From Pseudomonadota bacterium (lineage in GTDB: Bacteria; Pseudomonadota; Gammaproteobacteria; Burkholderiales; Rhodocyclaceae), in contig JAFEDK010000040.1 of assembly GCA_018241665.1 (NCBI GenBank), positions 1 through 39,253 on the forward strand: DNA of 39,253 nt. The letters are read 5' to 3'. The notes under the pieces are model-generated. The model saw only the letters and a list, made by a program, of their open reading frames with translations. It had not been told where the DNA came from and ran no database searches. How positions within the stretch are numbered: the first letter of the stretch is position 1; every line of letters starts with the position of its first letter. Positions 1 to 39,253 of the stretch are shown in pieces. A program made the position numbers and the translations under genes.

Positions 1-177
1 ATTAAACATAAAACGCAACTCTGTATAAGTTTAATACTAAGGAGTGCACAAAAACTATCTTGCTTTTGGCTATACCCTCTAGAAAAAAACCAAAAATTTA
101 GCTAACAGAATTGATACTTATGTTCTAAAGTTTGGTTCCGGCTAAGATATTGTTGCCGCCAAACTAAAACCTGCCAG
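1..177. other. AT-rich non-coding edge
   Basis: No gene is visible here. The stretch is clearly AT-rich, with many A and T runs, against a strongly GC-rich remainder of the window. It lies just downstream of the TetR stop codon. It could be an ordinary 3' intergenic region, a promoter region for a gene outside the window, or the edge of an acquired segment. I see no tRNA, repeat or integrase remnant that would decide between these. Confidence 0.5.
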
Positions 178-819
178 TCAGAGATCCGGGACAGGGCTGA
201 GCCGCCGAGTCACAAGGCCCAGAACGAGGTTCTCGATCCGCGCAGAGCGCTCTCGCGGACTTGCGCCCTGCGGCGCCAGCAGCTCGCTCAGGACATATCT
301 AATCATCATCTCGCAAACTAATTCGCGATCGATGCGAATGCCTAAGCGCAGATCCCAAGCATCGAAAACAACGCAAAGTACATCCTGCAAGCGTAGAACC
401 GAGTCGTGAAAAATTCGCAGAAAAAAACCAAGCGCATATTCTGGCGCAACCTTGAGCAGCCGCCGTGCCTGCCCACTTTCTAGATAGGCCTCTAAGTAGT
501 CCACCACAGCGCGGAAGCGCACGTCGGGATCGTCACTGACCTGTGCCGCGCAAAGCATCGCGGCATGGAACCTATCCCGCTTGTGGCGGGAAAAGGCGTC
601 AAGCAGATCACCTTGCGAAGAAAAGTAGCGATAGAAGGTTCCGCGAGACACCTCCGCCCTCTCACACACTTCGAGAATGGAAACTCGCTCCGAGCCGGAG
701 CGAAGGATGATGTCCTCCGTCGCGGCTAGAATCGCCGCAATGGTCTCCTCGGAGCGCCGATTGCGGCGCCCCACGCCCCCCTCCGATCCCACCGCACCAC
801 GTCCCGTGATGGCAGCCAC
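178..819 (-). CDS. TetR/AcrR family transcriptional regulator
   Basis: A 213-residue protein of usual TetR length. The N-terminal part (about residues 20-75) holds a TetR helix-turn-helix, with the recognition-helix motif VSRGTFYRYF near residue 60. The rest is a helical ligand-binding domain with no recognisable specificity. The start is GTG, only 2 nt after the TGA of the upstream SDR gene, so translation is probably coupled and the two genes form one transcript. A TetR gene at the end of the operon it controls is common. The 29-bp inverted repeat in front of the SDR gene is the obvious candidate operator. Effector and targets are unknown. Confidence 0.9.
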   Translation of the reverse strand: MAAITGRGAVGSEGGVGRRNRRSEETIAAILAATEDIILRSGSERVSILEVCERAEVSRGTFYRYFSSQGDLLDAFSRHKRDRFHAAMLCAAQVSDDPDVRFRAVVDYLEAYLESGQARRLLKVAPEYALGFFLRIFHDSVLRLQDVLCVVFDAWDLRLGIRIDRELVCEMMIRYVLSELLAPQGASPRERSARIENLVLGLVTRRLSPVPDL

Positions 820-821
820 CC

Positions 822-1622
822 TCAGTACTCGCGCACCGCCACGTCGCGTGGGCGTGAGTTATAGCCGGGTAAATGGAGTCCTCCATCAACATGGATGGCC
901 TCGCCGGTCATATAACAGGACAACTCGCTGGCCAGAAAGACTACCGCCGGGGCGATGTCCGCTTCAGGATCTCCGCTGCGTCCGAGAGGGCGGAGCGCGG
1001 CGGAGGCTTCGGCGAAGCCGGGGTTCTCTGCCGCCAACTTATGGAAGGTAGCGCCCATGGCTGTGGGGGCGATCGCATTGACGGTGATATTGAAGCGCCC
1101 CCACTCGGACGCAGCGCTGCGGGTCAGTCCCAGAATGCCGGCTTTGGCCGTGTTGTAGTCGGCGTGCAACCATGCCCCTGTCTCCACGTCGATGGAGTAG
1201 AAGTTGACGATCTTGCCGCCACCCCGCTGTTTCATGTGTGGAAGTGCCGCCTGCATCGCCCACCAAGATGCCCAAATAGTGGATTTGAGCGTCCGCTCCA
1301 ACACCTCGTCAGTCTTGTCCTCGAGGAGCACGTTGGGCGATGGGACAAAGGCGTTATTTACAAGGATATCCAGCCCACCGAAATGACTGGCCGCGGTGTC
1401 AACGGCGGCAATCACACTGACCTTCGACGTCACATCGGTATGCACAAAAAGCGCCTCACCCCCGAGCTCCACTAGCTCACGGGCAACCTGCTCGCCACTG
1501 GACACATCGATCTCAGCGATGACGACCTTCGCCCCTTCACGGACGAAGCGTCGTGCTACGCCTTTGCCTATGCCTCCTCCTGCGCCTGTGATCAGCGCGA
1601 CCTTGCCTTCAAGTAGCCCCAT
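822..1622 (-). CDS. SDR family NAD(P)-dependent dehydrogenase
   Basis: A 266-residue classical short-chain dehydrogenase/reductase. The cofactor motif TGAGGGIG is at residues 13-20 and NNA at 89-91. The active site is intact: Ser143, Tyr156 and Lys160 (YNTAK). The C-terminal VDGG motif is present. It probably oxidises a secondary alcohol or reduces a ketone or enol in the catabolic route; the substrate cannot be read from the sequence. It is the first gene of a two-gene unit with the TetR regulator and is transcribed away from the DUF2889 gene. Unlike the two other SDRs in this window it keeps the full Ser-Tyr-Lys triad. Confidence 0.92.
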   Translation of the reverse strand: MGLLEGKVALITGAGGGIGKGVARRFVREGAKVVIAEIDVSSGEQVARELVELGGEALFVHTDVTSKVSVIAAVDTAASHFGGLDILVNNAFVPSPNVLLEDKTDEVLERTLKSTIWASWWAMQAALPHMKQRGGGKIVNFYSIDVETGAWLHADYNTAKAGILGLTRSAASEWGRFNITVNAIAPTAMGATFHKLAAENPGFAEASAALRPLGRSGDPEADIAPAVVFLASELSCYMTGEAIHVDGGLHLPGYNSRPRDVAVREY

Positions 1623-1636
1623 GTCCCATCCTTAAT

Positions 1637-1665
1637 TATGAACATAATATGTGTTACTGTTCATA
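1637..1665. promoter_or_regulatory. Inverted repeat, probable TetR operator
   Basis: Perfect 8-bp arms, TATGAACA (1637-1644) and TGTTCATA (1658-1665), are separated by 13 nt. The repeat lies in the 122-bp gap between the divergent SDR (-) and DUF2889 (+) genes. Its size and place fit an operator for the TetR protein encoded at the end of the SDR unit. That assignment is inference; the repeat itself is directly visible. Confidence 0.6.
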
Positions 1666-1744
1666 TATTGGCAAGACAATCCCGCGCTGTCTATAGCACG
1701 CAAGAAATTCTCCTCACCGAACACAGAGAAAAGAGAGCCCACCC

Positions 1745-2491
1745 ATGAAAGTCTTCAGACGCAGGGTAGAAATCCGCTCGCGGAGCACGACCGAAGAGGG
1801 TGAGGTACGTGCCGCCCTAGAAGACGACTTCCATCACTTCCGCGCCGTCGCGCACCATCGGCACGGCATCGTCACAGCCGTAGAAGGCAGTTCGCCACGC
1901 CATCCGTTTACCGCCTGTCCCGCAGCAGCCGGCCAGTTGGAGGCATTAGTGGGAATGCCCCTGACCGTCGTCGCAAACAGCGTGATTCGTTACGTGGATG
2001 CCAGTCTGCAGTGCACCCATCTGCTTGATTTGGCGGGCCTGGCCATTGCCACGATGGCATCCGGACTGGCCCGGCGCGGCTATCAGATCGAGGTCCCGCG
2101 CAGCGAACTCGGTGTCACTTCAGCCCACCTTGTGCGGGATGACGGCTATCACCTCGACTGGCAGCTGGACGGACAGATGATCGTTGCCCCAGAGCCCTTT
2201 AGCGGCCTCAGTCTGCGGGAGGGCTTCGCCCGCCAGATCCTCTCCATCCTATCCACTGAGGAGGCAGAGGCGGCTCTTGTGCTGCGACGCTGCGCGGTGA
2301 TCGGAGCCGGCCGCCTCAAGGACATCGACCTGGAGCCCCATGCCAAGCCGACCGGCCGCTGTTACTCCCAGCAACCGGAACGGGCTCCACTGGCGATCCG
2401 CATCGTCGGATCAACCCAGGACTTTACCGACAGTCCGACCGCCCTATGCCGGGAAGACACCTATTGGCTGGCCTTCGGCGCCGACGCCTGA
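1745..2491 (+). CDS. DUF2889 domain protein
   Basis: A 248-residue protein that I place in the DUF2889 family from its N-terminal pattern (basic start, LEDDFHHFR near residue 26, a CPAAAGQLEALVGMPL block, then CTHLLDLAGLA around residues 90-100). No signal peptide or membrane segment is seen. The biochemical role of the family is not established; members often lie beside aromatic or steroid catabolic genes, which fits this location. Conserved Cys and His residues (CP near 58, CTH near 90) could bind metal, but this is a guess. The gene diverges from the SDR-tetR unit and converges on the cytochrome c gene. The start has only a weak purine-rich ribosome binding site. Confidence 0.75.
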   Translation: MKVFRRRVEIRSRSTTEEGEVRAALEDDFHHFRAVAHHRHGIVTAVEGSSPRHPFTACPAAAGQLEALVGMPLTVVANSVIRYVDASLQCTHLLDLAGLAIATMASGLARRGYQIEVPRSELGVTSAHLVRDDGYHLDWQLDGQMIVAPEPFSGLSLREGFARQILSILSTEEAEAALVLRRCAVIGAGRLKDIDLEPHAKPTGRCYSQQPERAPLAIRIVGSTQDFTDSPTALCREDTYWLAFGADA

Positions 2492-2506
2492 GCTGGCGCT
2501 TTCATC

Positions 2507-2532
2507 TGCAGGGCCGATGAAAATGCCCTGCA
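2507..2532. terminator. Hairpin between convergent genes
   Basis: Arms TGCAGGGC (2507-2514) and GCCCTGCA (2525-2532) pair over 8 bp around a 10-nt loop. It sits between the convergent DUF2889 and cytochrome c genes, where a bidirectional terminator would be expected. Neither side has a good T tract, so rho-independent function is uncertain. Confidence 0.35.
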
Positions 2533-2594
2533 AATATAGAAAACGCCTCCACGACCGCAGGTAGTGAAGGCATCACAACCGTGAAGGTTCGTGC

Positions 2595-2927
2595 TTACTG
2601 GGCGAGCACCCAGCGGACCAGGACGCGTGCCTCATCCTCCGTCACCGCCACCCGGGCGCCGGGCGACGGCATCTTCTTGGTGCCCCAATGGAAACCACCT
2701 GTATCCGGCGACCCCTTGACCACGGTCCGGACCAGCAGGTCTTCAGCACTGGCCTTACCCTTGTACTTCCTGGCCACGCTCTTGAATGCAGGCCCGACGA
2801 CCTCCTTGTCCACAGCGTGACAACTCAGGCACTCCTTGGCCTTGGCCAGATCAGCCCCCTCATCGGCCCAAGTTGCACCCGAGGCCATCAACAATCCGGC
2901 CATCACTCCGATCCACAGCGTCTTCAT
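2595..2927 (-). CDS. Small periplasmic class I cytochrome c
   Basis: A 110-residue protein with a Sec signal peptide (about residues 1-21, cleavage after TWA) and one haem c site, CLSCH at 33-37. The likely axial Met is Met86 in KKMPSPG. Length and layout match the cytochrome c551/c552 (c8) group, which carries electrons in the periplasm. The start at 2927 is chosen because AGGAG lies 8 nt upstream; the longer open frame has no such site. It is the last gene of the dioxygenase operon, 130 bp after the ferredoxin reductase. A periplasmic carrier has no obvious role with a cytoplasmic dioxygenase, so it may serve an unseen periplasmic dehydrogenase or simply share the transcript. Confidence 0.9.
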   Translation of the reverse strand: MKTLWIGVMAGLLMASGATWADEGADLAKAKECLSCHAVDKEVVGPAFKSVARKYKGKASAEDLLVRTVVKGSPDTGGFHWGTKKMPSPGARVAVTEDEARVLVRWVLAQ

Positions 2928-3057
2928 CGTCTCGACTCCTCTCTTCTTTTCCGAAATGCGGTATGCCGGGCAAGCCGGCACTCCAACTCCGAAAGCCCGT
3001 GGGCTTCTGGACCCTTCCCGGCCACCGGATCCGGCGGCCGGTCAATCTGTACCGGGG

Positions 3058-4293
3058 TCAATCCCGGTTGGCCGCCTCCCAGGCCTTCAATTCGAAGCCC
3101 GGCACCTGGGCTTCCGCCGGGGTCAGACGCGGCGGGCGGGCCAGGATCTTGCGCGCCGCCATGTGGTCGCCTGGCCGGTTGCAGGACTCCACGGCAACCA
3201 GCTGGTCGTCACGGAAGCACAGCACGGAGAGCTGGCCGCTCTCCGGCGTACCGAGGGCAACAGTGTTGTCGTACCCCATCGACATGCCGGCAATCTGCAG
3301 CTTGAGATTGCCCTGGTCGGTCCAGAACCACGGCAGCGCGGTGTAGGGTGCCGGCTTACCAACCAGCCGGGCGGCGATGGCGCGCCCCTGGTCCACTGCG
3401 TTCTGCACCGACTCCAGGCGTAGCGGCTTCTGGCCGTTCTGGATGCACGGGAAGGACGCCACGTCGCCCAACGACGATATGTGGGCGTCACTGGTCAGTA
3501 GGTTACTGTCCACCTTGATGCCATTGTCAATGTCGAGTCCAGCCTCAAGGGCCAACTGGACATTCGGAATCACCCCAATGCCGTACACCACCAGATCGGC
3601 CGGCAGAGTCTTACCTTCGGCGGTCACCACGCCACTCACTTTCCCCCCCTCGCTCAGGATCTGCCCGATGCCCTGACGGAACTCAAAGTGGACGCCCCAG
3701 GCTTCGTGGGCCGCGCGGAACAGATCCGACATTTCCCGCGATATGGCCCTGGCCATCGGCCGATCGCCCAGTTCAAGTACATGGACAGTCGCGCCATTGG
3801 CAGCTGCAACCGCGGCAAATTCGAGGCCGACAAAGCCTGCGCCGACCACCACCACATGGCGCGCCTCCTTCGCCAGTGGCGCCAGTTCATCGGCGTCAGC
3901 CTTGGTCTTGATGCCGAATACCCCGTGGGCGTCGGCACCGGGCACCGACAGGGGCCGGTTGTGAGCCCCCATCGCCAATACCAGATGGTCGTAGGGCACC
4001 GCACGCCCGGAGGCGAGACGGACCTGGCGGTTGTTGCGGTCCACGGCCACCGCCTGGTCGTGCACCAGTTCTATGTTCTGCTGAGTGTAGAAATCCATCG
4101 GCCGGAACAGCAGCGCCGTGGCGCTGATCTTGCCCAGCAGGTAGGCCTTCGAAAGGGGCGGTCGCTGGTAAGGCAATCCAGGTTCGTCTCCGATCAGGGT
4201 GATGGCGCCCTGATAGCCCTCCTGGCGCAGGGAAGCCGCGACCTGGAAGCCACCCTGCCCCGCTCCGACGATCACAACCGAGTTGAGCGTCAT
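3058..4293 (-). CDS. FAD-dependent NAD(P)H:ferredoxin reductase
   Basis: A 411-residue flavoprotein of the putidaredoxin/rubredoxin reductase type. The FAD-binding GAGQGG is at residues 10-15, the NAD(P)H-binding GAGFVGLE at 151-158, and a C-terminal GDV motif follows SDAHISSL near residue 275. It should pass electrons from NAD(P)H to a small ferredoxin. The partner is most likely the [2Fe-2S] ferredoxin encoded 37 nt upstream in the same operon, and the final acceptors are the dioxygenase of this operon and/or the P450 at 36.5-37.8 kb. Start supported by GGAG about 10 nt upstream. It is the only ferredoxin reductase gene in the window, so it may also have to serve the 3Fe-4S-type ferredoxin. 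Confidence 0.92.
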   Translation of the reverse strand: MTLNSVVIVGAGQGGFQVAASLRQEGYQGAITLIGDEPGLPYQRPPLSKAYLLGKISATALLFRPMDFYTQQNIELVHDQAVAVDRNNRQVRLASGRAVPYDHLVLAMGAHNRPLSVPGADAHGVFGIKTKADADELAPLAKEARHVVVVGAGFVGLEFAAVAAANGATVHVLELGDRPMARAISREMSDLFRAAHEAWGVHFEFRQGIGQILSEGGKVSGVVTAEGKTLPADLVVYGIGVIPNVQLALEAGLDIDNGIKVDSNLLTSDAHISSLGDVASFPCIQNGQKPLRLESVQNAVDQGRAIAARLVGKPAPYTALPWFWTDQGNLKLQIAGMSMGYDNTVALGTPESGQLSVLCFRDDQLVAVESCNRPGDHMAARKILARPPRLTPAEAQVPGFELKAWEAANRD

Positions 4294-4330
4294 GCTGTTT
4301 GTCTCCGTTCTTTCTTGTAGTAGGGTCTGA

Positions 4331-4651
4331 TCAGTACTGGGAGGCCGGCAAATGGACCATCAGGCCGTCCATACCCTCCTCGATCACCAACTGACAGCTC
4401 AAGCGGCTGTTGGCACGACGCTCCGAAACGTTGTCGAGCATTTCATCCTCGGTCCCGGCTACCGGTGGAAAGCGGTCCACCCAGGCTTCATCCACATAGG
4501 CGTGACAGGTGGCGCAACTGCAGGCGCCGCCGCAGTCACCCTGAATCCCGGGAAGCATCGCGAAGGTCGCGGCCTGCATGACGGACTGCCCCACTTCGCC
4601 GTGGACCTGGTGGAGGGTACCGTTGTGTTCGATAAAAGTAAGGGTAGGCAT
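4331..4651 (-). CDS. [2Fe-2S] ferredoxin, adrenodoxin/putidaredoxin type
   Basis: A 106-residue ferredoxin. Cluster ligands are Cys40, Cys46, Cys49 (C-x5-C-x2-C) and Cys86, the pattern of putidaredoxin and adrenodoxin; an extra Cys44 lies inside the loop. The start at 4651 gives the normal family length; the same frame stays open further upstream but that part overlaps the MFS gene and has no ferredoxin character. Proteins of this type usually feed bacterial P450s. Dioxygenases more often use Rieske-type or other ferredoxins, so its partner here is open: the dioxygenase of the same operon or the P450 far to the right. It lies between the MFS permease and the reductase. Confidence 0.95.
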   Translation of the reverse strand: MPTLTFIEHNGTLHQVHGEVGQSVMQAATFAMLPGIQGDCGGACSCATCHAYVDEAWVDRFPPVAGTEDEMLDNVSERRANSRLSCQLVIEEGMDGLMVHLPASQY

Positions 4652-4677
4652 GGTTTCGACTCCAGATAAGGAAGGGC

Positions 4678-5958
4678 TCAGGTTCGGCCAGCAAGGGCTA
4701 CAACCCCGCTGAATCCCGGGTGACGTCCCAGGGTCAACAGAAGCGCCGGACCGACGAGGGAACATACGAGGCAGTAGACCAACATCGCGGCGTAGGACCC
4801 GGTATGGCTGAACAGCGCAGCAAACAGCAGGGGCGCCAGAGCGGAGGCGACCGTGTTGAGGCCCTGATGAACACCGAACAGGCGGCCGTATTCCCGTAAG
4901 CCGAAATAGCGGGCAATCAGGAAGGCCGCAATGTCGAACTCGGCGCCGGCGCCAAAGCCGACCAGTACCGCGGCAAGGCCGAGCAGCGCCAGATCGTTGT
5001 TGCCGCTCATGTAGATCAGACACCCCAGGGCAGGCAGGAACAGGCTGACCGCCGCGACGCCGGGCGGCCACAAGCGGTCCAGCAAATAGCCCACCACCAC
5101 CCGCCCAAAGACCAGGGAAACCCCAAAACCACTAAAGATAAGGCTCGCATCGCCCCCCGACAGACCACGATCGCGAAGCATCGGTATGGTGTTGGTAACC
5201 ATTCCAACGATGGCTGAGATCACCAACGCCAGTGCTGCATTGCAGATCCAGAAGCGCCGGGATACCAGACCTTCCCTCAGGGACATGCCCTCAAGCCACA
5301 CATGGGGCGCGGGCTTGCCGTCATCAGCAGCGCGAGCCGGGGCATCCTCGATGGGCAGGCGGAACCAGATCAGCACCAGCGGAAGCAACAGGCCAATATT
5401 GAGCACCGCCAGGATCACGAAGGCTGCCCGCCAGTCCCACCGTTCGATCCCCCAGGCCAGAAGGCGCGGCACTACGGCCGCGGTGATGCCTGTCCCGGAC
5501 AGGCCGATCGCCAGTGCCAGGCCTCGATTACGGACGAACCACAGGTTGAGTAGCTGGGTCCAGGTGACCGCCAAAGAGCCCATACCGATGATGGGCAGCA
5601 GAGCAAAGGCAGCATAGAGGGACCACACCGAGCCCCTGATCAGTGTCGTCGCCAGATAACCGAGGGAAATCAGCACCAGCGACGCCACCACCACCCGACG
5701 CATGCCGAAGCGCAAGTTGATCCAGCCGACTGCCTGCAGGGAGAGCACCGCGCCGCCGAACAGGAAGGTAACTGCCACCTGTAGCTCGCTGCGGCTCCAG
5801 CCGAAGGCCTGCTCAAGCGGAATCACCAACGTCCCGAAACCGTATAAAAGTGCGGCATTGATACTGACTGCCACACCGACGATGGACAGGATCAGGACCC
5901 GCCAGCTGTTCTTGAACTCGGTGAAATCGATGCTCGTCAAGCCGATAGGACTACCCAT
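4678..5958 (-). CDS. MFS transporter (monocarboxylate/organic-acid type)
   Basis: A 426-residue membrane protein with about 12 hydrophobic segments. Its overall pattern (first helix with ALLYGFGTLVIP, then FGWSRSEL before the next helix) is that of MFS carriers for organic anions such as the oxalate/formate and monocarboxylate groups. It probably imports the carboxylated growth substrate of the locus. The start at 5958 is preferred because GGAGG lies about 9 nt upstream; an upstream in-frame ATG at 6009 lacks this. It lies between dioxygenase beta and the ferredoxin, a position that recalls the permease of the diterpenoid dit clusters. Substrate is inferred from context only. Confidence 0.88.
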   Translation of the reverse strand: MGSPIGLTSIDFTEFKNSWRVLILSIVGVAVSINAALLYGFGTLVIPLEQAFGWSRSELQVAVTFLFGGAVLSLQAVGWINLRFGMRRVVVASLVLISLGYLATTLIRGSVWSLYAAFALLPIIGMGSLAVTWTQLLNLWFVRNRGLALAIGLSGTGITAAVVPRLLAWGIERWDWRAAFVILAVLNIGLLLPLVLIWFRLPIEDAPARAADDGKPAPHVWLEGMSLREGLVSRRFWICNAALALVISAIVGMVTNTIPMLRDRGLSGGDASLIFSGFGVSLVFGRVVVGYLLDRLWPPGVAAVSLFLPALGCLIYMSGNNDLALLGLAAVLVGFGAGAEFDIAAFLIARYFGLREYGRLFGVHQGLNTVASALAPLLFAALFSHTGSYAAMLVYCLVCSLVGPALLLTLGRHPGFSGVVALAGRT

Positions 5959-6060
5959 GGACAAGCCCTCCGTCAAGATCTTTGATTTATGGAAATAGAA
6001 TCTATGCAATTCCCCGCCACGGCCCGTCAGCCTGTGGCGGGGATGCTCCGCGGAATGTGC

Positions 6061-6624
6061 CTAGAGGAAGATCGCCAGGTTGGGAGTGCCAAGGACGGCC
6101 TGGTCAAGAATCACTTCGCGCCGGGCCAGTTTCAACTCACCCGCTACGTAGCGCAGCACGTCGCGGCGCTCGCCGCTGATCAGGTCGAGGTCGGGGCTGT
6201 CGAAACGGCTGCGGGTCAACAACAGGTAGCTCACCACGGCCAGTTCACCCTCGACACCAGTGGTGCTCACCTGAACATTGGTGACCAGCCGGCGGGTCCG
6301 TGACGGGGGATCTTCCGCCCAGGCGCTCTTGGTGCCGGTCAGTCGCATGACCCGCCCCATGATCGAACGGTAGTCGTCGTGGTAGTGCTGCACCGTGCGG
6401 ATGATCGATGCGGCCTGTTGTGCCATCGGCCGGGTCTGGCGCAAAGGCACGCTGTAAACCAGGTCGGTGGCCAGCAATGCGCTCCACTCCTTGAGGCTGA
6501 TGGCGTCAAGGAGACTGGCCTCCCGGTACAGGAAGCCGAGAACCTGGTTGTAGGTATCGGAGCCGATGGCGACGACTTCGCCTTGCTGGACGTCGGCGCT
6601 GGAGAGGTGTTGGGTAGCAGTCAT
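6061..6624 (-). CDS. Ring-hydroxylating dioxygenase, beta subunit
   Basis: A 187-residue protein of the small subunit family of aromatic-ring-hydroxylating dioxygenases (SnoaL-like cone fold), with typical features: an N-terminal helix region YREASLLD, a central DDYRSIMGRV, and a C-terminal LISGERRDVLR block followed by KLARREVILDQ. The family has no catalytic residues and forms the structural core of the alpha3beta3 oxygenase. It starts 36 nt after the alpha subunit stop and has AGGAG 7 nt before the ATG. The two subunits are cotranscribed and should assemble together in the cytoplasm. Confidence 0.93.
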   Translation of the reverse strand: MTATQHLSSADVQQGEVVAIGSDTYNQVLGFLYREASLLDAISLKEWSALLATDLVYSVPLRQTRPMAQQAASIIRTVQHYHDDYRSIMGRVMRLTGTKSAWAEDPPSRTRRLVTNVQVSTTGVEGELAVVSYLLLTRSRFDSPDLDLISGERRDVLRYVAGELKLARREVILDQAVLGTPNLAIFL

Positions 6625-6660
6625 GAATTCACTCCTAATGGATGGACAGGGGGCTGTGGG

Positions 6661-8052
6661 TCACACGTTGGCGAGCATCAGCTCGTGCCAGTGCAACCAC
6701 CAATGCCACTGGGTGTCATCCTTGGTGAAGCCTTCATTGACAATGCCGGGCCCGGGCCAACCTGCCGGCTTGCTGGTCTCGTAGATAGCCTGGTACTTGA
6801 GGGTCGATTTGCGGCCACGGGCACCTCTGGCGGCAACCGTCATGTGCGGCCAGGTGTCGGAGTCGTCCTGCTCGACCATGCCTGAGGTGCCGAAGAGCTG
6901 GATGCTCTGGCGCAGCATCTTTTCCTTCAGTTCGGGAGGGGTGTCCTTTTCGGCGAGGATCCAGTTCACGAACTCCAGCTGATCCGGGCCCTTGGGCACG
7001 TAGGCATGCAGCAAGGTCAGTCCGAGCACGCTGCCGTCGGCCTGCGGGATATACACGAAAGCAAACAGCACGTTGGGGAAGATTCCCCCGACCTGGGGCG
7101 GCATGGAAACCAGTACCTTGAGCTGGTCTTCACTCAGGTTGCGCTTCAGTTGAGGCAGCATCTCGCGCGTCACACCCGGCGGCGGCAGGGCTTCCAGCTT
7201 CTGATCGACACTCAGTTCATCCGGATCGAGGCCGGTAAGCTTACGGATCTTGCGACCCAGGTCGATGCAGCGCAGCGCGTGGCCGTGGGGCGAGCTGACC
7301 TCGACGCCATACATTTCGGGGCTGAGGTCGGCTCCGCCCTCCTCGCCACTCTTGGCATAGTTGCCCACTTCGCCCAACCAGCGGTGCAGGGTCAGGGTGT
7401 GAAAGCCGTCAGCAGCAGATTGCTCCCCGGCGGTCTTCCAGTTGGCACGGACGATAAACCGCTGGGGCGGGCCGAGCACCTCCAGGCCCTTGTCGGAACG
7501 CTGAAAGAGAATGTCAAAATACCACTTGGCATCGCCGAGGAACTCCTCGAAGGACGGGCCTTCGTGATCCCAGGTGGCGAAGATAATGCCGCCGTAGAGC
7601 GTGACCCGGGCCTGCTCCAGGCCTAGCTCCGTCTTGCTCATCATCTTGCCGTGCATGCACTCCTTCTCCACCGGGGAGGCGAGGAAGTCGCCGTTCGGGC
7701 GGAAGGCCCAACCGTGATAGATGCACTTGTGGATCGGCGTATTGCCCGCATCCAGGGTCGAGACCTTCATGCCCCGGTGCGGACACACGTTGAGGGATAC
7801 ATGAATCTGGCCGTTCTTGCCACGGGCCACGATCACCGAGTCGGAACCCATGTCGCGCACGACAAAGTCGTTCTCGTCGGGGATTTCGCTCTCGTGACCG
7901 AGGAGCAGCCAGCTGTGCCCGAAGACACGATCCATCTCCAGGTTGTAGATCTCGTGGTCCGACAGGGCCCGCATCTGGATTTCGCGGGTATCGACCTTGA
8001 CCAGGTCTTCGATGCTTGTGCCGTCGGCCAGCACGTTTCTTGTCTGCTTCAA
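6661..8052 (-). CDS. Ring-hydroxylating dioxygenase, alpha subunit
   Basis: A 463-residue catalytic subunit. The Rieske site is Cys90-x-His92 ... Cys110-x2-His113 with the usual 17-residue gap. The mononuclear iron site is Asp215, His218, His223, with a later Asp (396 or 397) in EQDD. It should add O2 across an aromatic double bond to give a cis-dihydrodiol. The start is most likely TTG at 8052, with AAAGGAG 6 nt upstream; the longer open frame would run into the FAH gene. Family placement is secure. Likeness to the DitA1-type enzymes is suggested by the neighbourhood rather than measured, so a polycyclic, terpenoid or biphenyl-like substrate all remain possible. Electron supply must come from one of the two ferredoxins in the window. 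Confidence 0.95.
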   Translation of the reverse strand: MKQTRNVLADGTSIEDLVKVDTREIQMRALSDHEIYNLEMDRVFGHSWLLLGHESEIPDENDFVVRDMGSDSVIVARGKNGQIHVSLNVCPHRGMKVSTLDAGNTPIHKCIYHGWAFRPNGDFLASPVEKECMHGKMMSKTELGLEQARVTLYGGIIFATWDHEGPSFEEFLGDAKWYFDILFQRSDKGLEVLGPPQRFIVRANWKTAGEQSAADGFHTLTLHRWLGEVGNYAKSGEEGGADLSPEMYGVEVSSPHGHALRCIDLGRKIRKLTGLDPDELSVDQKLEALPPPGVTREMLPQLKRNLSEDQLKVLVSMPPQVGGIFPNVLFAFVYIPQADGSVLGLTLLHAYVPKGPDQLEFVNWILAEKDTPPELKEKMLRQSIQLFGTSGMVEQDDSDTWPHMTVAARGARGRKSTLKYQAIYETSKPAGWPGPGIVNEGFTKDDTQWHWWLHWHELMLANV

Positions 8053-8065
8053 AATTCTCTCCTTT
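8050..8065 (-). promoter_or_regulatory. Shine-Dalgarno with TTG start of dioxygenase alpha
   Basis: Read on the minus strand, AAAGGAG (8065-8059) is followed by a 6-nt spacer and TTG at 8052-8050. No ATG or GTG with a comparable site lies nearby. This decides the start of the alpha subunit and suggests moderated translation. Confidence 0.7.
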
Positions 8066-8158
8066 GGGTTTGGATTCGCTCGGGGTGCGAAGGGGCTAAC
8101 GAATGTGGCTTGTTTTTTTGTCGGACTACAGCGGCCACCCTGGTCGGGAAGTTGGCGC

Positions 8159-9151
8159 TCACACGCCGGACTTGCGTACGCGGGTGCGCAAGATGCCGAT
8201 GCCATCGACCTCCAGTTCGACCACGTCGTCAGGCTTGAGGAAGCGCAACTGCTCCAGCCCGCAGCCGTTGCCGACGGTGCCGGAACCCAGGACCTCGCCC
8301 GGATACAGGGTTTCAGAGCGGGAAATATGGGCAATCACGTCCTCGAACTGCCAGCGCATCTCGCGGGTATTACCCCGGCCCCACTCCTCGCCATTGACGC
8401 GGGCGATCATGTTCAGGTCGTAGGGGTCGCCGAGTTCATCAGCAGTGACCAGGCACGGGCCCATCACGTTGCCTGTGTCGAAGTCCTTGCTCTTGGCCGG
8501 GCCAAGCATCCCAACCATCTCGATGGCCTGGGCGTCGCGGGCACTCATGTCGTTGAAAATGGTGAAGCCGACGATGTGCTCACGCGCCTTGTCGCGGGGA
8601 ATATCCTTCCCCTTCCTGCCGATGTAGCAGGCCAGTTCCAGCTCAAAATCCATGACCTTGCTGTAGGTTGGCCAGATCACGTCGTCGTCAGCACCGATCA
8701 CCGCAAAGCGGTTGCCCTTGTAGTAGATAGGTTGGCGGTTGAAGGTGCCGATAACCCGGTCGTCGGCGCGTGTGTTCATGGCCTTCAGCGCAGCTTCCGG
8801 GTCGGGCTCGCGGGCCACTCGCATTCGGCGAGCCGCAGCAAAACTCTGGCGCAGATGCAACTCGAAACAGGAACAGTCGCGGATTTGCGGCGGCGGCTGG
8901 ATCGGGGCACACAGGTGCACGTCGGCACGGGCAAGTACTGCACTGGCAGGAGCCGCCGCCACCAGGGCCCGAGCTGCATCGAGGGCGCCCTCGCCCGCCT
9001 CCACCAGTGCCAGGACGCTGGCAAACGCAGTCCGGACGCTGCCATTGCGGGCTTCGTTGGCAACCTGAAGGTCGAGTACCAACTGGTCCTTTTCGATCAG
9101 GGCTCCCGCTCGCTGGAAGCCGCGAGCATCAAGATAAGTAACGAGTCTCAT
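8159..9151 (-). CDS. Fumarylacetoacetate hydrolase (FAH) family protein
   Basis: A 330-residue protein. The C-terminal FAH catalytic domain has its metal ligands in DFELE (Asp168, Glu170, Glu172), followed by FTIFNDMSARD and KSKDFDTGNVMGP. The N-terminal ~85 residues form the usual smaller domain. Members hydrolyse C-C bonds of acylpyruvates or act as hydratases or decarboxylases after ring cleavage. Start supported by GGAG 5 nt before the ATG. It lies between an SDR and dioxygenase alpha, 106 nt before the latter. A second, shorter FAH protein follows the extradiol dioxygenase at 15884; the two differ strongly, so they probably act on different intermediates. Confidence 0.92.
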   Translation of the reverse strand: MRLVTYLDARGFQRAGALIEKDQLVLDLQVANEARNGSVRTAFASVLALVEAGEGALDAARALVAAAPASAVLARADVHLCAPIQPPPQIRDCSCFELHLRQSFAAARRMRVAREPDPEAALKAMNTRADDRVIGTFNRQPIYYKGNRFAVIGADDDVIWPTYSKVMDFELELACYIGRKGKDIPRDKAREHIVGFTIFNDMSARDAQAIEMVGMLGPAKSKDFDTGNVMGPCLVTADELGDPYDLNMIARVNGEEWGRGNTREMRWQFEDVIAHISRSETLYPGEVLGSGTVGNGCGLEQLRFLKPDDVVELEVDGIGILRTRVRKSGV

Positions 9152-9202
9152 GGGTGCTCCGTCAGGGGCGTTTTATCGTTCTCGGGAAATGAGCGCCGAT
9201 TT

Positions 9203-9901
9203 TCAGACGCGGCCGCTAACCGGAATTAGCGCGCCGCTGACCGCAGAGGCCTCTTCCGACAGCAGGAACACGATCACAGAAGCAAGCGCATCGGCACTGA
9301 CCCAGCGGGTGGGGTCGGCATCAGGCATATCTGCGCGGTTGGCAGGGGTATCGATGATGCTCGGCAAAACCGCATTGACGGTTACACCCTTGTCCTTAAG
9401 TTCTTCGGCGAGGGCTTCGGTGAGTCGTGCGACCCCGGCCTTCGAGGCGGCATAGGCGCCCATCCCCGCAGCAGCCTTGACAGCGCCGAGAGCGCCCACG
9501 TTCACCAGTCGTCCGGAGCCCCTGGCCAGCAGGTAAGGCAACGCGGCCTGGGAGGCGATCACGGCGGTGCGCAGGTTCATGCCATACATGCGATCCCAGG
9601 ATTCGACGCAGCCGCTCGCCAGCGTTTCCCAAAGGAAGCCGCCCGCCACGTTGACCAGCGCATCGATGCTGCCCAGAGTCTCGGCTATACGGCCAAAGGC
9701 CTTGCTGGCTGACTCGGGACTCCCCAGATCCACTTCGCCAAGCGCCAGTTCAACACACGGTAATGAGCTAGCCGGAACGGGAGCACGATCAATGAGGGCC
9801 ACCCGGGCGCCCTCCTTCACCAGCCTCGTCGCCAGCGCACTCCCGAGGAAGCCGAAGCCTCCGGTAACGACGATCGTACGGCCGGTAAGGGTTTGAGTCA
9901 T
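9203..9901 (-). CDS. SDR family oxidoreductase with altered active site
   Basis: A 232-residue short-chain dehydrogenase-like protein. The cofactor motif TGGFGFLG is at residues 13-20 and NVAG at 84-87. Tyr150 and Lys154 (YAASK) are present, but the position 13 residues before the Tyr, normally the catalytic Ser, is Ala137 in the stretch VGALGA. A similar change is known in dihydropteridine-reductase-like SDRs, so the protein may still be active with a special substrate or act as an isomerase. It is the first gene of the dioxygenase operon, directly after the divergent control region, with AAGGAT 5 nt before the ATG. A role as dihydrodiol dehydrogenase or on a later intermediate is possible. 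Confidence 0.88.
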   Translation of the reverse strand: MTQTLTGRTIVVTGGFGFLGSALATRLVKEGARVALIDRAPVPASSLPCVELALGEVDLGSPESASKAFGRIAETLGSIDALVNVAGGFLWETLASGCVESWDRMYGMNLRTAVIASQAALPYLLARGSGRLVNVGALGAVKAAAGMGAYAASKAGVARLTEALAEELKDKGVTVNAVLPSIIDTPANRADMPDADPTRWVSADALASVIVFLLSEEASAVSGALIPVSGRV

Positions 9902-9975
9902 GGTTGATCCTTGGTATGCGGTTACGGGGAAATCGCTTCTGGAATACCGAAAAATCCGGCTTCAATGGAAAACTT

Positions 9976-10000
9976 TAGACAGATTTTGAAGTTCTGTCTA
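9976..10000. promoter_or_regulatory. Perfect inverted repeat in divergent control region
   Basis: Arms TAGACAGA (9976-9983) and TCTGTCTA (9993-10000) match perfectly over 8 bp with a 9-nt spacer. It lies in the 158-bp AT-richer gap between the dioxygenase operon (-) and the DUF35-thiolase operon (+). This is where a shared operator for both operons would be. The IclR protein encoded at 12775 is the nearest candidate to bind it; a TetR- or LysR-type protein is also possible. Confidence 0.65.
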
Positions 10001-10059
10001 TATGCTAGTGCTAGAATCTAATTCCGTAGCCAGAAAACAACTTCCGGATTCCAAGAACC

Positions 10060-10458
10060 ATGGCCCGCAAGCTTCCAGCACTGAACCCCGACAACATTGC
10101 GTTCTGGCAGGGTGGAAAGACCGGCTCGCTAAACATCCACCATTGCAGCTGCTGCCGGCGCTACTTCCATCCGCCGGCCCCGATCTGCCCCCACTGTTTG
10201 AGCCAGGATGTGGCACCCCGCCCGGTCAGCGGACGGGGAAGGGTGATCAGCTACACGATCAACCATCAGCGCTGGCAGGCCGCGCTCGAGGTGCCCTATG
10301 TGGTGGCCATCGTGGAACTGGAAGAGCAGATGGGCCTACGCCTCGTGAGCAACATCGTCGGGATGCCGGCTGACGAAGTCCGCATCGACCTGCCAGTGAG
10401 AGTCACCTTCAGCCAGATCGAGGATGTCTGGCTACCATTTTTCGAGAGGGACGCATGA
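10060..10458 (+). CDS. DUF35 zinc-ribbon/OB-fold protein, thiolase partner
   Basis: A 132-residue protein with an N-terminal zinc ribbon (Cys29, Cys32, Cys43, Cys46) and a C-terminal OB fold, the DUF35 layout. Such proteins bind acyl-CoA and pair with thiolase-fold proteins. In cholesterol side-chain degradation the ChsH2 DUF35 domain forms an aldolase with Ltp2. Its stop overlaps the start of the thiolase-like gene by 4 nt (ATGA), which fits a 1:1 complex. It is the first gene of the plus-strand operon behind the divergent control region; no strong ribosome binding site is seen. Confidence 0.93.
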   Translation: MARKLPALNPDNIAFWQGGKTGSLNIHHCSCCRRYFHPPAPICPHCLSQDVAPRPVSGRGRVISYTINHQRWQAALEVPYVVAIVELEEQMGLRLVSNIVGMPADEVRIDLPVRVTFSQIEDVWLPFFERDA

Positions 10459-11648
10459 TGTTCGACCGCCTGTTTGAGAAGGACGTGGCGATCAGTGGCG
10501 TCGGCCAGTCGGAAGTCGGCCGCCCGTCCAGCCTGTCTGCTATGAAGCTGACCCTCGATGCCACCCTGGAAGCCATCGCCGATGCCGGCCTGACCCGTGA
10601 CGACATCGACGGCGTGGCCTGCTGGCCTGGCGATAACAACAATGGTGACGCCTTCTCGCCGGTGGGGCCGAATGCGCTGATCAGTACCCTGGGTCTCAAG
10701 GTCAACTGGTTTGGTGGTGGCTACGAGGGCCCCGGCCCCCTGGCCGGCCTGATCAATGGTGCGATGGCCATCGCTACTGGCCTGTGCAAGCATGTGCTGG
10801 TTTTCCGGACTATCACGGAAGCCAGCCGGCGCCAGACCGACAAGACCGCCAGCGCCCTTTCCAACAAGACCATTGGCCGCGACAGCAGCTTCTTCTGGCA
10901 GTGGTACACGCCATTCAACGTACTGTCGGGCATCAACCTGATGGCCATGTACGCTCAGCGCCACTTCCACGACTACGGCACGCGGCCAGAACAGCTGGCC
11001 CAGATTGCCATGACCTGCCGCGCCAACGCAGCCCTCAACCCAAAGGCGGTTTACCGCACGCCCATGGGGCTCGACGACTACATGGCCTCGCGGATGATCT
11101 CGACGCCTCTGCGCATGCTCGACTGTGATGTGCACTGCGATGCATCGACGGCCATCGTGCTGTCGCGCATCGATGCGGCCCGGGGAGGCCCAAATCCGCC
11201 AATCCGCCTCGAGGCGATTGGCGCAGCCCTTCACCAGCCCTGGTCCTGGGATCAGATCGATCTGACCGCCATGGTCACCGGCGAGGTCGCCCACATGATG
11301 TGGTCGCGCACCGACCTGAAGCCCTCCGATCTGGGCTCCGCGCAGCTCTACGACGGCTTTTCCATTCTGACCATGATCTGGCTCGAAGCCCTTGGCCTCT
11401 GCCCGGTGGGCGAAGGCGGACGCTTCATCGAAGGTGGTGGGAACATCGCCCGCGACGGCCTCATCCCCATCAACACCAACGGTGGCCAGTTGTCCGGTGG
11501 GCGCACCCACGGGCTCGGCTACGTCCACGAAGCCTGCAACCAGTTGTGGGGCCGCGCCGGCGAGCGCCAGCTCAAACCCCACCACGCCTCAGTGGTGGCC
11601 GCTGGCGGCGGCCCCTTGGGGGGGAGCGTGCTGCTGGTCCGGGAGTAA
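10455..11648 (+). CDS. Thiolase-fold protein (SCP-x/Ltp2-like), likely aldolase
   Basis: A 397-residue protein of the SCP-x/Ltp2/DitF-like branch of the thiolase superfamily. It starts with the DVAISGVGQSEVGR block and ends with INTNGGQLSGGRTHG and AGGGPLGGS. At the place where biosynthetic or degradative thiolases carry the nucleophilic Cys, the sequence reads GGGYEGPGPLAG, with no Cys. This fits the retro-aldolases of the Ltp2 type, which use other residues and need a DUF35 partner. That partner overlaps it by 4 nt upstream. A role in cleaving a beta-hydroxyacyl-CoA side chain or ring fragment is inferred. True thiolase activity seems unlikely. Confidence 0.88.
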   Translation: MMFDRLFEKDVAISGVGQSEVGRPSSLSAMKLTLDATLEAIADAGLTRDDIDGVACWPGDNNNGDAFSPVGPNALISTLGLKVNWFGGGYEGPGPLAGLINGAMAIATGLCKHVLVFRTITEASRRQTDKTASALSNKTIGRDSSFFWQWYTPFNVLSGINLMAMYAQRHFHDYGTRPEQLAQIAMTCRANAALNPKAVYRTPMGLDDYMASRMISTPLRMLDCDVHCDASTAIVLSRIDAARGGPNPPIRLEAIGAALHQPWSWDQIDLTAMVTGEVAHMMWSRTDLKPSDLGSAQLYDGFSILTMIWLEALGLCPVGEGGRFIEGGGNIARDGLIPINTNGGQLSGGRTHGLGYVHEACNQLWGRAGERQLKPHHASVVAAGGGPLGGSVLLVRE

Positions 11649-11682
11649 GCTCCGCGCCCCTTATGCCTTGAAAGGAAAGCCC

Positions 11683-12543
11683 ATGGAAAAGTTGCTTGTC
11701 CACCTGTTTGCCCTGGTGCTCGGCTGCACCCTCGTCTCCGGCTCTGGCGCGGCTCCGCCGCCAGCAACCCGCAGCGAGATCGATGCGGGACGCGCCCGGG
11801 CCTTGCTGACCCGTGCCGTAGAGCATTACCGAAGCGCCGGCGACACGGCCCTCGCCGAGTTCGGCCGCCAGGGGCGATACATTGACAAGGAACTCTACGT
11901 CTATGTTCTCGACGCCGACGGCACCATGCTCACAAGCGGAGGATCATCGGCATCCCTGATCGGCCGTAATGTGAGCGCCATGCGCGATGCGACCGGAAAA
12001 CCCTTTTTTGCAGAGATCCTGGAAATTGCCAAGACCCGCGGCAGCGGCCAGGTGGAATATCGCTGGCTGAACTGGGTGGACAACTCCCTTCAGCGAAAGC
12101 AGGCTTTTTTCCAGCGGGTAGATGAACGCATTCTGGCTGTCGGTTATTACCTGCCCCGTACCAGCCCTGCTCAGGCCCGAGCCTTCCTGGATCAGGCGGC
12201 GGCAGCCCTGAAGGCAGCGCCGGACGAAGCCATCAAGGAGTTTAACCGCCTCGGCGGACGTTTCGTGCAGGACGATCTCTACGTCTTCGTGATCAACATG
12301 AAGAACGGCCACTTTATCGCCCACGGCGCCCAGCCGCGCCTGATCGGCACCGACGGCCTGGAGCTGAAGGATACCTCCGGCCAGCCCATCATCCGCAACA
12401 TCCTGGCGATGGCTAAAACCCAGAAGCAGGGCGAACTCGACTACCAGTGGCCGAACCCGGTGACCAGACGTACCGAGCAAAAAAGAACCCTTTTCCAGGT
12501 CGTTGGCCCCCACATCGTCGCGGTGGGTTACTACAACCAGTAA
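11683..12543 (+). CDS. Exported double-cache protein
   Basis: A 286-residue protein with a signal peptide (about residues 1-23) and no other membrane segment. The mature part is two copies of one cache-type module. The first has ELYVYVLDADG ... LIGRN ... GQVEYRW ... ILAVGYY (about 55-160) and the second DLYVFVINMKNG ... LIGTD ... GELDYQW ... IVAVGYY (about 200-286). Cache domains bind small ligands as extracytoplasmic sensor parts of chemoreceptors and kinases, but here no output domain is attached. The start at 11683 has AAAGGAAAG upstream. It ends the DUF35-thiolase operon and is followed by a strong terminator. It may be a periplasmic binder that hands substrate to a sensor or transporter; this is inference. 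Confidence 0.85.
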   Translation: MEKLLVHLFALVLGCTLVSGSGAAPPPATRSEIDAGRARALLTRAVEHYRSAGDTALAEFGRQGRYIDKELYVYVLDADGTMLTSGGSSASLIGRNVSAMRDATGKPFFAEILEIAKTRGSGQVEYRWLNWVDNSLQRKQAFFQRVDERILAVGYYLPRTSPAQARAFLDQAAAALKAAPDEAIKEFNRLGGRFVQDDLYVFVINMKNGHFIAHGAQPRLIGTDGLELKDTSGQPIIRNILAMAKTQKQGELDYQWPNPVTRRTEQKRTLFQVVGPHIVAVGYYNQ

Positions 12544-12628
12544 ACCACCCCAACCACCTCCCTCAGCCCGAGCCCGCTTCCAGCAGCACGGGCGGCCAGC
12601 CCCCTCGGTCGCCCATCTCGGGCCCTTC

Positions 12629-12654
12629 AACCCGCTTCGGCGGGTTTCTTTTTT
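12629..12654 (+). terminator. Rho-independent terminator of the DUF35-thiolase-cache operon
   Basis: Stem AACCCGC (12629-12635) / GCGGGTT (12640-12646) with a TTCG tetraloop, followed by T, C and six T. A textbook terminator, 85 nt after the cache gene stop. It separates this operon from the IclR gene. Confidence 0.92.
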
Positions 12655-12697
12655 GACGCGCTCCGTATCCAGTTCGAAGTGAAGAAACTCTTGCTGC

Positions 12698-12713
12698 GAG
12701 AATATAAATTCTC
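12698..12713. promoter_or_regulatory. Palindrome upstream of the IclR gene
   Basis: Arms GAGAAT (12698-12703) and ATTCTC (12708-12713) flank the 4-nt spacer ATAA. It lies about 60 bp before the IclR start, in an AT-rich stretch that also offers a possible -10 element just downstream. IclR proteins often bind short palindromes and repress their own gene, so this is a candidate autoregulatory site. Confidence 0.5.
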
Positions 12714-12774
12714 CATATAGAATGCATGGGCAATTCAGATCGGATCCTCCAACCTGCTCACCCAGTCCATCACC

Positions 12775-13608
12775 ATGAAAACAGATCCAAGCGACAGCAT
12801 CGCCGACAAGCCTGCTCCGGAGGATGACGGTAGCAATCCGGAGAACAACAACCGGGTGGGGAACAGCGTGATGGTCAAGCCCATCATCAACGCCATCCGT
12901 ATACTTCGTCACCTCACCGAAACCGGAACGCCGGAGCGAGCCGCGGATCTTGCCAGGCTCCTGTCCATCAACCCAAGCACCTGTTTCAATATCCTGCGCA
13001 CTCTGGTCGCCGAGGACATCGTGGACTTCGACCGGCGCGCCAAGACATACACGGCCGGACTGGGACTGGCCAAACTGGTGGGCAACATGGTGACCGAAGG
13101 TCAGCGCCTTGAAGCGGCCCGCCCCCTGATGCAAGAGTTCGCCGCCCGCTTCGGTGTGACTGTGACCCTCTGGCGACGCATGGGCACCGACCGCATCGTC
13201 CTCGTCAATTCGGAAACCAGCCCTGCCGACCTGCGCATTGACATGGCCACAGGCCAGCGCCTGCCCATGCTGATGGGGGCCAGCGGACGCCTGTTCGCGT
13301 CTCGGCTCGACCTCGACGACCCCGAACTCCGAGCCGTTTTCGACAAGATCCGCTGGGCCCGCCCCCTCTCCTTCGAGACCTACCTGCAGGAAGTGGAACA
13401 GTGCCGCCAGCAGGGCTGGTCCCTGGACGACGGCTATTTCTCGGCCGGCATCATGGTTATCGCCGCCCCCGTGTGCGACCGTAATGACAATATCGCCTAC
13501 ACCGTATCGGCTGTGATGTTCCGCGGGCAGTACGACGAAGCGGGTATCGAAACCGTCGGCCGGGAGATCAAGGAGTTGGGTCAGAAACTTGCAGCCATGC
13601 TGTTCTGA
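12775..13608 (+). CDS. IclR family transcriptional regulator
   Basis: A 277-residue regulator with an acidic N-terminal extension (about 30 residues), a winged helix (about 36-98, core ERAADLARLLSINPSTCFNILRTL) and the IclR effector-binding domain (about 105-277). IclR proteins often control aromatic and terpenoid catabolism as activators or repressors; the dit diterpenoid clusters also have one. It lies alone between two terminator-bounded catabolic operons. Inverted repeats at 9976-10000, 12698-12713, 13648-13679 and 36477-36497 are candidate targets. No clear ribosome binding site precedes the ATG at 12775, so a shorter start near Met33 cannot be excluded. Confidence 0.93.
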   Translation: MKTDPSDSIADKPAPEDDGSNPENNNRVGNSVMVKPIINAIRILRHLTETGTPERAADLARLLSINPSTCFNILRTLVAEDIVDFDRRAKTYTAGLGLAKLVGNMVTEGQRLEAARPLMQEFAARFGVTVTLWRRMGTDRIVLVNSETSPADLRIDMATGQRLPMLMGASGRLFASRLDLDDPELRAVFDKIRWARPLSFETYLQEVEQCRQQGWSLDDGYFSAGIMVIAAPVCDRNDNIAYTVSAVMFRGQYDEAGIETVGREIKELGQKLAAMLF

Positions 13609-13647
13609 GCCATTCAGGCCAGGATCAAAACATCCTGCAAAATAGTG

Positions 13648-13679
13648 ACACTTTTTTGTTTTCTGTGCATAATAAGTGT
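13648..13679. promoter_or_regulatory. Inverted repeat upstream of ferredoxin operon
   Basis: Half-sites ACACTT (13648-13653) and AAGTGT (13674-13679) face each other across 20 nt in the 110-bp gap after the IclR gene. The first arm continues as ACACTTTTTTG, identical to part of the repeat at 36478. The region 13647-13669 also resembles 9978-10000 (GACA, TTTT and TTCTGT at the same spacing). It is a candidate operator and promoter for the ferredoxin-to-MFS operon. Confidence 0.45.
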
Positions 13680-13718
13680 GGCGGCTTCAAGCTGCATTCG
13701 AATGTGAGGAGACAAAAA

Positions 13719-13955
13719 ATGAACACCCCCGAAACCACTGGCAAGGCTCTCCACCGCGTCTTTGCCGAACGCAGCAAATGTTGCGGCTACGGGCTCTGCG
13801 CCGCGATTTGCCCGGAAGTCTATAAGCTCGACGCCGACGGCCTTGTGTACCTTGAAAGCGAGTTCGTCCCGGCCGGAATGGAAGAGTCTGCGTCTGAGGG
13901 GGCAGTTGCCTGCCCAGCCGAAGCTCTGCGTGTCGAAGCCCCCACAGGTACCTGA
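13719..13955 (+). CDS. 3Fe-4S/4Fe-4S single-cluster ferredoxin
   Basis: A 78-residue ferredoxin. Cluster residues are Cys21, Cys27, Cys31-Pro and the distant Cys65-Pro. The second Cys of the usual C-x2-C-x2-C-x3-CP motif is replaced by Tyr24, which points to a [3Fe-4S] cluster or a [4Fe-4S] cluster with a non-Cys ligand; Cys22 next to Cys21 is an extra. Ferredoxins of this sort serve bacterial P450s and the diterpenoid dioxygenase DitA (DitA3). The start at 13719 has GAGGAG 8 nt upstream. As first gene of the operon with the dihydrodiol-type SDR and the extradiol dioxygenase, it is the best candidate for the electron donor of the dioxygenase encoded 6-8 kb away. Confidence 0.92.
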   Translation: MNTPETTGKALHRVFAERSKCCGYGLCAAICPEVYKLDADGLVYLESEFVPAGMEESASEGAVACPAEALRVEAPTGT

Positions 13956-14085
13956 CTCCCCTCCCATCACCAGTAAGCGTTCCGGCAGACTCGGCCAAGC
14001 GGGCGCGCACGCGCCAGCTCTGTTCGTCGAGGGACCATTGACTGTCCGGACAACCGCACATTGGTATCCATTCAGGGGACTCCCC

Positions 14086-14844
14086 ATGGCACGACTTGCA
14101 GGCAAGCTTGCGCTTATCACCGGCACGGGCGGCGGACAGGGGCGCGAAGCGGCTCTGCGCTTCGCCCGAGAAGGGGCTACCGTCGTCGGTTGCGACGTGG
14201 ACGCCCAAGGTCATCAGGCCACCCGTGAACTGCTCCGAGCCGAAGGCTTCGAGCTCCACGGCCTGGCGCCCGTCGACCTCGGCAATCCGGAACAGGCCCG
14301 TCAGTGGGTGGAAGTCGCCGTCGCCGCCCACGGCCGCATCGACATTCTCTATAACAACGCTTCAGCCGCCCGTTTCGGCTTGGTCGGCGAGTTCTCCATC
14401 GAGGACTGGCACTACACCATCCGCAATGAACTTGACCTGATTTTCTTCACCACCAAGTACGCCTGGCCGCATCTCGCAAAAAGCAGGGGCGTGGTGATCA
14501 ACATCGCGTCGACGGCCGCCTGGGGCGGGTCGCGAGTAGCCGGCATCTCGGCCCATTCGGCGGCCAAGGGCGGCGTGGTTTCCTTCACCCGCCAGCTCGC
14601 CATCGAAGGCGCCCCCCTCGGCATCCGCGCGGTCAGCATTAGCCCAGGCTTTGTGATCACTCCGGGTACCGCAGCTTTCGTCGAAGACCCGAAGATTCGT
14701 GCCGCGCTGCTCGACGGCGTGCCGATGGATCGTCCGGGCCAGCCCGAAGAGGTCGTTGCACTGGCCCTTTTCGTAGCCTCCAGCGAAGCGTCCTTCATGA
14801 CCGGCTCGGATCTGGTCATCGACGGCGGCTTGCTGGCTCATTGA
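14086..14844 (+). CDS. SDR family dehydrogenase with His in place of Tyr
   Basis: A 252-residue short-chain dehydrogenase-like protein. The cofactor motif TGTGGGQG is at residues 12-19, NNAS at 90-93, and the C-terminal IDGG is present. In place of the YxxxK active-site motif it has His157-Ser-Ala-Ala-Lys161, and the nearest Ser (142) is 15 rather than 13 residues before it. I recall this HSAAK variant in other SDRs, so it may mark a subfamily rather than a defect. Context (ferredoxin before, extradiol dioxygenase after) suggests the cis-dihydrodiol dehydrogenase step, equivalent in place to DitB. Start chosen at 14086, which gives normal SDR length. Confidence 0.88.
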   Translation: MARLAGKLALITGTGGGQGREAALRFAREGATVVGCDVDAQGHQATRELLRAEGFELHGLAPVDLGNPEQARQWVEVAVAAHGRIDILYNNASAARFGLVGEFSIEDWHYTIRNELDLIFFTTKYAWPHLAKSRGVVINIASTAAWGGSRVAGISAHSAAKGGVVSFTRQLAIEGAPLGIRAVSISPGFVITPGTAAFVEDPKIRAALLDGVPMDRPGQPEEVVALALFVASSEASFMTGSDLVIDGGLLAH

Positions 14845-14857
14845 CGACACACGCAGA

Positions 14858-14877
14858 AGGCCCTCCCAGAGGGGCCT
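14858..14877 (+). terminator. Intercistronic hairpin, attenuator-like
   Basis: Arms AGGCCCTC (14858-14865) and GAGGGGCCT (14869-14877) pair with one bulged G and a CCA loop, followed by CTTAATAAAG. It lies between the SDR and the extradiol dioxygenase genes. Without a real T tract it may only reduce read-through or stabilise mRNA ends. Confidence 0.4.
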
Positions 14878-14936
14878 CTTAATAAAGACGACCCAACGGT
14901 TGATTCCACACCAAACGCACACAAGGGGAAACGCAC

Positions 14937-15887
14937 ATGGACATCATCGGCATCGGCTATCTCGGCTTCGAAACCACCCGGCTAGACGAATGGCGCGAGT
15001 ATGGCTCCCAGGTCATGGGCTTCGGCATCACGCAGTCGCCCACCTCCGACCCCGACTCCCTCTACTTCAAGATGGACGACCGCCGTCACCGGCTTGCCTT
15101 CCACCCGGGCCGGATCGACCGCATCGCCTACATTGGCTGGGAGGCCCGTGGCCGTCTGGCCTTCAACGCAGCCGTGGAGAAATTCCGGAGTGCCGGCGTG
15201 GAGATAATCGTCGGTGACGCCGAGCTCTGTGAAACCCGCGGTGTAAAGGAGCTAATTCGCTTCCGCGACCCGGTGGGCTACCAGCACGAGCTGTTCTATG
15301 CCCAGAAATGGACGCCCCGCTCCTTCACTCCCGGCCGTAACCACGGCGGCTTCGTCTGTGACGAACGGGGTGTCGGACATGTGGTCCTGATCACACCGGA
15401 ATACACCCCCGAGCTGGAGCACTTCCTTATCGAGGTCATGGGCTTTCACTGGTATGGCTCCGGGGCAGGCAAGGGCAAGACCGGTTTTTTCCGCTCGAAG
15501 CTCAACGACTTCACCAGCCACGATATCGCCTACGGCTTTGGCCCGGGCCGCATGGGTGTTCAGCACGTGGGCATCTTCGTGAAAAGCCTCCGCGACGTGG
15601 GCGAGACCCTGGACATCGTCAACGCCCGCAAACTGCAATTGCAAATGACCCTCGGACAGCACACTCAGGACCCCCACGCGTCCTTCTACCACTTCACCCC
15701 GTCGGGCTTCGCCTTCGAGACCATCACCGAACTCGAGCCGTGGCAGGGCGATGCCTTCGAGCTGAATCCGGAAAAACTCAGCACCTGGGGCCACGAGATC
15801 GTCGGCCCCATCCTGGGTCCGAGCGTACGCACGCCAGAGGAACTACTTGAGCCCGAATTCCTGGCGGCGAAGAAGAGCCAGGCATGA
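14937..15887 (+). CDS. Extradiol (meta-cleavage) dioxygenase, VOC family
   Basis: A 316-residue two-domain type I extradiol dioxygenase. The Fe(II) ligands appear as His148, His210 and Glu261. The second-sphere residues His195, His242 and Tyr251 are also present. These positions match the 2,3-dihydroxybiphenyl 1,2-dioxygenase layout almost exactly. It should open a catechol-type ring next to one hydroxyl. It follows the SDR that would make the catechol, and its stop overlaps the start of the FAH gene by 4 nt (ATGA), tying cleavage to the next step. Place and family match DitC of diterpenoid degradation, but biphenyl- or PAH-type substrates fit equally. Confidence 0.95.
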   Translation: MDIIGIGYLGFETTRLDEWREYGSQVMGFGITQSPTSDPDSLYFKMDDRRHRLAFHPGRIDRIAYIGWEARGRLAFNAAVEKFRSAGVEIIVGDAELCETRGVKELIRFRDPVGYQHELFYAQKWTPRSFTPGRNHGGFVCDERGVGHVVLITPEYTPELEHFLIEVMGFHWYGSGAGKGKTGFFRSKLNDFTSHDIAYGFGPGRMGVQHVGIFVKSLRDVGETLDIVNARKLQLQMTLGQHTQDPHASFYHFTPSGFAFETITELEPWQGDAFELNPEKLSTWGHEIVGPILGPSVRTPEELLEPEFLAAKKSQA

Positions 15888-16768
15888 AGATCGCGCGCGT
15901 CGCCGATGCATTCGGCGAACGCTTTTGGGCGCAGGTGGACGAAGATGCCGGGCTCGCCTGGCGGATCGGTTCGGCCTTCCGCAACTGGGCCCCCGCCGCT
16001 GCCGGGGGCGACACAAGCGGCATGGGCCTTGCGGCCTGCCCCCTTGCTCTGACGACCCTTCGTCTTCTCGCTCCGGTCGAGCCCGGCGCCCGTATCTTCG
16101 GCGTCGGCCTCAATTATCTCGAGCACCTGACACGCCTCGGTCGAAAGGAAGCGCCGCCCCACACGATCGCTTACATAAAACCTGAATCAGCTGTGGTTGA
16201 TCCCGGTGGTGAGATTACCTACCCAGCGGTTACCCGCCAACTAGACTTCGAAATAGAGCTGGTGGCAGTGGTCGCCCGCGAGCTCGGCGAAACACCCCGT
16301 GCCAGCGACTGCCTACTGGGTTACACCATCGGCAACGATGTCAGCGCGCGCGATGCGGGCAAGCGTCTCGGCACCCTCGATCTGTTTTCCCAGAAGGCCC
16401 TTGACCGGACCGCACCAATCGGGCCGTGGATCGCCACGCGCGACGCCTACAGCCACGCCGGCCAACCCAACCTGCAGATGCGCCTCTCAATCAACGGCGA
16501 ATTACGTCAGCAGGATTGCACTTCAAACATGATTTTCAGCATCGACGAACTGCTCGACTTTGTCGATGCCCGGGTCACCCTGCACCCTGGTGATCTCCTG
16601 TTTACCGGCTCGACCTGTGGTGTCGGCCTGGAAGATGGGCGCTTCCTCCAGCCAGGAGACCGGATCGAGGCGGAAATCGCAGGTATCGGCGTACTCACCC
16701 ATCGGGTTGGACTGCCCCGCGTACTGCTCCCCGACCGCCGCCGTGGCCGCCTCGGCCTGCCCGACTGA
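15884..16768 (+). CDS. FAH family hydrolase, ring-fission product
   Basis: A 294-residue protein of the fumarylacetoacetate hydrolase family. The metal site is DFEIE (Asp121, Glu123, Glu125), followed by YTIGNDVSARD and a C-terminal FTGSTCGVG block. It starts inside the last codons of the extradiol gene (4-nt overlap), so the two are translationally coupled. It most likely hydrolyses or decarboxylates the ring-fission product. Alpha/beta-hydrolase-fold enzymes, usual after biphenyl-type cleavage, are absent in the window, which makes an FAH-type hydrolase the likely replacement. Confidence 0.92.
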   Translation: MKIARVADAFGERFWAQVDEDAGLAWRIGSAFRNWAPAAAGGDTSGMGLAACPLALTTLRLLAPVEPGARIFGVGLNYLEHLTRLGRKEAPPHTIAYIKPESAVVDPGGEITYPAVTRQLDFEIELVAVVARELGETPRASDCLLGYTIGNDVSARDAGKRLGTLDLFSQKALDRTAPIGPWIATRDAYSHAGQPNLQMRLSINGELRQQDCTSNMIFSIDELLDFVDARVTLHPGDLLFTGSTCGVGLEDGRFLQPGDRIEAEIAGIGVLTHRVGLPRVLLPDRRRGRLGLPD

Positions 16769-16808
16769 TGCCCCCACCCTGCACGCAGAGACTCTCAAGG
16801 AGGCCCCG

Positions 16809-17825
16809 ATGTACAGCCATATTCTTGTACCCACCGACGGCACGGCCCTTTCCGTGCACACCATAACTAAGGCCGTGGAGTTTGCCCGCACTGTCGGCGC
16901 CCGCATCACCTTCTTCTACGCCGACCCAGACGCATCGGCCTCGCTCACCGATGATGCGGCCCTGCTCCAGCTGATTGCCCCTGACACGTACCGTGACGAT
17001 TACAGCGGACGAGCCCGAGAGATCCTCTCCAAGGCGGCCGTCACGGCGGCTGCAGCGGGCATCGAATGCGAGACGATCAGCCGCACAAGCACCCGCCCCC
17101 ATGCCGCGATCCTTGAGGTGGTTGAAGAACTCGGATGCGACCTGGTTTTCATGTCTTCCCATGGTCCGCGCAGCTTCGGCGGTGTCATGCTGGGGTCAGA
17201 AACACTCAAGGTGCTTGTCGGCGCCAAAGTACCGGTACTCGTCTCCTCTGTGGAAAAAAACGATCCTGCGCCGGCTATGAACATGGTCACCTCGACCATG
17301 AAGGACGAGCACCGCAGCATCGCTGTGGTGGCCTACGGCCTACGCACTTTCTCCCGTGCCCTGCAGGAAAACCGCACAGTGGACTTTGAACTGCTCAAAT
17401 CCATGCTGGGTTACCTCCGGACCTTTCCTGCCAAGTTACATCACCCCAAAGAAGAGGCTTATCTCTTCAAGAAACTGCAGGAACGCACAAGCGAGTTCGA
17501 TCCGCTGATTGCAGAGCTCCAGCGTCAGCACCGTGAGGGAGACAACGAACTACAGCGCCTCATCGAGGATGTCGAAACTCTGGGGATCGCTCCTCCCGCC
17601 GAACGAATCGACTTCGTCACCCGACTCGAGCTCTTTGCCGGCGAACAACTCAAGCACATCGGCATGGAGGAGAACCGTATCATGCCGGCAGCCGCACGCT
17701 GCCTCCTTCCAGAAGACTGGGCCATCGTCGCACGAGCTTTCGGCGAGAACGGCGACATGCGTTTCGCCGAGGAAACTCGCGAAGGCTTCCGTCGCCTCTT
17801 CTCCCGAATCGCCAATCTCCAGTAG
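16809..17825 (+). CDS. UspA-hemerythrin fusion protein
   Basis: A 338-residue fusion. Residues 1-147 form a universal stress protein domain (N-terminal ILVPTDGT, nucleotide-binding SSHGPRSFGG and LGSET near 117-132). Residues 160-338 form a hemerythrin-like four-helix domain with likely di-iron ligands His168, His211/212, Glu215/216, His241, His283 and Glu287. Such domains bind O2, NO or iron. The start at 16809 has AAGGAGG 5 nt upstream. It sits between the FAH hydrolase and the MFS gene in an oxygenase operon. It may sense or buffer oxygen or iron for the oxygen-dependent enzymes; this is inference. Separate UspA and hemerythrin proteins are common, the fusion less so. Confidence 0.88.
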   Translation: MYSHILVPTDGTALSVHTITKAVEFARTVGARITFFYADPDASASLTDDAALLQLIAPDTYRDDYSGRAREILSKAAVTAAAAGIECETISRTSTRPHAAILEVVEELGCDLVFMSSHGPRSFGGVMLGSETLKVLVGAKVPVLVSSVEKNDPAPAMNMVTSTMKDEHRSIAVVAYGLRTFSRALQENRTVDFELLKSMLGYLRTFPAKLHHPKEEAYLFKKLQERTSEFDPLIAELQRQHREGDNELQRLIEDVETLGIAPPAERIDFVTRLELFAGEQLKHIGMEENRIMPAAARCLLPEDWAIVARAFGENGDMRFAEETREGFRRLFSRIANLQ

Positions 17826-17832
17826 GGCCTCC

Positions 17833-19404
17833 ATGAGAAGTCCCTCAGCCTGGGCGCCTTTGCGCCATCCACCCTTTCGCGCTCTTTGGTTGGCCACGGT
17901 GATGGCCAACCTGGCGGTATGGATGCAGAACATTGGTGCAGCCTGGATGATGACCGAGCTGGTGGGCTCCCCGCTGATGGTGGCCCTGGTCCAGACCGCC
18001 ATGGCCTTGCCGGCCTTCCTGCTAGGCCTGCCCAGCGGAGTGATAGCCGACCTGATGGACAAGCGCCGGCTGCTGCTTGTTACCCAGTGGCTGGCCCTGT
18101 TCGCCATGATTCTGCTATGCGTGCCGGCGCTCACCGGCCGGCTCGGCCCCTGGTCCCTGCTGCTTTACACCTTTGCCCTGGGCACCACCAGCGCCCTTAG
18201 CATGTCCGCCTGGCTGGCCTGCACCATAGATCGTGCTCCTGAAGGACAGGTGGCTGCAGCGATCGCCCTCGGGACCGTCTCTCCTAACATCGCACGGGTA
18301 GTAGGGCCCGCGCTGGCTGGTGCGCTCATTGCCAAGGCTGGCGCACCGATACTCTTTGTCGTCGTGTGTGGCGGCTTCGCCGTAGTGCTCGCCCTGCTTG
18401 GACGGCTACACGCCGACCCACGAAGCGATGGACTTCCGACGGAGCGCTTTCTGCCAGCGATCTTGAGTGGTCTGCGCTACGTACGCCATTCTTGTGCGCT
18501 CCGTCGTACCCTTGCCAAAGTCACCGTTTTCTCGACTGCCGGCAGCGCCCTGTGGGCCCTTCTGCCATTAATCGCTCGCGAACATCTGCAACTCGGCGCC
18601 GATGGCTATGGCGTTCTCCTAGGTTGCCTGGGTGCCGGTGCCGTCATCTCAGCGCTGAGTCTGCCCGGTCTGTACAAACGTCACCCACTCCAGCGTCTCG
18701 TCCTGCGAGGCGGCCTCATCTTCGGCCTCATCACGCTGTTGAGCGGTGTCCTGAGCAGCCTCCCGGTACTGTGTCTGCTCTACGTCTTTGGCGGCATGGC
18801 CTGGATGGCGGTCAATACCACCCTGACCACCGTTATCCAAACCTCGAGCGCCATGTGGGTAAAAGCACGGGTTGGGTCGATCTACCTGATGGTAATAATG
18901 GGTGGGATGGCACTAGGAGGTGTCTTCTGGGGACTGCTCGCGGCCCGACTGGGCCTAGTCGGTACTCTGACCCTGGCTGGTCTGCTCATCGCGACGGGCA
19001 GCATGCTCTCTTTCCGCCACCCCCTTGAATTGGGTCAGGAGAGGGAATTCAGCCCACACCCGGGAGGACTCCCGACCCTCCTTCCGACCGCCGTCGACAG
19101 TAACTGTGGGCCGGTGTGCGTGGAAATCAGCTACATCGCCCTTCCCGAATTGCGGGAGGATTTCCTGGAACTCACCCAGGCCATCGAAAGCGTCCGGCGC
19201 CGCAATGGGGCCAGCGATTGGCGCCTGCTGCGCGACTTGGCTTGTCCTGAGCGCTATACCGAGCGCTTCGTAGTCGCCTCATGGATGGACTATCTTCGTC
19301 AGCACGATCGCAGCACCCATGCGGACGCTATCCGGGAAAGTCGGCTGGCGGCGTTCCACTCCGCACCGGGCATGCTGCCCCGCTGTTATCTGATCGAACG
19401 CTGA
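17833..19404 (+). CDS. MFS_3 family transporter with C-terminal soluble domain
   Basis: A 523-residue protein. Residues 1-400 hold 10-12 membrane segments of the MFS_3 (enterobactin-exporter-like) family. The last ~100 residues form a soluble domain (VCVEISYIALPELREDFLELTQAI, then RYTERFVVASWMDYLRQHDR), a known extension of this family. Members are usually exporters. Here it ends the extradiol operon, only 7 nt after the UspA-hemerythrin stop, so it might export a toxic intermediate or a dead-end product. It differs clearly from the organic-acid permease at 4.7-6.0 kb, which fits an import/export pair. Start at 17833 gives the normal family length. Confidence 0.88.
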   Translation: MRSPSAWAPLRHPPFRALWLATVMANLAVWMQNIGAAWMMTELVGSPLMVALVQTAMALPAFLLGLPSGVIADLMDKRRLLLVTQWLALFAMILLCVPALTGRLGPWSLLLYTFALGTTSALSMSAWLACTIDRAPEGQVAAAIALGTVSPNIARVVGPALAGALIAKAGAPILFVVVCGGFAVVLALLGRLHADPRSDGLPTERFLPAILSGLRYVRHSCALRRTLAKVTVFSTAGSALWALLPLIAREHLQLGADGYGVLLGCLGAGAVISALSLPGLYKRHPLQRLVLRGGLIFGLITLLSGVLSSLPVLCLLYVFGGMAWMAVNTTLTTVIQTSSAMWVKARVGSIYLMVIMGGMALGGVFWGLLAARLGLVGTLTLAGLLIATGSMLSFRHPLELGQEREFSPHPGGLPTLLPTAVDSNCGPVCVEISYIALPELREDFLELTQAIESVRRRNGASDWRLLRDLACPERYTERFVVASWMDYLRQHDRSTHADAIRESRLAAFHSAPGMLPRCYLIER

Positions 19405-19412
19405 AACAGAAT

Positions 19413-19432
19413 CGGGCGGCATTCGCCGCCCG
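19413..19432 (+). terminator. GC-rich hairpin after the MFS_3 gene
   Basis: Arms CGGGCGGC (19413-19420) and GCCGCCCG (19425-19432) pair perfectly over 8 bp with an ATTC loop, 9 nt after the MFS stop. There is no T tract, so termination may be incomplete or need Rho. Confidence 0.55.
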
Positions 19433-19458
19433 ACAGACAGTTACCTGCAGCGCCAACC

Positions 19459-19668
19459 TCAGTGGGGGTGGGATAGGGCTGCCATCAGCGAACCCGCGGT
19501 GTATCCCCGCGCCATCACTAGGCTGTGATGCGAGGCATAAGACTCTGCAAAGTAAGCGTCGCAGGAAAACTCAGCGACGCTGCGCACGGGGACAGAGTTG
19601 GTGGGTGCAAAAGTGATTCCGGCACAGCCGATAACAAGTGCAACGGCGCTGGTGGGCTTGATGATCAT
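19459..19668 (-). CDS. Small predicted exported protein, unknown
   Basis: A 69-residue open frame. The start has an excellent ribosome binding site, AAGGAGGAG, 5 nt before the ATG. The N-terminus (MIIKPTSAVALVIGCAGITFA) looks like a signal peptide or a single membrane helix. The remainder has one Cys and three His but no motif I recognise. It lies alone in the ~530-bp gap between the MFS_3 gene and etfA, on the minus strand, behind an AT-rich stretch and an inverted repeat. Reality rests on the ribosome binding site and the N-terminal hydrophobic run; without homologues it remains uncertain. Confidence 0.5.
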   Translation of the reverse strand: MIIKPTSAVALVIGCAGITFAPTNSVPVRSVAEFSCDAYFAESYASHHSLVMARGYTAGSLMAALSHPH

Positions 19669-19705
19669 CTTGTCTCCTCCTTGACCCTAATGGGTTCTTT
19701 GGGTA

Positions 19706-19731
19706 AAGGCAGCGCGGATACATGCTGCCTT
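19706..19731 (-). promoter_or_regulatory. Inverted repeat in the leader of the small protein
   Basis: Arms AAGGCAGC (19706-19713) and GCTGCCTT (19724-19731) pair perfectly over 8 bp with a 10-nt loop, ending 38 bp before the small ORF. A shorter ACCC/GGGT hairpin lies between it and the ribosome binding site. It could be an operator or an RNA leader structure. The AT-rich block 19740-19834 beyond it is a plausible promoter region. Confidence 0.45.
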
Positions 19732-19834
19732 GCTCTGACTTAAGAATAGCCCATCGAACAATAAATACAAAAAATAAAATACTGTCCAATTTAACAATCC
19801 TCAGATTTATCACGAGCCCTGCGATGTGACACCG

Positions 19835-19867
19835 AAAAAAAAAGCCCATCGGGGGAGACCGATGGGC
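19835..19867 (-). terminator. Rho-independent terminator of the IOR-etfA operon
   Basis: On the minus strand, stem GCCCATCGG/CCGATGGGC (19844-19852 and 19859-19867) with a 6-nt loop is followed by nine T (19843-19835). It lies 66 nt after the etfA stop and clearly ends the IOR-AACS-etfBA transcript. Confidence 0.95.
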
Positions 19868-19933
19868 TGAAAACTCTCCGGTGGCACGATGGGGAGGAGA
19901 GGTACTACATAACCACCAGAGAGGCGTTGAGCG

Positions 19934-20863
19934 TCAAGCGGCCACTGTCAGGGCCGGAACAACCTCAAACAGATCTGCCACCAGACCGTAGTCGGCCACC
20001 TGCAAAATGGGTGCTTCCGGATCCTTGTTGATCGCCACGATCACCTTGGAATCTTTCATACCGGCCAGGTGCTGAATAGCACCAGAGATGCCCACTGCGA
20101 TATAGAGTTGCGGAGCAACGATCTTGCCGGTCTGGCCGACCTGGTAATCGTTGGGGACGAAACCCGCATCCACGGCAGCACGGCTGGCACCCAGGGCGGC
20201 ACCCAGCTTGTCGGCAAGTGGCTCGAGCATGGCGCGGTAGTTCTCGCCACAGCCCAGGCCCCGGCCACCGGAAACGATGATCTTGGCCGCGCCCAGCTCG
20301 GGACGCGCGGATTGTGTCAGTTCCCGCCTGACCCGTTGGGTCAGACCGAGATCGGGTCCGGCGGCCACGGTCTCAACGGTGGCCGAACCTCCCAGCCCCG
20401 GTGCAGCGAAGGCCGTAGTACGAATAGTCAGAAACTTGATCGGGTCGGTACTCTTTACCGTAGCTAGCGCATTGCCCGCGTAAATCGGCCGTACAAAGAT
20501 ATCGGCTGATTCGATGCCGACCACATCCGACACCTGCGCCGCGTCGCAAAGAGCGGCGACCCGTGGCAACACGTTCTTGCCTTCCGCAGTCGCGGGCGCC
20601 AGCACGTGGCTATAGCGGCCTGCCAGCCTCTTTACCAGCTCTGCCAAGTTCTCAGCACTGCCCCCGGCGTAATGAGCGGCATCGCAAAGCAGCACGCGGG
20701 CAACACCCTCCACCTGGACCGCTGCGTTGGCGGCCGAGCTGCAGTCTGAACCAGCTACCAACACGTGGATGTCGCCTTCCAAAGCGCGGGCCGCGCCAAT
20801 CGTACTCAGGGTTGCCGCCTTCAGGGTTTGGTTGTCGTGCTCAGCAATAACCAAGATCGTCAT
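19934..20863 (-). CDS. etfA: Electron transfer flavoprotein alpha subunit
   Basis: A 309-residue ETF alpha subunit. The C-terminal FAD-binding region carries the family signature LYIAVGISGAIQHLAGMKDS and VAINKD; the GGRGLG motif is near residue 200. With EtfB it forms the soluble carrier that takes electrons from acyl-CoA dehydrogenases to the membrane quinone pool. It starts 1 nt after the etfB stop and is followed by a strong terminator. Three acyl-CoA dehydrogenases are encoded 10-15 kb away, which explains a dedicated ETF; no ETF:quinone oxidoreductase is in the window. Confidence 0.97.
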   Translation of the reverse strand: MTILVIAEHDNQTLKAATLSTIGAARALEGDIHVLVAGSDCSSAANAAVQVEGVARVLLCDAAHYAGGSAENLAELVKRLAGRYSHVLAPATAEGKNVLPRVAALCDAAQVSDVVGIESADIFVRPIYAGNALATVKSTDPIKFLTIRTTAFAAPGLGGSATVETVAAGPDLGLTQRVRRELTQSARPELGAAKIIVSGGRGLGCGENYRAMLEPLADKLGAALGASRAAVDAGFVPNDYQVGQTGKIVAPQLYIAVGISGAIQHLAGMKDSKVIVAINKDPEAPILQVADYGLVADLFEVVPALTVAA

Positions 20864-20864
20864 T

Positions 20865-21614
20865 TCAGATTACCTTTGCTTCCGTCTTCAGTTTCTCGAT
20901 CAACTGGGCTACGTCGGACACGAGGATCCCACCACTGCGTTTAGGAGGCTCCACGACTTTCAGTGTGGAGAGTCTTGGGGTCACATCAACGCCCAATACC
21001 GCCGGCTCAAGGGTATCGAGAGGCTTTTTCTTGGCCTTCATGATGTTCGGCAGGGTCGCATAGCGCGGCTCGTTAAGACGCAGATCTGTGGTGATCACTG
21101 CCGGCAGGCGCACTTCCAGAGTTTCCAGGCCGCCGTCCACTTCGCGCACCACGGTAGCTTGGCCGTTGGTAATCGATACCTTCGAAGCGAAAGTCGCCTG
21201 CGACCAATCCAGTAGCGCTGCCAGCATTTGGCCGGTCTGGTTGGCGTCGTCGTCGATGGCCTGCTTGCCGCAAATCACCAGCGCGGGGTCTTCCCTGTCG
21301 CATACGGCCTTGAGTAGCTTGGCTACGGCCAGTGGCTGCAGATCGACATCCGACTGCACTAGGATGCCCCGATCAGCTCCGATGGCCATTGCCGTGCGCA
21401 GCACCTCTGCCGAGGCGGTCACACCACAGCTTACAGCTACCACTTCGCTGACCATGCCGGCTTCCTTCAGGCGCACCGCCTCCTCCACAGCGATCTCATC
21501 GAAGGGGTTCATGCCCATCTTCACGTTGGCCAGGTCGACCCCAGAACCATCAGCCCTGACGCGCACCTTGACGTTGTAATCAAGCACGCGCTTGATTGGA
21601 ACCAATACCTTCAT
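20865..21614 (-). CDS. etfB: Electron transfer flavoprotein beta subunit
   Basis: A 249-residue ETF beta subunit, starting with [19 protein letters not shown] and carrying [17 protein letters not shown] and the signature region [22 protein letters not shown] around residues 120-145. It binds AMP and docks acyl-CoA dehydrogenases. The start at 21614 has AAGGAG 8 nt upstream and gives the usual length. Gene order etfB-etfA with a 1-nt gap is standard. It follows acetoacetyl-CoA synthetase by 28 nt, so all four genes of this unit are probably expressed together. Confidence 0.97.
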
Positions 21615-21642
21615 TGCTGTCGCTCCTTGTGTTGTTATAAGT

Positions 21643-23625
21643 TCAGCCGGCCAGCTCGGACCGGTCGGCAAACTGAGCCAGGGCTTCGGGGTTGGCCAGC
21701 GCGTCAACGTTTTTCACCGGCTGGCCGTGCACCACATTGCGCACGGCCAACTCGACCACTTTGCCGCTCTTTGTACGCGGAATTTCGCGCACCTGGACGA
21801 TGCAAGCCGGCACGTGGCGTGGAGAGGCGTTGTTACGGATCTGCTGGCGAATGCGGGCACTAAGCGCCTCGTCGATAACCAGGCCATCTGCCAGGCGCAC
21901 GAAAAGCACAACGCGCACGTCGGTTGGATCAGCCGGCGGCCAGTCCTGACCGATCACTACGGCTTCAAGAACTTCGGGCAGCGTCTCAAGCTGACGATAG
22001 ATCTCCGCGGTTCCGATACGCACACCGCCCGGATTGAGCGTGGCATCGGAGCGGCCGTGGATGATGAAGCCGCCATGTTCCGTGATTTCGCAGAAATCGC
22101 CGTGGCACCACACGCCCGGGAAGCGCTCGAAATAGGCGGACTTGTACTTAACCCCGCCCGGGTCATTCCAGAAGCCAACCGGCATGCTTGGGAAAGGCTG
22201 CCGGCACACCAACTCGCCCTTTTCGCCGGTCACCGGTTGAGCGTTGTCGTCCCACACCTCGACAGCCAGACCGAGACCCGCACCCTGGATCTCGCCACGC
22301 CACACGGGCAGTGTTGGGTTACCCAGCACAAAGCACGAGACGATATCGGTGCCGCCCGAAATGGAAGCCAGCAGCACATCCTTCTTGATGGATTCATAGA
22401 CAAAATCAAAGCTCGCCGGCGCCAGCGGGCTGCCAGTGGACATCACCATGCGGAGGTCGGGCAGGCGGTAAACATCGGCCGGACGCAGGCTGCTCTTGGC
22501 GAGGGTCTCGATGTACTTGGCCGAGGTGCCGAAATGAGTGAAACGCTCAGCCTCGGCGTAGTCCCACAGGATCCGGCCATCGTCCACGAAGGGGTTCCCG
22601 TCGTAGAGCATCAGCGTCGCCCCTGCGGCCAGACCGGACACCAGCCAGTTCCACATCATCCAGCCACAGGTGGTGAAGTAAAACAGACGGTCGCCGTCTT
22701 TCACGTCGCTGTGCAGACGGTGCTCCTTGAGGTGCTGCAGTAGCGTGCCCCCGGCGCCGTGCACGATGCACTTGGGTACGCCGGTGGTGCCTGACGAGTA
22801 CATCACGTAGAGCGGATGGTCGAAAGGCAGGCGCACGTAGCGTGGCTCTGTGACATGCTGGAAAGGTGCAATGAAGGTCTTGTAGGACACTGCCCGCGGC
22901 AGCTGTGCCAGGTCCGGTTCCGCACCGGCAGCCAGATAGGGCACCACCACCAGCTGACGCACGCTGGGTAGACGCGGCATCAATTCGGCGAGTTTGCCCG
23001 TGATGTCGATCGCTTTGCCGTTGTACCAGTAGCCGTCACAGCTCAGCAGCACTTTTGGCTCGGTCTGGCCGAAGCGGTCCACTACGCCCTGCACGCCAAA
23101 ATCCGGCGAAGCACTGGTGAACACCGCGCCGATGCTCGAAGCAGCGAGCATCGCGATGAGCGTTGCCGGTACATTTGGCAGATAGGCAGCCACGCGGTCG
23201 CCCTGCTCCACACCAGCGGCGCTCAACGCAGCGGCAAAGCGGGCCACCTCGGTGCGCAGCACCTGCCGCGACAGGCTCTGCTTGATCTTGTCTTCGCCCC
23301 AGAACACTAGTGCCTGAGGGTTGTCACTGTCACGCAGGAGATTCTCGGCAAAGTTGAGGCGGGCATCGGGGAACCAGCAGGAATCCTGCATGCTGCCCGA
23401 GCTAATCAGACCGCGCACGCCCTGCTCGCCGATCACTTCGCAGAATTCCCACACCAGGCGCCAGAACTGAACCGGCGAGTGCAGTGACCATTCGTGCAGG
23501 GCCATGTGGCTCTCCAGCGACTGGCCGGAAAGAATCCGAGCGCGGGCGGTAAAGGCTGCCATGTTGCTGGCGGCAGCCCGCGTTTCGGCGGGGCGCCACA
23601 GTGGCTGCTCACGATTGCTATCCAT
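21643..23625 (-). CDS. Acetoacetyl-CoA synthetase (acetoacetate-CoA ligase)
   Basis: A 660-residue AMP-forming ligase of the acetoacetyl-CoA synthetase group. The ATP motif [15 protein letters not shown] is near residue 280, the region [11 protein letters not shown] follows, and [21 protein letters not shown] lies near 525. Length and N-terminal [10 protein letters not shown] region fit acetoacetyl-CoA synthetase rather than acetyl-CoA synthetase. It activates acetoacetate, or possibly a related 3-oxo acid, in the cytoplasm. The start at 23625 is preferred, with GAGGAG 7 nt upstream; an in-frame ATG 15 nt earlier overlaps that site. It suggests the pathway yields acetoacetate or a similar acid. 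Confidence 0.92.
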
Positions 23626-23701
23626 ATTGCGTCTCCTCATTTTTTATATGCGGCAAGGCCGGAGCCATGCAGTCGAGGCACAAACACTGGCCTGAGCCAG
23701 C

Positions 23702-26700
23702 TCAAGCGGCGGCTTGATCGTGGAATTCGCCCCGGTAACGGGCAAGCAGGGCAGCACGACGGGCATCCGCCTTTTTCATGCTGCTTTCCTTTACGTGCCC
23801 GTAGCCGCGGATGGCTTCCGGCAGGCTGGCCAGCTCAAAGGCCAGTTGCAGGCGTTCGCCGTCGAGAGTGCGAGCGAACTCATCCACCAGAGCCAGGTAG
23901 TCGCGCACCATCTGCCGTTCGGCGCGGCGTTCGGCAGTCTTGCCAAAGGGATCGAGGAGCGTGCCGCGCAGGCCCTTGAAGCTGGAGAGCAGCGGGAACA
24001 GCTTCATCAACCACTGACCGTAGCGACGCTTGACCAGATGACCGTCAGCGTCCTTTCGCGCCAGCAGCGGCGGGGCCAGGTGGAAGCCCAGCTGATAGTC
24101 CTTGCCCGGCTCGCCCTCGAACTGGTCCCGCAGGCGCGCCAGGAAGGCCGGCGAAGTGTGCAGCCGAGCAACTTCGTATTCGTCCTTGTAGGCCATCAGC
24201 TTCGCAAGATTACGAGCCACAGTCTCTGTGAGTCTTAGCTGGCCGTCGCGCACACGCTGTTCTTCGACCGCCCGGATCTTGGATACAGCCTGGAGGTAAA
24301 GATCGGCATAGGCGCGGTTCTGGTATGACGTGAGATGAGAAGCCTGACGCTTGATAAGCATATCCAGACCTTCGCGCAGTTCGAGCACCTGACCAGCGTT
24401 CGTCACGTTGCCAGCTACAAGCAACATTGCCTTGAGCCGGGGCAGATCGTGGGCGGCTACACGCCCACACTCAAAAGCTAAACGGTTCTTTTCCACTGCG
24501 ACGCCATTGAGCTCGATGGCTTTGAGCAGCGACGCACGGGACAGTGGTACCCATCCCATCTGCCATGCAAAACCGAGTACCAGTGGATTGGCGTAAAGGG
24601 TGTCACCGAGAAGGGCCAGAGCCAGCGCGTTTGCATCGAGAAATTCGCAGACCTCGCCGACGCTGTTGCGCACATCCGCCTCGGTGGATAAGGTTGGGAA
24701 CTTCCAGTCCCGATTGCCGATGAATTCGGCCGTCGGTGTGCGGGCACGGTTTACAACAGCCCGGGTTACCCCGTAGCGCATCTTCGACAAGGCTTCGGAC
24801 GAGGCCGATACGATGGCGTCGCAGCCGATCAGTAATTGGGCTTCCCCGGTCGCAATGCGGGTGGCGTGGATCTCGTTCGGCGCGTTGGCGATCTGCACGT
24901 GACTCAGTACCGCCCCCCCCTTTTGGGCCAGGCCGGTCATGTCGAGCACTGTGACACCCTTGTTTTCCAGGTGGGCTGCCATGCCCAGCAACGCCCCGAC
25001 GGTGACGACTCCAGTGCCGCCGACGCCAGTGACGACGATACCGTACGGACGCTTGAGCGCCGGCAGGGTCGGCTCGGGCAGCGTAAAGTCAGCCAGCACG
25101 GCGCCAGGATCACGGCCACCGGCAGCTTTCTTCAACTTGGCACCCTCAGCGGTGACGAAACTTGGGCAAAAACCCTTCAGGCAGGAAAAATCCTTGTTGC
25201 AGGAGGATTGGTTGATCTTCCGCTTCGTGCCGAATGGCGTCTCTAGCGGTTCTACCGACAGACAATTGGACGCAGTTGAGCAGTCGCCACACGCTTCGCA
25301 GACGTCCTCGTTGATGAACACGCGACGGTCCGGGTCGGGATAGTCGCCACGCTTCCGGCGGCGGCGCTTTTCGGTGGCGCAGGTCTGATCGTAAATCAGG
25401 ATCGTGACGCCCGAGGTATCGCGTAGTTCCTTCTGCAGGCGGTCGAACTCATCCCGGTGATGTACTTCCACCTCGTTTGGCAGGCCTTCACGCGAGGCGA
25501 ATTTTTTTGGCTCATCGGTGACGATGAGGATCTTGCTGGCACCCTCGGCAGCCAACTGACGGGCAATCTGCGGCACGGTCAGGATGCCGTCTACCGGCTG
25601 GCCGCCTGTCATTGCCACCGCGTCGTTGAAGAGAATCTTGTATGTGATGTTGGCCTTGCCAGCCACTGCGGCCCGGATGGCCAGCAGGCCGGAGTGAAAG
25701 TAGGTGCCGTCGCCCAAGTTTACAAAGACGTGCTTATCCCCCGAAAAGTGCATCTGACCAAGCCAGGACACACCTTCCCCCCCCATCTGGGTGAAGGTCT
25801 CTGTACGGCGGTCCATCCACATAGCCATGTAGTGGCAACCGATACCGGCCAGTGCGCGGGAGCCTTCCGGCACCCGGGTCGAGGTGTTGTGCGGGCAACC
25901 CGAACAGAACCAGGGCTTGCGCTCGGCAGTCAGGCGCGGGCGGGCCGCCTCGCGCTCCTTGGCCTCGATGATGGCGATGCGATACAGGACCTTGGCGCGC
26001 ACGTCTTCCGGCAGCCCAACCCGCTCCAGGCGACTGGCAATGGCCTTGGCAATCAGCGCCGGCGACAGTTCGTAACGGGCAGGGAGCAACCACTGGCCAC
26101 GGGGCTGCGACCATTCACCGCCGGCGTTGTCGCGCTCGTCGAACTTGCCGTAAATGCGCGGACGCACGTCGTCGCGCCAGTTGTAGAGCTCTTCCTTGAG
26201 GGCATACTCCAGGATTTGGCGCTTCTCCTCGACGACGAGGATTTCTTCAAGCCCGGTGGCGAAGTCGCGCGCATCGTGGGCGTCCAGCGGCCACACGCAG
26301 CCCACCTTGAAAACCCGGATACCGATCTTCTGGCAGGTTTCCTCGTCGAGACCAAGGTCAGTCAGGGCCTGACGCACATCGAGGTAAGCCTTGCCGGCAG
26401 CCATGATGCCGAACCGGGCCTTAGGTGAATCGATGACCACACGGTTGAGACGGTTGGCACGGATATAGGCCAGCGCAGCGTACCACTTATGGTCGAGCAT
26501 TCGCGCTTCCTGGTCCAGGGGAGGATCAGGCCAGCGGATATTTAGCCCATCTGGCGGCACCTCGAAGTCTTCGGGTAACACCACCTGTACCCGCTCCGGA
26601 TCCATGTCCACAGAGGCAGTCGACTCAACTACGTCTGTAACACACTTCATCGACACCCACAGGCCCGAATAGCGGCTCATGGCCCAAGCGTGGATGCCAT

Positions 26701-27274
26701 AGTCGAGATATTCCTGCACATTGGACGGGTACAGCATCGGAATGCCACAGGCAATCAGCAAGTGCTCCGATTGATGGGCCACCGACGAGGATTTGGCGGC
26801 GTGGTCGTCGCCGGCCAGCATCAACACCCCGCCGTGCTTCGAAGTCCCGGCTGCATTGGCATGCTTGAGCACATCGGCCGAGCGATCCACGCCTGGCCCC
26901 TTGCCATACCACATGCCGAACACCCCATCGACTTTGGCGTTTTCGTACAGATTGACTTGCTGGGTACCCCACACGGCAGTGGCTGCCAGATCCTCGTTGA
27001 GCCCCGGCATGAAAACTACGTCGTGGTTTTCCAGGTGCTTCCTGGCCTTCCACAGGGCTAGGTCGAGCCCCCCCAACGGCGAACCGCGGTAGCCGGAAAT
27101 GTAGCCGGCAGTGTTCAAACCAGCCAGCCGGTCGCGCTCCTTCTGGAGCATCGGCAAACGGGCCAAAGCCTGGGTGCCGCTGATGTATACGCGCCCTTTC
27201 TCAAGGGTGTATTTGTCCTCAAGGGACACCGCACGCAGGGCGTCGGTGGTGGTCACCGTCAAGGGGGAATTCAT
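23702..27274 (-). CDS. Fused indolepyruvate:ferredoxin oxidoreductase
   Basis: A 1190-residue single-chain 2-oxoacid:ferredoxin oxidoreductase. In order: an N-terminal pyrimidine-binding domain (YISGYRGSPLGGLD near 58), a TPP domain (CSGCPHN near 480, GDGTYFHSG near 545, NDAVAMTGGQ near 575), a Cys-rich 4Fe-4S region (CEACGDC near 670), a gamma-type domain (GVGGTGVVTVGALLG near 755) and a helical C-terminal part. It converts a 2-oxo acid to acyl-CoA and reduces ferredoxin. It is the first gene of the operon with acetoacetyl-CoA synthetase and etfBA, divergent from a LysR gene. Aromatic or branched 2-oxo acids are possible substrates; reduced ferredoxin might help the oxygenases, which is speculation. 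Confidence 0.92.
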   Translation of the reverse strand: MNSPLTVTTTDALRAVSLEDKYTLEKGRVYISGTQALARLPMLQKERDRLAGLNTAGYISGYRGSPLGGLDLALWKARKHLENHDVVFMPGLNEDLAATAVWGTQQVNLYENAKVDGVFGMWYGKGPGVDRSADVLKHANAAGTSKHGGVLMLAGDDHAAKSSSVAHQSEHLLIACGIPMLYPSNVQEYLDYGIHAWAMSRYSGLWVSMKCVTDVVESTASVDMDPERVQVVLPEDFEVPPDGLNIRWPDPPLDQEARMLDHKWYAALAYIRANRLNRVVIDSPKARFGIMAAGKAYLDVRQALTDLGLDEETCQKIGIRVFKVGCVWPLDAHDARDFATGLEEILVVEEKRQILEYALKEELYNWRDDVRPRIYGKFDERDNAGGEWSQPRGQWLLPARYELSPALIAKAIASRLERVGLPEDVRAKVLYRIAIIEAKEREAARPRLTAERKPWFCSGCPHNTSTRVPEGSRALAGIGCHYMAMWMDRRTETFTQMGGEGVSWLGQMHFSGDKHVFVNLGDGTYFHSGLLAIRAAVAGKANITYKILFNDAVAMTGGQPVDGILTVPQIARQLAAEGASKILIVTDEPKKFASREGLPNEVEVHHRDEFDRLQKELRDTSGVTILIYDQTCATEKRRRRKRGDYPDPDRRVFINEDVCEACGDCSTASNCLSVEPLETPFGTKRKINQSSCNKDFSCLKGFCPSFVTAEGAKLKKAAGGRDPGAVLADFTLPEPTLPALKRPYGIVVTGVGGTGVVTVGALLGMAAHLENKGVTVLDMTGLAQKGGAVLSHVQIANAPNEIHATRIATGEAQLLIGCDAIVSASSEALSKMRYGVTRAVVNRARTPTAEFIGNRDWKFPTLSTEADVRNSVGEVCEFLDANALALALLGDTLYANPLVLGFAWQMGWVPLSRASLLKAIELNGVAVEKNRLAFECGRVAAHDLPRLKAMLLVAGNVTNAGQVLELREGLDMLIKRQASHLTSYQNRAYADLYLQAVSKIRAVEEQRVRDGQLRLTETVARNLAKLMAYKDEYEVARLHTSPAFLARLRDQFEGEPGKDYQLGFHLAPPLLARKDADGHLVKRRYGQWLMKLFPLLSSFKGLRGTLLDPFGKTAERRAERQMVRDYLALVDEFARTLDGERLQLAFELASLPEAIRGYGHVKESSMKKADARRAALLARYRGEFHDQAAA

Positions 27275-27307
27275 GCGCTGTCTCCTGCTACTCGTTTTAT
27301 TTGAACA

Positions 27308-27329
27308 AATAATACGAAACTGTATTGTT
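27308..27329. promoter_or_regulatory. Probable LysR-type binding site
   Basis: Arms AATAATAC (27308-27315) and GTATTGTT (27322-27329) pair at 7 of 8 positions with a 6-nt spacer, containing ATAC-N6-GTAT, close to the ATAC-N7-GTAT pattern of many LysR sites. It lies in the 98-bp AT-rich gap between the divergent oxidoreductase and LysR genes. Confidence 0.6.
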
Positions 27330-27372
27330 ATCGTAAAATCACAAATACTGAGTTCAGGTATCTGAAAAACGC

Positions 27373-28284
27373 ATGGACGCCGATAGCAACATCACCCTGC
27401 GCCAGCTGCGCTATTTTGTGGCCGCCGCCGAAACCAGGCAGTTCTCCATGGCTGCCACCCGGGCCCACGTATCCCAGTCAGCCATCACCAATGCGGTATT
27501 GCTGCTTGAGCAGACCCTCGGCGTGCGCCTGTTCGACCGCCTGCCGCACGGTGTTGCACTCACCGCGGAAGGACACCGCTTCCACCAGCACGCCAACCAC
27601 ATCCTTAATGCTCTGCGCGATGCGGTGCGCGAACCCTGCTTTCCAGCCCATCAGCAAGCAGGGGTGCTGCGCATCGCCGCGTCGTACACCGTGCTCGGGT
27701 ACTTCCTACCTTCCCTTCTGGCACGTTTCCGCATGCGCCACCCGGATGTGGAGATCGACCTCCATGATATGAATCGGGAGAACATCGAACAGGCGGTGGT
27801 GGACGGTCAGATCGACATGGGTGTCGTAATCCTCACCAATATCGTCGATCGGAATCGCTTCGCTCATCAAGTGCTGGTGCGCTCCCGCCGCCAGTTGTGG
27901 GCCTCGGCAGCCCACCCTTTGCTGGGCAAGGATTTCGCCTCTCTGCAGGATATTGCTGCCTATCCCTATATCCAGCTGACCGTGGACGAAGGCGAGGCGT
28001 CCACCCGCACTTACTGGACGGCCAGGGGTATTGAACCCTCGATCGCTTTTCGCACAAGCTCAATGGAGTCCCTGCGTGGGCTGATCGCCCATGGTTTCGG
28101 GGTGACCATCCTGTCGGATATGGTCTATCGCCCCTGGTCCCTGGAGGGGAAAAGGATCGAGGCACGACCGGTCCTCGATGCAGTCCCCCACATGGAGGTG
28201 GGACTAATCTGGCGACCGGACGTGCCGCTGCCTGCGGCGACCGAGGCCTTCCGGGAGTTCCTGATCCACACCTGTGGCAGCTGA
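27373..28284 (+). CDS. LysR family transcriptional regulator
   Basis: A 303-residue LysR-type regulator. The winged helix is at residues 8-66 (TLRQLRYFVAAAETRQFSMAA, SQSAITNAVLLLEQTLGVRLFDR) and the periplasmic-binding-like effector domain spans about 95-300. It is transcribed divergently from the oxidoreductase-AACS-etfBA operon, the classic layout for a LysR activator of the neighbouring operon. The effector is likely a pathway intermediate. Only 32 nt separate its stop from the convergent folE stop, with a small GGGAT/ATCCC hairpin in between. Confidence 0.95.
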   Translation: MDADSNITLRQLRYFVAAAETRQFSMAATRAHVSQSAITNAVLLLEQTLGVRLFDRLPHGVALTAEGHRFHQHANHILNALRDAVREPCFPAHQQAGVLRIAASYTVLGYFLPSLLARFRMRHPDVEIDLHDMNRENIEQAVVDGQIDMGVVILTNIVDRNRFAHQVLVRSRRQLWASAAHPLLGKDFASLQDIAAYPYIQLTVDEGEASTRTYWTARGIEPSIAFRTSSMESLRGLIAHGFGVTILSDMVYRPWSLEGKRIEARPVLDAVPHMEVGLIWRPDVPLPAATEAFREFLIHTCGS

Positions 28285-28316
28285 CCGGGATCTAATCCCC
28301 TCAGCATCTGCTTCCA

Positions 28317-28949
28317 CTAGCGATTGATGGCGCCGCGCCCCTCGCCCAGCCCGAGCATGCCGAGGAACTCCCGGCGGGTCGCTGGGTTTTCGCGGAAGGC
28401 TCCGAGCATGCGGCTGGTTACCAGACAGGCCCCCGGCTTATGGACGCCGCGGGTCGTCATGCATTGGTGGGAAGCCTCGATGACCACGGCCACACCGCGG
28501 GGCTGGAGTACCCGCTGAAGGGTGTCCGCGATATCGGCGGTCATCTTTTCCTGGATCTGCAAGCGCTTCGCGTACACATCGACCAACCTTGCCAGCTTGG
28601 AGATGCCGACTACCCGCAGGTCAGGCAGGTAGCCGATATGCACCTTGCCGATGATCGGCGCCATGTGGTGTTCGCAATGGCTCTCGAAGCGGATGTCGTT
28701 CATCACGATCATCTCGTCGTAGCCCCCCACCTCGCCAAAGGTACGGGCGAGGATTTCGGCCGGGTCGACCTGATAGCCGGCGAAAAACTCTTCATAAGAA
28801 CGCACTACTCGCGACGGCGTGTCCACCAGACCTTCCCGCGCCGGATCATCCCCGGCCCAGCGGATTAGGGTGCGGACGGCCTCCTCAGCCTCTTCCCGAG
28901 TCGGACGGGCAACCGGCAGCCCTGCTGCGCCCTCTCTGCTTTTCGACAT
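28317..28949 (-). CDS. folE: GTP cyclohydrolase I
   Basis: A 210-residue GTP cyclohydrolase I, converting GTP to dihydroneopterin triphosphate for folate or pterin synthesis. Zinc and active-site residues are visible in [10 protein letters not shown] (near 95) and [10 protein letters not shown] (near 166), the pattern of the zinc-dependent FolE type. The start at 28949 has AAGGAT upstream; the longer frame overlaps the chemoreceptor end. It follows the chemoreceptor gene by 26 nt. There is no obvious link to the catabolic genes. It may be a second, condition-specific copy, as no other folate gene is near. Confidence 0.95.
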
Positions 28950-28975
28950 CCTTATATCCTTTCTATTATCCTTGC

Positions 28976-30670
28976 TCACACCCTGAAGTGGCACACCGCC
29001 CGGTCCAGCTCACCGGCCGACTCCCGCAGGAGAGCCACTGCCCGAGACACGTCACGGGTGAGCTGATGGCTTTCGCCGGCCAGCTGCGAGAAGCGGTCTA
29101 CACCCGCAACGATGTCCTGACTGCCTTCGTGCTGAGTGATAACCGCTCCGGCAATCTGGTCCATGCCCCGGTGGGACGCATCCACCAGGACACTTGCCTT
29201 CTGTAGAACGCCCTCCAACTCCCCCGTCAGGCGGTGGCTATCGTTAAGGGCCTGAGTGCCTTCCCGCAGGGAGCGCTCGACTGCGTCCGACTGACGGCCA
29301 AGCTCCAGCGTCAATCCGTTGATGGAATTGGCAGCTAGCGCTGAACGTTCGGCAAGCTGACGGACTTCGTCGGCCACCACACTGAAACTGCGTCCCTGCT
29401 CGCCAGCCCGCGCCGCCTCGATGGCTGCATTCAGGGCTAACAAATTGGTTTGCCCGGACAGCTCCTTGACCTGCGCAATGCTCTCGGTGATGGATGAAGT
29501 GCTACGGACGAAGTCACCCACCGAGGCGCGAATCTGGTCAAAAGCACCACGCATGTGCACGATCTCGTCGAGCAGGCGTTGCAGCGCAGTGCGTCCGGCC
29601 TCTGCGCCCTGCAGGCTGGCAGACGCCGATTCACGCACATCATTGGCGCTGGCAGCGATTGACTCGACGCTGCGGATCATCTGTTGCACCGTTTCCCCAA
29701 CCGATGCCGCAGCCTGCACCTGATCGTTGGCCCCGCTCGCCACCCGTCCGGATGCGCCGTAGAGTTCCTCGGCGGAAGCCACCACCACGGTCGAAACTTG
29801 CCCAACCTGCTTCACCGCCTTCTGGAATCCGTCCACCAACTCGTTAAAGGCCCGCGCAGTACGCGCCACCTCGTCATTGCCGACGACCGCAACCCGACGC
29901 GTCAAGTCACCCGAGCGCAAATCTATGGATGCCTCCTCGATAGCACGGATGGCACCCACGATCTGACTGCGAACCAGCAGGCTCACTCCCAAGGCCAGCA
30001 AAATCGCCAGTACGGACACACCGGACACCACAGCCACGACCTCACTCGCCATCCGGTGGGCACTGGTAAAATCCTCCTTGGCCAGGGAGTCCTGCAGGCG
30101 GACGAGGGCCGAGATCTGCCCGAAGACGCGGTCATATTCCTTGCGGACCAGGCTGAGTCGGCGGAGGCTACCTTCCGGATCCGCCGCCGCTGCGGACGTC
30201 AGCTCGCCAACCGCCTCAGCAAAGACCTGGACCTGCCCCTGCAATTCATCATAGAGGACCTTCTCCTCCTTGTTCAGACCAGGGCGGTTCGCGCTTGCCC
30301 CGATGACTCCAGTGAGCTCTGCAACACTGGCCTTGAGATCGTCAGCGTATTGGACGATCTCCTCCTTACGCTCCTCAGCACCCGGTTCCATCAAACGCAC
30401 CACCATCGCGTATGTACTGACCATCGTGTCCTGGGCCGCTGACGAAGCCACTAGGGTCTTGCGGTATTGCTCGAAGCGAACCTGTTCGAAGGAACGCAGT
30501 ACGTCCTGCTGACCGTCCATGCCATACCAGGCAACACCAGCCACTCCGAGCAACAGAAAGACAATCAGAACCGGTGCAACGAGAAGCTTGGTACCGATGG
30601 AATAGCGTCCCAGGAAGGACGCGGCGGGGCGCCAAGAGGAGCCGCCAAGGGACAGCGCAATAGCTTTCAT
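28976..30670 (-). CDS. Methyl-accepting chemotaxis protein
   Basis: A chemoreceptor of about 564 residues. Near the N-terminus a membrane segment ([20 protein letters not shown]) is followed by a periplasmic helical-bundle sensor of ~150 residues, a second membrane segment ([14 protein letters not shown]), a HAMP domain and the signalling domain with the conserved tip [24 protein letters not shown]. It would couple an outside signal to flagellar movement through CheA. GGAGG directly precedes two ATG codons (30673 and 30670); I use the second because of spacing. Its position between catabolic operons suggests it senses the growth substrate or a related compound. It lacks a visible C-terminal methylation pentapeptide. 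Confidence 0.93.
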
Positions 30671-30692
30671 CATTCCTCCACGCAATAGCGCG

Positions 30693-30719
30693 AAAAAAGA
30701 GGCCCGTGAAAACGGGCCT
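30693..30719 (-). terminator. Rho-independent terminator of the P450-ACAD operon
   Basis: On the minus strand, stem AGGCCCG/CGGGCCT (30700-30719) with a 6-nt loop is followed by C and six T (30698-30693). It lies 66 nt after the last acyl-CoA dehydrogenase stop, just before the chemoreceptor start. Confidence 0.93.
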
Positions 30720-30785
30720 TCAAGTGGAGATGAATCGTTGAGCGACGGACGACAATGCCTACACGACCGCCCAGACTGGCTCGCC

Positions 30786-31910
30786 TCAAAGGCTGCGGCC
30801 GATGATCTCCTTCATGATTTCGGAGGTACCTCCGTAAATCCTCGCTACGCGGGCATCAACCCACGCGCGGCTGATCTTGTATTCGCTCATGAAGCCATAG
30901 CCGCCGTGGAGTTGCAGAAATTCGTCGAGGAGCTTGCCCTGCATCTCGGAACCGACCAATTTGGCCATGGCGGCCACGTCAGCCGAGAGTTCTCCGGTGA
31001 GAGCCTGCGCCAGACAATGGTCCACGAAAACGCGCAGCATGGTGGACTGCGCCTTGGCTTCGGCCAGCTTGAAACGGGTGTTCTGGTAGTCAAACACCGG
31101 CTTGCCGAAGGCCTTGCGCTCACGCGTGTAGGCGATGGTTTCCTCGAGCAGGGTGTCGATGGACTGGGCCGCACGGATGGCGATGATCAGTCGTTCCCAA
31201 GCGAGCTGATGGAACAAGTAATTGAAACCCTTGTTCTCCTCACCCAGGCGGTTTTCCACCGGCACACGCACCTCGTCGAAGAACAGCTCGGCCGTGTCCT
31301 GCCCTTTCAAGCCGATCTTTTCCAGCAGGCGTCCCTTGGAGAAGCCGGGCCGGTCGGTCTCGACGCAAATCAGGGTGAGGTTCTTGCTGGCAGGATCGAG
31401 CTTGACCGCTGCCACCACCAGATCGGCATTGCCACCGTTGGTGATGAAGGTCTTCTGGCCGGAGATCACATATTCGTCGCCGTCGCGGCGGGCTGCCGTG
31501 CGCATTGAGCGCAGGTCGCTGCCAATACCAGGCTCGCTCATGGCGATCACGCCGATGATCTCGCCGCTGACCATGCCGGGCAGCCACTTCTGCTTTTGCT
31601 CCTCGCTGCCATAAGCCACCAGATAGTTGGCGACGATCTCGGAATGAGTGGTGAAGCCCACCGCCGTCGCATTGACCCGGGCCAACTCCTCGATCATCAC
31701 TGCCGAATGTCCATAGTCACCGCCGGCGCCACCGTACTCCTCGGGTACGCAGGAACACAACAGCCCGGCTGCACCGGCCTTCCGCCAGACATCCTTCGGT
31801 ACGATGCCTGCCGTCTCCCATTCGTGGAGATGGGGCACAATTTCCTTGTCGATGAAGCGGCGGGCCATGTCCCGGAACATTTCGTGGTCTTCACGGAAGA
31901 CGGTTCGCAT
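30786..31910 (-). CDS. Acyl-CoA dehydrogenase (long-chain/isovaleryl type)
   Basis: A 374-residue acyl-CoA dehydrogenase with all usual regions: AMSEPGIGSD near 123-132, FITNGG near 155, and the C-terminal RIYGGTSEIMKEIIG. The medium-chain catalytic Glu position (YEGT) is Gly here. The base is instead probably Glu239 in LAWERL, as in isovaleryl- and long-chain-type enzymes. It would make an alpha,beta-double bond in an acyl-CoA and pass electrons to ETF. The start at 31910 has GGAGGAG 7 nt upstream. It is the last gene of the P450 operon and, unlike the two other dehydrogenases, looks like a complete homotetrameric type. Confidence 0.94.
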   Translation of the reverse strand: MRTVFREDHEMFRDMARRFIDKEIVPHLHEWETAGIVPKDVWRKAGAAGLLCSCVPEEYGGAGGDYGHSAVMIEELARVNATAVGFTTHSEIVANYLVAYGSEEQKQKWLPGMVSGEIIGVIAMSEPGIGSDLRSMRTAARRDGDEYVISGQKTFITNGGNADLVVAAVKLDPASKNLTLICVETDRPGFSKGRLLEKIGLKGQDTAELFFDEVRVPVENRLGEENKGFNYLFHQLAWERLIIAIRAAQSIDTLLEETIAYTRERKAFGKPVFDYQNTRFKLAEAKAQSTMLRVFVDHCLAQALTGELSADVAAMAKLVGSEMQGKLLDEFLQLHGGYGFMSEYKISRAWVDARVARIYGGTSEIMKEIIGRSL

Positions 31911-31950
31911 TCTGTTGCTCCTCCAGATTGGATCTTGTAGTTGTTCCGGC

Positions 31951-32751
31951 TCAGCGGCCGGTGTACTGCGGGGTACGCTTCTCAAGGAAAGCGCGGACGG
32001 CTTCCTGGTGGTCGTCCGTGTGGTGGGCCAGCGACTGGAAGGCTGCCGACAGCTCCAGCAGGGAATCTAGGCGCATGTGCTGACCTTCCCGGAGCAGACG
32101 CTTGGTGAGGCGCAGGCCGTGGGAGGGGTTGGCCGCCATCCGGCGGGCAATATCCTGGGCTGCGCCCTCTAGTTCGGCCGCAGGCACCACCTCGGTCACC
32201 AGGCCCCACTCCAGGGCCTTGATCGCGTCAATGGTGTCCCCGGTCAAGGCCATCAGGCTTGCCTTCGGCATGCCGACGATACGCGGCAGCAGCCAGGCGC
32301 CACCATCGCCGGGCACGATGCCCAACTTGACGAAACTCTCGGCAAACTTAGCCGTGTCGGCCGAGATACGCACGTCGCACATGCAGGCCAGATCAAGGCC
32401 GGCACCGATGGCTGGACCGTTGATGGCAGCCACCACCGGCACATCCAGGTCATATAGGGCCAGCGGAATTCGCTGGATGCCGTTGCGATAGCTGTCGCGC
32501 AGCTCGTAGGGTGAGCCGGCGAAGATGCCGCCACGCTCCCGCATGTCCTTGACGTTGCCGCCTGCACAAAAGGCCGGGCCGTTTCCGGTAAGAACGACGA
32601 CCTTGACCGAACGGTCAGCTTTGACGGCAGAGCACAGGTCCACGAACTCCTGCATCTGGGCCGGCTCGGACAGGGCGTTACGGGTTTCAGGGCTGTCCAT
32701 ACGCACGGTGAGGATCGCGTCCTCCCGCTCGACAATCAGAAAGGGCTTCAT
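31951..32751 (-). CDS. Crotonase family protein (enoyl-CoA hydratase/isomerase-like)
   Basis: A 266-residue crotonase-fold protein. The oxyanion-hole segments are intact: CAGGNVKDM near 62-70 and NGPAIGAGLDLA near 111-122. Aligned by eye with mitochondrial enoyl-CoA hydratase, the two catalytic Glu (144 and 164 there) correspond to Asp120 and Phe140 here. A classic hydratase is therefore doubtful; isomerase, thioesterase-like or C-C hydrolase activity is possible. The start overlaps the stop of the upstream acyl-CoA dehydrogenase by 4 nt, so it is translationally coupled to the dehydrogenase pair and should act on their product. Confidence 0.92.
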   Translation of the reverse strand: MKPFLIVEREDAILTVRMDSPETRNALSEPAQMQEFVDLCSAVKADRSVKVVVLTGNGPAFCAGGNVKDMRERGGIFAGSPYELRDSYRNGIQRIPLALYDLDVPVVAAINGPAIGAGLDLACMCDVRISADTAKFAESFVKLGIVPGDGGAWLLPRIVGMPKASLMALTGDTIDAIKALEWGLVTEVVPAAELEGAAQDIARRMAANPSHGLRLTKRLLREGQHMRLDSLLELSAAFQSLAHHTDDHQEAVRAFLEKRTPQYTGR

Positions 32752-33806
32752 GCGGAGGCTCCGGCCTGGGTTTCGAGATTACCGGCGACGAGGGTCGGCC
32801 AGAAGAGCGCTGCCCCGCCCTGACACAGGGCCCTGCCGAGCTCACCGGACCAATGGGTAAGGGTTCCAAACTCGCTACGCCAACTCCACAGGCGGCGGGT
32901 TGTCAGGTGCAGCGCGTGCTCGTGGGTAAAGCCGATGGCCCCATGCACCGCGTGGGCAGCCGAGGCACCGATACCGGCAGCCTCCGAAGCGCACACTTTG
33001 GCACTCGCTACCGCCAGGCGGGAAAGGCTAACGGCAGACTGGGCGAAGGCCGCTTCGGCGCCCATCGCCGAGGCCGCCGTGTGCTCGGAGAGCACGGCGA
33101 TCTGGTGCTGAATGGCCTGGAAGCTGCCAATGGGCTTGCCGAACTGGACCCGCTCGTTGGCGTAGGTGATGGTCATCTCGAGCATCCCCTGCAGGGCACC
33201 GGCGATCTGGGCAGAACGCAGCATGGCCCCGCCAAGGAGGAGCACATCGGCGGGAATACCCGCCGGCAGCGGTACGGAAAGCAGTGGTTGGACGGTTTCG
33301 AAACGGAAGCTGTCTCGAGGTTCAGCCGCAGTGTTGCTGCACGCCGTGCGGGCAGCTGCGGCCTCGACTGGCAGCAGCACCAGAGTCGGCGCTTCGCCAG
33401 CGGTAATGGCCACCAGCACCGGCACGTCGCGGCCCCAGGGCACGTCGGCCGCCACGCCGCTGACCTTGCCATCCGCGAGGGTCAGGTGGCCGCCGGCAGC
33501 GAAGGACAGCGGACCGGCTTGGGCTTCCTGCCCGCACACGCCGAGCAGCCAGTTAGCAAGCAGCGTTTCGGGCAGCGGCAGCGGCAGCCCGAAACGGCCA
33601 CACAGGCGTACCACGCCACCCAAGTCGGCCCAGGTGGCCCCGGCTCCGCCCTGCTCTTCCGGGACCGCAGCCAGACCGAAGCCGGACGCCTCCATGGCGG
33701 CCCAAAGTTCGGCATTCCAGCCCGAGGTTTCGGCGGCCAGTACCTTTTCGGTGCTAACCAGGTCGACGAACAGACGCTCGACGGTCGAGTCGAAGATTTC
33801 CCGCAT
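32748..33806 (-). CDS. Acyl-CoA dehydrogenase subunit, reduced type
   Basis: A 352-residue acyl-CoA dehydrogenase homologue, shorter and more divergent than standard enzymes, rich in Ala and Leu. The C-terminal helical domain is recognisable (YANERVQFGKPIGSFQAIQHQIA near 215-238, HAVHGAIGFTHEHALHL near 290), while the usual SEPxxGSD motif is absent. This matches the weaker partner in the alpha2beta2 heterotetrameric dehydrogenases of steroid side-chain degradation (FadE28/ChsE type). Its partner should be the dehydrogenase encoded 2 nt upstream. The pair probably handles a short, bulky or ring-attached acyl-CoA. Confidence 0.9.
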   Translation of the reverse strand: MREIFDSTVERLFVDLVSTEKVLAAETSGWNAELWAAMEASGFGLAAVPEEQGGAGATWADLGGVVRLCGRFGLPLPLPETLLANWLLGVCGQEAQAGPLSFAAGGHLTLADGKVSGVAADVPWGRDVPVLVAITAGEAPTLVLLPVEAAAARTACSNTAAEPRDSFRFETVQPLLSVPLPAGIPADVLLLGGAMLRSAQIAGALQGMLEMTITYANERVQFGKPIGSFQAIQHQIAVLSEHTAASAMGAEAAFAQSAVSLSRLAVASAKVCASEAAGIGASAAHAVHGAIGFTHEHALHLTTRRLWSWRSEFGTLTHWSGELGRALCQGGAALFWPTLVAGNLETQAGASA

Positions 33807-33808
33807 GG

Positions 33809-34954
33809 TTAACGCAACCCCAATCCGCGCGCGATGATGCCGCGGAGAATCTCCCGCGTACCACCACGCAATGAAAACGAAGGCGCCATCTGGGTCAGAT
33901 AGGCCAGTACCCGGGCGTGATCCCCCCCGCCCTCCGCCGTCGGCGGAATCTCGACCAACAGCTGGGCCAGCTCGGGGATTTCCTGCTCGAAGACAGCGCC
34001 CAGATCCTTCACGCAGGACGCCGCCCAGGTCGGGTTTTCGCCAGCCGCAAGCTGGGCAGTGACCGACAAGGACATGTTGCGCAGGGTGACGAGACGTGCC
34101 GCTAGCCGACCGACCTCCTTGGCCTGCAGGGCGTCGGGCGATCTGCCCACCGCATCCATGAGAGTGTGGATCAGTGCGATGGAACTCAGGAAACGCTCCG
34201 GACCGCTCCGCTCGAAAGCCAGTTCGGCCGTCACCTGGGACCAGCCCTGCCCTTCGGTGCCGATCAGAGCGTCGGCGTCCAGCACCACCTCATCAAGGAA
34301 CACTTCATTGAAATGCTCGCTGCCAGTCAGATCCTTGATGGGACGGATGGTGATGCCTGGCAGGGACAGATCGATGATGAACTGGGACAGACCTTCCTGG
34401 CGTTTGCTGTTCTCGCCAGTGCGCACCAGCGCAATCATGTAGTGGGAACGGTGGGCGTTGGTGGTCCACACTTTCTGGCCGTTAACCACCCATTTGTCAC
34501 CCTCGCGGCGGGCTCGGGTCTTGATCGAGGCCAGGTCGGAGCCGGAGTTGGGCTCGCTCATCCCGATGCAGAAATACTGCTCGCCGCGACAGATTGCCGG
34601 CAGGTGCCGATCTCTCTGGGCATCGGTGCCGAAATGCAGAATCTGGGGGCCGCTCTGGCGGTCGGAAAACCAGTGGGCCGAGACGGGAGCGCCGGCGGCC
34701 AGTAGTTCCTCGATCACCACGTAACGAGCGAACGGACTCGCATCGGAGCCGCCGTAGCGTTTCGGCAGCGCCATGCCGACCCATCCGCGGGCACCAAGGC
34801 GACGACTGAATTCGGCATCGAAGCCCATCCAGGAATCAGCCCGGCGAATGGCGGGGTAGTCCTTTAGCGCATCGGCGAGGAATTCGCGTACCTCACCTCG
34901 CAAGGCTTCGGCCTCGGGTGGGATACGACTGTATTTGAACTGATCGATGGACAT
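33809..34954 (-). CDS. Acyl-CoA dehydrogenase subunit, FadE-like
   Basis: A 381-residue acyl-CoA dehydrogenase of the kind found in steroid and polycyclic degradation. Motifs: GMSEPNSGSDLASIKT near 134-149, VWTTNAH near 166, a helix with AFERSGPER (likely catalytic Glu) near 252, and the C-terminus SLRGGTREILRGIIARGL, typical of these FadE proteins. It is encoded 2 nt before the reduced dehydrogenase gene, which suggests a heterotetramer with shared FAD sites. Electrons would go to ETF (19.9-21.6 kb). It follows the amidohydrolase by 132 nt, across an intercistronic GC hairpin. Confidence 0.93.
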   Translation of the reverse strand: MSIDQFKYSRIPPEAEALRGEVREFLADALKDYPAIRRADSWMGFDAEFSRRLGARGWVGMALPKRYGGSDASPFARYVVIEELLAAGAPVSAHWFSDRQSGPQILHFGTDAQRDRHLPAICRGEQYFCIGMSEPNSGSDLASIKTRARREGDKWVVNGQKVWTTNAHRSHYMIALVRTGENSKRQEGLSQFIIDLSLPGITIRPIKDLTGSEHFNEVFLDEVVLDADALIGTEGQGWSQVTAELAFERSGPERFLSSIALIHTLMDAVGRSPDALQAKEVGRLAARLVTLRNMSLSVTAQLAAGENPTWAASCVKDLGAVFEQEIPELAQLLVEIPPTAEGGGDHARVLAYLTQMAPSFSLRGGTREILRGIIARGLGLR

Positions 34955-35047
34955 GGAGCGGTCTTAATTAAGTAAGAGGGGCCCGTATGGCGGACGATGT
35001 TCGGGGTGAGAGCTGCCCTGCCTCTCCCTTCAGGGGTCGGCAACCAC

Positions 35048-35067
35048 CCCGGGGCCACAGCCCCGGG
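35048..35067 (-). other. Intercistronic GC hairpin
   Basis: Arms CCCGGGG (35048-35054) and CCCCGGG (35061-35067) pair perfectly with a 6-nt loop. It lies 20 nt after the amidohydrolase stop. No T tract follows on the minus strand, so it is more likely an mRNA stability or partial termination element than a full stop. Confidence 0.45.
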
Positions 35068-35086
35068 AGCAGGCGTGACTCGGGTC

Positions 35087-36394
35087 TTACAGCGCGGTTT
35101 GCGCGTCGGCAGCGGCGAACATCCTGTTGATGTCGCCAGATGTCACCGGCTTGGTCGGATCACGCTCGGGAGCGGCGCCACCCAGCCCGAGGGCCGGCTC
35201 GATATTCACGTGGCCGGCCTGGGCACGCAGGGCGCCGACCGTGCAGTTCTCACGACCGAGAATGGCGAACGGATCGTAAGAGAACTCGCGCATGGCGTTG
35301 AGGTGGGAGATCTTGTTGATGATCTCGGCCGGCAGGTGCTGCGCCTGTTTCCAGAATACGTCGGCGGAATTCGGCCAGGTGCAGTCAGAGTGGGGGTAGT
35401 CGCACTCCCAGGTGACCATGTCCACGTTGATGGCATCCAGATTTTTCAGACCAAAGGCATCCTCGATGAAGCAGGTAATGATGTGCTCATTGAAGATGTC
35501 GCTGGGCTTCTTGCCGCCGAAGTTGGAGTTGGTCCACGCGTTGTGATGGTTGTGGGTGAAGTCCGCCCGCTCCAGCAGGTAGGGAATCCAGCCGATACCG
35601 CCTTCCGACAGGGCCATGCGCAGCTTGGGGTACTTCTTCCACATCGGAGCCCAGATCCAGTCCGCGGCCGAGTTGGAGATGGAGATCGGCATGGAGGTGA
35701 TCCAGGCGTCGATCGGTGACTCATCGGAAGCGTGGGCGGCCTTCACTCCGGTGCCGATGTGGCAGCAAATCACCACGTTGTTGTCCGCGCAGGCTTTCCA
35801 CAGGGGATCCCAGTGTTCATTGTGGATGGACGGATAGCCATGCACCGTGGGATTGTCGGACAGGGTCAGGGCATGTACGCCCTGAGCGGCCAGGCGCTTC
35901 ACTTCCGCGGCGGCGGCCTGCATGTCCCACCAGGGCACCATCATCAGGGGGATGAAACGGCCAGGGGCCGCGTTGCACCAATCATGTAGGTGCCAGTCGT
36001 TGTAGGCCTGGATAGCGGCAAGGCTGACGGCCTTGTCAGGCATGACCTGAAAGCGCTGACCGGCAAAGCCGGGGAAGGTCGGAAAGCACAGGGAGCCGAG
36101 CACACCGTTGGCGTTCATGTCATCGACACGGGCCTTGATGTCCCAAGTACCGCGACGCATCTGCTCGTAGGAGAGCGGCTCCATGCCGTACTCCTCCTTC
36201 GGGCGGCCGACGACCGAGTTGAGGCCCATGTAACCGGTGGCCTGCTCTTCGAACACCCAGATGTCTCGCCCTCCCCGCTGCTCGACCTTCGGCTCGCGCC
36301 CCTTGAATTTGGCCGGCATGTGGCGATCGAAGGCTCCCCGCGGCTCGATTGCGTGGTCATCGACGCTGACGAGAATCAGATCTTCCAGTTTCAT
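35087..36394 (-). CDS. Amidohydrolase 2 family (ACMSD-like) metalloenzyme
   Basis: A 435-residue protein of the amidohydrolase-2 family. The first metal motif is VDDHAIEP (residues 11-18) instead of the HxH of ACMSD, a form common in actinobacterial and PAH- or steroid-linked members. Later metal or active-site candidates are the CCHIGTG segment (near 215) and ECDYPHSDCTWP (near 335). Members are metal-dependent hydrolases or decarboxylases on carboxylated rings or ring-derived acids. It lies between the P450 and the acyl-CoA dehydrogenases, so hydrolysis or decarboxylation of an oxidised intermediate is plausible. GGGGA lies 5 nt before the ATG. Confidence 0.92.
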   Translation of the reverse strand: MKLEDLILVSVDDHAIEPRGAFDRHMPAKFKGREPKVEQRGGRDIWVFEEQATGYMGLNSVVGRPKEEYGMEPLSYEQMRRGTWDIKARVDDMNANGVLGSLCFPTFPGFAGQRFQVMPDKAVSLAAIQAYNDWHLHDWCNAAPGRFIPLMMVPWWDMQAAAAEVKRLAAQGVHALTLSDNPTVHGYPSIHNEHWDPLWKACADNNVVICCHIGTGVKAAHASDESPIDAWITSMPISISNSAADWIWAPMWKKYPKLRMALSEGGIGWIPYLLERADFTHNHHNAWTNSNFGGKKPSDIFNEHIITCFIEDAFGLKNLDAINVDMVTWECDYPHSDCTWPNSADVFWKQAQHLPAEIINKISHLNAMREFSYDPFAILGRENCTVGALRAQAGHVNIEPALGLGGAAPERDPTKPVTSGDINRMFAAADAQTAL

Positions 36395-36476
36395 TTTTGT
36401 CCCCTGTTGGAATGGTCCACGCCGGGCGTGGATCGATATTGGAGTTTCAGTTTAGTCCAACATCCATATTTTGTTA

Positions 36477-36497
36477 AACACTTTTTTGATAAGTGTT
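36477..36497. promoter_or_regulatory. Perfect inverted repeat between P450 and amidohydrolase genes
   Basis: Arms AACACTT (36477-36483) and AAGTGTT (36491-36497) are perfect over 7 bp with a 7-nt spacer. The 126-bp gap is AT-rich, unlike most intercistronic gaps here. The ACACTTTTTTG part recurs at 13648-13658 before the ferredoxin operon. It may be an operator for an internal promoter driving the amidohydrolase and dehydrogenase genes. Confidence 0.6.
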
Positions 36498-36520
36498 CAG
36501 TTTTGTTTTTGCTTCAGCCA

Positions 36521-37795
36521 TCAGTCCCAAATTACCGGAACCGCGTGGGGGCCGCGCAGCTGGGCACCGGTGATGCGCGGTCGAGGCTGGTCCGGGTCGA
36601 GGCGGATGTTTGGGAAAATGTCGAGAATGGCGTTGAGCGCAACCTGGAGTTCGGTCTTGGCAATGAACTGGCCAATACACATGTGCGGGCCGAACCCGAA
36701 GCCGAAGGACGGTTTGGCCTTGCGGTCGATATCGAACTCTTCGCTGTTGTCGAAAACGTCCTCGTCCCGATTGGCGGAGGTAACGATGCATTGGATCATC
36801 GCGCCCTTAGGGATCTGCATGCCGGCCAGTTCCAGATCCTGGGCGGCCTGGCGCACCTTGAACGTGGCCACCGGCTCCAGACGGATCGCCTCGTCAATGG
36901 CCTTGGGTACCAGAGAACGGTCCTTGCGCACGCGATCGAGCACCTCCGGCCGTTCGAGCAACAGGACCATCAGCGAGCCAAAGGTACGGGTAGTGGTTTC
37001 GCCGGCTGCGGGCAGCAAGGAACGAACGAAGGTGGTGATCTCGTGGTCGTCGAGAGAACGTCCCTCGTAGGTGGCGCGGATCAGACGGCTGATCAGGTCG
37101 TTGCCTTCGGCGCCGTTCCTGCGCACCTCGACGACGGCCTCCTTGACCGCGTCATAGAGGGACTGAGCGGCCTCCATCGCAGCCTTGCGAGCAACGGCGG
37201 CCTTTTCCGGATCAACCTGTGGACCGGCCAGTATGGCCAGTGCCCAGGCAGCATACTGCTCGACTTTCTCCGGCTGGTCGTCAGGAAAGCCGATCAGCGC
37301 ATAGATCAGGCGGATCGGAAAGTGAAGACCGAAGTCCATCAAATCCGCCTTCTTTTTCGGTACTAGTGGTAACAGGTATTCGTTGCGAACGATGGGATCC
37401 ATCTTGGTATCGCGCCATGTATTCACCACGTCAGGCATGAAGATAGGCTGCAGCAATGCACGGGCCCGCCGGTGAGCTTCTCCGTCCATGCCGGTCAGGA
37501 TCAGGCCGTCGAAGAAGGCACCGAGGCCTTCTGCAATGAAACCACTGGTGTAGTTGGCTGCATCGCGCAGCACGGCCATCACATCCTTGTGTTTGAAAAC
37601 CGTGAAGGTCTTGCGCTCGGCGTCGTAACGGGCAATGTTCGGAACGCCGATCTTGCTCATGAAGTCTTCGGCGATAATCGGTGAGTTCCTACGCATCTCC
37701 CGATAGATCGGGTAGAGATCCACATCGTCACCACCGTAGTTGTTGGCGACGCCGGCAAAGGCGCGCTCCAGTGCAGATTCAGTCTTGTCGGTCAT
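36521..37795 (-). CDS. Cytochrome P450
   Basis: A 424-residue soluble bacterial P450. The I-helix oxygen-activation motif AGETT is at 264-268, the ExxR motif EAIR at 302-305, and the haem loop GFGFGPHMCIG has Cys373 as thiolate ligand. It should hydroxylate the substrate or its side chain with electrons from NAD(P)H through the reductase at 3.1 kb and one of the two ferredoxins; no redox partner gene is adjacent. AGGAGGAG lies upstream of the ATG. Its family cannot be assigned by eye. Proximity to the amidohydrolase and dehydrogenase pair fits oxidation of a side chain or ring carbon before beta-oxidation. Confidence 0.96.
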   Translation of the reverse strand: MTDKTESALERAFAGVANNYGGDDVDLYPIYREMRRNSPIIAEDFMSKIGVPNIARYDAERKTFTVFKHKDVMAVLRDAANYTSGFIAEGLGAFFDGLILTGMDGEAHRRARALLQPIFMPDVVNTWRDTKMDPIVRNEYLLPLVPKKKADLMDFGLHFPIRLIYALIGFPDDQPEKVEQYAAWALAILAGPQVDPEKAAVARKAAMEAAQSLYDAVKEAVVEVRRNGAEGNDLISRLIRATYEGRSLDDHEITTFVRSLLPAAGETTTRTFGSLMVLLLERPEVLDRVRKDRSLVPKAIDEAIRLEPVATFKVRQAAQDLELAGMQIPKGAMIQCIVTSANRDEDVFDNSEEFDIDRKAKPSFGFGFGPHMCIGQFIAKTELQVALNAILDIFPNIRLDPDQPRPRITGAQLRGPHAVPVIWD

Positions 37796-37857
37796 TGCTA
37801 CTCTCTCCTCCTAGTGTATTCATTGGGCTGCACGCATCTAGGAACGGCGTCCATTGG

Positions 37858-38061
37858 TCAGACGCCTGCCGTCGGCACGTCGCTAAAGCCAGTCCTGCTG
37901 TGAGACCCATCGCAAAAAGGCTTATTTGCGGATGCGCCACAGCGACACAGGAAGGCCGTTGTGCCCTGCAAAGCCAATGGGGAACCATCCTGCAACAGTT
38001 CAATGGCGCCCTCGACTTTCAGGGGGCCGTTCTTCAACACAGAAACCTTCACCTCCGACAT
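37858..38061 (-). CDS. CDGSH iron-sulfur domain protein
   Basis: A 67-residue protein with one CDGSH motif: Cys39, Cys41, Cys50 and His54 (CRCGASANKPFCDGSH), the ligands of a 3Cys-1His [2Fe-2S] cluster. The start at 38061 is preferred because AGAGGAG lies 7 nt upstream. These small proteins are thought to be redox or cluster-transfer factors. It lies between glutathione peroxidase and the P450, so it might support the electron supply or stress protection of this operon; the exact role is unknown. Confidence 0.93.
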   Translation of the reverse strand: MSEVKVSVLKNGPLKVEGAIELLQDGSPLALQGTTAFLCRCGASANKPFCDGSHSRTGFSDVPTAGV

Positions 38062-38101
38062 AGGCTCTCTCCTCTCGAAAGACATCTGATCCTCAAACAA
38101 C

Positions 38102-38641
38102 TCAGCCCAGCAGGGCCTCGATAGCCGCTACCAGGGCCGGGTGATCCGGTGCCATGTCTGGGGCGAAACGCCCCGCAACACTCCCATCCCGACCAACCAG
38201 AAACTTCTCGAAATTCCACATCACATCGCTCCCGCGGACGGGCAGCAGTCCGTGCTCGGCCAGTACCCTGCGCAACTGGTCATCGCCTGACGGCGTGGCT
38301 GCTGGCATGGCCGCTATCAGTGCGTCGTAGAGCGGATGACGCTTACTGTTGATGCCGAGTTTGGCAAACAGTGGAAAGCTCACCTGAAAGCGGCTCTCAC
38401 AAAAGCTCTGAATCTCGGCCTCGCTGCCAGGCTCCTGAGCACCAAAGTCATTGCAAGGGAAGCCAAGGACTACCAGCCCTTGCGAGCGGTACTTCTGCTG
38501 CAGGGCTTCGAGCCCGGCGTACTGAGGGGTCAGGCCGCAGGCCGAGGCGACGTTGACGATCAGAAGCACCTTGCCCCGGTAGTCCTCAAGGGTTGCCGGA
38601 GTCCCGTCGATACGTGGCACCGGAATTTGGTAAATGCTCAT
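38102..38641 (-). CDS. Glutathione peroxidase family protein
   Basis: A 179-residue thiol peroxidase of the glutathione peroxidase family. Catalytic Cys35 lies in NVASACGLTPQY, with GFPCNDFGAQEPG (about 60-72) and WNFEKFLVGRDG near 145. It uses Cys, not selenocysteine, and probably thioredoxin or glutathione. The start at 38641 has AGGAG 8 nt upstream. In front of the CDGSH and P450 genes it may remove peroxides formed by uncoupled oxygenase turnover. Confidence 0.95.
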   Translation of the reverse strand: MSIYQIPVPRIDGTPATLEDYRGKVLLIVNVASACGLTPQYAGLEALQQKYRSQGLVVLGFPCNDFGAQEPGSEAEIQSFCESRFQVSFPLFAKLGINSKRHPLYDALIAAMPAATPSGDDQLRRVLAEHGLLPVRGSDVMWNFEKFLVGRDGSVAGRFAPDMAPDHPALVAAIEALLG

Positions 38642-38652
38642 ATGGGGATCTC

Positions 38653-39156
38653 CTAATAGGCTTGCTGCACGTAAGTCATGCGACCGCCAGCCAACATCAG
38701 TGCGCAAAACAGGTTGAGCTCGACGATCTGAGGTGTGGAGAACCAGCGCGCCAGATCGATATAAACAGCGTCGTCGATAGACAGATAGTCACCGGCGAAC
38801 AGTTCGGCATAACGCAGCGCTGCCCGCTCGGGACCGGAAAAACGTTCGTGGTCGGCCGACAAGCAGGCGATATCCAGCTCGCTGACACGGTCGTCCTTGC
38901 GGGCAACCTGGCAGGCACGGCAGCTTGTTATGGATGCGATCTTCAGACGCACCAATTCCTTCAGCCGGCCATTCAGTACTCCGTTCAAGTGCATTTCCTC
39001 GAGGACTACCAGCCAGGCTTGGGCCACCTGCGGACAGTGGGCCCACACCTGCACGGGCAGGCTCGAGCTCAGCATGCGGCTGGCACGCCCACGGGCCACC
39101 GTTTCGGCAAGTGACGGCGGCAGGGCGTTGAGGGGGACGGGATCGATACGGGGCAT
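38653..39156 (-). CDS. AhpD-like / carboxymuconolactone decarboxylase family protein
   Basis: A 167-residue protein of the carboxymuconolactone decarboxylase/AhpD superfamily. The redox pair is Cys79-x2-Cys82 with Glu67 before it, but the His of the CxxCxxxH motif is Arg86. AhpD-type members reduce peroxiredoxin-like partners; the changed His leaves the activity uncertain. The start at 39156 has AGGAG 5 nt upstream. It ends 11 nt before glutathione peroxidase, so both may form an antioxidant pair in front of the P450. Confidence 0.88.
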   Translation of the reverse strand: MPRIDPVPLNALPPSLAETVARGRASRMLSSSLPVQVWAHCPQVAQAWLVVLEEMHLNGVLNGRLKELVRLKIASITSCRACQVARKDDRVSELDIACLSADHERFSGPERAALRYAELFAGDYLSIDDAVYIDLARWFSTPQIVELNLFCALMLAGGRMTYVQQAY

Positions 39157-39170
39157 ACGTTCTCCTGCGG

Positions 39171-39211
39171 GGCCCCACCAGCAGGAGACTATGCTGCCTG
39201 CTGGTGGGGCC
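39171..39211 (-). other. Strong 15-bp hairpin between thiolase and AhpD-like genes
   Basis: Arms at 39171-39185 and 39197-39211 are perfectly complementary over 15 bp (starting GGCCCCACCAGC) around an 11-nt loop. It starts 5 nt after the thiolase stop and ends just before the ribosome binding site of the AhpD-like gene. No T tract follows. It may be an RNA processing or stability element, or a Rho-independent stop of low efficiency. Confidence 0.7.
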
Positions 39212-39216
39212 ATCGT

Positions 39217-39253
39217 TCACAGTCGTTCGATGATGGTTGCGGTGCCCATTCCC
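39217..39253 (-). CDS. C-terminal end of a thiolase (cut by window edge)
   Basis: Reading the minus strand from the window edge gives the residues GMGTATIIERL and a TGA stop at 39219-39217. This matches the conserved end of acetyl-CoA acetyltransferases (GGGMGxAxxIERL type). Only 11 residues are inside the window. A true thiolase here would complete the beta-oxidation steps of the operon that follows, in contrast to the Cys-less thiolase-like protein at 10455. Confidence 0.75.
   Translation of the reverse strand, partial: GMGTATIIERL

Follow-up and report, generated by a model that had tools for sequence, protein, structure and literature searches.

The gene block examined here is most probably (probability, roughly 0.9) a Zoogloea version of the dit cluster for diterpenoid catabolism, predicted from homology, gene content, kept catalytic residues, and phylogeny to support growth on abietane resin acids. 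It is located in the window, the whole 39,253-nucleotide stretch of DNA analyzed, and appears to represent the known dit pathway rearranged in Zoogloea, not a new route. The gene models agree with an earlier sequence-only reading as to the layout, in which the oxygenase subunits lie on the minus strand, the ferredoxin, SDR, extradiol dioxygenase, and FAH hydrolase form a plus-strand operon, and the IclR gene and the DUF35–thiolase pair are placed in between (Table 1). The order of the 20 genes from the TetR gene through a Usp/hemerythrin gene is kept in 4/4 other Zoogloea loci, and the cluster core recurs, rearranged, in other genera; therefore, the arrangement is not a product of chance. Position 16,768 is not the end of the cluster, the P450 and acyl-CoA genes being found further along the contig. 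The remainder of the contig also carries a GPx gene, and two more contigs of this genome, C38 and C50, hold related genes.

Table 1. Features of the cluster and its surroundings in the window (gene letters follow the dit function lists and gene order, not the BKME-9 sequence)
Feature	Position	Strand	Basis or remark
Flank TetR	178–819	-	
Flank SDR	822–1622	-	
Flank DUF2889 protein	1745–2491	+	
Cytochrome c, small class I	2595–2927	-	PF00034
Ferredoxin reductase	3058–4293	-	Nearest solved structures
[2Fe-2S] ferredoxin, FdVI/putidaredoxin type	4331–4651	-	Nearest solved structures
MFS transporter, putative uptake	4678–5958	-	PF07690
Dioxygenase beta subunit (DitA2)	6061–6624	-	PF00866
Rieske dioxygenase alpha subunit (DitA1)	6661–8052	-	TTG start behind AGGAG
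FAH-family protein (DitH by position)	8159–9151	-	PF01557
SDR (DitG by position)	9203–9901	-	Gene model
DUF35 OB-fold partner of thiolase-fold protein	10060–10458	+	Nearest solved structure
DitF-type, aldolase-like thiolase-fold protein with YDGF motif	10455–11648	+	Nearest solved structure
Cache-domain protein	11683–12543	+	PF17200/PF08269
IclR-type regulator (DitR)	12775–13608	+	PF01614
3Fe-4S/4Fe-4S-type ferredoxin (DitA3)	13719–13955	+	PF13459
SDR, dihydrodiol dehydrogenase (DitB by position)	14086–14844	+	Homology
Type I extradiol dioxygenase (DitC)	14937–15887	+	PF22632
Second FAH-family protein (DitD by position)	15884–16768	+	PF01557
PF05977-family MFS transporter (DitE, going by its place in Pseudomonas loci)	17800–19404 (start approximate)	+	
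Three acyl-CoA dehydrogenases, enoyl-CoA hydratase, amidohydrolase	30786–36394	-	Later steps, presumably
CYP226-like cytochrome P450	36521–37795	-	PF00067; haem motif FGFGPHMC

The cluster was compared with those of two reference genomes tied to strains by their features, one LB400-like (G644) and one F113-like (G296). Paraburkholderia xenovorans LB400 is reported to carry an 80-kb Dit island on a 1.47-Mbp megaplasmid and to grow on four abietanes, and Pseudomonas fluorescens F113, whose dit island adjoins nos2–nor2, is reported to grow on abietic acid. G296 has two nosZ genes, one of them ~30 kb from the alpha gene; this distance could not be placed in five other Pseudomonas genomes, in which the nearest nosZ is on another contig. 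The expected likeness to dit clusters was borne out, with counterparts of 14/16 cluster genes within ~78 kb on the megaplasmid-sized contig of the LB400-like genome (51–76% identity) and of 15/16 in the F113-like island (57–79%; Cache protein, 42%). The published dit list comprises two FAH-type proteins (ditD and ditH), the SDRs DitB and DitG, the sterol-carrier-like DitF, and the IclR-type DitR, all of which have homologues in both reference islands: DitH (76–77%), DitG (63–66%), DitR (59–60%), DitD (66% LB400-like, 58% F113-like), and DitB (66% and 79%, respectively). The flanking SDR (73–74%), DUF2889 (50–52%), and TetR (53–58%) proteins, as well as the acyl-CoA dehydrogenases, hydratase, and amidohydrolase (55–88%), also occur in both, the amidohydrolase being 88% identical to that of the LB400-like region. 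Of the other features expected of dit clusters, a DitA-class alpha/beta dioxygenase, a DitA3 ferredoxin encoded away from it, a DitC-class extradiol dioxygenase, and CYP226-family P450s were found.

The alpha subunit is 72% and 76% identical to the LB400-like and F113-like counterparts, respectively, the beta subunit 64% and 63%, the DitA3 ferredoxin 61% and 57%, and the extradiol enzyme 73–74% to both. In a tree of 48 of the 124 collected rows, with long outgroup branches that make the deep placement unsure, the alpha subunit falls in a 42-row clade with both reference alphas (support, 100/100). The extradiol enzyme is likewise placed with those of both islands in a 35-row clade (100/99), in a tree of 39 of 47 rows from which two with internal stops (L131 and L132) and six repeat fetches or close Aromatoleum relatives had been dropped. 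The sequence-only reading had suggested a possible new aromatic-terpenoid or polycyclic route and proposed a phylogeny of these two enzymes, firm grouping with a characterised pathway being its refuting outcome; because both enzymes group with their counterparts in the two dit islands and away from the biphenyl, cinnamate, and ibuprofen types, that suggestion is unsupported. In counts that include repeat fetches of some genes, the alpha residues Rieske C/H/C/H, D215, H218, H223, D397, and D399 are kept in all 117 rows sharing ≥50% identity (D396 in 115), the extradiol residues H148, H210, and E261 in 41/41, five Cys of DitA3 in 39/39 and of the [2Fe-2S] ferredoxin in 16/16, and the YDGF motif of the thiolase-fold protein in 33/33 rows of at least 60% identity. 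The alpha and extradiol residues are those that we take, from familiar motifs, to be ligands.

The thiolase-fold and DUF35 proteins, 75–78% and 68–69% identical to those of the reference islands, have the two chains of 6ok1 as their nearest solved relatives (6ok1_A and ChsH2-DUF35 6ok1_B, respectively). Ltp2/Sal aldolases are marked by a catalytic Tyr (in YDHF/YDCY) together with a second acid residue; the Tyr is retained in the YDGF motif of the thiolase-fold protein, with an Arg, as counted on the alignment, at the site of Tyr344 of TcLtp2.

The P450 of the window is 76% identical to one P450 of the LB400-like region, and a second one, on C38, shows 59–62% identity to P450s of the reference regions. 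The genome thus carries two P450s of the CYP226-like family, the same number as G644; in the reference titles, the LB400 P450s are named CYP226. The [2Fe-2S] ferredoxin has FdVI and putidaredoxin as its nearest solved relatives, and among solved structures the reductase (61% LB400-like, 76% F113-like) is closer to putidaredoxin reductase, 3fg2, and 3lxd than to TodA/BphA4. Its best NCBIfam model, HcaD, scores 310 bits, below the cut-off of 450. FdVI-like proteins, 3fg2, and 3lxd presumably serve P450s. Judging from these relatives, the ferredoxin is likely a P450 redox partner and the reductase is probably of the P450-partner type, which makes a role of the two as a second dioxygenase chain less likely. 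The reductase may also serve DitA3; this assignment, like that of a ditI counterpart, is putative.

Several genes that the sequence-only reading listed as setting the cluster apart from dit clusters, namely the two FAH genes and those for the [2Fe-2S] ferredoxin and reductase, are in fact present in both reference islands, and the Cache protein, which is probably exported, has relatives in the F113-like stretch (42%) and in Aromatoleum (59%) but no match in the LB400-like stretch. Only the cytochrome c stands as a difference: at 35% identity and half coverage it was matched in 4/4 other Zoogloea loci and in no non-Zoogloea locus searched. The LB400-like and Aromatoleum stretches gave no match to it, and the F113-like stretch gave a remote one (36%). 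The MFS transporter next to the [2Fe-2S] ferredoxin gene is 71% identical to its F113-like and 51–53% to its LB400-like relatives, and the PF05977 transporter, the DitE candidate by position, has no match in either stretch. The content of dit clusters is hence not fixed, the Cache protein, second FAH orthologue, and PF05977 transporter varying among islands.

Gene order also differs from that of the reference islands. The Zoogloea and LB400-like regions have in common two family P450s, TetR, DUF2889, amidohydrolase, acyl-CoA dehydrogenases, and a 2-oxoacid oxidoreductase-like protein, whereas the latter is without cytochrome c or Cache matches. The F113-like island shares the [2Fe-2S] ferredoxin, reductase, and Cache genes, and has its ferredoxin gene away from alpha/beta. 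In Pseudomonas loci, a single strand carries both A3-B-C-D-(E)-R and G-H-A1-A2, and the other strand carries F and DUF35; in Zoogloea, A3-B-C-D and A1A2 run in opposite directions. Going by its reported gene order, the cluster of P. abietaniphila BKME-9 belongs with the F113-like island. The closest architecture outside Zoogloea is found in Aromatoleum/Thauera loci (L006–L010; alpha, 84% identical), which differ in lacking a cytochrome c match and in having the second FAH protein only as a 39–41% relative. The DitA3 gene is 8.8–9.0 kb from alpha in six loci of the Pseudomonas order, ~57 kb in the LB400-like genome (A3-B-C block versus A1A2), and 0.2 kb in Sphingomonas (L053) and Caulobacter (L064); a distant ferredoxin gene is thus common across the family, but not universal.

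Other aromatic pathways share single traits with the cluster. For a biphenyl/PAH or phenylpropionate pathway, the nearest solved alpha chains are those of naphthalene and biphenyl dioxygenases, the best named NCBIfam models of the alpha and extradiol enzymes are HcaE and BphC, and the beta subunit passes the broad subfamily PRK10069, phenylpropionate dioxygenase by name (151 bits; cut-off, 145). However, the scores are far under the equivalog cut-offs (HcaE, 246.9 versus 830 bits; BphC, 190.2 versus 366.45), the beta subunit is below that of HcaF (103.8 versus 230), the beta genes of dit-like plasmid clusters are publicly annotated under this phenylpropionate name as well, and the alpha subunit is only 31–33% identical to bph-like, pNL1, and HcaE alphas. 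Identity, cut-offs, and the tree rule out the Bph/Nah/Hca classes for the alpha and extradiol enzymes, and such a pathway is extremely improbable. Just as improbable is an ibuprofen-type (ipf) pathway, in which, by the published retro-aldol logic, a thiolase-fold/DUF35 retro-aldolase strips the acyl-CoA from a dihydroxylated ring. The ipf cluster on pIBU218 of Rhizorhabdus wittichii resembles that of Zoogloea in that the dioxygenase genes adjoin the thiolase-fold and DUF35 genes, whose products share 35% identity over 289 residues and 33% over 83, respectively, and its thiolase-fold protein has a YDAF motif. Its gene order is different, nonetheless, identities are 24–35% overall (alpha, 24%; beta, 28%), and the pIBU218 alpha is far outside the clade, which rules out an IpfA-class alpha.

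The dit-derived cluster may instead have been re-specialized, with the same enzyme logic, for another aromatic polycycle such as a phenolic abietane, aromatic steroid, or naphthenic acid. Consistent with this are the alpha subunit, which at 72–76% identity falls short of near-identity with the reference islands, the second DitA-type dioxygenase in the same genome, and the carriers of the alpha gene, which include Halopseudomonas, Marinobacter, and Pseudomaricurvus; to our knowledge, these three are not classical resin-acid isolates. Against it, both family P450s, the amidohydrolase, the acyl-CoA dehydrogenases, and the thiolase-fold protein (75%) are retained, as expected for the same substrate, and we regard re-specialization as improbable. 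Among the best 40 of 873 matches in a plasmid tblastn search, Massilia putida (66%) and Caulobacter FWC26 (62%) were followed by Croceicoccus and Novosphingobium resinovorum (55%), and then by matches of ≤36%.

In the proposed dit pathway, the CYP226-like P450, with electrons supplied through the reductase and [2Fe-2S] ferredoxin, would hydroxylate dehydroabietate at C-7, and an SDR would yield the 7-oxo acid. DitA1A2 with the separate DitA3 ferredoxin would then form the 11,12-dihydrodiol, to be re-aromatized by DitB and opened by the extradiol enzyme DitC. The two FAH-family proteins may act on the cleavage product, and the thiolase-fold/DUF35 pair, putatively, together with acyl-CoA enzymes would degrade the remainder, under regulation by the IclR-type DitR. 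For P. abietaniphila, PMC13063091 reports the DitQ (P450) and DitA steps and the loss of growth of ditI, ditH, ditF, and ditC mutants. Since only DitQ and DitA are tied there to specific steps, conserved partners are useful targets, examples being the second dioxygenase and the thiolase-fold/DUF35 pair. Zoogloea ramigera DhA-35 appears among dehydroabietate degraders in one line of a review table, and among the matches listed in a literature search for Zoogloea and resin acids the genus is named only in that review; the available part of the toluene paper on Zoogloea oleivorans (PMC7012976) does not describe the cluster. In Zoogloea, floc formers of activated sludge, the cluster probably supplies the genes for using resin acids, and the comparison extends the carriers of DitA-type clusters from Burkholderiales and Pseudomonas-like genera to Zoogloea, Aromatoleum, and Thauera. 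Comparing the islands also shows which genes are core and which accessory, and hints at ferredoxin–oxygenase pairings.

The second DitA-type dioxygenase, encoded on C50 (alpha, 71%; beta, 58%), forms its own supported clade and is accompanied by a Rieske protein, an oxygenase-like protein, a putative FAD oxidoreductase, and a second amidohydrolase. Of 33 first-look candidates in the LB400-like genome, 11 were scored, which yielded one alpha match at 1e-60; a single close alpha in G296 and G644 refers to 4 or at most 11 candidates scored per genome. It is conceivable, though rather doubtful, that the C50 enzyme accepts something other than 7-oxodehydroabietate and serves an undescribed resin-acid branch, and that the DitF-type protein with YDGF is a further variant of thiolase-fold aldolases (YDAF in ipf). 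The best BLAST score decided whether each of 58 loci was of the first or the second type (L053 weak; L057 omitted as partial), and some loci share a contig, as do both dioxygenases in A. toluclasticum. The inverted ferredoxin operon and the presence of a second DitA-type dioxygenase elsewhere in the genome are the unusual features here.

As judged from sequence comparisons, the window is a well preserved dit-type cluster with an accessory dioxygenase encoded in the same genome, the latter being an unusual element of interest. It corresponds to a complete contig (C34, 39,253 bases) of a 5.4-Mb genome whose nearest named relatives belong to Zoogloea, the α-subunit of Zoogloea sp. LCSB751 being 98% identical. 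The gene list, strands, and gene order of the sequence-only reading were all recovered by ORF listing and by Pfam and NCBIfam models, with starts chosen by eye. That reading had recognized a gene content recalling dit clusters and proposed a possibly new route, to be checked by phylogeny; in the resulting trees, both the α-subunit and the extradiol enzyme group with the dit enzymes of G644 and G296 (genomes resembling Paraburkholderia xenovorans LB400 and Pseudomonas fluorescens F113, respectively), apart from BphC and bph-like types. In the α-subunit tree (48 rows), the window protein belongs to a 42-row clade (100/100) that also holds its LB400-like and F113-like counterparts; outside this clade are the bph-like, HcaE, and pNL1 α-subunits, with ibuprofen IpfA and a protein from contig C15 of the source genome still further out. 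In the extradiol tree (39 rows), the three enzymes share a 35-row clade (100/99) with BphC outside. The branching order inside both clades is resolved only in part. The best NCBIfam models of the α-subunit (HcaE) and the extradiol enzyme (BphC) both scored far below cut-off, and the β-subunit passed the broad PRK10069 subfamily model (151 bits; cut-off, 145) without reaching the HcaF equivalog cut-off.

Features of the window and identity of their products to counterparts in the LB400-like genome G644
Feature	Position	Strand	Identity
Cytochrome c	2595-2927
β-subunit (DitA2)	6061-6624	-	64%
α-subunit (DitA1)	6661-8052	-	72%
Two FAH proteins	8159-9151; 15884-16768	-; +	76% and 66%
Thiolase-fold protein (DitF type)	10455-11648	+	75%
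3Fe-4S/4Fe-4S-type ferredoxin (DitA3)	13719-13955	+	61%
Extradiol dioxygenase	14937-15887	+	73%
DUF35 protein			68%
Two SDRs			63% and 66%
IclR			60%
Reductase			61%
[2Fe-2S] ferredoxin			52%
MFS			51-53%
Universal stress protein/hemerythrin fusion	16809-17825
ETF pair, AMP-ligase, 1190-aa 2-oxoacid:ferredoxin oxidoreductase-like protein	19934-27274		70% (1190-aa protein)
GTP cyclohydrolase I and chemoreceptor	28317-30685
Short acyl-CoA dehydrogenase	32748-33806
P450 (CYP226-like)	36521-37795	-	76%

The α-subunit gene of G644 sits on a 1.47-Mb contig on which 14 of the 16 genes at 2595-16768 have homologues, spanning about 78 kb together with other shared genes; no homologues of the cytochrome c and Cache proteins were found in its Dit region. 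LB400 has replicons of 4.90, 3.36, and 1.47 Mbp (PMC3572157), the last carrying an 80-kb Dit island, and is described as growing on abietic, dehydroabietic, palustric, and 7-oxodehydroabietic acids (PMC6210171). From these features, we infer that G644 corresponds to LB400. A close α-subunit was present in 10 of the 144 genomes of the genus of P. fungorum (L013), and in 19 of the 398 genomes of the genus of P. capeferrum (L018), all at 76–78% identity with one additional paralogue at 69%, with no more than four candidates from each genome having been scored in the rows listed. Seven of these 19 carriers have nosZ: in G296, one nosZ is ~30 kb from the α-subunit gene and a second lies elsewhere; in another carrier (G011) the two genes are 1.4 Mb apart, and in the remaining five they are on separate contigs. 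The dit island of F113, a strain reported to grow on abietic acid, is contiguous to nos2-nor2 (PMC3570484), and the features of G296 point to its being F113. It contains 15 of the 16 genes (Cache at 42%), leaving out a remote, far-off cytochrome c match of 36%.

The split appearance of the cluster is due to inversion of the block of ferredoxin, SDR, extradiol, and FAH genes (A3-B-C-D) relative to A1A2, as compared with the Pseudomonas loci. Separation of the ferredoxin gene from the α-subunit gene is itself a common arrangement, the distance being 8.8–9.0 kb in six Pseudomonas-order loci (L018, L022, L062, L014, L021, and L037), 7.2 kb in Marinobacter (L059), and about 57 kb in G644; it is 0.2 kb in Sphingomonas (L053) and Caulobacter (L064). 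In Aromatoleum toluclasticum (G003; locus L010), counterparts of contig C38, the window, and contig C50 of the Zoogloea genome follow in that order within ~81 kb of one contig, and the three therefore probably adjoin in one locus.

The two FAH proteins, taken earlier as a departure from dit, are in fact to be expected, since the dit list as given in PMC12628601 includes ditD and ditH, both of FAH type, besides two SDRs, a sterol-carrier-like protein, IclR, and permeases. Because the [2Fe-2S] ferredoxin has FdVI, 3hui, 4ltu, and putidaredoxin as its nearest solved relatives, and the reductase has 3fg2, 3lxd, and putidaredoxin reductase, with TodA and BphA4 ranking behind, these two proteins would serve the window P450. 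A second P450 of that family is encoded on C38, and G644 likewise has two; roles of P450s in other strains are described in PMC6891630 and PMC13063091. The cytochrome c gene was seen in Zoogloea loci only, among the loci searched with the cluster genes.

Pattern scanning of named genome contigs with the α-subunit yielded 59 loci. Z. dura G-4-1-14 (L042) is one of the Zoogloea carriers of the cluster. Twenty genes, from TetR to the universal stress protein/hemerythrin gene, are present and in order in all four other Zoogloea loci, and a core (3Fe-4S ferredoxin, SDR, extradiol, IclR, thiolase-fold, DUF35, SDR, FAH, α, and β) recurs in Aromatoleum, Thauera, Stutzerimonas, Pseudomonas, Halopseudomonas, and Marinobacter. 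The loci of Paraburkholderia, Polaromonas, and Acidovorax, searched for the cluster genes over 10 kb on each side, show mainly α, β, a DUF2889/SDR/TetR flank, and distant FAH relatives, so that the remaining genes are either missing or located elsewhere. Among 100 sampled relatives, the α-subunit was found at 1e-60 in 5 of 23 genomes of its own genus (source genome included), but in none of the 37 genomes representing other genera of the family or the 40 representing other families of the order, indicating a patchy distribution; Aromatoleum and Thauera carriers nevertheless came from the named-contig scan. The window has a somewhat lower GC content (61.4%) than 16 kb of sequence from C15 (64.9%). 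This agrees with the reported mobility of dit islands, without proving it. A resin-acid trait is expected in Zoogloea, because Z. ramigera DhA-35 appears as a dehydroabietate degrader in a review table (PMC6891630).

At an E-value limit of 0.001, three ring-hydroxylating β-subunits were found in the source genome, one each in the window, on C50, and on C15. The 22-kb contig C50 (L065/L066) carries at about 19.7–21.7 kb a second DitA-type α/β pair, 71% and 58% identical to the first, whose α-subunit is placed in a distinct clade of 14 rows (100/100). Each of the five own-genus carriers also has a second α-subunit (70–72%); none was found among the candidates scored in G644 or G296. Of 58 loci sorted, 47 have the first type, 18 the second, and 7 both within the fetched stretch. 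The C50 enzyme is thus far a candidate for a second oxygenation branch. C50 also has genes whose counterparts in Massilia putida (L063) are annotated as Rieske protein, oxygenase, DUF1302, DUF1329, YCF48-related, and MMPL. DitA-type dioxygenases are located on plasmids of M. putida and Caulobacter sp. FWC26 (L064), close to P450 and glutathione peroxidase genes.

The thiolase-fold protein lies closest to the steroid aldolase Ltp2, for which residue roles were taken from PMC12329534. Of the YDHF motif of Ltp2, it retains the catalytic Tyr but has Gly at the His position; the resulting YDGF, found in 33 of 33 thiolase-fold rows, differs also from YDCY (Sal) and YDAF (the ipf counterpart on pIBU218). 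Arg occupies the position of Tyr344 of TcLtp2 by manual alignment count. It is possible that the YDGF protein represents a further catalytic variant.

The universal stress protein/hemerythrin gene adjoins the extradiol/FAH operon, with 57–58% identity in the Aromatoleum and Thauera loci. GTP cyclohydrolase I, encoded with the chemoreceptor within the cluster, has an 83% identical counterpart at the matching place in Aromatoleum. The short acyl-CoA dehydrogenase shows 55–56% identity in the two reference islands, as compared with 76–79% for its neighbour, and is perhaps one half of a heteromeric enzyme.
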